A stretch of 64,000 bases of DNA from Asterella californica (Eukaryota > Streptophyta > Marchantiopsida > Marchantiales > Aytoniaceae): NCBI GenBank assembly GCA_036924285.1, contig JAYKYS010000005.1, positions 26,944,001 through 27,008,000 on the forward strand. Reading direction: 5' to 3'. The notes beneath the pieces are model-generated. The model had not been told where the DNA came from. It saw nothing but the letters and a program-made list of their open reading frames with translations, and did no database searches. Made by a program: the position numbers and the translations under genes. Of the stretch, positions 1 through 64,000 are shown one piece after another (within the stretch, counting starts at the first letter, position 1; each line of letters begins with the position of its first letter).

Positions 1-180
1 CGAGATTTGTAAAACAAGTTCCGCTTGTATAACAAGTTCAGTTCAGTGCTCTCATACTCCTCTTCTCGTGCTTTGTCCTTATTCCAATCAATCTAGAATT
101 GTGATATATATAAACCAACATTCCTGTTCTGAAAGTCGTGAGTCGATTTTGATTTTAGAATTCACAAAAGCATATGAATT

Positions 181-1115
181 CTAGTTCTGTTTACACGATG
201 GTGCATTACATGATTGATCCAATATATCTGAGGCAAACATCTTCAAGTTTGGGGCACTATCTCTGTGATATGCCCACCACTTCAAGGGTTCACTTTGCAA
301 GCTGTTCCTAGCTTCACGACATGCAGAGTTCCAAAAGTAACCATCATTGGATAAGATGGTTGCTAGCTCGTGTACACAATTTGAGATGTACTTTCCACTC
401 CCTCCACATCTCGTTTCAACACACATTCGTCAAACAAGGCACAGTACTTCCGAAAATTATCTTTCACGTGTTTCTTCTATAGAGCTTCCATCCTCATGAT
501 ACAAATATTGTGGAGTCAAACACATTGCAATGGTGTGCAATTTGTCCATGAGTTTCAACGATTCATCAATGACAATACTACTTCATCACATCTCTCCGCG
601 ATTATCAACTTCAACTTCAGGTTTGAACTTTCGTAGCGTCTCCTTAACTTCTCTTTCAAAACATACGTCTGCTAGAAAATATGTCCAACAAACCCTCTAT
701 ATGCGTCCACTTGACTTAGAAGTTTGAAGATGATAAATTTCAACTCCATCAAATCAAAGATCTCGACCCAAATGTTATCATCTAGTATAATGTCCACTAC
801 TTCACGAACACATTCCAACATCTTCTTGTCCTTCGCTGAATCAAAGAAATGTTTCCACTTCTCGCTCACGACCATCCGTTTCATACAATATCTCAACTCA
901 TAAGCTTGATCCACCATTATGAAGTTTGTCACAAATTGCGTAGCCTCAAGTTTCAACAATGCTAAACCATCTAAAAGAAGTTCACAAACATGCTGTTTGT
1001 TTGGTGGTGATATTTTGATAAATTTAACCACCTTATGATATTTATCAAATATTTTCATCACCCAACAAAAGAGAATGAAACTAAAAAATCCTCGTTCTTT
1101 TGTCCCGAGCAGCAA
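181..1115 (-). pseudogene. hAT-family transposase relic (C-terminal half)
   Basis: Decayed DNA transposase on the minus strand. The 1115-672 part reads as the middle of a plant hAT transposase, including a stretch like FIMVDQAYELRYCMKRMVVS followed by a W-K-F segment and ILDDNIWVEI, typical of the block before the dimerisation domain. After a frame break near 670-430 a LDKLHTIAMCLTP-like segment can be read. The last part (426-181) has NSLQSEPLKWWAYHRDSAPN and ends DILDQSC...CKQN, which is the hAT C-terminal dimerisation motif (WW...SAPNL...IL.Q.C....C). Stops and frame changes separate the blocks, so it is not functional. No terminal inverted repeats or 8-bp duplication were found at the window edge. 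Family assignment rests on motif recognition. Confidence 0.7.
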
Positions 1116-2306
1116 TTAAATACAATATAGAAATGGAAATGATCTTTTCATGATACAGAATCATACACTTCACTATGATTTATATGCTTATTTCATATCT
1201 AAACACAAGATCACTTTATATATCTATTAAAATAGATAATCAGTTACGCATCTATGACGTCTTTGTTTGAGTTTATCGAGATAATAATCATATTCACATT
1301 TCATCCAGAATTTATTGATATTAAGTAAATTAGTATCTCTATATATACACATGTATTATGATTGTATTGATTTACAATAAAATCATTTTCTTTTAATAAT
1401 GGTCCACTAAAATTTATTTGTATAAATTTTAATATTCATACTTGTAGTCTAATCAATATCATCACTTGTTATAAATCATCTCATATAGTAGTTGACTTTA
1501 GAATAATTACATGATGAGGTAATGTAATTATTATTATTAATCTCACTATCATTCCATCCATACGATTTTAATATAATGTAGTTGAAACTAATTATCTTCA
1601 AACTATCTACTTTCTTTCATGTCCTATCATAATTTCTTTTCAGTATGCTTTAAACTCACCACTAAACATAGATCATTCCTAGATAAAATACAGATAAGTA
1701 TTCCTGAATATGATAATCTAATTTCATCGAATTTATGATCATCTTAATTTTTTTATATAAATATATTTTCATTTCTATGTGTTTGTGTCTGTCTTAATCA
1801 ATAATACATAGCTCCGCAATTCCCTTGCAACACCTTGTTTTTCTTTAGTCAAGCCCTTTGTGATTGCTCTTCGTTGAAGAAGCACTTACCATTTGCCACC
1901 TCAACAACTGGTTCCTTTTCCTCTAAAACTGAAGAGTAACCTTATTTTCGGCAGCAGTATCACAGTGCTCACACCACGTTGCTTTTAGAAAACATAATTG
2001 CTTCACTACCTACCTGGTCCACGTTAACGTGTGACCGTGGTAACTGGTCTGGGGCCGATCGAGTCTATACCTGACCAAAGTAACCGTGAGGAGCCAAAAT
2101 GTTGTAAATTTCTTCTTCTTGACGAAACTTGTAACCTGCGTTAGCAGACTCACATCTGAGCATCACATCATTCTTCTCAGTAGTTTCTCGGAGGGTAGGG
2201 CGCGAAAAACCCCGAAAAACGGTATCGTGTTTCTCGGTTTAGGGTTCGTGCGAATTTCTGATAGAGCTAATAGGATTGGGTTGTTCCGTGAGGGAGTAGC
2301 GCAAAA
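1116..2306. other. AT-rich intergenic region and PBF1 upstream region
   Basis: No open reading frame with recognisable similarity. The stretch 1130-1800 is strongly AT-rich with short A/T runs. From about 1800 the composition becomes more even and leads into the PBF1 5' untranslated region (roughly 2050-2306). No clear TATA box or other promoter element could be fixed. Confidence 0.6.
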
Positions 2307-4101
2307 ATGGCGATGATGATGCCGCCTCGAATGAATCCAACGGACTCTGCCAGTGGACCAAAGCAACACCAGACCTGGAGCCCGTATGATAACAATGGCG
2401 GGTAAATTTCTGAACTTGTGTTGCGTTGCTGTTCGCGCAGAAGAGTCATTGATGCATTGCTTTCTTGTTTTCCGTAGAGCTCCCTGGTATGAAAATTACT
2501 TATGTGCCGGTTTTCTGTCTGCCAGAACGTGCGTTGCTATTGCCGGATCAGACTATTGCGTTATTGCTGCCGACACGAGAATGTCGACGGGATTTTCTAT
2601 TCTTACTCGGGATCACTCCAAAATTTTCGGAATGTAAAGTACCAGTTAAACCGCCTAGGAGAAAATCGTAATGTAGGGCTTATGTTTGATGACTGCAATG
2701 CCTTCCGAGAACTGGTGGACGAAATTCTTAGAACCAAGAAGCTCCAAATCTTTGCTCATTTTGTTACTCTTGATCAAGCCTTGGACAGAATTCGGTGTGA
2801 AGTCTGTGCTGTGGATGACGTGGATTTTGGATGTTTAGATCCGAGACCTGCGCGTTAGCATCTTCGGGTTTTCAAGCCGATATTAGAGCCCTTCAGAAAA
2901 ATCTAGATGCCCGACACCAGGTTTGTTCCACCTTGAACTCCAGTAATTCATGCGTTGTACACACAGCAGCAGATTTTAGTACATTCTGTTGTGTTCAAAA
3001 GCATTGTACTACGTTGGGCTTGGCTTTGCTCGTGACCCGTGGAAGGAGCGGACGAAGATTTGGCTAAACAGAGTATATATTGTCATGCTGTGGGCAGACC
3101 TACCAGCACCAGCACAACAAGCAGATGAGCTGTCCAGCAATGGCTCAATTGCTGTCCAACACTCTTTATTACAAACGCTTCTTTCCATACTATGCATTTA
3201 ACGTTCTTGGTGGTCTAGATGATCAAGGTAATTTGACGCAAGAAGTTCTGGTTGTGTAAGTTTGTCCCTTGTCTTTCCGTTTTCTGCTGTCTGCGTCCTG
3301 GAAAGGAAGAGAAAGCTTGACATGGCATCGAACGGTTTTAATGCAGGAAAAGGATGTGTTTACTCATATGATGCTGTTGGTTCTTACGAACGAGTGGGCT
3401 ACGCTGCCCAGGGTTCTGGCATGCAACTTATCATGCCGGTTCTTGACAACCAGCTTAAGTCTGCCAGCCCTCTCGTGCTCCCGAAGCGGGTAAGTGGATA
3501 GATTTGTGGGACCCGGAATGCCAGGTTTTTTTGTCATCAGCTTGACTACTGTTACCGTATGTTGCATATGCACGGACCATCCTACGCCATGGACGTCTGC
3601 CGGTTTCTGGTCTTTATATTCCGGTTTGACGTTGGTGGGTTTTTCAATCAGGAATCTGCTACCCCACTGACAGAGGCTGAAGCAGTCGATTTGGTGAAGG
3701 ATACCTTTGCATCTGCTGCCGAGCGAGATATCTACACGGTAAGATGAGAAGCACCGTGTGCAACGGATTCTGATTCGAGAGCGTGAGGATACCGCTATGT
3801 TTTTCCCCAAATATGACTGTTCGCTTAGGAAGCTTAGTTTTGAATGAAGCATAGGGATGATATGAAGATGGAACGAGGTGACGCATTATCTGGTAAACGT
3901 TCCCTTTCTCTTGGGAGCACATGCAGTTAAATGAACAGTGCAGGGTTTCAGTTATGAGGGTTACGTCTTTGTGGATTTCAGTCTGCCCAAAATCCTCTCT
4001 TGACACAAGTTTGTCTCCTTTTACAGGGCGATGGTGTTGAGATCGTCATTATAAATGCACATGGCATACAGAAGCAGTATATGGAGTTGAAGAAGGACTA
4101 A
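2307..4101 (+). CDS. PBF1: 20S proteasome subunit beta type-1 (beta-6, PBF1)
   Basis: Structural, non-catalytic beta-6 subunit of the 20S proteasome core. I infer seven exons: 2307-2401, 2526-2633, 2839-2920, 3098-3227, 3347-3489, 3652-3738 and 4027-4101. All six introns (119-288 bp) are GT-AG. The exons sum to 720 nt, giving 239 residues plus TAA; the plant protein is about 223, and the extra length is a longer N-terminus. Diagnostic stretches in order: [107 protein letters not shown] and AERDIYTGD. The start is the first ATG of exon 1; two more ATGs follow within five codons. As expected for beta-6, there is no Thr1-type active site. The gene lies upstream of CLPP4 on the same strand and looks intact. 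Confidence 0.95.
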
Positions 4102-5815
4102 GTACCACCTCGCGTCAAGACTACGCTAGCTTTTGAGATACAGAGCCACTGTTTCCTCTAGACTTATGTCCCGTTGTTTTGAGCCGCGTCTGGGTGAGGC
4201 TTCCCTTACGGCCCATAGATCTGCACTGCAAAAGTTCCTCACAGCCACTACATAAATATCCGCGGTAGGATAAGCAAAGCAGTTTCTTGAAGAGTGAAGT
4301 TCGACATCAAGTGCTCTTTGAAACTTACAAATCAGCCTATCCCAGGCTAGGGGACTGTAATTCTTTCACAGGGTCGTATATATTCACGTGTAAAGCAGCC
4401 CAAGCCTTGACCCAGCGCTTGATGGTCCTGAATATATACTCCTGAACAAATATCATTGCTTGTTTGGACTACAACTAACATCAGCTGTTGGAGAGCATTT
4501 TTGTGCCTTATTTATGTACATCTCGAACTCGGGGTTTTTGGACGAGCACCAGGTCTTCCCCCCTGGTTGCTGGTCGTGTAGAAGGGGAGTCATTGGGGAC
4601 TAAGCTCCTTATGTGGTTGGACCACATAAGGAGCTTAGTCCACATAAGGATGCTCTGCGGACTATTGCTGAAGAGCTTCTCGTGATTGACAACTTAGTTT
4701 GGAGCTTCTCTCCACTACCTTCAACCACTTCTGAAAGTCTTTCCCAGAAGGTCATAAACCCACAGACGTGGGTCTGTAAATTCCTGTGCACATGTAGCTA
4801 GACACTAGCGAAAGAGTATGAAAGAAACCGAACATCCATTTGCAGTCCTTTTACAAAGCCTTATTCCGAGAGGATGTCTCTTGGCGAGAGGACTTCGATG
4901 TACCATTGCTCGCGAGGACAAATAGAGAAGAAAAAGATGCTTGCAACTATTAGCGTTCTGTTCTGTAGCATATATAAATCACCATCCTTTTTACAGTCCA
5001 ATTGAAACCTGGGCAGTCGAGAACGCAGCTCAGAACACCACTTTCCAGAGTTCTGAAATCAAATTGTTTAGATTTCCGTCGTCTGGATCTAAACTGATGC
5101 TCTGAAAGAAAAACGCAGCTACAAAATATGGCGTGAGGAAGTAACTTGTCATGAAACTTGGATCGGTTGACGGCTCGTACGGCTATTCTGGCTCTTGGCA
5201 AGAGCACGGGATTGCTCGGATTCGTCCATCATCTGTAAATAACAAGCTAAGGTTAGAGAAGACGGCGAAGAAAATGGCGAAGATGAAAATGGCGAGGATT
5301 GGTCAATTGCCTTAAACTTCGTCAGTCAGGATCACGAGAAACGCCCGAAAGAACGGGGGAGTTCATCTAAAATTCTAACTGAAAGAACACAGGGGGCATG
5401 ATTTTCTTGAGATCGAGCAAAATAAGTCAAACAAAAGCAACCATCATCACCATCTGTCGTGTAAAATAGTGCTTATACGGAAATTCTGTAAGTACTGTAT
5501 TAACGTGTTTGTGGTCATCCTCAAATCTGTGTCTTTGTGAACAGTGTAGTTCTTATATCGAGTGTCACAAACAGAGCATGTCGGCTACAGTGGAAGGAAG
5601 GAAGGCAAAAGAGATGAGGGACGGAAAGAGCAGAGGCGCGCCTTCTGTGTCTCGCCGAACAGCATCGTCAGCAGACAGAAGACAAGAGACCGGGAGTTCC
5701 CCTGGGGCTCCTCCCTTGCAAGCGAGGAGGATACGTGCACAGAACGTAGAGTAAGCCTTTTTAGAGAACTAAGGTGCGCAATTTGAAGAGCCGGAGTGGT
5801 AGAATACTCCGCATC
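4102..5815. other. Intergenic region between PBF1 and CLPP4
   Basis: Holds the PBF1 3' untranslated region, a perfect hairpin at 4597-4641 (listed separately), a purine-rich GAAGA/GGCGAAGA stretch around 5250-5300, and the CLPP4 leader, which ends in a GA-rich segment at 5580-5760. Short open frames here (for example 4613-4801) have no recognisable domain and are not called as genes. Confidence 0.6.
4597..4641. repeat. Perfect 21-bp inverted repeat with 3-nt loop
   Basis: Left arm 4597-4617, loop TGG 4618-4620, right arm 4621-4641, with no mismatch. The core word CCACATAAGGA appears again just after the right arm at 4641-4651. It would fold into a very stable hairpin in RNA or cruciform DNA. 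Its role is unknown. Confidence 0.9.
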
Positions 5816-7316
5816 ATGGCAGCAGCTATGGCGACGACGAGGTTTCTCACCGGAGCTGTTTGCAGCAGTAGCAGCTCGCCTTTTGTTTCTGGTGATGTTC
5901 TTGGAACCTCGTCCGGTTCGTCACTGTTTGCTGGCGGACAGCTCGTAAGGCTGCAGAAGATCAGCACGAAGGGTTTTGGAAAGTTACGTAAAGGGATTCA
6001 AAGTCGGTTGCAGAGGGATTCGGTGGCGAATGCTCCGTCGTTAGGTTTTGGAGATAGTTTGGTCGATGCTTTTGGTGGCCCTCTCGGAGGCGCCATGGCC
6101 TCCCAGGCGCCCGCTATGGCTTCAAGATCTGCTGAGGCTGATGTGATGGGTTTGCTGTTGCGACAACGTATTGTTTTTCTTGGCCACCAGATGGATGATT
6201 TTGTTGCTGACGCTGTTGTGAGCCAGCTTCTTCTGTTGGACGCCGTCGATCCTACGAAGGACATTCGGCTGTTCATTAATTGCCCTGGTGGTTCCATCAG
6301 GTATTGCACTCGAAGCTTGAGGGATGGGATGACTGCAGAGTTGGACAGTAACTCTGTCAATTTAGTTTCGTTCAAATTTCGGGTTCGGGCTTTTGTGGCA
6401 TTTAAGACCTTTTTTTGCTCTCCGTTTTTTCTGTTTTCTTTCCCGGTTTTGTACTTGACTCTGTTTCCTCGTTTTCTTCCCTGGACGAAACAAGTTTTAA
6501 AAGACTTTATACCGAATTCGGGAGCTTATCGTGAATGACTGCCATGATTACCGTTTTTTGTTTCTTCCTGTGTCGCTATATTCCCCGGTAATTTGGTTAT
6601 GAATGGGTTGTCTCATGGAGACGAATGGAGCTTACTTCAAATACCACACCTAAGTCTCAAACCCTGTCCCGAGTTCCAGTTTTCAGCGTGTGTGACGTGG
6701 GATTGGAAACGAAGAATGAATTAAGAGTCTTTTGAGTCAGAAAGTTGACAGGCAGCCGTGTGGAGAGCAATAATGACCTGTGGCTGGATTGACCGTCGGA
6801 CATACTCTAATAAGTCAGGTTATGTTTGCCAGTGCTGCGATGGCAATCTACGATTCCATTCAGCTGTGCAGGGCCGATGTATCAACTATCGTCTTTGGTC
6901 TGGCAGCCTCTACAGCGGCAATTGTGGTAGCTGGTGGTTCCAAGGGTAAGCGGTTTGCCATGCCAAATGCACGTATAATGATGCATCAGCCACTGGGAGG
7001 TGCTAGTGGCCAAGCTATAGATGTAGAAATCCAGGCTAAAGAAATTATGTACCACAAGAGCAACGTTACGAGGATCGTCGCTGAGATAACTGGAAGGTCC
7101 ACGGAGCAAGTTGCCAAGGACATAGACAGAGACAGATACATGTCTCCCGTTGAGGCAATGGAATACGGTATACTAGATGGTGTTATTGATCAGGATACTA
7201 TCATTCCTCTTGCTCCAAATGTCGAGAGGGTGAAGAGTAGGTCAGAAAACCTCGCCGCTATGGAAGACCCGCAGAAATTCTTGAACCCCGAGATCCCTGA
7301 CGATGAGATTTTTTAG
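5816..7316 (+). CDS. CLPP4: Plastid-targeted Clp protease proteolytic subunit, CLPP4-like
   Basis: Serine-protease subunit of the plastid Clp core. Two exons: 5816-6300 and 6833-7316, with a 532-bp GT-AG intron splitting a Ser codon (AG|T). Product 322 residues; plant ClpP4 is about 290. The first ~90 residues are Ser/Ala/Gly-rich, as in a chloroplast transit peptide. The mature part begins around [18 protein letters not shown]. The catalytic triad is present: Ser in [10 protein letters not shown], His in [10 protein letters not shown], Asp in IDRDRYMSP. ClpP4-type signatures are [16 protein letters not shown] and the C-terminal [12 protein letters not shown]. Because all three catalytic residues are kept, it is a ClpP rather than a ClpR subunit. 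The start is the first ATG with a plausible transit peptide; the frame is open upstream only through a GTG codon. No sign of decay. CLPP4 rather than CLPP3 or CLPP5 is inferred from the C-terminus and the [10 protein letters not shown] block. Confidence 0.93.
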
Positions 7317-10300
7317 AAACGACCTTGTAAATTTATTTTATACATGAAAGTCTTGTAAACAGGATGTGACAATTGTGAGACTGATACAGTCAATATCTTG
7401 AATCTTTGGCGCTCTCGCCCGTTCGTAATGAGGGGCTGTTTTGTGTCAAGTTGAGGCGTCCGAGTCTCATTCTTCCATTCAGACTTTCAGGCACGGTGCT
7501 TAAATCTTTGATAAACTAAGACAGGGGCGAACATGTGCCTTTTTTACCAAGTGCTGACTGCTCCACAGAGTCCGAATCAAAGAGGTTTGCATGATGGTTT
7601 TGCTGGTATGTTGTGGAACGGGGGTCATCCGGGAGAGAATGTCTTGATCCATTTTAGTGTGCACTCCGACCAGTGGCCAAGAGTGCAGATTAGAAATGGT
7701 TTGTATGTTGCAAAATTAATCTAGGAAGCTGATTTGAACTTCTTGAGCTTGCATCGCACACAGCTTCGAATAATGGCTACACTAAATAACAACACTGTAT
7801 TCGTGTTATGTTAAGGCGGAAATGCCTACTCCCATTTTGGATTGGTTCAGTACGACTTGTGTACGACTTCTCAACAACCAGGCGTAGGGCTTACTACTCT
7901 CTTGTGATGTATGGTGAGACCATGTACATGTTTCGGTGTGCATGCCTGCCTGCTCCATGGGAGCCTTGATCGTTTTCGAAGCTTCTGACTGCAGGTTTTG
8001 GTGAAGGCATACCCACGTTTGATAGGGATAGTCGTTTTGGCGGTAATGGATCTCGGTAATCGCCGATATTAGTGTGTGCATCATGAATGGAAGCCACCCA
8101 TTCTCACGTCGGCACTGACTTTACGTCGAAGGTAAACCTAAAAGGGTTCTGGAAATATTTAGTGTCTCCTTTGTATCTTGAAGTGGTTTAATCTGCGATA
8201 CACCTATATTCCAAAGGTAAACAGTAGACTATCTAACAAGTCGAATGACAAGTCAGCCAACATGTGGTCTTCTAGATCAGCGTTGTTTTCCGTCCTTGTC
8301 TGCCTTGGACAGGAGTGCACGGGACTGTCGTGTGAGTAATTCTAACCTTCTAAAACAGCAATTGTATTTCCTTCACGATTTTGCTCCTTTCTGGATTTGT
8401 CGTTGTTTTATATATTATATATATATAAGCCGTGGCAGCCACGGCTTTCCATTTCAACTTGTTTGTGTCACTTCAACTTCAGCAGTTCCGTTCCAAAGGG
8501 CTTCCCTGGTGACTTTCAACGCGACCAAACTGAGAACATCGAACCAAATTTATTGTTGAAGGTTATCATGCCTCTGAAAGGAGTGATCTTATGAGTTCGA
8601 ATAAGTCTGAGGTCAAACCTATAGAAATGGTAAATGGTATTACCTGCCCTTGGGGTTATCATGATCGTCACAATAGTGGTTAGCAATACCTCGAGTTTGT
8701 GACCGATTATACGTCCAACTTCCTAGTTTCTCGAATTAGTTTTCAGGTAACAAAAATCAGATCACCCATTTCAAACAAGCTTTCGTTCGGTACACTAGAA
8801 GAAAAAGCTTAAGGGACCAAATCGGAGTCTGCTACTACTGTTCACGCATGGAACCTACCCGAGTACTAAGCGTGCCCCTCGAACTCCCTTTCGAAGAAAC
8901 CACTTCGATCACGATTAGCATCGACCACACCTTTGTGGAGTTCGCGTGACTAAATTGTATTATTTAGAGATTGCGATGGAAGTTTCTACTGCCTTGCACA
9001 AAGTGGGCTATAACTCTGCCAAGATTCTGTTCTTGCCCATCCCTAAGCTTGAGGACGATAATGATAATACAGTGCGGACTGTTAGACAACACTGGTATGT
9101 AAGACAACCTCTCGAACTGCGCACAAGCTTCACTATTGCACACCTGACCCATCTTGGTTCCAGAACCTGCCTCAGGGACTCCACAGCCTCGCAGAACTCT
9201 AACAGTGAACCCGTCTCTGATTGAGCCATCGACTCGCAGATGTTGCACTAACTATGAAATCTTACAGCGCGCGTAACAACACTATGCTTTTCTCGTGCAC
9301 GCGCACTCCTGTCCACGACAGACAAGGACGAAAAACGACGCTGATCTGGAAGGCCACATGTTTGCTGACCTGTCATTCGACCTGCTAGATAGTCTACTGC
9401 AAGTCAGGGGTGATGTTGAGAAGAACACTCTTGAGACGGGTGCAGCCAAGTCCCACGAACGCAGAGGTGCGGTCAAGTAAATTTCTATAACTGGTGTGTC
9501 ATGCATAGCTCAAAAGCACTAGCGCATGCAATATTCTAACAGTGGTGTAGGTTGGAGTTGCATTTGTTGCGGTATGCAATCTTCACCGAGATGAAATGTA
9601 TTTCGTTCTAGATTATTTCAGTATTTATGTTTGTAATTTAATGTGAATGATCACAGTAATATGTCAGGTCAATATATGTCTAGTAGTCTAGTTTATATTT
9701 AAGAAGTTGGACCATATGTAGTTTGTTTGTAGTGGAGCTTCAAGTTTAAGCTATAATACGTAGTTTTGTTTGAATACAGTTTAAGTTACTTAGAAGTTAA
9801 GTTCCATGCATACAAGTGCAGACATAAATAAATAAGACCGTGTGCATTTCTATTAGTGATGATAAACGTAAATCAACATAATTTTTGACGATAATTTGAT
9901 ATTTGATTAAAATTTATTCAGTATATAAGTTTATTAGTTTTCAAAATCATTTGGGCAATCCGTAATAATCAGTCTATTCATTATAATGAGTCTAAATTTC
10001 CTTTCTGTGATATTTGAGAAAAACTTTATAGGACAACGTTTTGTAAAAGTGGAACTCTTCATGGATAATTTTGAGATTTTGTTTTATTCAATGCGACCTG
10101 ATTTCTTGAAATAAAATCATAAACTCAATGAGAACAAAATAAACCAAATGAGCATAATATATTCAAAATCATAATAATATATTTAAGATTATAATTTGAA
10201 TAAACTGTACAAGGCCGAACATGATTCCAATAATTCACTATCTATATGGTAAACATTAAACTCAGGGAAAAATATCACAATGAAAATTTATTCAAAAATA
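7317..10300. other. Intergenic region, no supportable gene
   Basis: Begins with the CLPP4 3' untranslated region. 7.5-9.5 kb has mixed composition with only short open frames lacking recognisable domains. 9.6-10.3 kb is AT-rich. A (TA)n run at 8408-8426 is followed by a 9-bp hairpin at 8427-8447 (stem AAGCCGTGG, loop CAG). No RNA gene was recognised. Confidence 0.5.
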
Positions 10301-10335
10301 TGTCTAGTAGTAAATTAAAAATTTACTACTAGACA
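10301..10335. repeat. 16-bp perfect inverted repeat at the J terminus
   Basis: Left arm 10301-10316, loop AAA 10317-10319, right arm 10320-10335. The outer bases equal the J LTR terminus TGTCTAGT. It may be a terminal hairpin of the LTR or a junction of two ends. Confidence 0.8.
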
Positions 10336-11532
10336 CAAGAGTAGGACTATATTATCAAGAGGATTTAGAACTCAAATGCAAGACTGTATTAAAATTTTCA
10401 TTAAGTTTTGAACTAAAACTCAGTAGGTCTAATTATCACAAATCAACCTTCTGCAATATCATCCCAAGGGGACAAACGCGAGCTCTTCTCTCTCCTCTTG
10501 AAACTCTCACAAAATGTACAGCTTGTCTTTGATTCTCCATCTATAGTTCCACCTCAAGTTCATCTTCAAGTGCTGCATCAACTAACACATCTTCATGCTC
10601 AATCATTTTTTCTCTCGATGATATCGACTTCTTGAAGCCAGCTCCATGATCCGTTTGTGGTACAAAAGAATCATGAAGAAAATCTCCATCTAGACCTTCA
10701 ACTTGGAGGTCGTCCAATCGTATGTGAAATATAGACATGCAAAATGTAACATGTAATGTCTTGATCAGCTCTCGATAGAATATAGAACTCTCACAATACT
10801 CTCAAAATACTCTCGATGTTTACAGTAAGAACTCTATTTATAACTTTAGGTTCAATGACAACTAATGACGTCGAGGATTTGATGAACAATTTTGATCTGA
10901 AATAAAACTGCTTGTTCGGCTTGATCAAGACAAATATGAGTATTTCAAAATGTTCACGTAACTCTTGAGTATTAAGAGTGTTTCTTTTTTAAACAATAAT
11001 ATAGTCTCAATGATCGAGAGTAGATTATTGCTATGTAGTAGAAGTTACTTCCATGATGAAAAAATTCATGCATTGTTGAATAATAATTTTTTTTAGTGCC
11101 ACAAACAGTTCTTGGACTTCAACTAACAGATAATCTACTCTTGATGATCGAGAGTTTGCTTATTTCCTCCAACCTCGTTACTCAACCACAAAGATGAGGT
11201 AAACATCAACCAGCAGATTTGACTATGGAGTTCAAGAGTTTGCTTATTTCCTCCAGCTTTGTTACTCGCCCATGAATAGTGCAGTAAACATCTGTCGTCA
11301 GATTTGATCTACTCCGAGGTTTGGCAGATTCTCTCACAATATTTCAAGGTTCACAAATCTTTCCACTAAGAATTTTTGAATTAATTTATTTTTAGATTTT
11401 ACATCCATAGATGTCTCGATCCTCAACTGCAGAGCACATACTAAAATTACATTGATACTCTCGATATCGAGAATTAAGACTATCGAGTATTCGAGTATTC
11501 TAGTATTTTACGTCGAGACTTTACACTAGACA
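10301..11532 (-). repeat. Probable LTR of element J (3' LTR of a minus-strand retroelement)
   Basis: The segment starts TGTCTAGT and ends ACTAGACA, an 8-bp perfect terminal inversion with the TG...CA form of LTRs. Directly outside its high end, the minus strand reads GTTGAAGGGGGT (11533-11544), a good polypurine tract, so this would be the 3' LTR of a minus-strand element. A minus-strand TATA-like box (TATAAATAG, complement of about 10834-10842) lies some 690 bp in, as expected at the U3/R border. No partner LTR or TSD is visible in the window. A minus-strand acidic open frame at 10738-10541 (65 aa) is of uncertain meaning. The interior repeats TCGAG/CTCGA words. Confidence 0.5.
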
Positions 11533-11544
11533 ACCCCCTTCAAC

Positions 11545-11827
11545 TTGCTCCAAGCAAGTTAACACTCTTTTTCAATAAGAAATGAGTGGTTGATACACCT
11601 TGTACCATTTGGATGTCGCATCCGAGTACATTTTATCCAAATATTTGATGAGATTATCCAAGAAAAGTTTGACTTCTCCGAGTTTAAGACGAATCGTTGT
11701 CATCTTTATTGTCTTTGGATCTCCCTTCGGGAGAACATAAGCTCTATGATCCTTTTTCCACAAGGTACGCCATTCCTCTAGTACCATCCACCCTCTAAGT
11801 CGTCCATGGATTGGAAGATTGGAACGT
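11545..11827 (-). other. Probable internal 3' end of element J
   Basis: Lies between the polypurine tract next to the J LTR and the R0 relic. The minus strand has a 71-codon open frame (11787-11572) with a Lys-rich, Leu-rich product that I do not recognise. It is neither the integrase tail of the R0 family nor a copia RNase H. I see nothing else supportable here. Confidence 0.3.
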
Positions 11828-11850
11828 TGTCGTGTCGTGGATCGGCTATT
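11828..11850 (+). repeat. Stub of a family LTR terminus
   Basis: TGTCGTGTCGTGGATCGGC repeats the LTR start of element B (TGTCGTGTCGTGGACCGAC on the minus strand near 59093), here in plus orientation. It is preceded by ACGT, which fits the NCGN target rule of this family. Only about 20 bp can be recognised. It abuts the broken end of R0, so an LTR end was probably deleted here. Confidence 0.45.
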
Positions 11851-14454
11851 GGCAAAAACTTTCCAATGAACTCAAATGGCGTCCAAGATCAAACCACTCG
11901 TCATCATACATAATTTCCTCAAATAACTCCAATGGAGTTGCAAAACATCTTCTATCTTTTCTAGCAAGAACACTAGAATAGAACTCTGTTCTCACATCCT
12001 CTTGGTCATCTATCATTTCATTCTCATTGTAGTACCTAGCCCTTGATAACATATCTGTCACAAGATTGTCTTTCCCTGAAATATGTCTAAACTCTGGACT
12101 TGATATATGCTATCCACCTCAACATAGCAATATCTGCAGTTGTACAGCTAGTGATCATTCCCAAGAGAGATAAACAATATGTCTCCACAACCACATGTGC
12201 TCCTATCAAGTATTCCTTTGTCACTCTTCATTGTAATAACTACTCCCCATAGTTCTCTCTTGATATGAAGGTAGTCTCTCTGCTATGAACTTAATACCTT
12301 AGCTCCAAAATGCACCACATACCTATTTCCATCCTCATCATCTTGTCCTACATCCCATCCAATGCCAATAGGACTAGTATCAACAGTAAGGATAACAAAT
12401 ATGCACAATTCATATGTTACAGTCCATAGAGTTGGTGGTGAAAACAAAAGATCTTTCAACTTCTTCATGGACTTGCTTTGCTCCTCTTGCCACTGAAATC
12501 TTTGTCCCTTCCTCAGCAACTTGTACAACGGATCTGCTACATGTGCAAAGGTGTGGAATCCATATATGATAAAAACACACATGCACCTAGAAATCTTCTC
12601 ACCTCACTAACTGATCCACATGTTGCCTTCATTCTTTGAATGACATCAACCTTGTTTGGACAAGGTTTCTGACCATAAGATTCACATAGATGCCACACAA
12701 TTAGTACCTCATGTTCTCCAAATACAGACTTTGCTCCAGATAAAGTCAATATGAACCTCCTCCAATCGACTCAATATCTTATCACAATCAGCTATGTGGT
12801 CTACAACAAACTTACGGCACCCCCTCTGATCCATTACCTCATTCTTCTCCTCCTCAACACATCCTTTGATCGACACATCATAAAAGAATGACATAGTTTT
12901 TTCAAGAATGAAATCACTCAAAACTTTGTTCATATCATTCATCATTGTGATACAGAATTGGTAGCACCTTGTGACAAGGTGCACATCCTTAGTAACCTTA
13001 AAGGTGTCCTCATTGTAGTCAAGTCTCTACTAGAATAATTGAAACTGGTCATATCATGAATACAAATCTCTCATTGAATAGATAGCACGACCAGCAAAAA
13101 CCTCTACGAACTCGTCTACAATAGGTCCTATACCCATATTCTTGATAGTCATCTTGTTAACTAGTTGCATATCTTGAATGAATCTCAAGTCTCCATTATT
13201 CTTCGGAACTGTAAACCATCCACTATTAGAACAGGGAGCTATAGATGGTTTCAAGATACCCATCCTAATCCTCTCATTGAGCAAGTCTATTAGCTTTGGT
13301 AGATGAGCTCTAGGTACAAGGATAGGACGTAGATTCCAAGACACATGCGGTATAGTAAAGATTATCATAGGTGCAACTACACTTGGATCCACACATCTTA
13401 CTTCATGTGACTCAAACGCAGACGCCTTATCATGCCTAGATAGCATCACCCTGAGACTCTTCTTCTCTTGCTCAGTAAGAAATCCATCTCCTCCAATCTT
13501 CAGTTCCTTCAGTGTTGCTTCTATGAACTGGTGTCCAATTCTTCTTGGCTCTCTAAGTGCAGTTGTTGTGCAGCTTGCTCCATCTTCTGATTGTAGTCGA
13601 GTGGTAAAGACAAAGCCATTGGTTTGACTTTTTTTGTCACTGACTTGTACTTGGTCTCCACATACACCTTTTGTTGATTTATAAACTTATCAATTACATC
13701 GTAAAGCTCCTTAGAGCTCACTCTCCCCACTCTATCTACATCATCTATAGAGCTTTCTAATATAGATTCCAACTCCTCTATAGTATCTATCAAAGATTGT
13801 TCTTCAAACACTCCAGATATGTATTCATCTCTAGCTAACTCTCCACTATCCTACAAAGATTGCTGTAGATACTTCACATATTGTCTCTCAAACCTCTTTA
13901 GATTCTCAACCTTTCTATAACACACTGATCCACATGATGCAAATCCTAAGAAGCTAGTGGATAAAGCTTCCTGCTCTATGAGATCAGGCGAGAATTCTAT
14001 CTCTACTGTATCGTTGAAGTCTTGCTCTTCAATGACACTCTGTCAAAATCCCTAGACTCTCTAATTCCTCTCATGTTTTGTAACAACAGTCAAAAATTAA
14101 ATTGCTCTTCTGTCATCTCTACTACGTATCCTAGCATAGGCTGAACCATCATCCATAACTCGTGTCTCTGTTCTAACAGCGGTAATGTAAGGCTGCCCTA
14201 GAAAAATAAGTTACGTTGACATATCCCGTACAAAGAAATTCTGAACATCACTGATCTCACCCACAATTATCTTGATGTTGGGACAAGCACCATAGACTTC
14301 TCCCCTTTGGTTGTTCACAGCACCGATAAACCATCCATGTTCGGTGTCTATGGACCACCTCCCACGCTTGTACAACTCCTTAGACATTAGACTAATCTCT
14401 GAGTCGTGATCAATCAATGCCACCACAGGTTCCTCTAGATCTCTCAGCTTCACT
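11846..14454 (-). pseudogene. R0 relic, pol part: protease, reverse transcriptase, RNase H
   Basis: Decayed Ty3-like pol on the minus strand. Order from high to low coordinates: protease around 14453-14211 (ALIDHDSEI, where other copies have DHGSE); PR/RT spacer 14050-13500; RT from 13449 (CVDPSVVAPMI, FTVPKNNGDLRFIQDMQ, AIYSMRDLYS); then 12984-12709 (MNKVLSDFI, FFYDV where FLDDI is expected); RNase H 12582-12283 and 12061-11846 (VDTSPIGIGWDVGQ, MLSRARY). Integrase is missing: the relic stops at LGRHLSSLESF, next to an LTR-end stub. Many frame changes and stops. A1 sits in the protease-upstream region between its two TSD copies. This is the oldest layer of the nest. Confidence 0.85.
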
Positions 14455-14458
14455 ACGG
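14455..14458. repeat. Target-site duplication of A1 (left), ACGG
   Basis: Four bases directly before the A1 5' LTR. The same four follow the 3' LTR at 23368-23371. Confidence 0.9.
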
Positions 14459-15775
14459 TGTCGTGATGTGAATCATTTCACATAGTAAATGATTCACTTC
14501 TCTGTCAGGCATTAGTCTCTCTGAGTGAAGTTAAGACCTCAGAGAAGTCCGTTTTTGGAAGATGTTATATATTTTGAGTCTTAGTAGGTTGATTACCATG
14601 TTGATAGGGCTTAAGCCCATGGGTTGTATTTGCGTGTCGCCCATGCACGCTTTCTAGCTGATTTAAGTTATTTTTCGGGGCTGCGTATCGTTTTAGGTAG
14701 TTTAAGTTTTACGCTGGCACTCTAGGGGGCTTGACGTGGTAGCCTATGAGTGTAGATAAGTTACCACATGGTTTAAGGCACAAAATGACAACCAAATGGA
14801 GCTATGAATTCTCATTGGTTCATTTTTGTCTTTTGTGTAACTCTAAATTTAGAAACAGAGGTCTAAAGGGGATTTCGAGCAATTCGTAAGGGTACTTTGA
14901 AATCTGAGAGCACAGGGAGATAGAGCTCGTCGAGCCCACACTGTCAGCGAAAAAGTTGATCGATTTGGAGCAATAAACAAGGAGTTATGGCTGATTGAAG
15001 TTCGATTTGTGTCAGAATTGCAGCACTTCTGTTCAATTTGGGGTTTTGAGTGTCATTTGCAGCAGAATCGAGGAAAGCGCTTCAAAACTTCGTGGCTGTG
15101 TTCACTGTCAGCAGGGCTACGACTGTCACCAAAGTTTTATGTCGATTGAGTCAGTGAGTAATTCAGGGCGACCGCTGAAGTAGAGGGGGTCCGAAAAGCT
15201 CTGAATCTGGAGCAGCAACTTCAGAGAGTGAGATCTGGAGTTCTGTGTGGAATCAGGAGGCCCAATTTCACAGGAGTGTTCATCAAGCTGTGTACTGCAA
15301 ATCCTGTAAGAATTTCCCAAAGTGATCGAGCCAATTCCTTGTTATAGGTCGAAATAGCTGTTTGGGTACCAGAAACTGCCGTAATTTCTCTACTCAAAAA
15401 ATTTCTGCTCATATCTTAGTGCTTTGAATTGATCTGAAGCTGAAATTTCGTATGTGTATCCACTAGAACCTCATTTACATGTAGGAGGAGTTCTGAAGTC
15501 TGAACCTTCACATATTTGTCAATCCTGAGTGTCAAAGTTCGCCATCTGATCTTATCATTGCTAGTTAAGCCTGAACTTGCTTCGTGAACATATCAGAAGA
15601 GCCTAGAGACTTATATGAGTGTTTTTCAGTATCACCTTGAGACCTGAAGCCTATCCTGTGAGTAAACCAGCCACAGCCAAGAGCCCAACGCTTCCCCGAG
15701 TAGATTGAACACAGCCTTCAAGCTCATATCACAGCCAGAAGGTTCGCCCTTCTCAGAAAGACTCTCAACCCGACA
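14459..15775 (+). repeat. A1 5' LTR
   Basis: 1317 bp, starts TGTCGTGATG and ends CTCAACCCGACA. Near the start are an 11-bp stem (14468-14478 with 14487-14497) and a second stem (TCTCTGAG 14517-14524 with CTCAGAGA 14538-14545). The 62-aa open frame inside (14995-15183) recurs unchanged in the 3' LTR simply because the LTRs are duplicates; it is not called a gene. Confidence 0.95.
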
Positions 15776-15777
15776 TC

Positions 15778-15797
15778 TGGTGCTTCCACTGAGAGCT
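15778..15797 (+). other. A1 primer-binding site
   Basis: TGGTGCTTCCACTGAGAG starts 2 nt after the 5' LTR. It would pair with a tRNA ending ...GGAAGCACCA. The tRNA is not named with confidence (tRNA-Thr is one possibility). Confidence 0.6.
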
Positions 15798-15843
15798 CTT
15801 GGGGTGATTGATTGAGAAGGTTGAGTTGCTACAAGGAGAAGAG

Positions 15844-18399
15844 ATGGATCGCAAGAGCGGAGCTGCTGCTGCTGCCTCTGGGGCTGGAACATCAACGTCT
15901 ACTGCTGCACCGTCAACTGCACCTGCGTCTTCTACAGCGACATCTGCATCTGGTCTGGACACGGCGGAGATCTTGAAGACGCTTGCGGCCCTGGTCCAAC
16001 AGCATCCGATCGTTGGAGGGGGTGAGTTAAAATCCACCAAGGCTTTGCAAGCGATAGTGAATAGGTGTGGAAGGTTTGAAGATAGAGATATTTCTAGATA
16101 TCTGCGTGAGTATAGAGGAGAGATGGAGCTGGTTAGGGTTACTGATGCTGAGATGATAGCAAGTTTTGAGTTAGCTGTCATTCCTGAGTTGCGGGACCAA
16201 GTTAGGGATGTACAGAGAAGAAATCTTGGAATCTGGATGAGTTTTGAGCGATCTCGTCGAGAGGAGTTTCTTGAGGAGGATTCAGAGAGAGTTACTAGAA
16301 AGACATTTCTAGACTGGGTTGAGCAGCAACCTGGTCGTATTATGAGCCTGAGTGAGTTGCTGAGAGAGTTTGATCGGAGATACCGACAACTTTCAACTCT
16401 AGAGCGAATCACCTTAGATGCTAGGAAAATAGAGCTTTTCCTGCAGGCTACCGATGATGCTAGGGCAGATCGGTTATGTTTTATGTTGGCCGATCGATCT
16501 GCTGAGGGAGGTGTTACTATGGATTGGGGGAGAGTTGAGGATGCTGTGGCTGTACTGACGAGGCAGAGGAGGGGAAGAGTGGCTGTGGGAGGACGTCCGC
16601 TTGCAGAAGTGGTCACTCCACCTTATGCTGCTCCTCAAGTACAGCAGCCTTTGGCCCTTGCTCCCATACTTGTTGTCCCAGCTGTAGTTCCTTTGATGCC
16701 AGTTGTGCCAGCTCCAGCACAAAGGGCACCTGTTCAGAGATCTGCGGAGAACCATGGTCAACAGAACCAGATTGAAGACCTGATTCGGCAGATGCGAGAG
16801 CTGAAGGTAGAGCTAGCTGGATTGCAGAGAGAGCAGCCACCGGCGCCTGCTGTTGCACGTCCAGGAGGTGCTCCTGTTCGTAGATGTATCTGGTGTGACA
16901 GTCCTGATCACTTCCGAGGAGACTGTCAGGAGCTCACAGTTGCTTTGCGAGATGGTGTGCTTCGCTACCAGAACGGTAGACTGCACCTTTTTTCTACTGG
17001 AGAGCCGTTGAGCACGCAGTTTGGACGAGGAGGTATGAGGAGTCTACCTCAGATTGCTACAGCTGCAAAGGCAACTGCGTTGATGGCACCGCTGGTAAAT
17101 TCTGATGTGTATGCTGGGCATATTGAGGTCTCTTCTAGTCCTACGTTGCTAGATAGGACTGCTGAGAAGAGTATTGCCCCCGTTCCTTCTGAAGTACTGA
17201 AGAGGGGAGCCGAGTCTATTCGTAGGGTCACAGGATGGAGAGATTCTGTAGATGCTGCTTCTATCAGAGCATTCTTGGATGTAGATAGACACGTTCATTG
17301 ACAGGATGCTTTTGTGGAAGAGAAGAGGCGGCGAGAAGCCTCTGAACTTGATGTTGGAATTCCTGAGGAGACTGGAGATAGACGGAGAGTCACAAGGAGA
17401 CGAGCGGCTCTTCTTGAAGACATCCCGTCTACTTCTGCAGCTCCTCCACCTGCGCCAGGTCCTATGGAGGATGTGCAGAGATCCCAGCAAGAGCCAACGA
17501 CTGCTGATAGGCGGTTTACTGCCCAAGAGAAAGGGAAGGGACCGGCTTACAAGTTGGCAGCTGATATTGAAACTTCTACTGATCTGAAGAGTATCTTGGA
17601 GCAGAGGATACTGGATGCGCGAATCGAGTTTTCTCTTCGAGAAGTTCTTGGTATTGCAAAGAGGGAGTTTCACGAATTGATCATCGACATCATCAAGCGT
17701 AAGAGACAAGTGATGTCCGAGCAGGTAGAGAGTCAGATGATAGATGTAGTAGGAGCTTCTGTGAATGATGCAGAGTTTGGAAAGGTGCATTTTCAAGAAG
17801 CTGATGACAAGAGATACCAGCAAGAAGCGTTGGTTGCTGGTACCGACACTATTGAGTTCAACGATGAGGAAGCTGGTGAGGAGAGTCCAGCTAGTGAAAG
17901 TGATTTTAGAAAGAGACATTGGGCTCGTGCCACAACTGTTACGCGAGTTCGTCTTGGAAGTTTGGCTGAACCTGTTGCTGCTTTAGTTGATCACGGATCT
18001 GAGATCAACATCATGTCACGGGAGGTGTACGAGAGGGGTCAGTGGCCTATCGAGCTAAACCATGGTTGGGTGTTACGTGCTGCAAACAACCAGAAAGGTG
18101 AGCTATACGGCGCTTATCCTAACGTGAAGGTGAAGATAGGTGATGTGGATGTGGATCAACACTTCTTCGTGCAATCTTCTGCTTCATATCCTGTGATTCT
18201 TGGTCAGCCTTATATCACTACGGTTCGAATGGAGACCAAGGTGATGGATGATGGATCTCATTATGCTAGGATCCGTAGTCTAGATGATAGATGTTCTGTG
18301 CAGTTTCTGACCGTTCGTACGAACCACGAACGAAATCGTCAAACTTTGAGAGATTCTCCTATCTGTAAGGGTAAGGGTTTTCTGAAACCACTCTCGTAG
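15844..18399 (+). pseudogene. A1 gag-protease reading frame
   Basis: Gag and aspartic protease in one frame of 852 codons from the ATG (MDRKSG) to TAG 18397-18399, interrupted by a TGA at 17299-17301 where B and C have sense codons, so the TGA is decay. N-terminus Ala/Ser/Thr-rich; Gag helical part about residues 40-250; a CCHC zinc knuckle C-x2-C-x4-H-x4-C in RRCIWCDSPDHFRGDC. Protease near the end: HWARATT, ALVDHGSEINIMS (DHG where DTG/DSG is usual), then HFFVQSSASYPVILGQPYI and a tail NHERNRQ. The frame stops just where the RT frame begins one base back. The protein would assemble the particle and cut the polyprotein. Confidence 0.85.
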
Positions 18400-21300
18400 G
18401 ACGGGATAGCGAGAGTGATGGATCTACTGCTACTATGATCCCGCTTGAGCAGCCTGAGGGATCACAGGAGGTTGATGGAAAGGCTGCTCAAGATTCAGAA
18501 AGTAGTTGCACTGTGCATAGTTGGAAATCTGGGTTGATGGCTTTCAGTTCTGATGATTGGAGTGAGTTCACACGGATGGAGGATTTGACTGAGAAGAGTA
18601 GAAGACAGATGGAGAAGTGTGCAGCAAATCTGCATTGTACAGGAGTTCTGAAGGAAGATGAGATGATTTCTGGTGTTTATGAGGAGTTTGTAGGTGTGCA
18701 GTCTTTTGTTCGTTGGCTGGATGGTGTAGATAGGTTGATGGAACAGATGGGAGGTAGGGTGGTGATCCCCATCCATTCTCGTGAAGTCTATGAGGAAATT
18801 ATCTCATACTTGCGATATCGTCCTCATCCGAGACTAGAGAATGGATGGAAGGATGCAGTCTGTTGGTGTGGCTCTCATCAGGAAGCGGAAGTACACGCCA
18901 AGTATAAAGCTGTAGCGAGGAAGGTGAGACCTGTGGCGACCCAATTACCTGTTGATTCTCAGCAACAGATGGAGTTAGCGGCTGCTGAACCTGTGCTTAG
19001 AGATCCTACACAGGTAGGACACAAGTTTACTCAAGAAACACTTGAGCAACTCCAGATAGGAGGGGGTGGCTTCTTGACTGAAGAGGAGAAACGAGCTTTT
19101 GAGTAGATGATAGTTAGTCATGGTAAGGCATTTTCTTTCTCAGCTGAGGAGATTGGTTGTGTGGATCCTAGTGTGATAGCTCCGATGGTTATCTTCACTG
19201 TTCCTCATGTACCTTGGGACTTGAAGCCGATTCCAGTCCCTCGTGCTTTACTACCGAAGGTCATTGAGTTGCTGAAGAAGAGGGTACGAATGGGTATTCT
19301 TGAACCATCTATGGCTCCGTACTCTAGCCGATGGTTCACAGTACCTAAGAAGACAGGAGCTCTACGCTTCATCCAAGACTTGCAGCCTGCCAACAACATC
19401 ACGATTCGAAACGTTGGAACAGGACCTGTGGTTGATGAAGTAGCTGAGGCGTTTGCTGGAAGGTCAATCTATTCTATTGGAGATCTGTTTTCAGGTTATG
19501 ATCAGTTTCAGCTTGCTTTGGAGAGTAGAGACTTGACTACCATGCGTACACCTTTGGGATTGATGCGGATGTGCACTCTTCCTCAAGGTGCGACAAACTC
19601 AGTAGCCCATATGCAGAATGCGATGCATAAGGTGTTACGAGAGTTTGTACCTGAGGTCACTATCCCGTTTTTGGATGATATTCCAAAAGCTGTGACTTCT
19701 GATGGATGCAGAAAGTTCATTGCAGACCACATTCGGGATGTGGAGAAGATTCTGATGCGTTTGGAGGAGGTACACCTCACTCTATCAGGTACCAAATCTC
19801 GTTTTGGTATGTCAGAGATTGTGGTGGTGGGTCATTTGTGTGGTACTTTTGGGAGGCGTCCGAACCCAGAGAAGGTAGATGCTATAGCAAGAATAGCTGA
19901 CTGCACCAACATCACTGAGGTTCGATGGTTCTTGGGAGCTTGTGTGTTCTTTCGTGTGAGTATTCCTCATTATGCACACATTGTCGAGCCTCTGTATGCA
20001 CTTCTGAGAAAGGGAAGGAGGTTTACATGGCGACAAGAACATCATGAGACGATGGAGCAGCTAAAGGTGATTCTGAAGTCTCCACCTATACTAAGGAGGC
20101 TTAGCTACGAGAGCGGGAGACCTGTGGTACTGACTGTTGATACGAGTCCAAAGGTGATTGGATGGGCAGTTGGTCAAGAAGATGCAGAAGGTGTGCGGTT
20201 TGTTTCAAGGTTTGGAGCTCGGATCTTAACAGATAGACAACGTAACTATCCTCAAGTGAAGCGTGAGTTGTGGGGAGCTGTTACTGCTATGAAGGTAGAT
20301 CGAGAGTTCTTGATAGGAGCTCATGTGATACTAGAAACAGATTGTTTGCCTTTGTTGGGTATGATAGCAAACTGCAATACACCAGACATAGCAATGCTAC
20401 GATGGATTGCTTATGTCCGGAGTCTAAACCCTGAGCTAAAGCACATAGCAGGGAAAGACAATCCAGTTGCAGATATGTTGTCTAGGGCTCGTTATACAGA
20501 TGAGGATGAGATGTTTGCAGAGGTGGAGAATGAAGAGAAGAGAGACGTTTGGTGCCAAGTTGGTCAGCAGACTTCAGACTTGGAACCACTGCCGTTCAAT
20601 GAGAGGTTCTACTCAGAAACGTTCCACGATATTGGATTTTATCTGAGTTCGTTATCCAGGAGAGAAGGATGGAGTGATGCAGAGTTCAAGGAGATCAGAC
20701 GGAAGGCGTATAGCTACCTTCTACGTGAAGGTTATCTGTGGAAACGTCCGAAGAGAAGAGACGGGATGCTTGCTAGAGTGGTGGATGATCAACCGACGAA
20801 GCTGAATCTGCTGAAAGAGTTTCATGACACCTTGTGGGATGGACATCGTGGAGTATGGGCTACTTACACGAAGATGAAGGAGCGTTATTGGTGGAAGGGT
20901 TTGTATCAAGACGTGGTGGATTTTGTTGGGTCGTGTCTGCACTGCCAGTTCTACTCTAAAGTCCGTTACAGAGATGGACTTGTACCTACTTATCCACCTA
21001 GTATCCATTTTCAATGGGTTCTTGATCTTGTGATGATGCCACCGGGGTTATGGGGGATGCGTTATTTGGTGTTGGCTCGAGAGGATCTTTCCAACTATAT
21101 GGAGGGACGAGCACTACGACGAAGACTACAAAGAATATCTGCAGGTTCGTGCTAGAAGATATCATCTGTCGTTATGGATCGGTTGGGAGATTACGTGCAG
21201 ATAGAGGTGAGTTGAGAGGCGCTGAAGTGAAGGAGTTCTTTGCTCGTTATGGAGTAAAGCTTCGACTTACCACTGCTATGAATCCAGAGGGCATTGGTAA

Positions 21301-22003
21301 GAGTGAACGAGGACACCCTTCTATTGTTCATGCTTTAGTGAAAGCATGTGATGGTAGACCTAGAGAATGGTCGAGATTACTTCCATTTGCTTTGTGGGCG
21401 GATAGAACTACACACTGTACTACGACTGGCTATATGCCAGTTGAGCTTATGCTGGGGCAGAAACCGATCATGCCTGCTGAGGAGTACTTTCCTACATGGG
21501 CTACGCTATCGTGGGAGGATGATACAGATCGTGCTTCACTCCTTGCTTTACGTATTAGGCAGTTGGAGCGAAGGGAGGAGGATCTTGCTGATGCGCAGGA
21601 GAGGTTGAAGGTGGCTCGAGTCAAAAACAAAGAACATTTTGACAAGACTCACCGACTACGACCGAAGCCAATACATGTTGGTGAGTGGGTTCTGATATAT
21701 GATAGCACGTTGGAGAATCAGCATTCTACACTTCGTAAGTTCTCTCGAAGGTGGTTCGGGCCTTATGTTGTGCTAGATGTGTATGAGAATGCCACTTATA
21801 GTTTGCGTGAGTTGGATGGTACTCCTTTGAAGCTATCTGTGGCTGGCAAACGTGTGAAACTGTTCAAGAGACGCGGAGGGTCAATCGAGTTATTCAACTT
21901 TCTGGAGTCAGAGCTGAGGACAACAAGAGACGGAGACGTCCCAGTGTCTGATGAGACTGAGGCGGAGGAGAGCGATGATGATGAAGAACAAGCAGAAGAC
22001 TGA
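18396..22003 (+). pseudogene. A1 pol: reverse transcriptase, RNase H, integrase
   Basis: Starts in the -1 frame relative to gag-protease and runs to TGA 22001-22003, broken by TAG 19104-19106 and a frameshift near 21.11 kb. RT: VPRALLPKVIELL, WFTVPKKTGALRFIQDLQP, YSIGDLFSGYDQFQLA, LPQGATNSVAHMQNAMHKVL and FLDDI at the active site. RNase H: LTVDTSPKVIGWAVGQ, the E of KRELWG and the D of LETDCLPLLGM. Integrase: H-x6-H (FHDTLWDGH), C-x2-C (CLHC), then D in VLDLVM, D in RADRGEL and E in GKSERGHP. The second D and E are separated by 34 residues, not 35. The C-terminus (FGPYVVLDVYENATYSLREL, then GKRVKLFK) shows no chromodomain and ends very acidic. Confidence 0.88.
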
Positions 22004-22033
22004 GCAGGTTGGCACATGCCGGAGGATGTGCAG

Positions 22034-22049
22034 GTTTGGAGGGGGTGGA
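22034..22049 (+). other. A1 polypurine tract
   Basis: Purine-rich run with GGAGGGGGTGGA directly before the 3' LTR. The same position in B and C has a close variant. Confidence 0.8.
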
Positions 22050-23367
22050 TGTCGTGATGTGAATCATTTCACATAGTAAATGATTCACTTCTCTGTCAGG
22101 CATTAGTCTCTCTGAGTGAAGTTAAGACCTCAGAGAAGTCCGTTTTTGGAAGATGTTATATATTTTGAGTCTTAGTAGGTTGATTACCATGTTGATAGGG
22201 CTTAAGCTCATGGGTTGTATTTGCGTGTCGCCCATGCACGCTTTCTAGCTGATTTAAGTTATTTTTCGGGGCTGCGTGCCGTTTTAGGTAGTTTAAGTTT
22301 TACGCTGGCACTCTAGGGGGCTTGACGTGGTAGCCTATGAGTGTAGATAAGTTACCACATGGTTTAAGGCACAAAATGACAGCCAAATGGAGCTATGAAT
22401 TCTCATTGGTTCATTTTTGTCTTTTGTGTAACTCTAAATTTAGAAACAGAGGTCTAAAGGGGATTTCGAGCAATTGGTAAAGGTACTTTGAAATCTGAGA
22501 GCACAGGGAGATAGAGTTCGTCGAGCCAAGCACTGTCAGCGAAAAAGTTGATCGATTTGGAGCAATAAACAAGGAGTTATGGCTGATTGAAGTTCGATTT
22601 GTGTCAGAATTGCAGCACTTCTGTTCAATTTGGGGTTTTGAGTGTCATTTGCAGCAGAATCGAGGAAAGCGCTTCAAAACTTCGTGGCTGTGTTCACTGT
22701 CAGCAGGGCTACGACTGTCACCAAAGTTTTATGTCGATTGAGTCAGTGAGTAATTCAGGGCGACCGCTGAAGTAGAGGGGGTCCGAAAAGCTCTGAATCT
22801 GGAGCAGCAACTTCAGAGAGTGAGATCTGGAGTTCTGTGTGGAATCAGGAGGCCCAATTTCACAGGAGTGTTCATCAAGCTGTGTACTGCAAATCCTGTA
22901 AGAATTTCCCAAAGTGATTGAGCCAATTCCTTGTTATAGGTCGAAATAGCTGTCTGGGTATCAGAAACTGCCGTAATTTCTCTACTCAAAAAATTTCTGC
23001 TCATATCTTAGTGCTTTGAATTGATCTGAAGCTGAAATTTCGTATGTGTATCCACTAGAACCTCATTTACATGTAGGAGGAGTTCTGAAGTCTGAACCTT
23101 CACATATTTGTCAATCCTGAGTGTCAAAGTTCGCCATCTGATCTTATCATTGCTAGTTAAGCCTGAACTTGCTTCGTGAACATATCAGAAGAGCCTAGAG
23201 ACTTATATGAGTGTTTTTCAGTATCACCTTGAGACCTGAAGCCTATCCTGTGAGTAAACCAGCCACAGCCAAGAGCCCAACGCTTCCCCGAGTAGATTGA
23301 ACACAGCCTTCAAGCTCATATCACAGCCAGAAGGTTCGCCCTTCTCAGAAAGACTCTCAACCCGACA
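22050..23367 (+). repeat. A1 3' LTR
   Basis: 1318 bp, same ends as the 5' LTR, about a dozen differences including one 1-bp indel. Followed by the TSD ACGG (23368-23371). Confidence 0.95.
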
Positions 23368-23544
23368 ACGGTGTTTGGTTCCTCTTGCCCAATGGTTGTG
23401 AGAGTAATGACTCTTCTGTGATGCTTCCACCTCATCTTCAAACCTCACGTGATGATACGATCTCCCCTCTGATACTTGAGAGCAGTAACCAACAATCTCA
23501 TCTTCCTCATCTTTCGACAGTTTGGTCCATAGAGCGTTAAGCGT
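23368..23544 (-). pseudogene. R0 relic, short piece between gag and protease
   Basis: Minus-strand piece of R0 caught between A1 and B. It reads LNALWTKLSKDEEDE, then HHVRFEDE and SHYSHNHWAR, matching the Gag C-terminus/protease start of C (SNALDTRIS...VRFEDD...HYTRGHWAR). Its upstream continuation is at 59094 and beyond: joining the two at the GCGT site gives KILSEATTLNALWTKL in one frame, which proves the order. Its other end joins 14454 across A1. Confidence 0.88.
23541..23544. repeat. Target-site duplication of B (low side), GCGT
   Basis: Matches GCGT at 59094-59097, 35.5 kb away. One copy is part of R0 coding sequence. Confidence 0.88.
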
Positions 23545-25394
23545 TATCGTGTCAGATTTTGCGTGAAGGATGTCTAGGAAAACGTGAGGTTCTTGATTGT
23601 GGAGATGTTGTGTGCTGAAATAGAGACAACATAGAGAAAAACAACCACGAAAACGAATGCTGCGATATATACCAACTCCAAATGTATGTACACTGCCGGT
23701 TCTTTCTCCTAAGAGCACAAAACTGAGATACAGACCAGAGCGGTCTGTAACCTGCTTCAAAAGCCTCTAAAAACCAACCCTGAATCACAACCCTGACCCA
23801 AAACCACCGAAGCGTAGCTCAAAGCAAGAGAAAATTCCTTTTGCTAACAAACAGAGCTACAACAATATCACGCGATCCGAACCCAAGTCCAAACCACACC
23901 CATGTACAAGCTCTTAGCCAAGACTAGCTACCACAAGCTGTATATAGCCAACCAGAACTCTAACAAACTCAAAAGAGCAAAACCCGTAGCGAAGAAATCG
24001 AAAAAGGCCTATTTGAGAACTTCTTCCTTTCGTCGAACGAACTTCAGATGTCGATAGGGTCTCCTCCGCTGACTCCGTTAACCCAAGAAACCTTCAGATC
24101 CGACTCCCAACAGCCGAGATATTGTCGATTTTTTGTCGCAGGTGATCGAACCTTCAAAAACTCCTCCTTGCGGCTTAAAACTGTACACACCGCACAAACG
24201 GATCGTCTAAACTGATATCCGTCTTCTCTGGCAGATAGATCTAGCTATCACAAACCCAACGAGACTCCAAACAAGCCGTTTGGAGTTCTCTTTGCAAAAC
24301 CACGCAAGAAATTTGGTCGCAGGTTGTAAAAAATTGACGTAAATGGACTCCATGCAGCTCAAACTCGCTCACCTCACCCAAACCAACAATCCAATGCACG
24401 TATTGTCTTCTCTTACGTGTAGATGAAGACTCCCAGGTCGCATAGGCACCAAGAATGAAGAGCTTGGCACACTGATCGCGAAGAACAACCCAATTTTAAG
24501 TCGCAGACGATGAAAAATCTGACGCAAGCGCTTCCTTGCGGGCCAATTTCACTAAGAACTCCTAAACCGTCCGATGAAACTTGGTATCGTTTTCAATTTC
24601 TTGTAGAACTCGGTGCTCTGATCCCGATAGATCCAAGGACAGCAAGTTTTAGACTCCGGAACGGTCCGAACAGATAACTGAAAGATCTCCTTCACAGATA
24701 ACTGAAATCTTCAAATCTCCTTCCTACGTCTCAATTTCTCTCAGTACACATCCCCCGATCCGTCTCTTCTCAAACCGTCTTAACCTGTGCGTAATATGCA
24801 CAGATCTGAACCCGATGACACCTTGCGCGCGTGTATTGGACTCCCAATTCTCCAAAACGTCCACCGACAGATCGCAAGAACAAGCAAGTCCCTTAAGCAG
24901 CTCCCTTGTATCAGTCTCTATACGTACGAAGTTCTCTCAATAATAATGAAGCAGACCCCTTGCGTCTTTGATATAACGTCTGAAGCCTCAAATACCCATT
25001 CAGCAAGTAAACTAAGGCCCAGCTTGATTTTCTCTTCTTTCGAGTCGCATAACTTCTCCAGTAGGTGTCCAAATGAAGTAGACAAGATGCCCATAGAAAG
25101 CTGACAATGAGCTCTACCCATCTATGTGATGAAAGTGAAGATTCGAAGTTATGCCAAAAGTCCGTAAGCTGGGATCTAGCTTGTTTTATCCATCTTTCGA
25201 GTCATGTAACTTCTCCACTAGGCGTCCAAACGAAGTAGACGAAGTGCTTATGGAAAGCTGACAAGGAGCTCTACCCATCTATGCGATGAAAATGGAGATC
25301 TGAAATGATGCCAAAATGTCTTTCTCATGAGTGTCTTTGGAGCGACAAGCATCGAAGTCTAAATTTCAGATAGGAGCCGGTCCACGACACAACA
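23545..25394 (-). repeat. B 3' LTR
   Basis: 1850 bp. On the minus strand it starts TGTTGTGTCGTGG and ends ...CACGATA. The low edge is fixed by comparison with the 5' LTR at 57261 (both TATCGTGTC on the plus strand, different bases outside). Open frames inside (for example 23552-23788 minus) recur in the other LTR and have no recognised domain. Confidence 0.92.
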
Positions 25395-25425
25395 TCCACC
25401 CCCTCTGAACCTGTGCATCCTCCGG
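25395..25425 (-). other. B internal 3' end with polypurine tract
   Basis: On the minus strand: CCGGAGGATGCACAGG followed by TTCAGAGGGGGTGGA directly before the 3' LTR. It is cut off from the rest of B by C. The CCGG at 25422-25425 is the left TSD of C. Confidence 0.88.
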
Positions 25426-27578
25426 TGTCGTGTTGTGGTTCGGCTCCTGTGTGAAATTCCTGTGTAACCTATGTTGTGTTTCTTTTCTATGTTTCGTGAA
25501 CTGTATCGCGTAACTCTCCGACAGTGTGATGAGTGCCACGTTTGTGATTGTCTGTTTAAGTGATCGCACGGTAGAGGAACGTGCCAAGTCATCGATCTGT
25601 GTGTGTTTGCTTCAATGGTCCTTGTCGCCGCATTTGTGTATAAAATGGTGGGTCGAAAGTTCATACGACATTCTCTTTCAACGGGTGATTCGTGAGGGTT
25701 CTCGGTGGTCTGCATGGAGGAGTGAAGAATTGCAGGAGTGGTGGTTATGGACGGAGATGTGTTACCGGCTCCGGATCTTCCTTTCCCGAATCCGTTTCAC
25801 ATCAAGCTTCATTGCATCCACCACGATCACTTTCGACAGTGGTTAGTTGCATACTTTGGCGATGAATTCATGACAAGAATGATGGAGTTACAGCTTCCGG
25901 AGATCCTTCCGATCGTAACATATGGAGAGACTTGGGATATGACGGTGTACATTTTGTTTGTGAAGAACAATGGATCTCAACTATCCATCGAACGTTCTTT
26001 TCAACCTTTGGATCGATGTCCGGTGTTATTGCCGACCGAAGATCAATCATGGGGCTTCGATCGTGAGAAACTTCGGACAAGAATATTACAATCGAGTGAT
26101 AACTTCACCGTTTCCTTTTGTCGTACCTTTTATTGTAGAACGTTTCAGGTTGTAATATTGACGTTGTATTAGTCTGCGACTCAATCGTTTCCATTCTGGT
26201 TGAGCGCTTCTGTGTAGTTACAGACCGCGAAGAATCCATCGACGTATCTGAAGGATTTTCTGAGGTCTTAGAGTCTTGTTGATGTCTTGTGTCTCCTTGG
26301 GAGTAAAAATTCGTTCTAGAGGAAAAAGTTGAATGGAGAAAAGACAAAAGTAAAGATCTTTTTGCTCTTATTGGTTCACTTTTGGACCAATGGTATTCTA
26401 GCTGATCCTCACGACGTTTCTGTGGTTTCTGGAGGCTTCGGAGGTCCATTCGCAAAACGAAGGGTATGGTTGGAGAGCTCTCGACCGGGGCTACAATCTG
26501 GGCTGAAGAATCGGTCGATTTGATGGAAGGATGAGCGCGTTATGATCGATTGAGTGGAGGGGGGTGCAATTCGTACCTACCGCTACGTTTCTGGTTGTTC
26601 CGCGAGACTCGCGAAGAGTTTTTAAGAGCTGTCTGTTGGGTTGGAGAGCTGACGACGTGCTGGTCGTTTTGATATCAATTTCATCAGGTTCTTGATCGAT
26701 TTGGATTCTGAACCGACCGATTGAAGTTGAGAAGTGCAGACGTGATAAGGCGAGAATAGCGAACTGTGATAGTCATGGATAGTTTGCTATTGCTTAAGTT
26801 CTGTCTCGAATTTCTGAGTGAAACTTTCCAGGATTGAAGCATGTCTTATCAGTAAGATACTTGGGAAGTTTCACCTCAAATGGTCGAGTAGTTTGTTCAG
26901 AATCTTGGATCAAATGTACTTGGGTCTGTAAAGCTCTGAAGTTAGCACAGATTACGGTTTGATCCATATATGAGAACTGATTTAAGATTTCGACCTGAAA
27001 ATTGTTCAGGGTAGGAGTGAAGAGTCCAATCAAGCTTCCTGTGAAGTTTGATCATCATTGGTCGACTGGTTTGGGAGGACTGAGGTCTCAAAGTTCGAAG
27101 ATACTTCTGTTATTAGCAATTTCGGGTTTTTCGGTATCATCTATTGTCATTTTGGTCATTTTCGAGCAATTTGGAGAGCAGTTTGTTGCTGAAACTGCCA
27201 TACCTGTATACAACTCGACATTGGAGGGTGTGGGGCTGAATTCAGCTCTTGGTGATGAAGGAGAACGGAGTCGTCATGAATCTTAAGCCGCTGTTTGGGT
27301 TCTCGGAGCTGCCAGGTATTACAGCTGTTGGTGCTATATTGAGATCTGAGTAGTGTTTTGGAGTATGCATGCTTTACCTTGCTGGAATGCTTGGTAGACC
27401 AAGGTGTACATCAAGTTGTATCGATACTCTATCAAGTTGATTGAGTGATCTTATAGCATCTTCTGGTTGTACTATGAAGTTGTGATAGTTAGATTGATGG
27501 GCAGTTAGCGTCGCTGGGGAGCTATTTCAGAAGTCATGCTTCCAATGATATAGAGGAATAACTTTAGTTAGATAGTAC
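25426..27578 (+). repeat. C 5' LTR, first part (before D)
   Basis: Starts TGTCGTGTTGTGGTTCGGC. A TATA box (TATAAAAT) lies at 25639-25646, about 213 bp into the LTR, and recurs in the 3' LTR at 46930-46937. The segment about 25895-26862 has no counterpart in the 3' LTR. The last four bases GTAC (27575-27578) are the TSD of D. Confidence 0.9.
25639..25646 (+). promoter_or_regulatory. TATA box in C LTR
   Basis: TATAAAAT in a GC-richer surrounding, 213 bp inside the LTR and conserved in the 3' LTR at the same distance. A likely LTR promoter. Confidence 0.5.
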
Positions 27579-28378
27579 TGTAAGCCGGCCTGTCTCTCAC
27601 CCAGGGGTACCTCAGATGACTAGGATTACTAGTGCACCCTAATTACAAAGATTTAAGTACATCCATGCTCACTTCACTCAACTCTCTGACCCGTATGGTC
27701 ACATCGGTACCTCTAATAGCGTTCCTGCACACAAGTTCTAATCCCGCTCTCAACATTACATCGCAAAATACTCAAGGACTCCCAAGGTCTCCAATGCTCA
27801 CTTTACTTACAGTCAGGAAAATGAGAGTGTCTTCCACCTTCTCAACTCCTCCTTATATACTCTACAACTTCTTACCGCGGTAACTTTCACTAAGTTACGT
27901 TACCTCATGGTAAGTGCGCAATCCAAAATAGTAAAACTTCTAAAGGCTACTAAGCCTTTAAGAATAGCACACACATTACTTGTTCTACTTTACAAAAGTA
28001 AGAGATTCTCCTACTTTAGCTTTTGTAAAGTGTTAACTTTCCACCCTATCCAATCGAAAGGCGACAACAAACTAATACGTCTTTTGAGGAGCATCTTTAG
28101 ATCTTTGTGCATGACTTTCCATCATGCATCCAATCAGCGATGGTCAACAAAGTTACATACTTTTGAGAAGCATATTTAGAGCTCCGCACTTGTCACATAG
28201 TGTCATAGTGGAACCTCTAATAGTTTCCCCAACTTAGTTATAACTATCTCCGCTAGTTATGGCTAGTTTTGATCACTCTAGATTTAGATCTTCGAACTAG
28301 AGTAACCTATAAGATAGTCATACCTAATGAAACTTATATAAACATGCACACAAATAATGGGATACTTGTGACGTGACA
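27579..28378 (-). repeat. D 3' LTR
   Basis: 800 bp with TG...CA ends. Apparently identical to 34410-35209. Open frames in it (83 and 90 aa on the plus strand) recur in both LTRs and lie antisense to the element, so they are not called genes. Confidence 0.96.
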
Positions 28379-28391
28379 TTTACCCCCAGAC
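28379..28391 (-). other. D polypurine tract
   Basis: Minus strand GTCTGGGGGTAAA, between the gag-pol stop codon (28392-28394) and the 3' LTR. Confidence 0.8.
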
Positions 28392-31300
28392 TTAATTTTC
28401 ACTCCGTCCTCGGAGTGAAGTATCACGTTGATGAAACTTCTTCAACTTGTCGTGGTTCACTCGGTCGAAGAACGTACCACTTCTCTCTTGAAGATCATAG
28501 GTGTTATTACTCCACACTTTGGAGATGATGAAAGGCCTAAAATATCGACGTAAGAACTTCTTTTGAACTCGCTTGTGCCTAATAGCATCCCATAGCATCA
28601 CCCACTCACCCTTTTGAAATGGCTGTAACTTCGTTTTGTTCTTCGCCAAGCGCTTGTCGTAGTTCTTCTTCTGTTGTAGTTGGGCCATCTCAATTCGTTG
28701 AGCTGCATCGTCTCTATTCTCCTCCAGCTCCAACAAAGTTTCTCTCCTCTCTTTCTCAGCTATTTGACCACCCTTTCTCTTTAATCCAGCTTGTAAGGTC
28801 TGAAAGGTGGTTAGGTCGAACTGGATCGGTAATCTGGATTCCAACCCATACACCATCTTGAAAGGTGAATATCCCGTAGATGTCTTCACTGTTGTTCGAT
28901 ACTCCCATAGAACCGCATGAAGACGCTTGTCCCAGTTGTGTTTGGCCCCTTCCATGTCAGCATCCTTTGCTAACATCTGACACAAGGTAAAGTTTGTCCT
29001 CTCTACCAAACCGTTTGAACTAGGTTTATATGAAGTAGTAACCCTCTGAGAAATGGAGAAGTGGGTGCACATAGCAGTAGTCATGCCACTCACAAATTCT
29101 CGACCCCTATCAGAAACTAACTCCAAAGGACATCCAAACCTAGTTATGATCCGTTCGTACAGAAATCTACCCACCTCAACTTCTCCAATAGTTACAAGAG
29201 GTCTAGCTTCTACCCACTTCGTAAGATAATCTGTGGCTACAACAATATACTTATTGTTGCGAGGGGTGCGATTCAAAGGCCCAACAAAATCTATTCCCCA
29301 TTTCTCGAAAGGTCCAAGAACCGGAATAGATCTAAGAGGAGTGGAAACACTAGATTTGATAGCGAAAGCTTGACAAACATCACAGGTTTTACAATACGTC
29401 AAGCAATCTCTAAACATCCCCCTCCAGTGATATCCCGCATCGAGTATCTTATGAGCCGTCAACTTGCCTGCGAAATGTCCTCCACATACTGGACCGTCAT
29501 GGAATTCTTCCATGAGTCGTAGAGACTCCTCCTTGCTCGCAGCTCTTCTCAGGACCCCATCAACTCCTTCACGGAATAACACACCTTCCACCACCGAGTA
29601 AGGTTGACTTCGTTTCACCAGTGCCTTCTTCTCTCTGATCCGCATCCCATCTGGATAGACACCTTCCGTAACAAAATCCCAAATTTCTTGATATTCTATT
29701 GGGATAATAGAGTTGCTCAAGACCATCAAATCTTCGTCAGGAAAGGTGTCATCCACCGGCTCCTCTCCATCCCCATCGTAAGCTCTAGATAGCAAATCTG
29801 CATTCGCGTGTTTCTTCCCTGGTCGATCGCAGATCTCATAGTCGTACTCTGACAATAAGAGCTTCCACCTTGCTAATCGTCCTTCGACCATAGGTTTATT
29901 GAAGATGTACTTCAATGCCTTATGATCTGTAACGATAGTGAACTTGCCTCCTATGAGATAATGTCGAAATTTTCTCAAAGCATAGATCACTGCTAATCCT
30001 TCTCTCTCTGTCACAGAATAATTTCTCTCTGCCTTGATCATTTGCCGACTAGCATATGCGATAGGATGATCTCTACCTTCAACATCATACTGACTTAAAG
30101 TACATCCTACTGCTATATTTGAAGCATCCGTATATAGAATAAACTGTTTATTCCAATCGGGCTTAACCAAGATCGGAGCTGAAGTAAGAGCTTTCTTCAG
30201 TTCCTCAAAGGCGGCTAGAGCTTCTTCATCTCCTAAAATCAACACGTAATCTACTCCCTTCTTCAGATATGCTGTCAAAGCATATGCTTTATGTGAGAAC
30301 GAGAGTATAAACCTTCGATAATACCCCACCATACCTAAAAACTGTCGTAGCTTAGTGAGAGTACTAGGAAAAGGGAGCTCTAAGATCTTCTGCACCTTCT
30401 CTGGATCAACGGCAATGCCGTCCTTGGATATGATATGACCCAAGAGTAACCCTTCCTCACACCCAAAAATACATTTCTCCGGATTGAGAGATGCATTTGC
30501 TACATCTAAACATTCTAAGACCTTCACAAGGTGCTCAAAATGCTTCTCCTTACTCCCGTAAACACAAAAGTCATCTATAAAATCTCTCACAAACTTTCCT
30601 AAGAAAGGTTCGAACACTTTGTTCATAAACCTTTGGAACGTCGCAGGAGCATTACACAGACCAAATGGCATGACTCGAAATGCAAACGTACCCCACGGAG
30701 TAGTGAAAGTGGTCAGGTGTTGATGTTCTGGTGCAATTTTGATCTGGTTATATCCGCTATAACCATCTCCAAAGCTGTACCATTCGTTTCCCGCCACTTC
30801 TTCCAAGATCTCGTCGATGAAAGGTAGAGGATAATAATCCTTCTTTGTGACCGCATTGAGCTTCTTGTAATCAACACACACCCTCAATTTGCCATTTTTC
30901 TTCTTTACGATCACAATGGGTGATACCCATTCAGAATGCTCCACCTCGTAAATGAACCCAGCAGTGTGCAGCTTCTCGATCTCTTCTTTCACCAGATCCG
31001 CAATTGGAGGACTCACTCTTCGTTGCTTCTGTCGCACCGGTTTGACTTCCTTCTCTAACTCGATACGGTGTTGCTCCAGTGTGACCTCCCTCAGATCCTT
31101 GTAACTAAATGCAAATACATGAATGTATTTACGAAAGATCTCTTCGAAACAACTCTTCTCCTCTTTAGTAACCTTCGATCCATAACGTAAGGTGGCAATT
31201 CTTCTCTCCACCTCCTCGGGAGTCAATGGTTCTTTGTCTCGATCTCTTTGCACTTCCGGAGAAGGGAAAAGATCCACTACATTCACACCCACATTTCGTT

Positions 31301-33218
31301 CTTCTCTCTCCTCCTCTGACGATGTATCTTCAGATTCTGAATCTGAAGAATTGGTACCTACATCAGAAGTAGTATCGACAACTTCTGACTCCCAGTAGTC
31401 CGATGTGGGTCGATCCGATTCCGACGTCCCAACTTGATCTCCGAGCAATGGAACTTTGATCCGGTGGTGATTCGGTCCGATGCGTAAATAACCTTTGTGC
31501 CAGTTATCCGTTGCATGTACTGCTCGAAGCCAAGGTCTTCCGAGTAACATTTCATAACTTGACTCCTTCAAGATTTGAAATGTCATGTTTACTTGCACTC
31601 CCATTACTGACACGCAAACTCTCTCCAGCACTCCCAATGGCCTAACTCGCTGTCTGTTAGCCATGCCAACCGTGATACTAGAAGGACGCGTTGGTACTAG
31701 ATCCAACTTCCTCATGAGTCGTTCCGAGATGGCGTTTACTGCCGATCCTCCATCGACAAGAACATCAGAGACATCTCTCCCATTGATACGAGCCTCTACT
31801 TTTGATGCCTTGTTGCATACCTCTCCTTCACTAGCGTCTAAAGCACTCACACCGACAGTAGAAGGATTTACCTTCTTCTTCCGACCTCGTCGGGAGCTTA
31901 GACCGCTACGAAGTTCTTTCCTCACCGAAGGATTCAGAGCAATCAACTGTCCCACAGTAATGTTTGCTCGTTGCTTTCCCACGTCTTCCACCACATTGTA
32001 TTTTGATTGCTCCATTGAAATTGTGAAATCAGTATTTCCCAATTTCTTCCGTCGCTCTTTGGTTTTTGAAGAAGATTTGCTACTCCGAGTATTTTGACTT
32101 GGAGAATCTTCCATCACGACCGGTTCTCCCTCCTCGAAATGCGTCCTCATCCTCTTCCTCTCATGAGCTAACAGCTCTACAGACTGAAAACCTTCTCGTA
32201 CATCTCGCGGCTCCAAGATGTCAATGCATGCTACACCCTTGTCCTTACTTTGTGAAGTTGAAGCTCCATCCGCCGTTCCACCATTACGACTCGGACAATT
32301 ACGTTGGAAGTGTGATCCTCCGCACGTAAAACATCCTTGGCTCGTGTAGTTACTGGGTGATCCTTGCGGTGGTCCACCTCTGGACTGATAGTTTCCATAA
32401 CCTCGTGAGCCCCCTCCAACATTTGGACTCCGGTGTTGCAACAAATTCACCATATTGATCTTCAAATCTGCCAGAGAATCTGTCAAACTTTTCAACTCAT
32501 CACGAAAGTCGGGAGTAACAGATCTAGATGGTACAGTGACTGTAACCGCACTAGTAGGAGCTATCGGAGTCAGATTTTGAAATCGAACAGTCGGAACACT
32601 CGCAGGTTTCAGAGTTGGCATGCTCGGCCCTTGCACATCTCCACATGCTGCCCCAACAGTCATTGGTTGCAAGTCGTCTCCATCCAGACTCTCTTCCATC
32701 CTGGTTGCGATCTTCACTGCATCAGCCTTCGAAGTTGGTCTCTCATACCGCACTTGTGTTCGAATCTCCGGCCTCAATCCCCCAATAAAATTCTTTGTGA
32801 GCATTGCTCCAATGCCCACCATCGTTGGTTCTACTACATCTCCACTCTTTCGTAAAACCACCCGAAACTTCTGTTCTAATTTCTCCACCCTCTCGGCATA
32901 AGTCCTTACTTTCTCTTTCTCTCCTTGTTTGAGGTAAGTTACCTCCACCATTAACTTCTCGTAACTTTCATCAGGAAGAAAAGTTTCAATTAAGGCCTCC
33001 GTCAATACTTCCCAAGTATCATCTGGAGTCCCCACTACTCTTCTCTTCTTTCTATCCTCATACCATGTCAATGCAGAACTCTCAAGAAATTCAGGTATCA
33101 ACCCTACCCACTCGCTCTTCTTTCGATCTCCATTGCCAATGCATGCTCTTTTGAAGTCTCTCACAAATCCTTCCACGTCTTCTCCATCCTTTCCGTAAAA
33201 CACCGGAAGTTTCCCCAT
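28392..33218 (-). CDS. D Gag-Pol polyprotein (1608 aa)
   Basis: Single intact frame encoding all parts of a Ty3-type element. Gag about residues 1-260 (WVGLIPEFLESSALTWYEDR, TFLPDESYE); zinc knuckle C-x2-C-x3-H-x4-C at 296-308 (CFTCGGSHFQRNC); protease with DGG at 489-491 and MLLGRPWL near 560; RT with FGDGYSGYNQIKIAP at 816-830, MPFGLCNAPATFQRFM and FIDDF at 880-884; RNase H with D1031, E1073 and D1098; a zinc-binding integrase domain (H1240, H1248, C1279, C1282) and catalytic D1310, D1370 and E1406, exactly 35 residues between the last two. C-terminus basic, no clear chromodomain. FIDDF and the Asp-type primer site recall the non-chromoviral Athila/Tat side of plant Ty3 elements. That placement is an inference. 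Confidence 0.95.
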   Translation of the reverse strand: MGKLPVFYGKDGEDVEGFVRDFKRACIGNGDRKKSEWVGLIPEFLESSALTWYEDRKKRRVVGTPDDTWEVLTEALIETFLPDESYEKLMVEVTYLKQGEKEKVRTYAERVEKLEQKFRVVLRKSGDVVEPTMVGIGAMLTKNFIGGLRPEIRTQVRYERPTSKADAVKIATRMEESLDGDDLQPMTVGAACGDVQGPSMPTLKPASVPTVRFQNLTPIAPTSAVTVTVPSRSVTPDFRDELKSLTDSLADLKINMVNLLQHRSPNVGGGSRGYGNYQSRGGPPQGSPSNYTSQGCFTCGGSHFQRNCPSRNGGTADGASTSQSKDKGVACIDILEPRDVREGFQSVELLAHERKRMRTHFEEGEPVVMEDSPSQNTRSSKSSSKTKERRKKLGNTDFTISMEQSKYNVVEDVGKQRANITVGQLIALNPSVRKELRSGLSSRRGRKKKVNPSTVGVSALDASEGEVCNKASKVEARINGRDVSDVLVDGGSAVNAISERLMRKLDLVPTRPSSITVGMANRQRVRPLGVLERVCVSVMGVQVNMTFQILKESSYEMLLGRPWLRAVHATDNWHKGYLRIGPNHHRIKVPLLGDQVGTSESDRPTSDYWESEVVDTTSDVGTNSSDSESEDTSSEEEREERNVGVNVVDLFPSPEVQRDRDKEPLTPEEVERRIATLRYGSKVTKEEKSCFEEIFRKYIHVFAFSYKDLREVTLEQHRIELEKEVKPVRQKQRRVSPPIADLVKEEIEKLHTAGFIYEVEHSEWVSPIVIVKKKNGKLRVCVDYKKLNAVTKKDYYPLPFIDEILEEVAGNEWYSFGDGYSGYNQIKIAPEHQHLTTFTTPWGTFAFRVMPFGLCNAPATFQRFMNKVFEPFLGKFVRDFIDDFCVYGSKEKHFEHLVKVLECLDVANASLNPEKCIFGCEEGLLLGHIISKDGIAVDPEKVQKILELPFPSTLTKLRQFLGMVGYYRRFILSFSHKAYALTAYLKKGVDYVLILGDEEALAAFEELKKALTSAPILVKPDWNKQFILYTDASNIAVGCTLSQYDVEGRDHPIAYASRQMIKAERNYSVTEREGLAVIYALRKFRHYLIGGKFTIVTDHKALKYIFNKPMVEGRLARWKLLLSEYDYEICDRPGKKHANADLLSRAYDGDGEEPVDDTFPDEDLMVLSNSIIPIEYQEIWDFVTEGVYPDGMRIREKKALVKRSQPYSVVEGVLFREGVDGVLRRAASKEESLRLMEEFHDGPVCGGHFAGKLTAHKILDAGYHWRGMFRDCLTYCKTCDVCQAFAIKSSVSTPLRSIPVLGPFEKWGIDFVGPLNRTPRNNKYIVVATDYLTKWVEARPLVTIGEVEVGRFLYERIITRFGCPLELVSDRGREFVSGMTTAMCTHFSISQRVTTSYKPSSNGLVERTNFTLCQMLAKDADMEGAKHNWDKRLHAVLWEYRTTVKTSTGYSPFKMVYGLESRLPIQFDLTTFQTLQAGLKRKGGQIAEKERRETLLELEENRDDAAQRIEMAQLQQKKNYDKRLAKNKTKLQPFQKGEWVMLWDAIRHKRVQKKFLRRYFRPFIISKVWSNNTYDLQERSGTFFDRVNHDKLKKFHQRDTSLRGRSEN

Positions 33219-33353
33219 TCTTCTCTTCTTTTCTTCTTCTTACTCGAGGTACTGCTTGCAGATGTGAAGATCGCACTTCACCGCAATCCACAATTTCCCC
33301 GTTGAGCTCTCTCCTCTCCAAAGGTTGGAGTAAGTTTGACCCTCATGGTCATC

Positions 33354-33818
33354 TTATCTCTCGTGTGATAGACTATCTCCATCCTCGCTAGAGGTCTTCA
33401 CTCGTTCCGTTTCTACACTCAACCTTCTCTCCAGACCTTCGGCTACAGTTTCTAGCAAAGCAACCACTGCGCTACACTCGTGCTCAACTGGAATCCCGTC
33501 CACTCCACATCTAGGACAAAAGGTTGTAGGGTCAATGACAGCTTGTCTAGGGGAAGAAGGACCTATGTGTAAGCTTAAGTCGACCAACCCTCTTCGCTCA
33601 CGCAAAAGTCTATTCTTTGTAGGACACTTGCTCACTTTATGTCCTTCTTCTCCACACAAAAAGCACCTCGAGTTCTTCTCCTGGTTCTTACGACTACTCT
33701 CTGTTTCTTCCTCAAATTCTAGTCGAAATTCTCCTTTCGCCAGATCAGCGGTAACTATCACCGCATAGCCTTGAGGGATCTTGCTCAACCTCAATTTCCA
33801 CTCTTGCTGTCCTTCCAT
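33354..33818 (-). CDS. D 5' ORF: 154-aa zinc-knuckle protein
   Basis: Separate ORF upstream of gag-pol in the same direction, 135 bp before its ATG. Middle part has a CCHC knuckle C-x2-C-x4-H-x4-C (CFLCGEEGHKVSKC, about residues 52-65). A second Cys/His group follows (CPRCGVDGIPVEHEC), with C-x2-C spacing. N-terminal region KIPQGYAVIVTADLAKGEF; C-terminus charged. Gag of this element already has its own knuckle, so this is an accessory nucleic-acid-binding protein or a split-off first part of Gag. I do not recognise the family. The frame is intact, in keeping with the young age of D. Confidence 0.7.
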   Translation of the reverse strand: MEGQQEWKLRLSKIPQGYAVIVTADLAKGEFRLEFEEETESSRKNQEKNSRCFLCGEEGHKVSKCPTKNRLLRERRGLVDLSLHIGPSSPRQAVIDPTTFCPRCGVDGIPVEHECSAVVALLETVAEGLERRLSVETERVKTSSEDGDSLSHER

Positions 33819-34389
33819 GACGATGATCTGTCATACATCTCTCTCGCTCTATAGTTTGTTTGACACTTTTTTATCACTCGACTATCTTCTCGCTTAACAA
33901 TCTCTCACATTACTAAGTAGAAGCTTAACTTGTCAACCCTGAGCCTCAGAGATCGAACATAACCCTCTCAAGAATTCTGTAATTCTTTCACTCTTTTACT
34001 TCAGCAAACGATATAACAGATTTGACCCCCCTTCGCTTCGAATGCCATAACTCCAGTTCTACTCGATCAATTCACGCATGATTTGGGTGCCTAGATAGCT
34101 TATCTTGCAAGCTATCAGCATGGAAGATTTCAAGGTCTAACTCTAAAAACTGAAAATATGAAAATGACTGTAAACTCCTTCCCGAGAGCTCACTATTTGA
34201 TACCGAAAAACCCCCTTAACTTCCGAAAGACATAACTCTCTCCTCACAATTGATCTCTCGGAGATATCAAGCTTATTGGAAAGCTTATCTTGCCCTCTAT
34301 AACATGGTGTATGTACAAAGGTTCTGAACTCATGCTCGAAAACAGACATGAACTGTACTAACGACTACATACGAATCTTTGTATCGAGG

Positions 34390-34406
34390 TCCCGGCAACG
34401 GAACCA
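34390..34406 (-). other. D primer-binding site, tRNA-Asp-like
   Basis: Minus strand TGGTTCCGTTGCCGGGA begins 3 nt inside the 5' LTR. It resembles the TGGCGCCGTTGCCGGGGA site known from plant Athila/Tat elements (tRNA-Asp), with a few mismatches. Confidence 0.75.
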
Positions 34407-34409
34407 AAA

Positions 34410-35209
34410 TGTAAGCCGGCCTGTCTCTCACCCAGGGGTACCTCAGATGACTAGGATTACTAGTGCACCCTAATTACAAAGATTTAAGTACATCCATGCT
34501 CACTTCACTCAACTCTCTGACCCGTATGGTCACATCGGTACCTCTAATAGCGTTCCTGCACACAAGTTCTAATCCCGCTCTCAACATTACATCGCAAAAT
34601 ACTCAAGGACTCCCAAGGTCTCCAATGCTCACTTTACTTACAGTCAGGAAAATGAGAGTGTCTTCCACCTTCTCAACTCCTCCTTATATACTCTACAACT
34701 TCTTACCGCGGTAACTTTCACTAAGTTACGTTACCTCATGGTAAGTGCGCAATCCAAAATAGTAAAACTTCTAAAGGCTACTAAGCCTTTAAGAATAGCA
34801 CACACATTACTTGTTCTACTTTACAAAAGTAAGAGATTCTCCTACTTTAGCTTTTGTAAAGTGTTAACTTTCCACCCTATCCAATCGAAAGGCGACAACA
34901 AACTAATACGTCTTTTGAGGAGCATCTTTAGATCTTTGTGCATGACTTTCCATCATGCATCCAATCAGCGATGGTCAACAAAGTTACATACTTTTGAGAA
35001 GCATATTTAGAGCTCCGCACTTGTCACATAGTGTCATAGTGGAACCTCTAATAGTTTCCCCAACTTAGTTATAACTATCTCCGCTAGTTATGGCTAGTTT
35101 TGATCACTCTAGATTTAGATCTTCGAACTAGAGTAACCTATAAGATAGTCATACCTAATGAAACTTATATAAACATGCACACAAATAATGGGATACTTGT
35201 GACGTGACA
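34410..35209 (-). repeat. D 5' LTR
   Basis: 800 bp. On the minus strand it starts TGTCACGTCACAAG and ends GGCCGGCTTACA. A minus-strand TATA box (GTATATAAGGAGG) lies around 34680-34692, about 520 bp into the LTR. Confidence 0.95.
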
Positions 35210-35213
35210 GTAC

Positions 35214-35465
35214 AGAGCTGAGTACTTTTAGTTAGAGTACAAAAGATCTGTTTGTAACACAAATTTATGCAACCTATACATAACCTTGGATCTAGCAAGC
35301 TGTAAACTTGAGCCGAGCAGATACAAGGTCACTCGGGCTAGAAGAGTAGATAGTGAAACACTTGAGTGGAAACATCCAGATCTAGATCCAACCTTGTCAA
35401 TCCACATACCTCTGCACAGCCATATACCCAGTGTATTCCTAGACAGAAAAACACGTTATACTATA
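35214..35465 (+). repeat. C 5' LTR, second part (after D)
   Basis: Continues the LTR after the D insertion and matches 47903-48154 of the 3' LTR almost base for base. It ends TATACTATA, where the 3' LTR has TATACGATA. Confidence 0.92.
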
Positions 35466-35467
35466 GC

Positions 35468-35490
35468 TGGTGAACTCGACGTGAAAGTCT
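35468..35490 (+). other. C primer-binding site
   Basis: TGGTGAACTCGACGTGAAAG begins 2 nt after the LTR. B has the same region without eight bases (TGGTG then GTGAAAGTCT). The tRNA is not identified. Confidence 0.55.
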
Positions 35491-35522
35491 AGGGTGAGAG
35501 GTACCTGCGTGGTTTTGCCACC

Positions 35523-37890
35523 ATGGACGTTGAAGGGTTGGGTCATTACATAGATGAGGCTTCTACATCTGGAGAGGCTCCAAAGATGACCAAGCTTTCA
35601 CGGTCTGATATGTGATTGCTTGAGGCATTCGCATTGGTAATGCAACAACAACAAGCCATTGAACCGAAAGAAGCAATGGCTACTAAAGCCTTACAATCTG
35701 TTGTGGGGTTGTTAGATCAGTTTGACAGGAAGAACATATCCAAGTACCTAAAGTACTATTCTCGAGAGATGGAGTTGAGTAAGGTGCCAAAAGAGAGATG
35801 GTGAGTACATTTGAGCTTGCTGTCGTACCTGAGCTACGAGAGCATGTGAAGGACATCATCCGATCTCATGGTGCTACATGAGAAGGATTTACTCTTCAGC
35901 TCAAAGAAGAATATTCTTTAGAGGATGCAGACCGAGTGACTAAGAAGTCATTCATGGAGTGGGTAAACAAATCCAACAAAGGGCTTGTTGCCACAGAGTT
36001 ATTTCGAGAGTTTGAGAGACAATTCCTTCAGTTGTCTCGGATGGAGAAGCTCACATTGGAGAACGACAAGGTGGAGTTGTTTTTGCAAGCAGCCAACAAT
36101 GAATTACAAAGGGAGTTGGAAGATAGGATGGAAGACAACGGACTCACGACTGACTGGAGAAAAGTCTCTGAAGCAGTGAGTGTACTTGCCAAACGAGAGT
36201 ACCGGAGAGGGAAGGTGGTGGTAAGACAAGAAGAGAGACCACCGCCGATCATAGTACATCGTAGGCAACCAATGGTACCCATTGTGCAAGCACCTATTGT
36301 GCATATACCTCAGGTTCCACTTCCTACTATTCTTGTCCTGAAAGTTGCACCGCAAAGAGATGCTATGGAAGAATTGGTAAAAAGGATGAGGGACTTGCAG
36401 ATCAAGTTAGCAAGGTTGGAAGAGAAGGGAGGAGCACATGATACCAGACTTGCTCCTAAGCAAGATTATGTACAGAGATGCATTTGGTGTGATAGTTCTG
36501 ATCATGCTCGAAGAGAGTGTGATGATTTTGCCAAAACTATACGAGATGGAGTAGTCTATTGGAAGGAAGGAAAAATTGCTCTGAAAGATAATGGAGAGAT
36601 TCTTAGAACCAACTTCGGGAAAGAAGGAATGAAGCAAGTACTGGAGGAGTATCTATCTCAGCATGCTACTGCATCGGTAGAAGCTGCTACTTATGGAGTA
36701 GAGGTAGTACGAGAAAGAAGTGCTTCTAAGAAGCATGGAGATACTCATGATATGTGGAGTCACGCGGTGAGCACGAACAAAAGAGGGAAAATGACAAGGG
36801 AGGAGTTGCTCAGAACAGCCACGACAATCAGAGGTGCTACTGGATGGGATGATCTCGTGGATACAATGCCTGTACATGCTTATTTGACGAAGAGTCAACA
36901 TGAGGCTCTCATGGAGGAGAAGCGCAAACGAGATGAAGCAGGCCCTACCGAAGAAAGAACAGCTCTCAAGAGGCAAACAAGAGGAGAAAAGTTCAGACCG
37001 GAGATTATGTCTCTACCGGAGGAGACTATGGAAGAGGTCATATCCTCTACTCCTGAAAAGTCAGAGAAGAGCAGAGATAAAGAGAAAGGTAAATCTCCTT
37101 CATACAAACTTCAGTCTGATATTGAAGCTGCTACGGATCTGAAAGGAGTACTAGAAGAGAGAGTACTCAATGCCAAGATTGAGTTTATCTTGCGAGAAGT
37201 TCTTGGGATTGCCAAGAAGGAGTTTCATGATGTCGTTACTGACACCATCAAACGAAAAAGACAATTGGCAGAGGAAACCGCTGTGTCTAATGCATTAGAC
37301 ACAAGAATATCAAGAGAGGAAGAGTTAGAACTAGCTCAATGCTGCATCAACCGCAAAGTTCGGTTTGAGGATGATAGTGATGACAAGGTCTCTAGTCATT
37401 ACACTAGAGGACATTGGGCTAGAGCTACTACCGAAGTCTTAGTGAAGGTAGGAGAGATGACAGATCCGGTGGTTGCTCTCATTGATCATGGATCAGAGAT
37501 CATATTGTCTCTAAGGACATCTACAAGCAAGGTGGATGGCCTGTTGATATAGATCATGGTTGGATGATCAGAACAGCGAACAACACACGAGGAGAACTCT
37601 ATGGAGCTTGTCCTGATGTGAAAGTGAAGGTGGAAGATGTAACTATTGAACAAAACTTCTTTGTTCAAGATAGTACATCATACCCGGTGATACTCGGTCA
37701 ACCTTACATTACAGCTGTGAGGATGGAGACCAAGGTTTTGGATGATGGATCTGCTTATGCGCGGATCAGAAGTCAGGATGGCAAGAGAGCGGTACAGTTT
37801 CTAACTGTATCAGCAAACCACGAGCGAAACAGAGATTATCTGAGGGGTGGTTCCTTGCCTAAGGTCACGGAGGAGTTCAAGGATTTTTGA
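35523..37890 (+). pseudogene. C gag-protease
   Basis: Gag begins MDVEGLGHYIDEA at the first ATG after the primer site, with a TGA at 35613-35615 (codon 31), a frame change between 35804 and 35936, and another inside the protease near 37500. Gag core 35936-37400 is largely open: KSFMEWVNKSNKGL, LEDRMEDNG, a CCHC knuckle (CIWCDSSDHARREC) and PSYKLQSDIEAATDL. Protease: HWARATTEVLVKVGEMTDP, ALIDHGSEI (DHG), then after the frame change QNFFVQDSTSYPVILGQPYI, ARIRSQDGKRAVQFLTV and NHERNRD. Ends EEFKDF then TGA 37888-37890. The A1 and B counterparts end at the same point. Confidence 0.85.
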
Positions 37891-38941
37891 CAAGTACTGC
37901 TATAGAGCGAGGACATAGTGGTACACTGGAGAAGGTACTCTCGCTAGAGAAAGAAAGTGCTTTTTGTACAGGAGTTGTGAGATTTTCTGGGAGTGGATTT
38001 GCTACACATACACGACTTGTTGACTTGCAAAAGTGGGAGCAGAAGGTTGTGCGAAAAACTGAAAAAGACCTAAAGAGAGTTGGTGTGCTTGAAGAGGATG
38101 ATAAGATAGAAGGTGTTTATCTGGAGTTAGGATTGGGAGATTTCATCGATGAGCTTGCTATACATGAGCAAGAAGATGAGGATCATGTGGTGGAAGTACA
38201 CTCTAGGGAGCTCTATACAGCTATAGAGTCATTCGTAGATCCTGAAGTTAGAGTTGATACTAGGTACAAAACGGTAGACAAGAAGGTAAAACCTGTTGCT
38301 CAGCCATTACCTAGTGATTCTACCTAGCGAGTCCAACAATCTTCAAAGGAGAAAAGCTTGAGAGATCTTAGCCGGGTCGGTCACAAGTTCACTGAAGCTA
38401 CGCTCAAGGAGTTGAAGGTTGGTTCAGCAGATTTTCTTTTGCCTGTGGAGGAGAATAGGTTTAGGGAGATGTTAACTAGGCACGGGAAAGCTTTTGCTTT
38501 TGAAACCTCAGAAATCGGATGTGTAGATCCTAGCATTGTGGCACCAATGATCATATCCACAGTTCCACATGCTCCTTGGGACTTGAGGCCAATTCCTGTA
38601 CCTAGAGCGCATCTATCGAAACTCATAGAGCTCTTGAAGGAGAAGATGCAGATGAAGCTCTTGGAACCATCGTTTGCACCATACTCTAGTCGTTGGTTTA
38701 CAGTACCAAAGAAGAGTGGTGCATTACGGTTCATCCAAGATATGCAACCTGTGAACCAAGTGACCATAGAAATATAGGTATAGGACCTATCGTCGGAGAG
38801 TTTGCTGAAGCGTTTGCTGGGAGAGCTATTTACTCTATAGGAGATCTTTACTCTGGGTACGATCAGTTTCAACTTGCTGAACAGAGTAGAGATATCACCA
38901 CCATGAGGACACCGTTGGGGTTGGTCAGAATGTGCACGTTA
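37887..38941 (+). pseudogene. C pol, first part (PR/RT spacer and N-terminal RT)
   Basis: Opens in the -1 frame over the gag-protease stop. 37887-38327 is the linker (STAIERGHSGTLEKVLSLE). After TAG 38325-38327 the same frame goes on through HKFTEATLKEL, HGKAFAFETSEIGCVDP, WFTVPKKSGALRFIQDMQPV. A frame change near 38760 leads to IGPIVGEFAEAFAGRAIYSI and GDLYSGYDQFQLAEQSRDI. Cut at RMCTL by element E. Confidence 0.85.
38936..38941. repeat. Target-site duplication of E (left), ACGTTA
   Basis: Same six bases at 44201-44206. Without E, C reads RMCTLPQGATNS in one frame. Confidence 0.85.
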
Positions 38942-40901
38942 GTGGTGCCCACAAATTACAGGATTCACGAATTTTTAAATTTTTAAGATTAATAACTTGT
39001 TTGTATAACTGAAGAAGTGTTGTTACTTAAGATTACGTCTTCCTTAGCAGGAAGATGATCTTACGAGCTGTTTGTAATAATAAGTTGACTTCTTCGGAAG
39101 ACGACCATCTTCGGAAGAGCGTCTTCGGAAGACGGAAGACGGAAGACGGCGGAAGACGACGGAAGACGGGAAGATGGCGGAAGACAACCATCTTCCGGAA
39201 GACAGCGACCGCGAAGGCCTAACCACGGCTTTTTCAGTAAAGGAGTGGTTGTACCTACTGGGTCACACCAAATAGGTAGGTAGGTTAGGTAAGTCACCTA
39301 GGGTCGAAACCCCTAATCTGCGGGGAAGATGCGCAGGAAGCGCATTAGCGCATTCTAACTTCCCGCAGCATAGCGCGCTTGAGAAGATCGATTTCCGAGA
39401 GTGAGCTTTGAGAGAGGAAATCGAGTGAGGAAATCGAGAGAGGAAAGCGAGCGAGGTGAGGACCAGTTGGCAGCTAGGCGAAGGGCGAGACCGAATTGCA
39501 GAAGCACGGAAGGCAGGGAGCGAAGGCGTTTTTGTGAGCTCCCGAGAAGCTGGCATTGGAAGCAGCTGAGTGAAACCGGAGGTGGGTGGCTCGATCCATT
39601 GAGGCGTAGACTGAAGCTGACGATGGAGGCAGCTCAGTGAGGTCGCATTAGGAGTTGGGACCAGAGCCAGAAGCGCACGGAAGGTCGAAGGCAACTCGGG
39701 AAGCAGAAGAAGACTCTAGAGGTTCTTTCTCATGTTCTTTCCCCTTCCCACTTCTTCTCGCCTTTGTTTGGTATCCCCCGCGCTTCCCCGGTTGGTTGCA
39801 GGCAGCCTGATCGATTATCCCCATCCCCATTTTTCCTATTGTGACATTGGGTGCGGAAGCGCTGCCCAATTTCTGTTAGGCATCTTCCTACTTCTTCCTG
39901 AGTTCAATTCGAGCTTCCCTACCCCTCGTCCTCAAATTGATGATCTCAGCTATCAATTTCTCTACCCTACTATCTCTCTACCCCCGAAACCTGAAACAGA
40001 AGACACTTCAGAAGATTGGAACATCTTCGGAAGACGTTTCTGAACTTAACTGTCTTCGAAAGACTGTCTTTGGAAGTCGACTATAACCAATTCGTATCAA
40101 GAGTGGATTTGTGTTGCTTTTGTGTTAAGAGAGGCTTGGTACGAATCCTGAGTGGTGTGGTGAGTTCTTTTGTTATTTCGAGAAGTTGGAAGTCGGGAAC
40201 TAAGCCTGTGTCTCCCGGTCTTTCAAGCTTCTCAACTCCACATCTTCCTAGAGAGACTAGAAGACTGAAAGGCTGGCACAATGAGCGAGAAGACGTGAGG
40301 GTCCATCGGATCTCTTCTGTCTGATCCATAGCAGCCGTTTCTTCTTCTTCTCAAACTTAGAAGAGAGTCGTGAGAAGACTTGCTGGCAGAATCTGGAGAG
40401 AATGATCGAGGGTCATGTCTTCCCCCCGAGCAGCAAGCTTCTTCTGAGTGTGTATGAGAGGTGAGAAGTCAGAAGAACAGAGTGCAACTGTCTTGAGTCT
40501 GTTGTGAGAATAGATTACGCGTAGGAAGAAGAAGACAGGTGAGACCAGTGAAGAGAAGCCTGACTTCGGGAGATCTTCTGAGAAAGACATTGAATCGGAA
40601 ACTGTCCCGAGTGTCTTCCCAGAGGCCACTGTCACCGCAGGAGCCTGCAACCGTCTTCTGAACCTGTCATGCACTTTATGTTTCGCGAATCTTGTATCTT
40701 CTGATAGGAAGTAGGATGTAATGCAAGGTGGGTTGTCTTCTTGGTAATCCATGCGAGGGCCTTGCTTAGTTAGATGGTTTAGATATAGCTCGGAAGACGA
40801 GAGCTATCTAGGAAGTACTGTTAGAATCCCGGAAGATAGAGTAGCTGTCTTCTGGAAGACTAGTTTCGTCTTCTGAGAAGTAGAAGCTAGACTGTAAGCA
40901 C
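38942..40901. other. E left non-coding part
   Basis: Clusters of GGAAGAC/GTCTTCC at 39040-39215, including near-tandem GGAAGAC runs at 39125-39165. A segment near 39290-39320 has GGGTCGAAACCCC, which resembles a tRNA B box, but no cloverleaf was found. 39640-40330 is pyrimidine-rich on the plus strand. No supportable gene. Confidence 0.5.
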
Positions 40902-43283
40902 TTGGGAAAGACTGAGCCTCTAGCTCACAGTAAACACGTGTGGCTTAGTGCAACAGAGTTTTCAAGCATGTCGATGCATCCGCGAGGCTTGGTGTTACCA
41001 GCGGCAGAATTGACCGAGGCCACTCCTTTCCTCAAGGAGTTGGGTCTCGACTTTTTCCTGTGGGATTGGAACCTCGCCGACCAGGGACTTCTGGAGGAGG
41101 TGTGGGCAGCATTACCACCTCGTAACCGTGTACCTGCGAAAGCAAGAGTAGCTCGAGGAAGACCATCTTCCTGGACTGAAGATTGGTGACGCAGGGCTTT
41201 CCACAGGCCAGACTCCGAGGACCGAGGGTATTGGTTTGAGAAGAAGATTTTGCCCAGTGTCGTGAGTACGTGGCATGTGCCTGGGAGCACCACTTGTCTT
41301 TTCGTGGAAGACAGATAGGGTAGGAATGGGTGGAAGATTGAATCTTACCGGGAGCCAAAGAAGCGACTTCTGGCGAAGCTGTTTCTGCATCTCTTTCCCA
41401 AGGGGAAAGCGCAGAAGACGAGGTACCTAGGAGATCAAGACGTAGAGTTCCTGGAAGCAGTGTGGGATGAAAGAGTGCCCATCTACTGGGGCGCATACGT
41501 CCACAACTATGTACAGACGGAACTAGCGTACTTGGGTACCCCGGCGGGAGAACATTTGACACCTTTCCTCTGCTACTACGTAGCCATGGGGGACCTTGGG
41601 GAAGATCAGCTGGCGAAGTATGGGCCAACAGGGCAACATGAAGAGAAGGAGGAGACCTCGGACGACGACGACCGAGCAGTAGCCGCAACTCCCCCTCCCA
41701 CTCTGATGCCACAGCTGAGACCCGGCTCTCACCAGAAGACGCTTCTGGTGAGGGAAGACGAGTCTAGTGGGTCGGAAGACGCCACGCCACCGAGGAAGAT
41801 GGATCCTAGAAGTGTACCTAAGACACCCATCTCCCTCATTCATTCAGGATCGGAGTCCGACTCGGAGGAAGAACTGCTGAGTACCCAATTGGAGCAGAAG
41901 ACCGCTTCTGCAACGCCTGGGAGTCTTCCGAAGACTCCAGAAGACAAGAGAAGAAGGGATACTCCTACTGCGATGCGAGTAAGCGCAGTGAAGAGACCCG
42001 CTCCTTCCATGAGGGATCTTCCACCCCGGAAGATGAGAAGAGTAGCTTCTTCTCGTGTGCAGAAGATGAAGGCCATCGTGGTGGAAGAGACATCCTTGCC
42101 TCTGGAAGACAAGGTCGATACCTCCAAGCGAGTAGTGGAGATGAAATTGTCTTCCGCAGGAAGAAGACTGGAAGAGTTCAGCGCCTTCTTCCACAAGGAG
42201 ATCCAGCCAGCTATGGAGTTGTTGGAGAAGAGAGCGAAGACACAGGAGAGACCCTTGCAACCTGGATTCGGTTTGTGCACCATGTTGCGACAGGAAGAAG
42301 ACCGGAAGAAGACGGAGTCGCTGGAAGCTAGTCTCCGCACCACGGAGAAGCTCGCAGCCAGATACAAGGCGGAAGCAGCCGCTTCTGCCAAGGAGCTGGC
42401 GCAGCTTCGGAAGAGCAACCAGGAGTTGCAGACGCGTGTACAGCAGCGCGATCAAGAAGTCCTCCGAGTGCGGGAGAAGATCACCACCCTCGCAGAGGAG
42501 CAGACCACTTGGAAGACGCAGCGAGAAGCCGCAGAAGCACGAGTTGCAGTTGAGAAGACGCAGCGGGAAGCAGCGGAGGCTCGTGCACAGGAGATGCTAG
42601 CACAGTCGGTGGAAGCGCTTCGGAAGAAGTTCAACTTCATCGCGGGTAGGAAGTTACTTACCCTGGCTAGAGGATGGGACAGCGAGTCCAAGACAATGTT
42701 GGTGGAATGCCGGGAGAGCATGTTCAGATACTTAGATCGACAGATAGAAGGAGTGAAGACACTTTATGGTCTTCCCTCGCTTCCGACACATGCAACCGCA
42801 TCTTCCCACGCTCCAGCACCATCGACTGGATCCGGAATGGAGAAGGAGGAGTTCGACCTCGCTGTGCACTTGGTAGTGATAGCGTTGGAAGCCGAGAAGA
42901 CTCCGGAAGACGCCCCGGGAGACAGGATGTCTTCTGGAAGACAAGAAGACGAGCCGTCTTCCCAGGTATTCCGCGTGGAGGAAACGACTTTCTCGGATCC
43001 CTATGAGGTCGCCATGGTCCCTAGTACCGCACTCTTGTCTCAGAAGACCGAAGACGCACCACTCGACTCTGTTTCCCAGAAGACGCTTCTGTCTTCCGAA
43101 GCAGAAGCCGAAGCCGAGGAAGACGCAATCGCAACGACAGCAGGACCAGCGAAGAGCGATGAGAGGGAAGCTACCTCAGTGACACCTGAGGTAAGTGCAG
43201 GGCTTCCCAGCCCATCAGAAGCTGAGATAGTAGCTCCGATAGGAGCAGATCAAGTAGAGGTTGCCTCCGTGCAATCAGAATAG
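40902..43283 (+). pseudogene. E coiled-coil protein frame with two in-frame stops
   Basis: One frame of 794 codons from ATG 40902 to TAG 43281-43283, interrupted by TGA 41187-41189 and TAG 41316-41318. Coding-like sequence continues on both sides of each stop, and the part after the second stop (about 41319-43283) is fully open. N-terminal part: EATPFLKELGLDFFLWDWNL, WFEKKILPSVVSTWHV, RLLAKLFLHLFPKGKAQKT, WGAYVHNYVQTELAYLG. Then a Ser/Asp/Glu-rich linker, a basic patch (PPRKMRRVASSRVQK), a long heptad-like helix (about 42200-42620: SLEASLRTTEKLAARYKAEA, QELQTRVQQRDQEV, two KTQREAAEARV/A repeats), RKKFNFIAGRKLLTLARGWD, and an acidic tail. I do not recognise a family. The layout (globular start, coil, acidic tail) recalls Gag-like or plant mobile-domain proteins of large elements. 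Confidence 0.55.
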
Positions 43284-44200
43284 ATAGTAACCGAAGTGAC
43301 ACACTCCCAGTTTAGTAAGACCGAACATGCTATCTTAAGGGTGGCAGTTTTCCATGTAAAATTAGTTAGGACACCATGTGGCAGCATAGGTAGCGTAGGA
43401 GAAACAAGGTGGATGGCTAATTACGAGGGGGAACCGCTTGCATGTGGGCTGGCAACCTCTTGTCAGCGCCTCTCTCTCCCTGGTGGTCGTCTCCCCTGGT
43501 TCTCATGGCAGCGACATAAGTAGGATCGAAGAGTAAGAGAAAGAGTTCTGTAAACTTAATTTCTTCTTTCCATCTTGTTTTCTCTTGTTTGGATTTTCTC
43601 TTCTTCCCCATCTTCTCTCATCTTCCCCAACTTCTTACCTTCTTCTAGTGAGCTTCCGAGACTTCTATTGAGCTTCCGTGAAGGTGAATGTCATTATAGT
43701 GCTGCAGGAAGACTATTTCCGTAGGCAGAAGCCTGGGAAGGCTACAGGAGGCATACACCCTGTGCTTAATCTAAATCGTTGGAACGTGAGTGCGAGAGTA
43801 AGGTGTAACAGCCGTGCTAGTCGACTTCTGTGAAGCAGGACATCCTTCTGGAGGTGTGAGAAGACGAGCTGAACCCCCAGAAGACAAGAATCGCTTCGGG
43901 AAGACGGTATCGAGAAGACCGGAAGAAGCAACCTGGGAGCAGGAAGATCGTCTTCCCGAGCTTCTCTGTGAATAGTTGTGTGATATTTTAGTTAGTAGTT
44001 GTTTATTTAGATCCAGAGTATATTTTGGCGTACTTGGAAGACGCGTGGTTTTGTGAAAAGACGGGATTCCTAGGCAAAACCCGTGTGTTTGTGTGTTTGA
44101 ACAGATCTTAGAACTTAGAGCAGCGTTACTTGTGCAAATCCTCTGTGAGAACGATATCTTGTATACTTAATGAGCAAAAGGAGTAATCCTGCGTCACTAC
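43284..44200. other. E right non-coding part
   Basis: No supportable gene. GAAGAC words continue to about 44100 (AGAAGACGAG, GGGAAGACGG, GGAAGACGCG), then fall off in the last 100 bp. Confidence 0.5.
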
Positions 44201-46653
44201 ACGTTACCACAAGGAGCAACAAACTCGGTAGCGCACATGATGAACAGGATGAACAAGGTTCTCCGTGAGTTCATTCCTGAGAAGACCATGCCTTTCTTGG
44301 ATGACATTCCAATTAAGGGATGCGTTGAGGAGGAGAAAGATGAGACAATGGATCAGAAGGGGTGTAGAAACTTTGTTGCTGATCACATTTCAGATTGTGA
44401 TAAAATCTTATCACGACTTGAAGAGGCGCACTTGACACTATCAGGTGCTAAGTCTTCATTTGGAGTGCGAGAGGTTGTGATTGTGGGGCACCTATGTGGA
44501 TGGTTTGGACGCAAACCTGATCCTGGTAAAGTGGATGTCATATAACGGATGAAGGATACTTGTGGTTCAACAACAAAGGTGAGAAAGTTTCTTGGAGCTT
44601 GTGTCTTCTATCATGTGTGGATTCCACATTTTGCACATGTGGCTGATCCTCTTTATGATCTGTTGAGAAAGCACAAGAGGTTTGCATGAGAGGAGAGACA
44701 TACTGAGGCGATTCAAAGATTGAAGCAGTTGTTATCTTCTCCACTTGTACTTCGTCGTGTGAGCTATGAGGATAGCAAACCAGTGATACTTACTGTTGAT
44801 ACTAGTCCGATAGCCATTGGATGGGCAGTAGGACAGGATGATGAAGAAGAGAATCGATTTGCAATCAGATTTGGAGCAAAGGTGTTGAGTGAGCGACATA
44901 AAAACTATCCTCAAGTGAAGAGAGAGTTATGGGGAGTAGTTACAGCTATGAAAGCTGAAAAGGACTATTTGATTGGAGCGCTAGTAATAGTAGAAACAGA
45001 TTGTTTATCACTATTAGGGATGATTACAAACTGTAACACTCCTGATATTGCTATGCTACGCTGGATTGCTTACATCAAGTCCTTAAATCCTGAGTTCCGC
45101 CACATAGCGGAGAAGAACAATCCAGTAGCTGATATGTTATCTCGTGCGAGGTATGAGGATGAGGAGGAGATGATAGAAGATACAGAAGACGTTGGTACTA
45201 CTGTTTTCTGTAGAGCTCAAGGAGGTGAGAGTGAGCATTCGAAACTGTTCATGGAAGAGTTATATGAAGGAGAATGGATAGACATAGGACGCTATCTAAG
45301 CCTGTCGACTAGACAGCCAAGATGGAGTGATGCCCACTTTAAACAAATTAGGAGGAAGGCTTATAACTACTTGCTACAAGGTGGTTATTTGTGAAAACAT
45401 GCTAAGCAAGGTGGTAAGATGCCACAAAGGGTTGTGTGCAAGGTTGACATGCAGAAGTTACTCATGCAGGAGTTTCATGAGAGCTTGTGGGCAGGACATA
45501 GAGGTATTTATGCCACCTTTACAAAGCTGAAGGAGAGATATTGGTGGCGTAACATGCATAGAGATGTAGTTCAACTTGTGGAGACATGCCAAACTTGTCA
45601 AGAGTATTCAAGAATTTGGCATCGAGATGATTTACATCCTACTTATCCACTTGCAATGCATTATAAGTGGATAGTAGATCTTGTTATTATGCCAGTTGGT
45701 ATATGGCAGATGCGTTACTTAGTTTTGGCACGTGAGGATTTGTCCAACCAAGTGGAAGGGCGAGCCTTACGGACAAAATCCAAAGAAGGAGTCTGCAAAT
45801 TCTTGTTGGAAGATGTGATTTGTAGATATGGTTGTGTTGGGAAGATCACGGCTGATTGAGGGGAGCTGAACAATGATGAGGCTAAAGCGTTCTTCAAGAG
45901 GTGTGGTGTCAAGTTAGCTCTCACCACAGCCTACAATCCGGAGGGTAATGCGAAGAGTGAACGTGGTCATCCTCCTATTGTGAAAGCTATTGTGAAAGCT
46001 TGCAAGGGGAGGGCAAGAGAATGGCCAAGATTTCTTCCGTTTGCATTATGGGCTGATCGTTCGACTCATAGTTCAGTTACGAGATATATGCCGACGGAGT
46101 TGATGCAGGGACAGAAACCTATCATGCCCATTGAGGAGCACATACCCACTTGGAGTGTTCTACCTTGGGAGGGTGGTATGTCTACAAAAGATCTTCTTGC
46201 TGTCCGAATCCGTCAACTAGAGAGAAGACCTGAAGATGTAGAGATTGCATTGGGAAGTTGAAAGAGGCGCGCTTGAGAAACAAGGACAGATTCGATAAGC
46301 GTCATCGATTAAGACCGAAGGAGATTAAAGAAGGAGATTGAGTGTTGGTCTACGATAGTAGCTTGGACAACCAACACAGTGCGCTTAGAAAATTCTCTAA
46401 GCGATGGTTTGGCCCGTATGTGGTTCTTGTCGTGCTTGACAATGCCACATATTCACTAAGAGAGCTTGATGGGGCAGAGCTCAAGGTTCCCATTGCAGGC
46501 AAGCGTGTGAAACTCTTCAAGAAGCGAGATGAAGAGATAAGCATGGAGGAAGTCGGAGCAGAGTTTGATATCTTGGATGATGACGGAGAAGGTTTGGATG
46601 ACGAAGATATTACTAACGACAACATCAATGAAGAAGACGAAGATATAGTGTGA
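44201..46653 (+). pseudogene. C pol, second part (RT, RNase H, integrase)
   Basis: Resumes at TLPQGATNSVAHMMNRMNKV, then MPFLDDIPIKGC (FLDD), KILSRLEEAHLTLSGAKSSF. RNase H: LTVDTSPIAIGWAVGQDDEE, VKRELWGVV, VETDCLSLLGMI, NPVADMLSRARY. Integrase: FHESLWAGHRGIY, CQTCQEYSRIW, WIVDLVIMP, KITAD followed by a TGA in place of the Arg codon of the ADRGEL motif, then KSERGHPPIVKAIVKA and YDSSLDNQHSALRKFSKRWF. Stops near 44542, 44690, 45390, 45860 and 46260 show decay. Ends GKRVKLFKKR plus an acidic tail. Confidence 0.87.
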
Positions 46654-46700
46654 TGTCGACCACAACTTGTGAGTGTTGACGCATACTAGAGGATGCGCAG

Positions 46701-46716
46701 GTTTAGAAGGGGTGGA
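46701..46716 (+). other. C polypurine tract
   Basis: TTTAGAAGGGGTGGA directly before the 3' LTR, in the same setting as A1 (GGATGCGCAGG upstream). Confidence 0.75.
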
Positions 46717-48154
46717 TGTCGTGTTGTGGTTCGGCTCCTGTGTGAAATTCCTGTGTAACCTATGTTGTGTTTCTTTTCTATGTTTCGTGAACCGTATCGC
46801 ATAACTCACCGACAGTGTGATGAGTACCACGTTTGTGATGATCTGTTTAAGTGATCGCACGGTGAGGAACGTGCCAAGTCATCGATCTGTGTGCGTTCAC
46901 TTCAATGGTCCTTGTCGCCGCATTTGTGTATAAAATGGTGGGTCGAAGGTTCATACGGTATTCTCTCTCAACAGGTGATTCGTGAGGGTTCTCGATGGTC
47001 TACATGGAGGAGTGAAGAATTGCAGGAGTGGTGGTTATGGACGGAGGTGTGTTACCGGCTCCGGATCTTCCTTTCCCGAATCCGTTTCACATCAAGCTTC
47101 ATTGCATCCACCGCGATCACTTTCGACAGTGGTTAGTTGCATACTTTGGCGATGAATTCATGAGAAGAATGATGGAGTTACAGCTTGGGAAGTTTCACCT
47201 CAAATGGTCGAGTAGTTTGTTCAGAATCTTGGATCAAATGTACCTGGGTCTGTAAAGCTCTGAAGTTAGCACAGATTACGGTTTGATCCATATCTGAGAA
47301 TTGGTTTAAGATTTCGACCTGAAAATTATTCAGGGTAGGAGTGAAGGATCCAGTCAAGCTTCCTGTGAAGTTTGATCATCATTGGTCGACTGGTTTGGGA
47401 GGACTGGGGTCTCAAAGTTCAAAGATACTTCTGTTATTAGCAATTTCAGGTTTTTTGGTATCATCTATTGTCATTTTGGTCATTTTCGAGCAATTTGGAG
47501 AGGAGTTTGTTGCTGAAACTGCCATGTCTGTATACAACTCGACATTGGAGGGTGTGGGGCTGAATTCAGCTATTGGTGATGAAGGAGAACGGAGTCGTCA
47601 TGAATCTTAAGCCGCTGTTTGGGTTCTCGGAGCTGCCAGGTATTACCGCTGTTGGTGCTATATTGAGATCTGAGTAGTGTTTTGGAGTATGCATGCTTTA
47701 CCTTGCTGGAATGCTTGGTAGACCAAGGTGTACAGCAAGTTATATCGATACTCTATCAAGTTGATTGAGTGATCTTATAGCATCTTCTGGTTGTACTATG
47801 AAATTGTGATAGTTAGATTGATGGGAAGTTAGCGTCGCTGGGGAGCTATTTCAGAAGTCATGCTTCCAATGATATAGAGGAATAACTTCAGTTAGATAGT
47901 ACAGAGCTGAGTACTTTTAGTTAGAGTACAAAAGATCTGTTTGTAACACAAGTTTATGCAACCTATACGTAACCTTGGATCTAGCAAGCTGTAAACTTGA
48001 GCCGAGCAGATACAAGGTCACTCGGGCTAGAAGAGTAGATAGTGAAACATTTGAGTGGAAACATCCAGATCTAGATCCAACCTTGTCAATCCACATACCT
48101 CTGCACAGCCATATACCCAGTGTATTCCTAGACAGAAAAACACGTTATACGATA
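46717..48154 (+). repeat. C 3' LTR
   Basis: 1438 bp. Relative to the 5' LTR it lacks about 967 bp; the junction is at GTTACAGCTT|GGGAAGTTTC near 47186, with CTT at both ends of the missing piece. Other differences are a few per cent. It contains the empty target of D at 47899-47902 (GTAC). Confidence 0.92.
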
Positions 48155-48158
48155 CCGG
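48155..48158. repeat. Target-site duplication of C (right), CCGG
   Basis: Same as 25422-25425. Confidence 0.9.
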
Positions 48159-48877
48159 TATGCACCAGAGATACCAACCAAGGAGTGGACTGGCTTATCG
48201 TCCTACTTCTCATCGTAGCCAACCTCACCTTCAAGATCTTCTGCATAATCCTCATCCTCAAACTGAAACTGAAACTCCGTCAAGATATCTGCTAGATCGA
48301 CCTCCTCATCTCTCTTTTTGAAAATCTTGACACGTTTACCTGCCACTAGTACCTTCAAGCTCGTTCCATCCAACTCTTGCAAGGCGTAAGTTGCGTTGTC
48401 ATGAACCTTCTTCACCATATACGGATCAAACCATCGCCTGGAAAACTTCGGAGTGCACTATGCTGGTTGTCTAGACTGTTGTCATAGACTAACACCCAAT
48501 CACCTTCCTTAATTTCCCTAGGTCTCAAACGATGTCGCTGATCAAATTTGACCTTGTTCTTCAACCGTGCTTCTCGCAACTTATCCAAAGCAGCTTGGAT
48601 ATCCTCAGGTCTTCTCTCTAACTGCCTAATTCGAATCGCAAGAAGCTCTTCCCTAATCAAATTGTCCTCTCAAGGTAACACACTCCACGTCGGAACATGT
48701 TCTTCAATCGACATGATAGGTTTCTGACTTGTGATGAGTTCCACTAGCATGTAACCTATCACCGAGCTATGTATCGTTCGATCTGCCTATAACGCAAATG
48801 ATAAGAGTCGAGGTCATTTGCGCACCTTCCTGTTGCAGGCCTTCACCAAAGCCTTCACAATGGGCGGATGACCGCGT
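48159..48877 (-). pseudogene. B pol, integrase C-terminus
   Basis: Minus strand. From the high end: GHPPIVKALVKAC (following SER across G), then EELLAIRIRQLERRPEDIQA, KEGDWVLVYDNSLDNQHSAL, YALQELDGTSLKVLVAGKRV and KIFKKRDEEVDLA, ending in an acidic tail. Frame changes near 48415 and 48660. Confidence 0.85.
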
Positions 48878-50610
48878 TGTCGTGATGTGAATTATTTCAC
48901 ATAGTGAATAATCCATCTCTCAATTAGAAGTTAGTGTCTCTGAGTGAAGTTAAGACCTCAGAGAAGTCGATTCTGGAGGAAGTGAGCATTCGAAAATCTG
49001 AAAACACCACGGTGTAGGTCTCGTCGCGCTGATCACCGTGGTATGTTCAAAAGTTGCAAACGGAGTTGCAGGCGAAAAGTTACTTGGAGTTCTTCTACAA
49101 GATTTCTGATACCGGGAAATTTACCATAAATCAGAGTGAGTTCGAAAAATACTTTTTAGATTTTTCTCATGTAGATTGTAGTATGTAGTATTTGTTTAAA
49201 ATTCGAAATGTACAAAAAGAGCATGTCTAGAGAAAGTTATGGCATTCCGTGTTAGCAAAGGAAAGATGAAATACCACAGCTTTCTAGCATATTAGCTTAG
49301 AAACTGGTCTTCAAAACCAGTTGTGAGATCAGCTTCCGTGGTGTAGCTGAGAAACTTGTAGGGAGGAGGTCTCCGGATCAAATCCCTTCAGACTCACAAC
49401 CGGCTTGGAGTAGGCTGGCCCCTTCGGGGGAATATGAGGGGCACCAAGTTGCCTAGGGGCGGGACACTAGATGTCCCTTAAACGTACCGTGAATGCGGGA
49501 CGCCTCCGTCTAACCCTGCACTAGTGCAGTCACCTAGTGTGGATGCTAGAGGGAGATTACCACCGGGTTTCAAAATGGACCTCTCATCTTCGGGTTGACG
49601 GGGTAATTAATACGAATTCGGTTGCGGTCCTCTAAGTCTTGAGGTAGCGAGATGACATCAAAGATACTCCAAGTTGGTACCAATTCTTTTGTAGAAAAAT
49701 GTAGAGCTCGATATACTATTCACTTGGGTCGAAAAATCAAGTGAAACTGATACTTGAGGCCATACTTACGGCACTTCGAAGTTTAAGGGGGCCGGAAAAC
49801 GACAATGGTGATAACTCGAGCTCCACGTGTCAGAACGAGGTGATTCCGGTGGCCAGAGGTAGCCGTAGTGGAGTTACTTCGGATGGACATGGTAGATGCT
49901 GACTGTACGGCCGAAACGGTGGCCGTCCGTACAGATGAATCTGCGAAGCTTAGTGAAATAGTCTTCTTACGTGTAGATATATTATCATTGATTTGTTTTT
50001 CTGCTGCCATCTGTTTAGGGCGTCTTTTACCCCTGCCAAGTGACACTGAAGGTTACGTAGGGTGGAGGAAAACCCAGAGGGGTGTACTCCAGAGAGAGAG
50101 AATTCTCAGTCCAGTATCGAATTATCGCATTATCGCAGTTTACCGATCATCGAGCAGTGTAGAGTTTACCGTGCGGAAGCTATCGAGTAGAGAGAAACAG
50201 TAGAACTGAGGAGAGAAGTTTTTACAGAGACTACGTCTGAAGAGATTTTCTGACTGATCAGAGTCTTGACATCGAGAGATTGAGCTTAGTAGACAGAATC
50301 GAGTAGAGAGGAGACCTACAACTTGTACGCATACTTTTCTGAAAAGAAAACGGGAAGCTTCTAGATGAACGCGCTGGTGCTTCACAGGAGCAGTTTTCTG
50401 ATATTCCGAGTCCTTGAGCGTGAGCTTTTCAATCTGCATGATCTGGAGTTGAAGATCTACTTGCACGCCGTGTATTTTACCTTGGCCAGATCGAAATCGT
50501 GGTGGTGTGTTCTCTTGCGGTCCGTATTCCGTGTGTAGTTTTCGTCCTCCCCTTCACGATCGTATCACTGCTAGAAGGTTCGTCCTTCCCAGGAAACTCT
50601 CGCCTCGACA
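48878..50610 (+). mobile_element. G: solo LTR in the integrase of B
   Basis: 1733 bp, TGTCGTGATG...CTCGCCTCGACA, TSD GCGT at 48874-48877 and 50611-50614. Removing it restores NVKSERGHPP in B. The first ~90 bp match the A1 LTR closely, including both small stems; the rest is diverged. Orientation is plus. The interior holds a GC-richer block (49330-49680) that may be a SINE-like insertion. The loss of internal sequence is the usual result of LTR-LTR recombination. Confidence 0.93.
49338..49396 (+). repeat. Possible tRNA-derived SINE head inside G
   Basis: GTGGTGTAGCTGAG resembles a pol III A box and GGATCAAATCCC (49375-49386) a B box, about 35 bp apart, as in tRNA-derived SINEs. The following GC-rich 280 bp is absent from the A1 LTR. 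No poly-A tail or TSD was established. Confidence 0.3.
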
Positions 50611-52729
50611 GCGTTCACTCTTGACATTCCCTTCGGGGTTGTAAGCAGTTGTCAGTGACAACTTCACCCCACACCTTATAAAGAATTCACGAGCCTCATG
50701 TGCATCTAACTCTCCTCGATCTGCAGTGATCTTTCCCACACATCCATATCGACAAACAATCTCTTCCAAGAGAAATCTACATATCCCTTCAGTTGTCTTT
50801 GTCTGAAGCGTCATACCCTCGACTTGATTTGAAAGATCTTCTCTAGCAAGTACCAAGTATCTCATCTGCCACAATCCAACCGGCATAATCACCAAGTCCA
50901 CCACCCACTTGAAGTGGACTGCCAACGGATAAGTCGGGTGTAATCCGTCACGATGTCGGATGTTCGACTACATCTGACATGTCAAACAAGACTCCACAAA
51001 AGATACAACATCCATATACATGTTTTTCCCTCAATATCGCTCTTTCATCTTGGTAAAAGTGACCCAAATCCCTCGATGTCCAGCCCAAAGACTCTCATGA
51101 AATACCTTGAACAACTTCTGCTGATTTTCTTTGTCGTAAATCACTCGTAGCGGTACCCCACCTTTCTGCTTCGGTCGCTTCCAAAGAAACCCATCCCGCA
51201 ACATGAAGTTGTAGGCCTTTCTTCGAACTCTCCAAAACCTCTCATCCGTCCAAGTTGTCTGCTTAACCATCGTACTAAGGTACCTTCCAATGTCAAGCAA
51301 ATCACCATCATACAATCCTTCAACAAACAACTCATCTTCTCTTCCTGTCTGTGCAATTGAATAGAACTTTGCACCCACGTCGTCAATATCTTCAACCATC
51401 TCATCCTCCCCATCACAGCGAGCTCGAGATAACATATCTGCCATCGGATTATCCTTCCTTGCAATGTGTCTAAACTCCAGGTTCAACGACTTGATATATG
51501 CGATTCATCGTAACATCGCAATATCAGGAGTTGAACAATTCATGATCATCCCAAACAACGGCAAGCAATCAATTTCAACCACCACTACTGCTCCAATCAA
51601 ATACTCTTTCTCAGTTTTCATAGCTGAAACAATACCTCACAGTTCTCTCTTCACTTGCGAGTAAGCACGTTGTCGAGCACTTAACACCTTCGCTCCGAAC
51701 CTAACCGCAAACCTGTCTCCATCCTCATCATCTTGTCCGACTGCCCATCCAATTGCAACTGGACTTGTATCCATAATAAGAACCACCGGCCTAGCACCCT
51801 TGTAATCAATCCTTCCCAGAACTGAAAGAGATGATAGTAAAGACTTCAGCTTCATTACCGCATCAGTATGCTCTTCTTCCCATCTGAACTTATGACCCTT
51901 ACGCAACAATCCATACAATGGATCCGCCACATGCGCATAATGAGGAATTCAAATGTGGTTGAATACACAAGCACCCAAAAATCTTCTTACTTCTGTCAGC
52001 GAGTTGCAAACCTCCTTCATCCTTCCAATCGCATCCACCTTGTTCGGATCCGGCTTCCGACCAAACGATCCACACAAATGACCAACGATCAAAACCTCTC
52101 TAACCCCAAATGTAGACTTCGCACTTGACAGCGTAAGATGAACTTCCTCAAGTCGAGATAAGATCTTCTCACAATCTGTGATGTGATCGGTGACTTATCA
52201 CCGACACCTCCTCTGATCTAATGCTTCATCCTTCTCATCTTCCACACATCATTTGATGGGGATGTCATCCAAGAACGGCATCGTCTTTTCAGGGATGAAG
52301 TCTCTTAGAACTCGATTGATCCCGTTCATCATGTGTGCTACCGAGTTGGTAGCTCCTTGTGGTAAAGTACACATCCTAACCAACCCCAAAGGTGTCCTCA
52401 TTGTCGTGAAGCTTCTGCTCTCCTCCGCTAGTTGAAACTGATCACACCCTGAGTAAAGATCTCTCATTGAGTAAACGCTTCAGCAAACTCATCCACAATC
52501 GATCCCACCCCAGCATTTCTGATTGTTACTACGTTCACCGGTTGCATGTCTTGGATGAATCGCAACGATCCATTCTTCTTAGGCACTGTAAACTATCTGT
52601 TCGAATACGGTGCAAACGACGGCTCCAAGATCTTCATCCGCATCTTCTCCTTCAGCAACTCCACTAGTTTGGGCAAGTGAGCCCATGGTACTGGATTGGT
52701 CTCAGGTTCCAAGGCACATGCGGTACCGT
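50611..52729 (-). pseudogene. B pol: RT C-terminal part, RNase H, integrase core
   Basis: Minus strand, from the high end: RT around 52700-52249 (MRDLYSGCDQFQLAEESRSF, LPQGATNSVAHMMNGINRVL, TMPFLDDIPIK); thumb with frame changes near 52200 and 51950; RNase H 51930-51637 and 51486-51031 (MDTSPVAIGWAVGQDDEDG, RHIARKDNPMADMLSRARCD); integrase zinc part (FHESLWAGHRGIWVTFTKMK) and core 50925-50611 (FKWVVDLVIMPVG, KITADRGELDAHEAREFF, SLTTAYNPEGNVKSER; 34 residues between D and E). Cut by G after SER. Several frame changes and stops. Confidence 0.87.
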
Positions 52730-54123
52730 TGTCGGAGTGTGATCCGTCTACCTAGAAAAGCGCCGGGCTTCTGGCTGTGGTTGTTTACTCAAGAGGTTGG
52801 CTTTCAGGTCACAACAGGGGCCATAAACACTCACACAGTTGTGTAAGATCTAATAATATGCTCAGAAAGCGAAATTCAAGTCTAGTTGGCAGTAATAGGT
52901 TCCGACGGTGAACTTTGACACTCACGGAGAGGAAAACTATGAAGGTTTAGACTTCTAAACTTCCCCTACATGCAAATGAGGTACTACTGAACTCACACAC
53001 GAAGTTTCAGCCTGAGATCAAATTCTGACACGGAGATATGGACAGAAAAGTTCTGAGCAAGAAAACTACGGCAATTTCTGGTACCTAGATGGCTATTTCG
53101 ACCTATAACAGAAGATTGGCTCGATCAATTTCAAATATTCCTACAAGATTTGGAGTCTACAGGATGCTGAACACCCCTGTGAAATTGGGACTCCTGAATG
53201 TACACAGAACTCCAGATCTCCTCCTCTGAAGTCGCTGCTCTAGATTAAGAGCTTTTCAGACCCCTTCTGCTTCAGCGGCCGCCCTGAATTACTCAGTCAC
53301 TCAATCGATATGAAACTTTTTGGGAAACCGTAGCCCTGCTGGCAGAGAACACAACCTCGAAGTTTTGAAGCAATTTCCTCAAATCTGCTGCCAGTGACAC
53401 TGAAAACCCTAAATCCAACAAAAGTGATTCAATTCTGGCACAATTCGAACTTCAATTGATCATAACTTCGTCTTTATTGCCTCAAATCGATCGAAAATTT
53501 CACTGGAAGTGCTTGGCATGACGAGCTCTACCCTCGTGTGCTCTCAGATTTCTAAGTCCCCTCACCAAATGCTCGAACTCTCCTTTAGAGCTATGTTTCT
53601 AAATTTAGAGTTAAACTAAAGACAAAAACAGACCAATGGGAGTTCATAGCTCTACTTGGTTGTCCTTTAGTGCCCTAATCCACGTGGTAACTCAACTTCA
53701 CTCAAAGGCTACCACGTCAGCCCCTAAAGTGCCAGCGTAAATCTTAAACTTCACGCGAAGGCATGTAAAATAACACGTAACCCTAAAAGATAACTTAACC
53801 AATCTAGAAAGCGTGCATGGGCCACAAGTAAGTACAACCCATGAGCTTAAACCTCTATCAGCATGGAAATCCTAAGTTATGTACTTTCACAACATAGATA
53901 AGCATGATATCCTTTGCACAAGCGCAAGAGTGCTTGAACAAGATAGATAACATACTATCAACCTACTAAGACTCAAAATATATAACACAATAGTGTCAAC
54001 ACCGTATGCAAAGATGTCAAACATATGTATAAAGGACTAGAAGTAATATGAGCTAACTTCTAGAACTACTAAACTCAAGCGTCGGAGTAGAAGTCAAGCA
54101 TGTAGCCACCAAGTAGCGCGACA
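52730..54123 (-). mobile_element. H: solo LTR in the RT of B
   Basis: 1394 bp, plus-strand ends TGTCGGAG...GCGCGACA, TSD CCGT at 52726-52729 and 54124-54127. By comparison with the A1 LTR its orientation is minus: the reverse complement carries TATATATTTTGAGTCTTAGT near the high end. Removing it gives VIFTVPHVPWNLRPIP in one frame in B. H and LTR I form a subfamily distinct from A1 and G. Confidence 0.92.
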
Positions 54124-54127
54124 CCGT

Positions 54128-57100
54128 GAAGATAACCATCGGGGTAACAACGTACGGGTCTACACACCCAATCTCATGTGGCTCAAAAGCAAATGCTTTC
54201 CCATGTCGTGAAAGCATCTCCTTGAAGCACATCCTCTCTTTTGGTAGAAGAGATCCATCAGATCCAATCTTCAGCTCTTCAAGGATCTTCTCCGTGAACT
54301 TGTGTCCTATCATTGCAAGATCTATCAAACTCTTTTCTCTTGAAGCTCGATCCATCTGTTGGTTAGTGTCTTCCGGCAAAGGACCAGCAACTGACTTTAT
54401 CTTCTTATCCAATGTCTTGTGCCTTGTCTCAACTCGAACCTCCGGTGCACAAAATGATTCGATCACCGAATAGACCTCCCTTGAATGAATCTGCACAACC
54501 TTATCCATATCCTCCCATCCAATAGACATGATCACTCACAAAGGATCCTCCAACCCATCCTCTTCATAAACACCATAAATCCATTCATCCCTTTCTAGCT
54601 CACCCAACTCTTTCATCATCAACTCAACATCACGCAAATGTTTTTGTTCTTTTCTCCTCAGCTCTTCTATCTTCTTGTAAATAGCAATCCCACACTCTGA
54701 AAACCCAACAAACCCTGTACAAAAGACACTATCTCCATCAAGCGAGAGTACCTTCTCCTGCGCACCACCACAATCCCGCTCTATAGTGGTACTCAACGAA
54801 AATCCTTGAACTCTTCACTCACCCTTGGAAGCGGTTTCTCCTTCAAACGATCTCGATTGCGCTCGTGATTGGACGGTACAGTCAAGAACTGTACCGCTCT
54901 CTTCTCATCTTGACTTCGGATCCTAGCATAAGCAGATCCATCGTCTAGTACCTTTGTCTCCATCCGAGTTGCTATGATGAAAGGTTGACCAAGAATGAGC
55001 GAGTATGATGTTGCTTCCTGAACAAAGAAGTTTTGCTCGATAGCAACATCACCTACGCGCACTCTGATGTCTGGACAAGCTCCATACAAGTCTCCTCTTG
55101 TGTTGTTGACTGCTCTTATGACCCACCCATGCTCTGTGTCGATCGGTCACTTCTTCCTCTTGTACAACTCCTTCGACATGATGTTGATTTTTGATCCATG
55201 ATCGATCAGAGCAACCACCGGTTCATCCAAGTCTCCGATTCTCACCAACGTCTCCGTTGTAGCTCGAGCCCAGTGACTGTGGCTGTAATGACTTGAGGTC
55301 TGCTTCCCTTCCTCCTCTTCATCCTCAAAATGCACCTTGCGTCTTCGATCTCTTTTTTCCTCTGGAGAATAAACATTGCACTTTGCAAGCTCTCTCTCTC
55401 TTCATCCACAAACATCCTAGTATCCAAAGCATGTGATAAATCAGTCTCACTCGTAATCTGTCGTTTCCGTTTGATGACATCGATGATGACATCATGAAAC
55501 TCACGCTTAGCAATGCCCAACACTTCCCTCAAGGTAAACTCCACCTTCGCATTCAAAATGCGATCTTCCAAGACTCCCTTCAAGTCTGTTGAAGCTTCGA
55601 TGTCCGACTGTAGTTTGTATGCAGCCGGCTTACCCTTCTCCATCTGAAACTCCTTTGCTCTCTCTTTCGATGGAGAAGGAGCATCATCCATCGGTAGATC
55701 TTGAGCTCTTGCATCTCGAAGCTCTTGACGAACCTTCTCCCCTCGAGTCTGTCTCTTGGAAGAAGTTCTTTCCTGTGCATCCTCTGAATCTCGTCTTCTC
55801 TTCTCTTCCAACAAGATTGTTGGTTCTTGACGATGTAAGCATGCACCGATAGAGCTTCTATCGGATCCTCCCATCCAGTATCTTTCCGGATTGTAGCAGC
55901 TGTTCTCAGCAACGTCTCACGTGTCATCTTCTCTTTCTGTTTCATGGAGATGGCACATGACCACAATCCACTTGGCTCAACTTGCACGTTAAAACCTCTC
56001 TCAGCTTGATCCTCAACTCTCGTGCCATAGGTTCCAGCTTCCACCATTGCAACTGCTTGCGCTGATAGGTGGTCCTCAACCAACTTCTTCATCCCTCCTC
56101 TACCAAAGTTGGTCTGAAGAAGTGCACCAGTATCCCTCAGTGCTACCTTCCCATCCTTCCAGAAGATCACTCCTTGCTGCAGAATATCAGTGAACTCCTT
56201 GTAATCTCTGCGCGGATGATCAGTACCATCGCACAAGATACACCGCTGGATCCAGCCTTGCTTCTCAACCGGTCTTGCTCCGCTTGTAGATCTCTTCTCT
56301 TCCAGTCATGTGAGCTTGATCTGCAGATCTCGCATTCCACGCAAAATCTCCTCAAGGTTTGAATCATCCTTCTTCGGAGATACCATAGGTGCCTGAACAA
56401 CTGGAACAACTGGTACTATCTGTCTAGCAACAGGAACCACTGGTCGGACTACAGGAACATGTGTTACAGCTGTAGGTGTTGACGTTAGTCTCCTAACCTT
56501 CTCTCGTCTCCGCTCTCTCTTGGTAAGCAGACCAACAGCTTCCTCAACCTTCTTCTAGCTACTGGTCAATCCATCGTCCTCCTCTCGGTCTTCTAGAAGT
56601 ACCTCTAGCTTCTCCTGCAACTTCTCATCTGTAGCCCGAAGAAATAGCTCTGTCTTGTTGGACTGCAACGTCAACTTCTCTATCCTGGTCAGCCGTGAAA
56701 ACTGCTTCTCAAACTCTCTGAGCAACTCAATAGCTTGTAGACCTTTCCTTGATTGCTCAACCCACTCCAAGAATGACTTCTTGGTGACTCGATCAGAGTC
56801 CTCCAAGAAGTACTCATCCATCAAGACACGATCAAAAGTCTCTCAATCCTTGTTAAAATGCTTCGTTAGCATTTTAACATGATCTCTAATCTATGGAGCT
56901 GCTGTTAACTTTAACGTCTCAATCATCTCATCTTCTGAGACCCGGTTCAGCTCCATCTCCTTCACATAATGCCTCAGATATCTTGAGACATCTCTCTCAT
57001 CAAACTGGCCAATCTTGCTGACCATCGCTTGTAACGCCTTTGTTGTCAAAGCTTCTTACCGCTCATCAGACTGTTACTGTCGTAAGAACATAGAGAAAGC

Positions 57101-57260
57101 TTGGAACATCGATGCAGTCGCCGGATCCAATTGCACGTTCGACAACCCACCTGAACCACTAGCTCCATCTCCATCACCTTTCCCTTCCCACTCATGATTG
57201 CCAATCTCTTCTTCAAAGTTCACGCACACAAGAAATCTCCACCCCAGACTTTCACCACCA
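54128..57260 (-). pseudogene. B gag-protease and start of pol
   Basis: Minus strand, from the high end. Primer site 57260-57242 (TGGTGGTGAAAGTCTGG). Gag N-terminus with stops near 57070 and 56860 (LDPATASMFQAFSMFLRQ, KALQAMVSKIGQFDERDVSR), 56824-56555 (KSFLEWVEQSRKGL), knuckle at 56236 (CDGTDHPRRDY, last Cys replaced by Tyr), 56236-55242 (QTNFGRGGMKKLVEDHL, AYKLQSDIEASTDLK). Protease 55335-54793 (HWARATTETLVRIGDLDEP, ALIDHGSKINIMS, QNFFVQEATSYSLILGQPFI), stop TGA 54795-54793. The pol frame opens at 54796 in -1 (STTIERDCGGAQEKVLSL), leading to HGKAFAFEPHEIGCVDP, cut by H. Confidence 0.87.
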
Positions 57261-59093
57261 TATCGTGTCGGATTTTGCGAGAAGGATGTCCAGGAAAACG
57301 CGAGGTTCTTGGCTGTGGAGATGTTGAATGCTGAAACAGAGACAAGACAGAGAAAAACAACCACGAAAACGAATGCTGCGATATATACCAACTCCAAATG
57401 TATGTACACTGCCGGTTCTTTCTCCTAAGAGTACAAAACTGAGATATAGACCAGAGCGGTCTGTAACCTGCTTCAAAAGCCCCTAAAAACAACCCATGAA
57501 TCACAACCCTGACCCAAAACCACCGAAGCGTAGCTCAAAGCAAGAGAAAATTCCTTTTGCTAACAAACAGAGCCACAACAGTATCACGCGATCCGAACCC
57601 AAGTCCAAACCACACCCATGTACAAGCTCTTAGCCAAGACTAGCTACCACAAGCTGTATATAGCCAACCAGAACTCTAACGAACTCAAAAGAGCAAAATC
57701 CGTAGCGAAGAAACCAAAAAAGGTCTATTTGAGAACTTCCTCCTTTCGCCGAACGGACTTCAGATGTCGATAGGGTCTCCTCTGCTGACTCCATTAACCC
57801 AAGAAACCTTCATCCGACTCCCAACAGCCGAGATATCACCGATTTTCGGTCGCAGGTGACCGAACCTTCAAAAACTCCTCCTTGCGGCTTAAAACTATAC
57901 ACACCGCACAAACGGATCGTCTAAACTGATATCCGTCTTCTCTAACAGATAGATCTAGCTATCACGAACCCAACGAGACTCCAAACAAGCCGTTTGGAGT
58001 TCCCTTTGCAAAACCACGCAAGAAATTTGGTCACAGATTGTAAAAAACTGACGTAAATGGACTCCCTGCTGCTCAAACTCGCTCACCTCACCCAAACCAA
58101 CAATCCAATCCACGTATTGTCTTCTCCTATGCGTAGATGAAGACTCCCTGGTCGCATAGGCACCAAGAATAAAGAGCTTGACACACCGATCGCGAAGAAC
58201 AATCCAATTTTAAGTCGCAGACGATGAATAACCTGACGCAAGCGCTTCCCCGCGAGTCAATTTCACTCAGAACTCCTAAACCGTCTGATGAAACTTGGTA
58301 TCGTCTTCAATTTCCTGTAGAACTCGGTGTTCTGATCCCGATGGATCCAAGGACAGCAAGTTTGGACTCCGAAACGGTCCGAACGGTCCAACTCTCCTTC
58401 ACAAGTAACTGAAATCTCCAAATCTCCTTCCTGCGTCTCAATTTCTCTTAGTACACATCTCCCGATCTGTCTCTTCCCAAACCATCTTAACTTGTGCGTA
58501 GCCTGCACAGATCTGAACCCGATGACACCTTGCACGCGTGTATTGGACTTTCCAGTTCTCCAAAACGTCCACCGACAAGTCTCAAGAACAAGCAAACCCC
58601 TTAAGCAGCTCTCTTGTATCAGTCTCTGTACGTACGAAGTTCTCTCAATAATAATGAAGCAAGCCCCTTGCGTCTTTGATATAACGCCTGAAGCCTCAAA
58701 TACCCAATCAGCAAGTAAACTAAGGCCTAGCTTGATTTTCTCTTCTTTCGAGTCGCATAACTTCTCCAGTAGGTGTCCAAATGAAGTAGACAAGATGATT
58801 ATGGAAAGCTGACAACGAGCTCTACCATCTATGTGATGAAAGTGAAGATTCGAAGTTGTGCCAAAAGCTCGTAAGCTGAAGCCTAACTTGTTTTACCCAT
58901 CTTTCGAGTCTTGTAACTTCTCCACTAGACGTCCAAACGAAGTAGACGAAGTGTCTACCCATCTATGTGATGAAAATAGAGATCTGAAATGATGCCATAA
59001 GTCCGTAAGCTAGGGCCTAGCTTGTCTTTCTCATGAGTGTCTTTGGAGCATCGAAGTCTGAACTTCAGATAGGAGTCGGTCCACGACACGACA
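57261..59093 (-). repeat. B 5' LTR
   Basis: 1833 bp. On the minus strand it starts TGTCGTGTCGTGG and ends ATCCGACACGATA, directly followed by the primer site TGG. Homologous to 23545-25394 with about 5% differences by sampling. Confidence 0.92.
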
Positions 59094-59788
59094 GCGTAGT
59101 TGCTTCACTCAAAATCTTACGTTTCCTCTTGATGATATCTATGATAACCTCATGAAACTCACGCTTTGCTATCTCAAGAATCTCACCTAAAGTAAACTCA
59201 ACCTTCCCATTCAAGATTTGATTCTCTAATACTTGCTTCAGATCTATAGCAATCTCAATTTCAGACTGAAGTTTGTATGCAACTGTCTTATCCTTCTCCT
59301 TGCTTTTCTCCTTCTCTTTGGTGTTGTAGGTGGTACATCCTCCATAGTCTTCTCACGAGTAGGTGTTGTCTCTTGTCTTGTCTTTGGTCTAGTCCTTTCA
59401 CTCCTCGTGGTAGACCGTTTGGATGTAGAAGCCTCACATGCATCTTCCTTCTTGCATTTTTCTTCTAGTACAGCCTCACGATGACTCCATGCAACATAAG
59501 CATGCACTGACATAGTATCCACATTGTCATCTCATCCTGTAGTTTCTCGAATTGAGTTGCCAACCCTCTGTAGTACATCTTTTTTAGCTCTGTTCTAGTT
59601 ATGGATCTCACTACATTAGATCACAACCCAGTAGTCTCCTTTTCTCTCTCCATTTTCACTTTCACTCCACAAGTAGCAGCATCCATAAGAAAACAACATG
59701 TGATGCAGATATTTCATTTACAAGTCTTTTCATACCACCCTTGCCAAGTTGGTTCCCAACATCATCTCAGTCTCTCTCAATTGGATCT
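59094..59788 (-). pseudogene. R0 relic, gag part
   Basis: Minus strand, from the high end: IQLRETEMMLGTN (compare VALRDTGALLQTN of B), GMKRLVNEIS, a degenerate stretch, then MSVHAYVAWSHREAVLEEKC (compare VHAYLTKSQHEALMEEK of C), QLHTNFSLKL, LREILEIAKREFHEVI, DIIKRKRKILSEATT. Continues in frame at 23544 once B is removed. Cut at its upstream end by LTR I. The GCGT at 59094-59097 is the B TSD. Confidence 0.83.
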
Positions 59789-60520
59789 TATCATATGTGA
59801 TACTTCTATCTAGGAAAGCAGCGAGCTTATGGCTGTGGTATTTTACTCAAGAGGTAAGCTTCAGGTTATAACGTGGCACTATAAACACTTACACAGGCCT
59901 GTTGGATCCTCTAATATGTTCAAAAAGCAAAAATCAAGACTAACTAGTAGTAATAAGGTCAAGCGATGAACTTTAACATTCAAGAACAAGAAATATATGA
60001 TGGTTTAGACTTCAAAAGTTGTCTTACATATAAAGGAGGCCCTACTGAACACACATACGAACTTTCAGCCTGAGATCAAATCTGAGCACTGAGATACGGA
60101 CAAAAACGTTTTGAGTAAAAAAATTACGACAAATTCTGACACCCATGGCTACTTCGACCTAGAACAGAAAACTGGCTCGATAACTTTCGCTCATTTTTTA
60201 CAGGATTTGGAGTCTACAGCATGTTGAACATCCCTGTGAAATTTGACCTGCTAGTTTTACACGGTTCTCCAGATCTCGAGCTCTGAAGTTGTTGCTCTAG
60301 ATTGAGAAGTTTTCAGACGTCATTTTTTTCAACGATCACCCTGAATTACTCACTCACTCAAATGACATGAAATCTTTTTGGCAGTCGTAGCTCTGCTGAC
60401 ATTGAACACAACCACGAAGGTTTGAAGCGATTATCTCTCTGCTGCAATTGACATCAAAAACTCCAAAATCAACAATTGTGATGCAATTCCAATACAATCC
60501 GAACTTCAAATTGACATAAC

Positions 60521-62632
60521 TGTAACAACCTAGAGAAACACAAAGTATCGGAAATAGTAAATAAAGGATCGTTCCCACGAAGATACAGTCAACAATTACA
60601 CAAAACACAGTACTACAACGTCACAATGATAATTCAAATGGTTTTCTGTTATTCTCACGGAATGGAATAATATCCGGATGAGAGTTTAAGTCTGATAAGA
60701 AATCAAACCCAAGTACAAACCTGATAAATCGAATACAAACAACAATGAAATAGTTCTTTGATCAGGGACCTTTCCAACAACATATAAAAGATTCGAGAAG
60801 ATAGATGTATGAGTAAATGAGGTAGCAAAATACTGCTGAAATGTTACTAGAGTTCTTCTGAAAAGACAGAAGAATACAGACTTCACATCAAGGTTCAAAG
60901 AATAAATCCCTACTCTTCCTAAGAAATGTTCTTCCAACTAAATCCTCACTCTTAAGAATCCCACTTATTTGAAGAAGGCAGACTTAAGATGAAGCCACCA
61001 TCATCCGAACTCTTCTTACAATTTAACTTATGCTTCTCCACTTCACAGTAACTAACGTATTCTCAGATCTTCGTTCAAACACCTTCGAAGTATACAGTTT
61101 CAACTTCGGCCGAAGTCACCTTCGGTCAATTTCTCCACTGAAGTCACTTCGTCCAGTGTAAATGATAAAGGCCTTCGTCAATCAGAATTACACCTGCGAC
61201 AGCAAACTACGTCCTTCGTAGGTAAATCGCCTTCGCCCACTTTCATTCACACACTCACTCCACAATCTTGCGCAATCGAAAATTAAGAAACAAACACTGA
61301 AAACATGGAAAAGGTAAAATGACTGAGAATCGCATCGCTTATATAGCCCTTCGCCCTAAGATGGCGGATCTCATTTCCTACAAAAGATGGTCACATCTAG
61401 ACCGCATGATCACGACTCCCCAGTTGGCGGAACCGCAGTATTTACTCTACCTAACTGTAACTTCTGTCCTAAACTGCATAGTGTAAACTTAACTGTCTCT
61501 CTAAGCTCCTTCAAATCTCTAATGATTCTCTCCGCTAGTCTAACTATTCTGCTCTTCGCCGAAGGATCTGGTGCTATCGTTAACTCTGCCCGAAGTCGCT
61601 GGAGAAGCTCCAACTCTGTCGCATCAAGTTCGATGGCGAAGTAGGTTGTCGTGATCTCATCCACCTTCGTCCGAAGTTCTTCTTTCTAAGTCTCTTCTTC
61701 TGAAGTCTCTTCCCCCGAAGGTCTTCTTCCGAAGTCTCTTCTCTTATGCAGTCGCCTTCGCTTGAGAAACCTTCTTGAGTTCTTCATCCTTAGTCACTAG
61801 TAGTTCTTGCAATGTGTCTCTCTACGACTTCATGTCGTGAAGTCTCGTAGTCGTCAAGTTCAACTTCACCTCCAAGTTTAAATATGACACGAAGATGGTC
61901 ATGAAGTACGAAGTACGAAGTGCGAAGTTTGAAGATAGTACGAAGTTGAAGTCCGAAGTCCGAAGTTGAAATAAGGTACGAAGTACGAAGTTGAAATTCG
62001 AAGTACGAAGTTTGAAGATAGTACGAAGTTGAAGTCCGAAGTCCGAAGTTGAAATAAGGTACGAAGTACGAAGTTGAAGTCCGAAGTCTGAAGTTGAAGT
62101 TGAAGAAACTTCTTGAAGAACCTCCTCACATATAGTTACTTTCTTCAAAACAATCTTCGCTGAAGATCAACTTCTTCGTCAATTTCTCTCTCGGTCTCTT
62201 CGTCTTTTCTGACACTGTAGACATGATATGACAATGACTTAACATCTTTCTCATATATCTTCATGACTTTGTCACACATGCCGTAGTTAGAGTTTCTCAG
62301 CCTGACGAAGTTCTTCTTCGGCCGAAGTACGAAGAAGTCATACCCCACCAACTTCATCGATTCTTAAATCCTTGATAACTTCGTCATTCGGACTCCGTTT
62401 TTCTCGCATAACATATCGTTAGAAAGCTCTTCGTCCCAAGAATCCATTCATGAGGAAATCCCATCCAAACTGACTTCACAACTTTGACTGATTCTTCAAG
62501 AGCAGATCTTCTTCACTAAACTTCCTAATTAACACTACTCTACTTCTATCCTCTATCTTTTACTACCTATTCTTCTTATTTAGTCTACAACTAGTCAATT
62601 AATTAACAAAAATGAAAAATCAAGGCTTCACA
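60521..62632. mobile_element. F: 2.1-kb LTR-like element saturated with CGAAG, inserted in LTR I
   Basis: TGTAACAACC...GGCTTCACA with TG...CA ends and a 5-bp TSD ATAAC (60516-60520 and 62633-62637). Without it, LTR I reads TTGACATAACTCCTTC, as its relatives do. CGAAG/CTTCG words occur dozens of times, mostly in 61040-62400. A TATA-like box (TTATATAG on plus, CTATATAAG on minus) lies near 61338-61348. Short frames such as 61664-61410 minus (helical, ELLQRLRAEL, LKELRETVKF) suggest an old coiled-coil protein, but nothing is intact. Likely a solo LTR or non-autonomous element. Confidence 0.75.
61928..62090. repeat. 83-bp tandem duplication inside F
   Basis: TTTGAAGATAGTACGAAG at 61928 recurs at 62011, and the unit (rich in TACGAAGT and GTCCGAAGT) is repeated almost unchanged for about two copies. 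On the minus strand this gives a repeated TSDFNFVL/RTLFQLR peptide pattern. Confidence 0.85.
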
Positions 62633-63292
62633 ATAACTCCTTCTTTATTGCTCCAAATCGATCAAAATTTGCGCTGATAGTGATTGGCACAACGAGCTCT
62701 CTCACCTTATGTTCTCAAATTTTTAAATGCCTCTACCAAAAGCTTGAAATGTCTCTAAGATTCCTGCTTCTAAGTTTAGGATTTCACAAAGAACAAAAAT
62801 AGATCAATGGGAGTTCATAACTTCACTTCCATGTCCTTTTGTGCCCCTAATCCACATGGCAACTTAACTTCAAACATAGGCTACATGTCAAGTCTCTAAA
62901 GTACCAACGTAAACTTTAAACTTCATGCGAGACATGTAAAGTGACACGTAACTCCAAAAAATAACTTAAACAAGCTAGAAAGCATGCATGGACGACATGT
63001 AAGTACAACCCATAAGCTTAAATTCTATCAACATGGTAAACCTAAAACTATGCATTTTGAACAACATAGAAGTATGAAATCACTTGCACAAGCGTACGAA
63101 TGCTTGAACACGATATATAACATACTATCACCTATTAAGACTTAAAATATATACATAATAGTGTTAACACCATATGCAAAGGTGTCAAACATATACATAA
63201 AGGACTAAAAGTAATATTGAGCTAACTTATAGAACTACTAAATTCAAGTGTCGGAGTAGAAGTGTAGCATGTAGCCGTCAAGTAACGCGACA

Positions 63293-64000
63293 TCGTCCAG
63301 TCTATTGAAGCCGAAATGAGGTCTTTTAATCCTATTTACATGACTTCCACGGAGGGGTCTACCTACAAAGACTTGAGAAGATTCTTGAAAGACCTTTTGT
63401 ACTATGAAAGATTGGATGCTGAGTAGAAGATCATCTTTCCATACAAGGCAAGACTATGCGATCTTCCAAGGTATTCTGTTCAGGAAGGGGCATGATGAGA
63501 AGCGGATGTCGCGATCCTCAGTCTCAAGGTCGGGCGCAAACGCGAACAATAGAACTCTAGTGGACTTGTGCTAGGTTGTGAACGTTGTGAGTAGGACTGA
63601 ACGGCTTGGCCGAGAAGTAGAGATCATATGAACCCTAAGTGGTTCTGTGAACCAAGGTTGGAACATTGGGTTATGACATAAGGGCCTACCCCAAGACGAC
63701 CCCAGACGAACGCTGACCTAAGGGGACAAGTCTGAGAACGGACCAAAACATAGGTCTGAGACGTGGGTTCGAGACGCAGACGGACCATGATTCGAGTCTG
63801 AGTCTGGACCACAGTTTCTCAAAAAATGACTAAGTATTGGAGTTCCACGTAAGATGTTGAGACGAGTAAGGTATCATTGAAAAGATCTCGGCGTTTTGAT
63901 TTGTATTGCGAGAATCTTGATGTGAATCCAGAGTGAAACTGTGAGTGTTAATTATTTCGAGTAGCAAAAAACTGGGATTCAGCTAGTGTCTCTCAAGCTT
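63293..64000. other. Right flank of the nest, no defined gene
   Basis: A 42-codon open stretch on the plus strand (63298-63426, ending TAG) reads like protein: SIEAEMRSFNPIYM, TYKDLRRFLKDLLYYERLDA. The frame continues for 17 more codons after the stop. I do not recognise it. It could be a decayed exon or part of another element. The rest has only short frames. Confidence 0.35.

Follow-up and report, generated by a model that had tools for sequence, protein, structure and literature searches.

Ty3-type elements of one lineage in a stretch of Asterella californica DNA of 64,000 nucleotides (hereafter the window, i.e. the whole stretch that was analysed) insert into 4-bp target sites with CG at their centre, and this CpG-centred target choice is found genome-wide in two LTR families, A and G, but is absent from a Ty3-type control, family D. 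We consider it probable that a Ty3-type lineage with no detected chromodomain integrates with a CpG-centred 4-bp stagger and that the integrase itself reads the CpG.

The starting point was a first-pass annotation of the window that had described five two-sided NCGN duplications (A ACGG, B GCGT, C CCGG, G GCGT, H CCGT), two one-sided flanks of the same type, two elements outside the rule, D (GTAC) and F (ATAAC), and a third, E (ACGTTA), with CG but another size. On re-reading, all five duplications and both one-sided flanks were present, and GTAC was seen on both sides of D. The features are as follows (positions in the window):

14459 to 23367, forward strand: element A, 8,909 bp, with 1.32-kb LTRs at 14459 and 22050, ends TGTCG...CGACA and Pol domains; its polypurine tract, GGGGGTGGA, precedes the 3' LTR
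14455 to 14458 (left) and 23368 to 23371 (right), forward strand: target-site duplication ACGG of A
48878 to 50610, forward strand: B, a TGTCG...CGACA unit of 1,733 bp whose first ~100 bp are similar to the LTR of A; probably a solo LTR or a non-autonomous unit
48874 to 48877 (left) and 50611 to 50614 (right), forward strand: target-site duplication GCGT of B
25426 to 48154, forward strand: element C, containing D and other interruptions; its 3' LTR (46717 to 48154) follows a polypurine tract and ends in CGATA
25422 to 25425 (left) and 48155 to 48158 (right), forward strand: target-site duplication CCGG of C
23545 to 59093, reverse strand: element G, containing H, B and C, with ends TGTCG...CGATA
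23545 to 25394 and 57261 to 59093, reverse strand: 3' LTR (after a polypurine tract) and 5' LTR of G, respectively
23541 to 23544 (at the 3' LTR) and 59094 to 59097 (at the 5' LTR), forward strand: target-site duplication GCGT of G
52730 to 54123, reverse strand: H, a solo LTR with ~79% identity to the LTR of A across 1.1 kb
52726 to 52729 (left) and 54124 to 54127 (right), forward strand: target-site duplication CCGT of H
63293 to 63296, forward strand: TCGT at the 5' LTR of element I, one-sided flank
11824 to 11827, forward strand: ACGT before an LTR stub starting at 11828, one-sided flank
27579 to 35209, reverse strand: element D, the control from a separate Ty3-type family, with identical LTRs
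27575 to 27578 and 35210 to 35213: target-site duplication GTAC of D, without CG

The LTR pair of element A shows 11 differences over 1317 aligned sites. For E, an exact search for ACGTTA followed by the LTR end of C found a single copy only.

Genome-wide, LTR starts were collected by exact-match search over 516.7 Mb; old insertions were read, and the exact-match patterns favour young copies. The LTR start of family A occurs 1,429 times, and 440 of these occurrences are preceded by GGA and represent 3' LTRs behind the polypurine tract. Among the 989 others, CG stands at positions -3/-2 in 830 (84%), another pyrimidine-purine step in 120 (12%; 950 YRN in all) and neither in 39. A comparison by eye of the first 100 starts listed gave 50 CGN, 34 GGA and 16 of neither type, the latter comprising 11 NTGN/NCAN, two LTR-internal starts, one variant of the polypurine tract and two others (CCCA, AGCT). 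At the loci that were extracted, CG is in register at 29 of 31 5' and 21 of 25 3' host flanks, the 25 including two odd ends of locus L024, one probably a false end-motif match, which were both retained. The non-CG exceptions, which count against readout by the integrase, are GGGA (L007), CCCA (L052), ACTA (L125) and AGCT versus GCGT (L061/L084); in addition, L080 combines a 5' flank CGG with TACT. A duplication of 4 bp with a CG centre is borne out across the genome, with a 6-bp exception (TGCCGT) at L042.

Family G behaves alike, as 328 of its 380 starts not behind a polypurine tract carry CGN (86%; 590 starts in total, 210 with GGA). On contig C1, 17 of the 37 non-CGN starts of this family were compared by coordinates alone, and 13 of these 17 are GGA; sampling with two mismatches was dropped as biased, the first 100 rows all being exact. 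The local NCGN background is 928 per 26,876 flank bases (3.45%). In control D, CGN precedes only 3 of 787 LTR starts, a number that includes internal LTR ends, and none of the ten D elements with both ends read, which are partly non-independent, has an NCGN site, their target being approximately GNNC. The collection of LTR copies that had been proposed as a check of the rule therefore finds CG far above chance in A and G and almost nowhere in D.

The target is palindromic and can be written V-CG-B, with ACGT favoured and both T-CG and CG-A avoided. At 29 sites, the outer bases are A 32, C 10, G 15 and T 1, as compared to 24.6, 20.2, 21.0 and 34.3%, respectively, in the local NCGN background, and the most frequent tetranucleotides among the 31 A-family 5' flanks are ACGT (8), CCGT (6), ACGC (5), GCGC (3) and GCGT (3). 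These outer bases differ among sites and match across both sides of most elements, which argues against misplaced boundaries, with the CG belonging to the element ends, and against sites that are copies of a single duplicated locus. It is true that the LTR ends carry CG too (TGTCG...CGACA) and that loci L028-L030 form a single tandem array in which an identical flank is repeated; however, what stands before the 3' LTRs is a GGTGGA-like tract instead of CG, and 50 distinct CG flanks survive de-duplication (left and right ends pooled). We have rejected this explanation, whose probability we regard as negligible.

Uninterrupted paralogs of the sites bear on the same question from both sides. When the flanks of A, B, H and D were joined with one 4-bp copy, they aligned through the junction to paralogous sequence carrying one such copy, gap-free for B, H and D in the printed stretch, while the alignment for A has a gap of two bases immediately downstream. 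CG is found at the paralogous place in nine of 11 rows for B, which again speaks against misplaced ends, but in none of 14 for H and none of two for A (its own flank excluded), and these diverged paralogs are counted both in favour of misplaced or duplicated sites and against readout by the integrase. Since the matches are diverged paralogs and not pre-insertion alleles, they back the size of the duplication and the single copy rather than its letters. For C and G, the search found no true spanning paralog, the join for G not being a true site.

With regard to class, one ORF of element A encodes RVT_1 (111-243), RNase H (308-435) and Integrase_H2C2 (564-615), and the next ORF gives a weak rve match (E 0.012, below the cut-off). 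The order RT, RNase H, integrase recurs in the seven relatives that were scanned, six of which contain rve, and element A has the Pol order of Ty3/gypsy elements (Metaviridae). LTR ends of the form TG...CA, a polypurine tract and a short target duplication are likewise present, G and C ending in TA instead of CA, and TCTGGTGCTTCCACTGAG or a close variant follows the 5' LTRs of full copies (nine ends), where a tRNA primer-binding site would be expected. The C-terminal integrase chromodomain that would place the lineage among the chromoviruses was not detected in Pfam scans of the seven relatives and four of A's ORFs. Element D also makes 4-bp duplications and has a Pol of Ty3 type, which is 27% identical to that of A across 648 aligned positions. 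Among the 120 protein matches listed, the best is from Riccia sorocarpa; no relatives turned up in a scan of viral_contigs, and Ty3 bursts have been described in another liverwort, Lunularia cruciata, in the accessible part of PMC9985172.

How could an integrase restrict itself to CG? One relative, P0007 (69% identical), has a Pol homologous to that of Ty3 and an integrase homologous to that of prototype foamy virus (PFV). Probably, the integrase complex reads the CpG itself while bending the target at its centre. The bending would resemble that by PFV integrase at pyrimidine-purine steps, with the difference that contacts specific to the bases would admit hardly anything but CG, and the preference would then be a property of the enzyme, common by descent to families A, B, C, G, H and I. 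At the position of PFV Ala188, 61 of the 120 relatives have a readable motif, with E in 53, D in seven and K in one. By analogy with the PFV/HIV model, as outlined in the accessible text of PMC4176367, this conserved acidic residue would have its contacts at bases three positions beyond the joining points and not at the central CG; it would therefore not explain the CG readout, and is counted against it.

PFV integrase, which makes 4-bp duplications, prefers a central pyrimidine-purine step (PMC4176367, as far as available), and CG is such a step. DNA flexibility alone might hence lead to a preference for any of these steps, CG being one of them. However, CG accounts for 84% of the starts although it is far rarer in 23 flanks (389) than TG and CA together (1,589). 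Moreover, the 17 non-CG steps within the first 100 listed of the 950 YRN rows are all TG or CA and never TA, and TG and CA are what CpG deamination gives. Partners were sought for the 11 decayed (NTGN/NCAN) A sites noted above, and the four located all keep CG (ATGG/ACGG twice, ACAT/ACGT and ACAG/ACGG); for the other seven the search located no host-side partner, which is counted against readout by the integrase. We have rejected flexibility alone as very improbable.

The decay of target CpGs to TpG or CpA indicates that the targets probably once carried methylation, which they may have acquired only after insertion. This raises the question whether 5-methylcytosine is what is recognised. In one form, the integrase of the A lineage would read 5-methylcytosine in CpG directly and, as a built-in sensor of methylated DNA, would guide the retrotransposon to silenced DNA with CG methylation at the resolution of a single base, no chromodomain being needed; we hold this to be doubtful. 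More broadly, the integrase or a bound host factor could recognise methylated CpG and direct insertion to silenced DNA, with the base rule as a by-product; to this we assign an equally low likelihood. Besides the decay itself, the CpG observed/expected ratio of 0.64 in 23 flanks is consistent with such recognition, as are the matches to retroelement proteins in nine of 31 A-family flanks and to these or window repeats in 16 of 31 (one being the window's own, and without a random-site control). The first-pass annotation had expected a preference for methylated CpG to favour nesting in silenced transposons; on these flanks, such a link between the rule and nesting would be no more than a conjecture. 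A study by Kitamura from 1992 reportedly addressed how CpG methylation affects the integration of retroviruses in vitro, and we count it on the side of such recognition. On the other hand, the decay may stem from methylation after insertion, TCG and CGA are avoided though common in flanks, which fits base readout, and a tether alone would leave the register unfixed to one base pair. Furthermore, CpG-methylated regions are disfavoured as sites of lentiviral integration according to the accessible part of a review (PMC3185549). Readout of the bases by the integrase itself thus remains our preferred explanation.

A near-exclusive CpG rule with more than 1,000 natural insertions offers a clean system for finding the integrase residues that set the target, for which the D family represents an internal contrast with the same genome and the same stagger but a different motif. 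With it, the ability of a retroelement to read CpG methylation can also be tested directly, and it helps to annotate old insertions, as decayed TG/CA duplications are recognisable.

LTR retrotransposons and retroviruses usually show weak preferences for particular bases, judging from the available portions of PMC5408687 and PMC4176367, and the CG rule is much tighter than is usual for LTR elements. In a survey of 12 plant genomes, LTR retrotransposons showed 4-bp duplications with GC-rich central dinucleotides, but these are averages over many families, and a near-exclusive CG rule was not found in the available text (PMC6911290). Nor did the accessible parts of the open-licence literature reveal a plant family of Ty3 type whose target is almost exclusively CpG. 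The statement that no Ty3-type family with such a rule has been described was nevertheless too strong, as similar behaviour is known from a fly relative and from a DNA transposon. The integrase of PFV shares the 4-bp stagger, the central pyrimidine-purine step and sequence similarity to the integrase of an A relative, but its preference at the centre is not near-exclusive for CG (PMC4176367, accessible text). Element D has the Ty3-type Pol, the 4-bp duplications and the genome in common with A, and differs by its target.

The ZAM-group errantiviruses of Drosophila (Ty3/gypsy) target CGCG (PMC5408687), and ZAM is listed with a 4-bp duplication at three sites (PMC3276498), both according to the text available. 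The likeness lies in a Ty3-type integrase with a palindromic, sequence-specific target containing CpG. The differences are that the centre of CGCG is GC and not NCGN, that the hosts are flies and that CGCG is found at none of the 31 A-family 5' flanks. Errantiviruses may carry env, for which the 46 bases between the last listed ORF of element A and its 3' LTR leave no room. Ginger1 has a Gypsy-type integrase, TGTNR ends and the targets CCGG (75%) and CCGT or ACGG (24%), as far as described in the available part of PMC2836005. Both systems have 4-bp CpG-centred duplications and a Gypsy-type integrase, but the most frequent target here is ACGT. Ginger1 elements are, however, DNA transposons with terminal inverted repeats and a narrower motif; they have neither LTRs nor a reverse transcriptase, whereas element A has both.

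The five two-sided 4-bp duplications with CG at the centre (NCGN) and the two one-sided flanks from which the first-pass annotation had deduced a targeting rule are present in the window (G000:C419:26944001-27008000) as it described, and the rule was borne out when extended to the 516,715,530 bases in 773 contigs of the genome. Exact matches of the 27-base LTR start of element A number 1,429; in 440 of them GGA, with which the polypurine tract (PPT) ends, stands directly upstream and identifies a 3' LTR. CG occupies positions -3/-2 in 830 of the remaining 989 starts (83.9%), another pyrimidine-purine step in 120 (12.1%; 950 YRN starts minus the 830) and neither in 39 (3.9%). For the family of element G, whose LTR is ~1.84 kb long with ends TGTCG...CGATA, the 30-base start matched exactly at 590 places, 328 of them after CGN and 210 after GGA, such that CG precedes 328 of 380 non-PPT starts (86%). 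On contig C1, its 76 starts comprise 39 CGN, 30 GGA and seven with neither, three of which read ATGT, CCAG and ACTA. Four more G-, C- or H-like LTR copies in the fetched loci are flanked by CCGG, ACGT, ACGT and GTGC, the last of which is possibly a decay product.

The first 100 listed family A starts, compared by eye, comprise 50 CGN, 34 GGA and 16 with neither. Once fetched, these 16 resolved into 11 NTGN or NCAN, two positions inside an LTR, one PPT variant and two others (CCCA, AGCT), so that 61 of 63 host-side starts carry CG or lie one deamination step away from it. Host-side partners could be found for four of the 11 decayed sites, and each had kept CG (ATGG/ACGG twice, ACAT/ACGT, ACAG/ACGG); the stretch fetched for the remaining seven covered the primer-binding side or contained no LTR end. 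CG stands in register in 29 of 31 5' and 21 of 25 3' host flanks of the fetched A-family loci, most of which were taken from the 40 best-scoring of 1,260 candidates, with the consequence that young copies are over-represented. The NCGN background in 31 such flanks, A's own included, is 928 per 26,876 bases (3.45%).

The four bases were read on both sides of 20 A-family elements, five of which had been picked for a non-CGN 5' flank. Both sides are identical in 11, including one 6-bp duplication, whereas in six they differ by a single C-to-T or G-to-A change within CpG, in two by an outer base (CCGA/CCGG, ACGG/TCGG) and in one they do not match (AGCT/GCGT). Partly read flanks of three further elements agree twice and disagree once (L080, CGG vs TACT). 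The element with the 6-bp duplication is the solo LTR L042 (C207:28899651), which lies between two direct copies of TGCCGT. Three other copies, L028-L030 (C526:10659241, 10667092, 10674943), have an identical left flank and a spacing of 7,851 bases, as in a tandemly duplicated stretch.

When the flanks of A, B, H and D are joined with a single 4-bp copy, they align through the junction to uninterrupted paralogs, that of A with a 2-base gap just downstream of the junction. The same flank joining yielded no true spanning paralog for C or G. CG occurs at the paralogous position in nine of 11 rows for B, none of 14 for H and neither of two for A (A's own flank excluded). Diverged as they are, such paralogs attest to the duplication size and the single copy rather than to the exact bases present before insertion. 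The nesting order in the window is clear in outline and is listed here together with examples of the uninterrupted paralogs:

23545-59093, minus strand: element G (5' LTR 57261-59093, 3' LTR 23545-25394), enclosing H, B and C
25426-48154: element C, enclosing D
46077-45819: uninterrupted paralog of the B site
38707-38465: uninterrupted paralog of the H site
47753-48052: uninterrupted paralog of the D site (98%)

About 963 bases in C's 5' LTR (25897-26859), with CTT repeated at both borders, are absent from its 3' LTR; either an insertion or another kind of deletion would account for this. Within its LTR, element I has ~2.1 kb (60521-62633) without counterpart in related LTRs, including a tandem repeat rich in CGAAGT at 61.9-62.1 kb.

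The preference extends to the outer bases. At 29 CG sites with strands pooled, the base 5' of CG is A in 32 cases, C in 10, G in 15 and T in one, against a background of 24.6, 20.2, 21.0 and 34.3%, respectively (chi-square p 7e-9), and the base 3' of CG in the first 100 listed family A CGN starts, counted by eye, is T in 63, C in 18, G in 14 and A in five. From this skew it follows that the target is a palindrome, V-CG-B, with ACGT favoured; farther out, a set of 50 unique CG flanks, in which left and right ends were combined, holds only a weak signal.

The family of element D, whose ORF is of Ty3 type and shares 27% identity with the Pol of A, served as the control. In the comparison with D-type elements that had been proposed, CGN precedes three of 787 exact D starts, internal LTR ends being counted in the 787. 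In ten D elements for which both ends were read, the 4-bp sites include GACT, GGCC, GTCC, GTAC and GGTC, and none is NCGN; the ten are not fully independent (two share one flank in a duplicated segment, three lie at one A/H-like LTR position), one of them was inspected by eye, and in one the two sides do not match. The D sites resemble GNNC. The copy in the window (27579-35209) has identical LTRs and a single open frame of 1,615 aa on the minus strand. The three elements at one A/H-like LTR position (L089, L091 and L101 on contig C1) occur there in both orientations, and this position is possibly an insertion hotspot of D inside the LTR of the other family. Its listed counterparts in the window are:

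14817
22408
53605-53631
62776

The target CpGs deaminate as methylated CpGs do, and this decay does not date methylation relative to the arrival of the element. Between paired LTRs, CpG transitions account for 39 of 206 differences (six alignments, five LTR pairs; the two LTRs of D are identical), and the CpG observed/expected ratio in 23 flanks is 0.64, a value that says nothing of methylation at the time of arrival. Matches to window repeats or retroelement proteins were found in 16 of 31 flanks; since the library was small, the window's own flank was counted and a random-site control was lacking, they do not show preferential nesting.

The Pol of element A finds its best protein match in the liverwort Riccia sorocarpa (73% identity), which makes a marchantiopsid liverwort the probable host. 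This Pol has the order RT, RNase H and H2C2 zinc domain, with the integrase core of this copy spanning two overlapping frames; no chromodomain was found in seven relatives or four of A's ORFs. A's second ORF (17302-18396), upstream of a protease-like region, matches Pfam DUF4100 (E 3e-6). P0007, a relative whose Pol shares 69% identity with A across the query, has an integrase that can be aligned to the Ty3 and prototype foamy virus (PFV) enzymes. The position that we take, from the alignment and PFV numbering, to be equivalent to Ala188 is acidic in 60 of 61 relatives with a readable DxG-X motif, of 120 in all (E 53, D 7; P0002 and others), and the motif in D's ORF is DRGR. By the PFV model, this acidic residue would touch bases outside the duplication and hence not the central CG. 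For PFV, 4-bp duplications with a preferred central pyrimidine-purine step are described, Ala188 and Arg329 contacting neighbouring bases (PMC4176367). One could imagine that DNA flexibility alone sets target choice, yet TA is missing among the 17 non-CG steps, all TG or CA, in the first 100 listed family A YRN starts, which makes this unlikely. Direct reading of the CpG bases by the integrase at the target bend would be the most likely mechanism.

Our search of open-licence papers did not find a plant lineage with a near-exclusive NCGN rule over >1,000 copies. Related preferences are described elsewhere: ZAM-group errantiviruses of Drosophila target CGCG (PMC5408687), and a survey of 12 genomes reports GC-rich central dinucleotides in plant LTR elements with 4-bp duplications (PMC6911290). 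Ginger1 transposons, with TGTNR ends and 4-bp CCGG or CCGT targets, encode a transposase, part of which resembles the whole of the Gypsy integrase (PMC2836005). The NCGN rule makes the methylation question testable, and CpG-centred targeting is a variant on these known precedents that is both real and useful.
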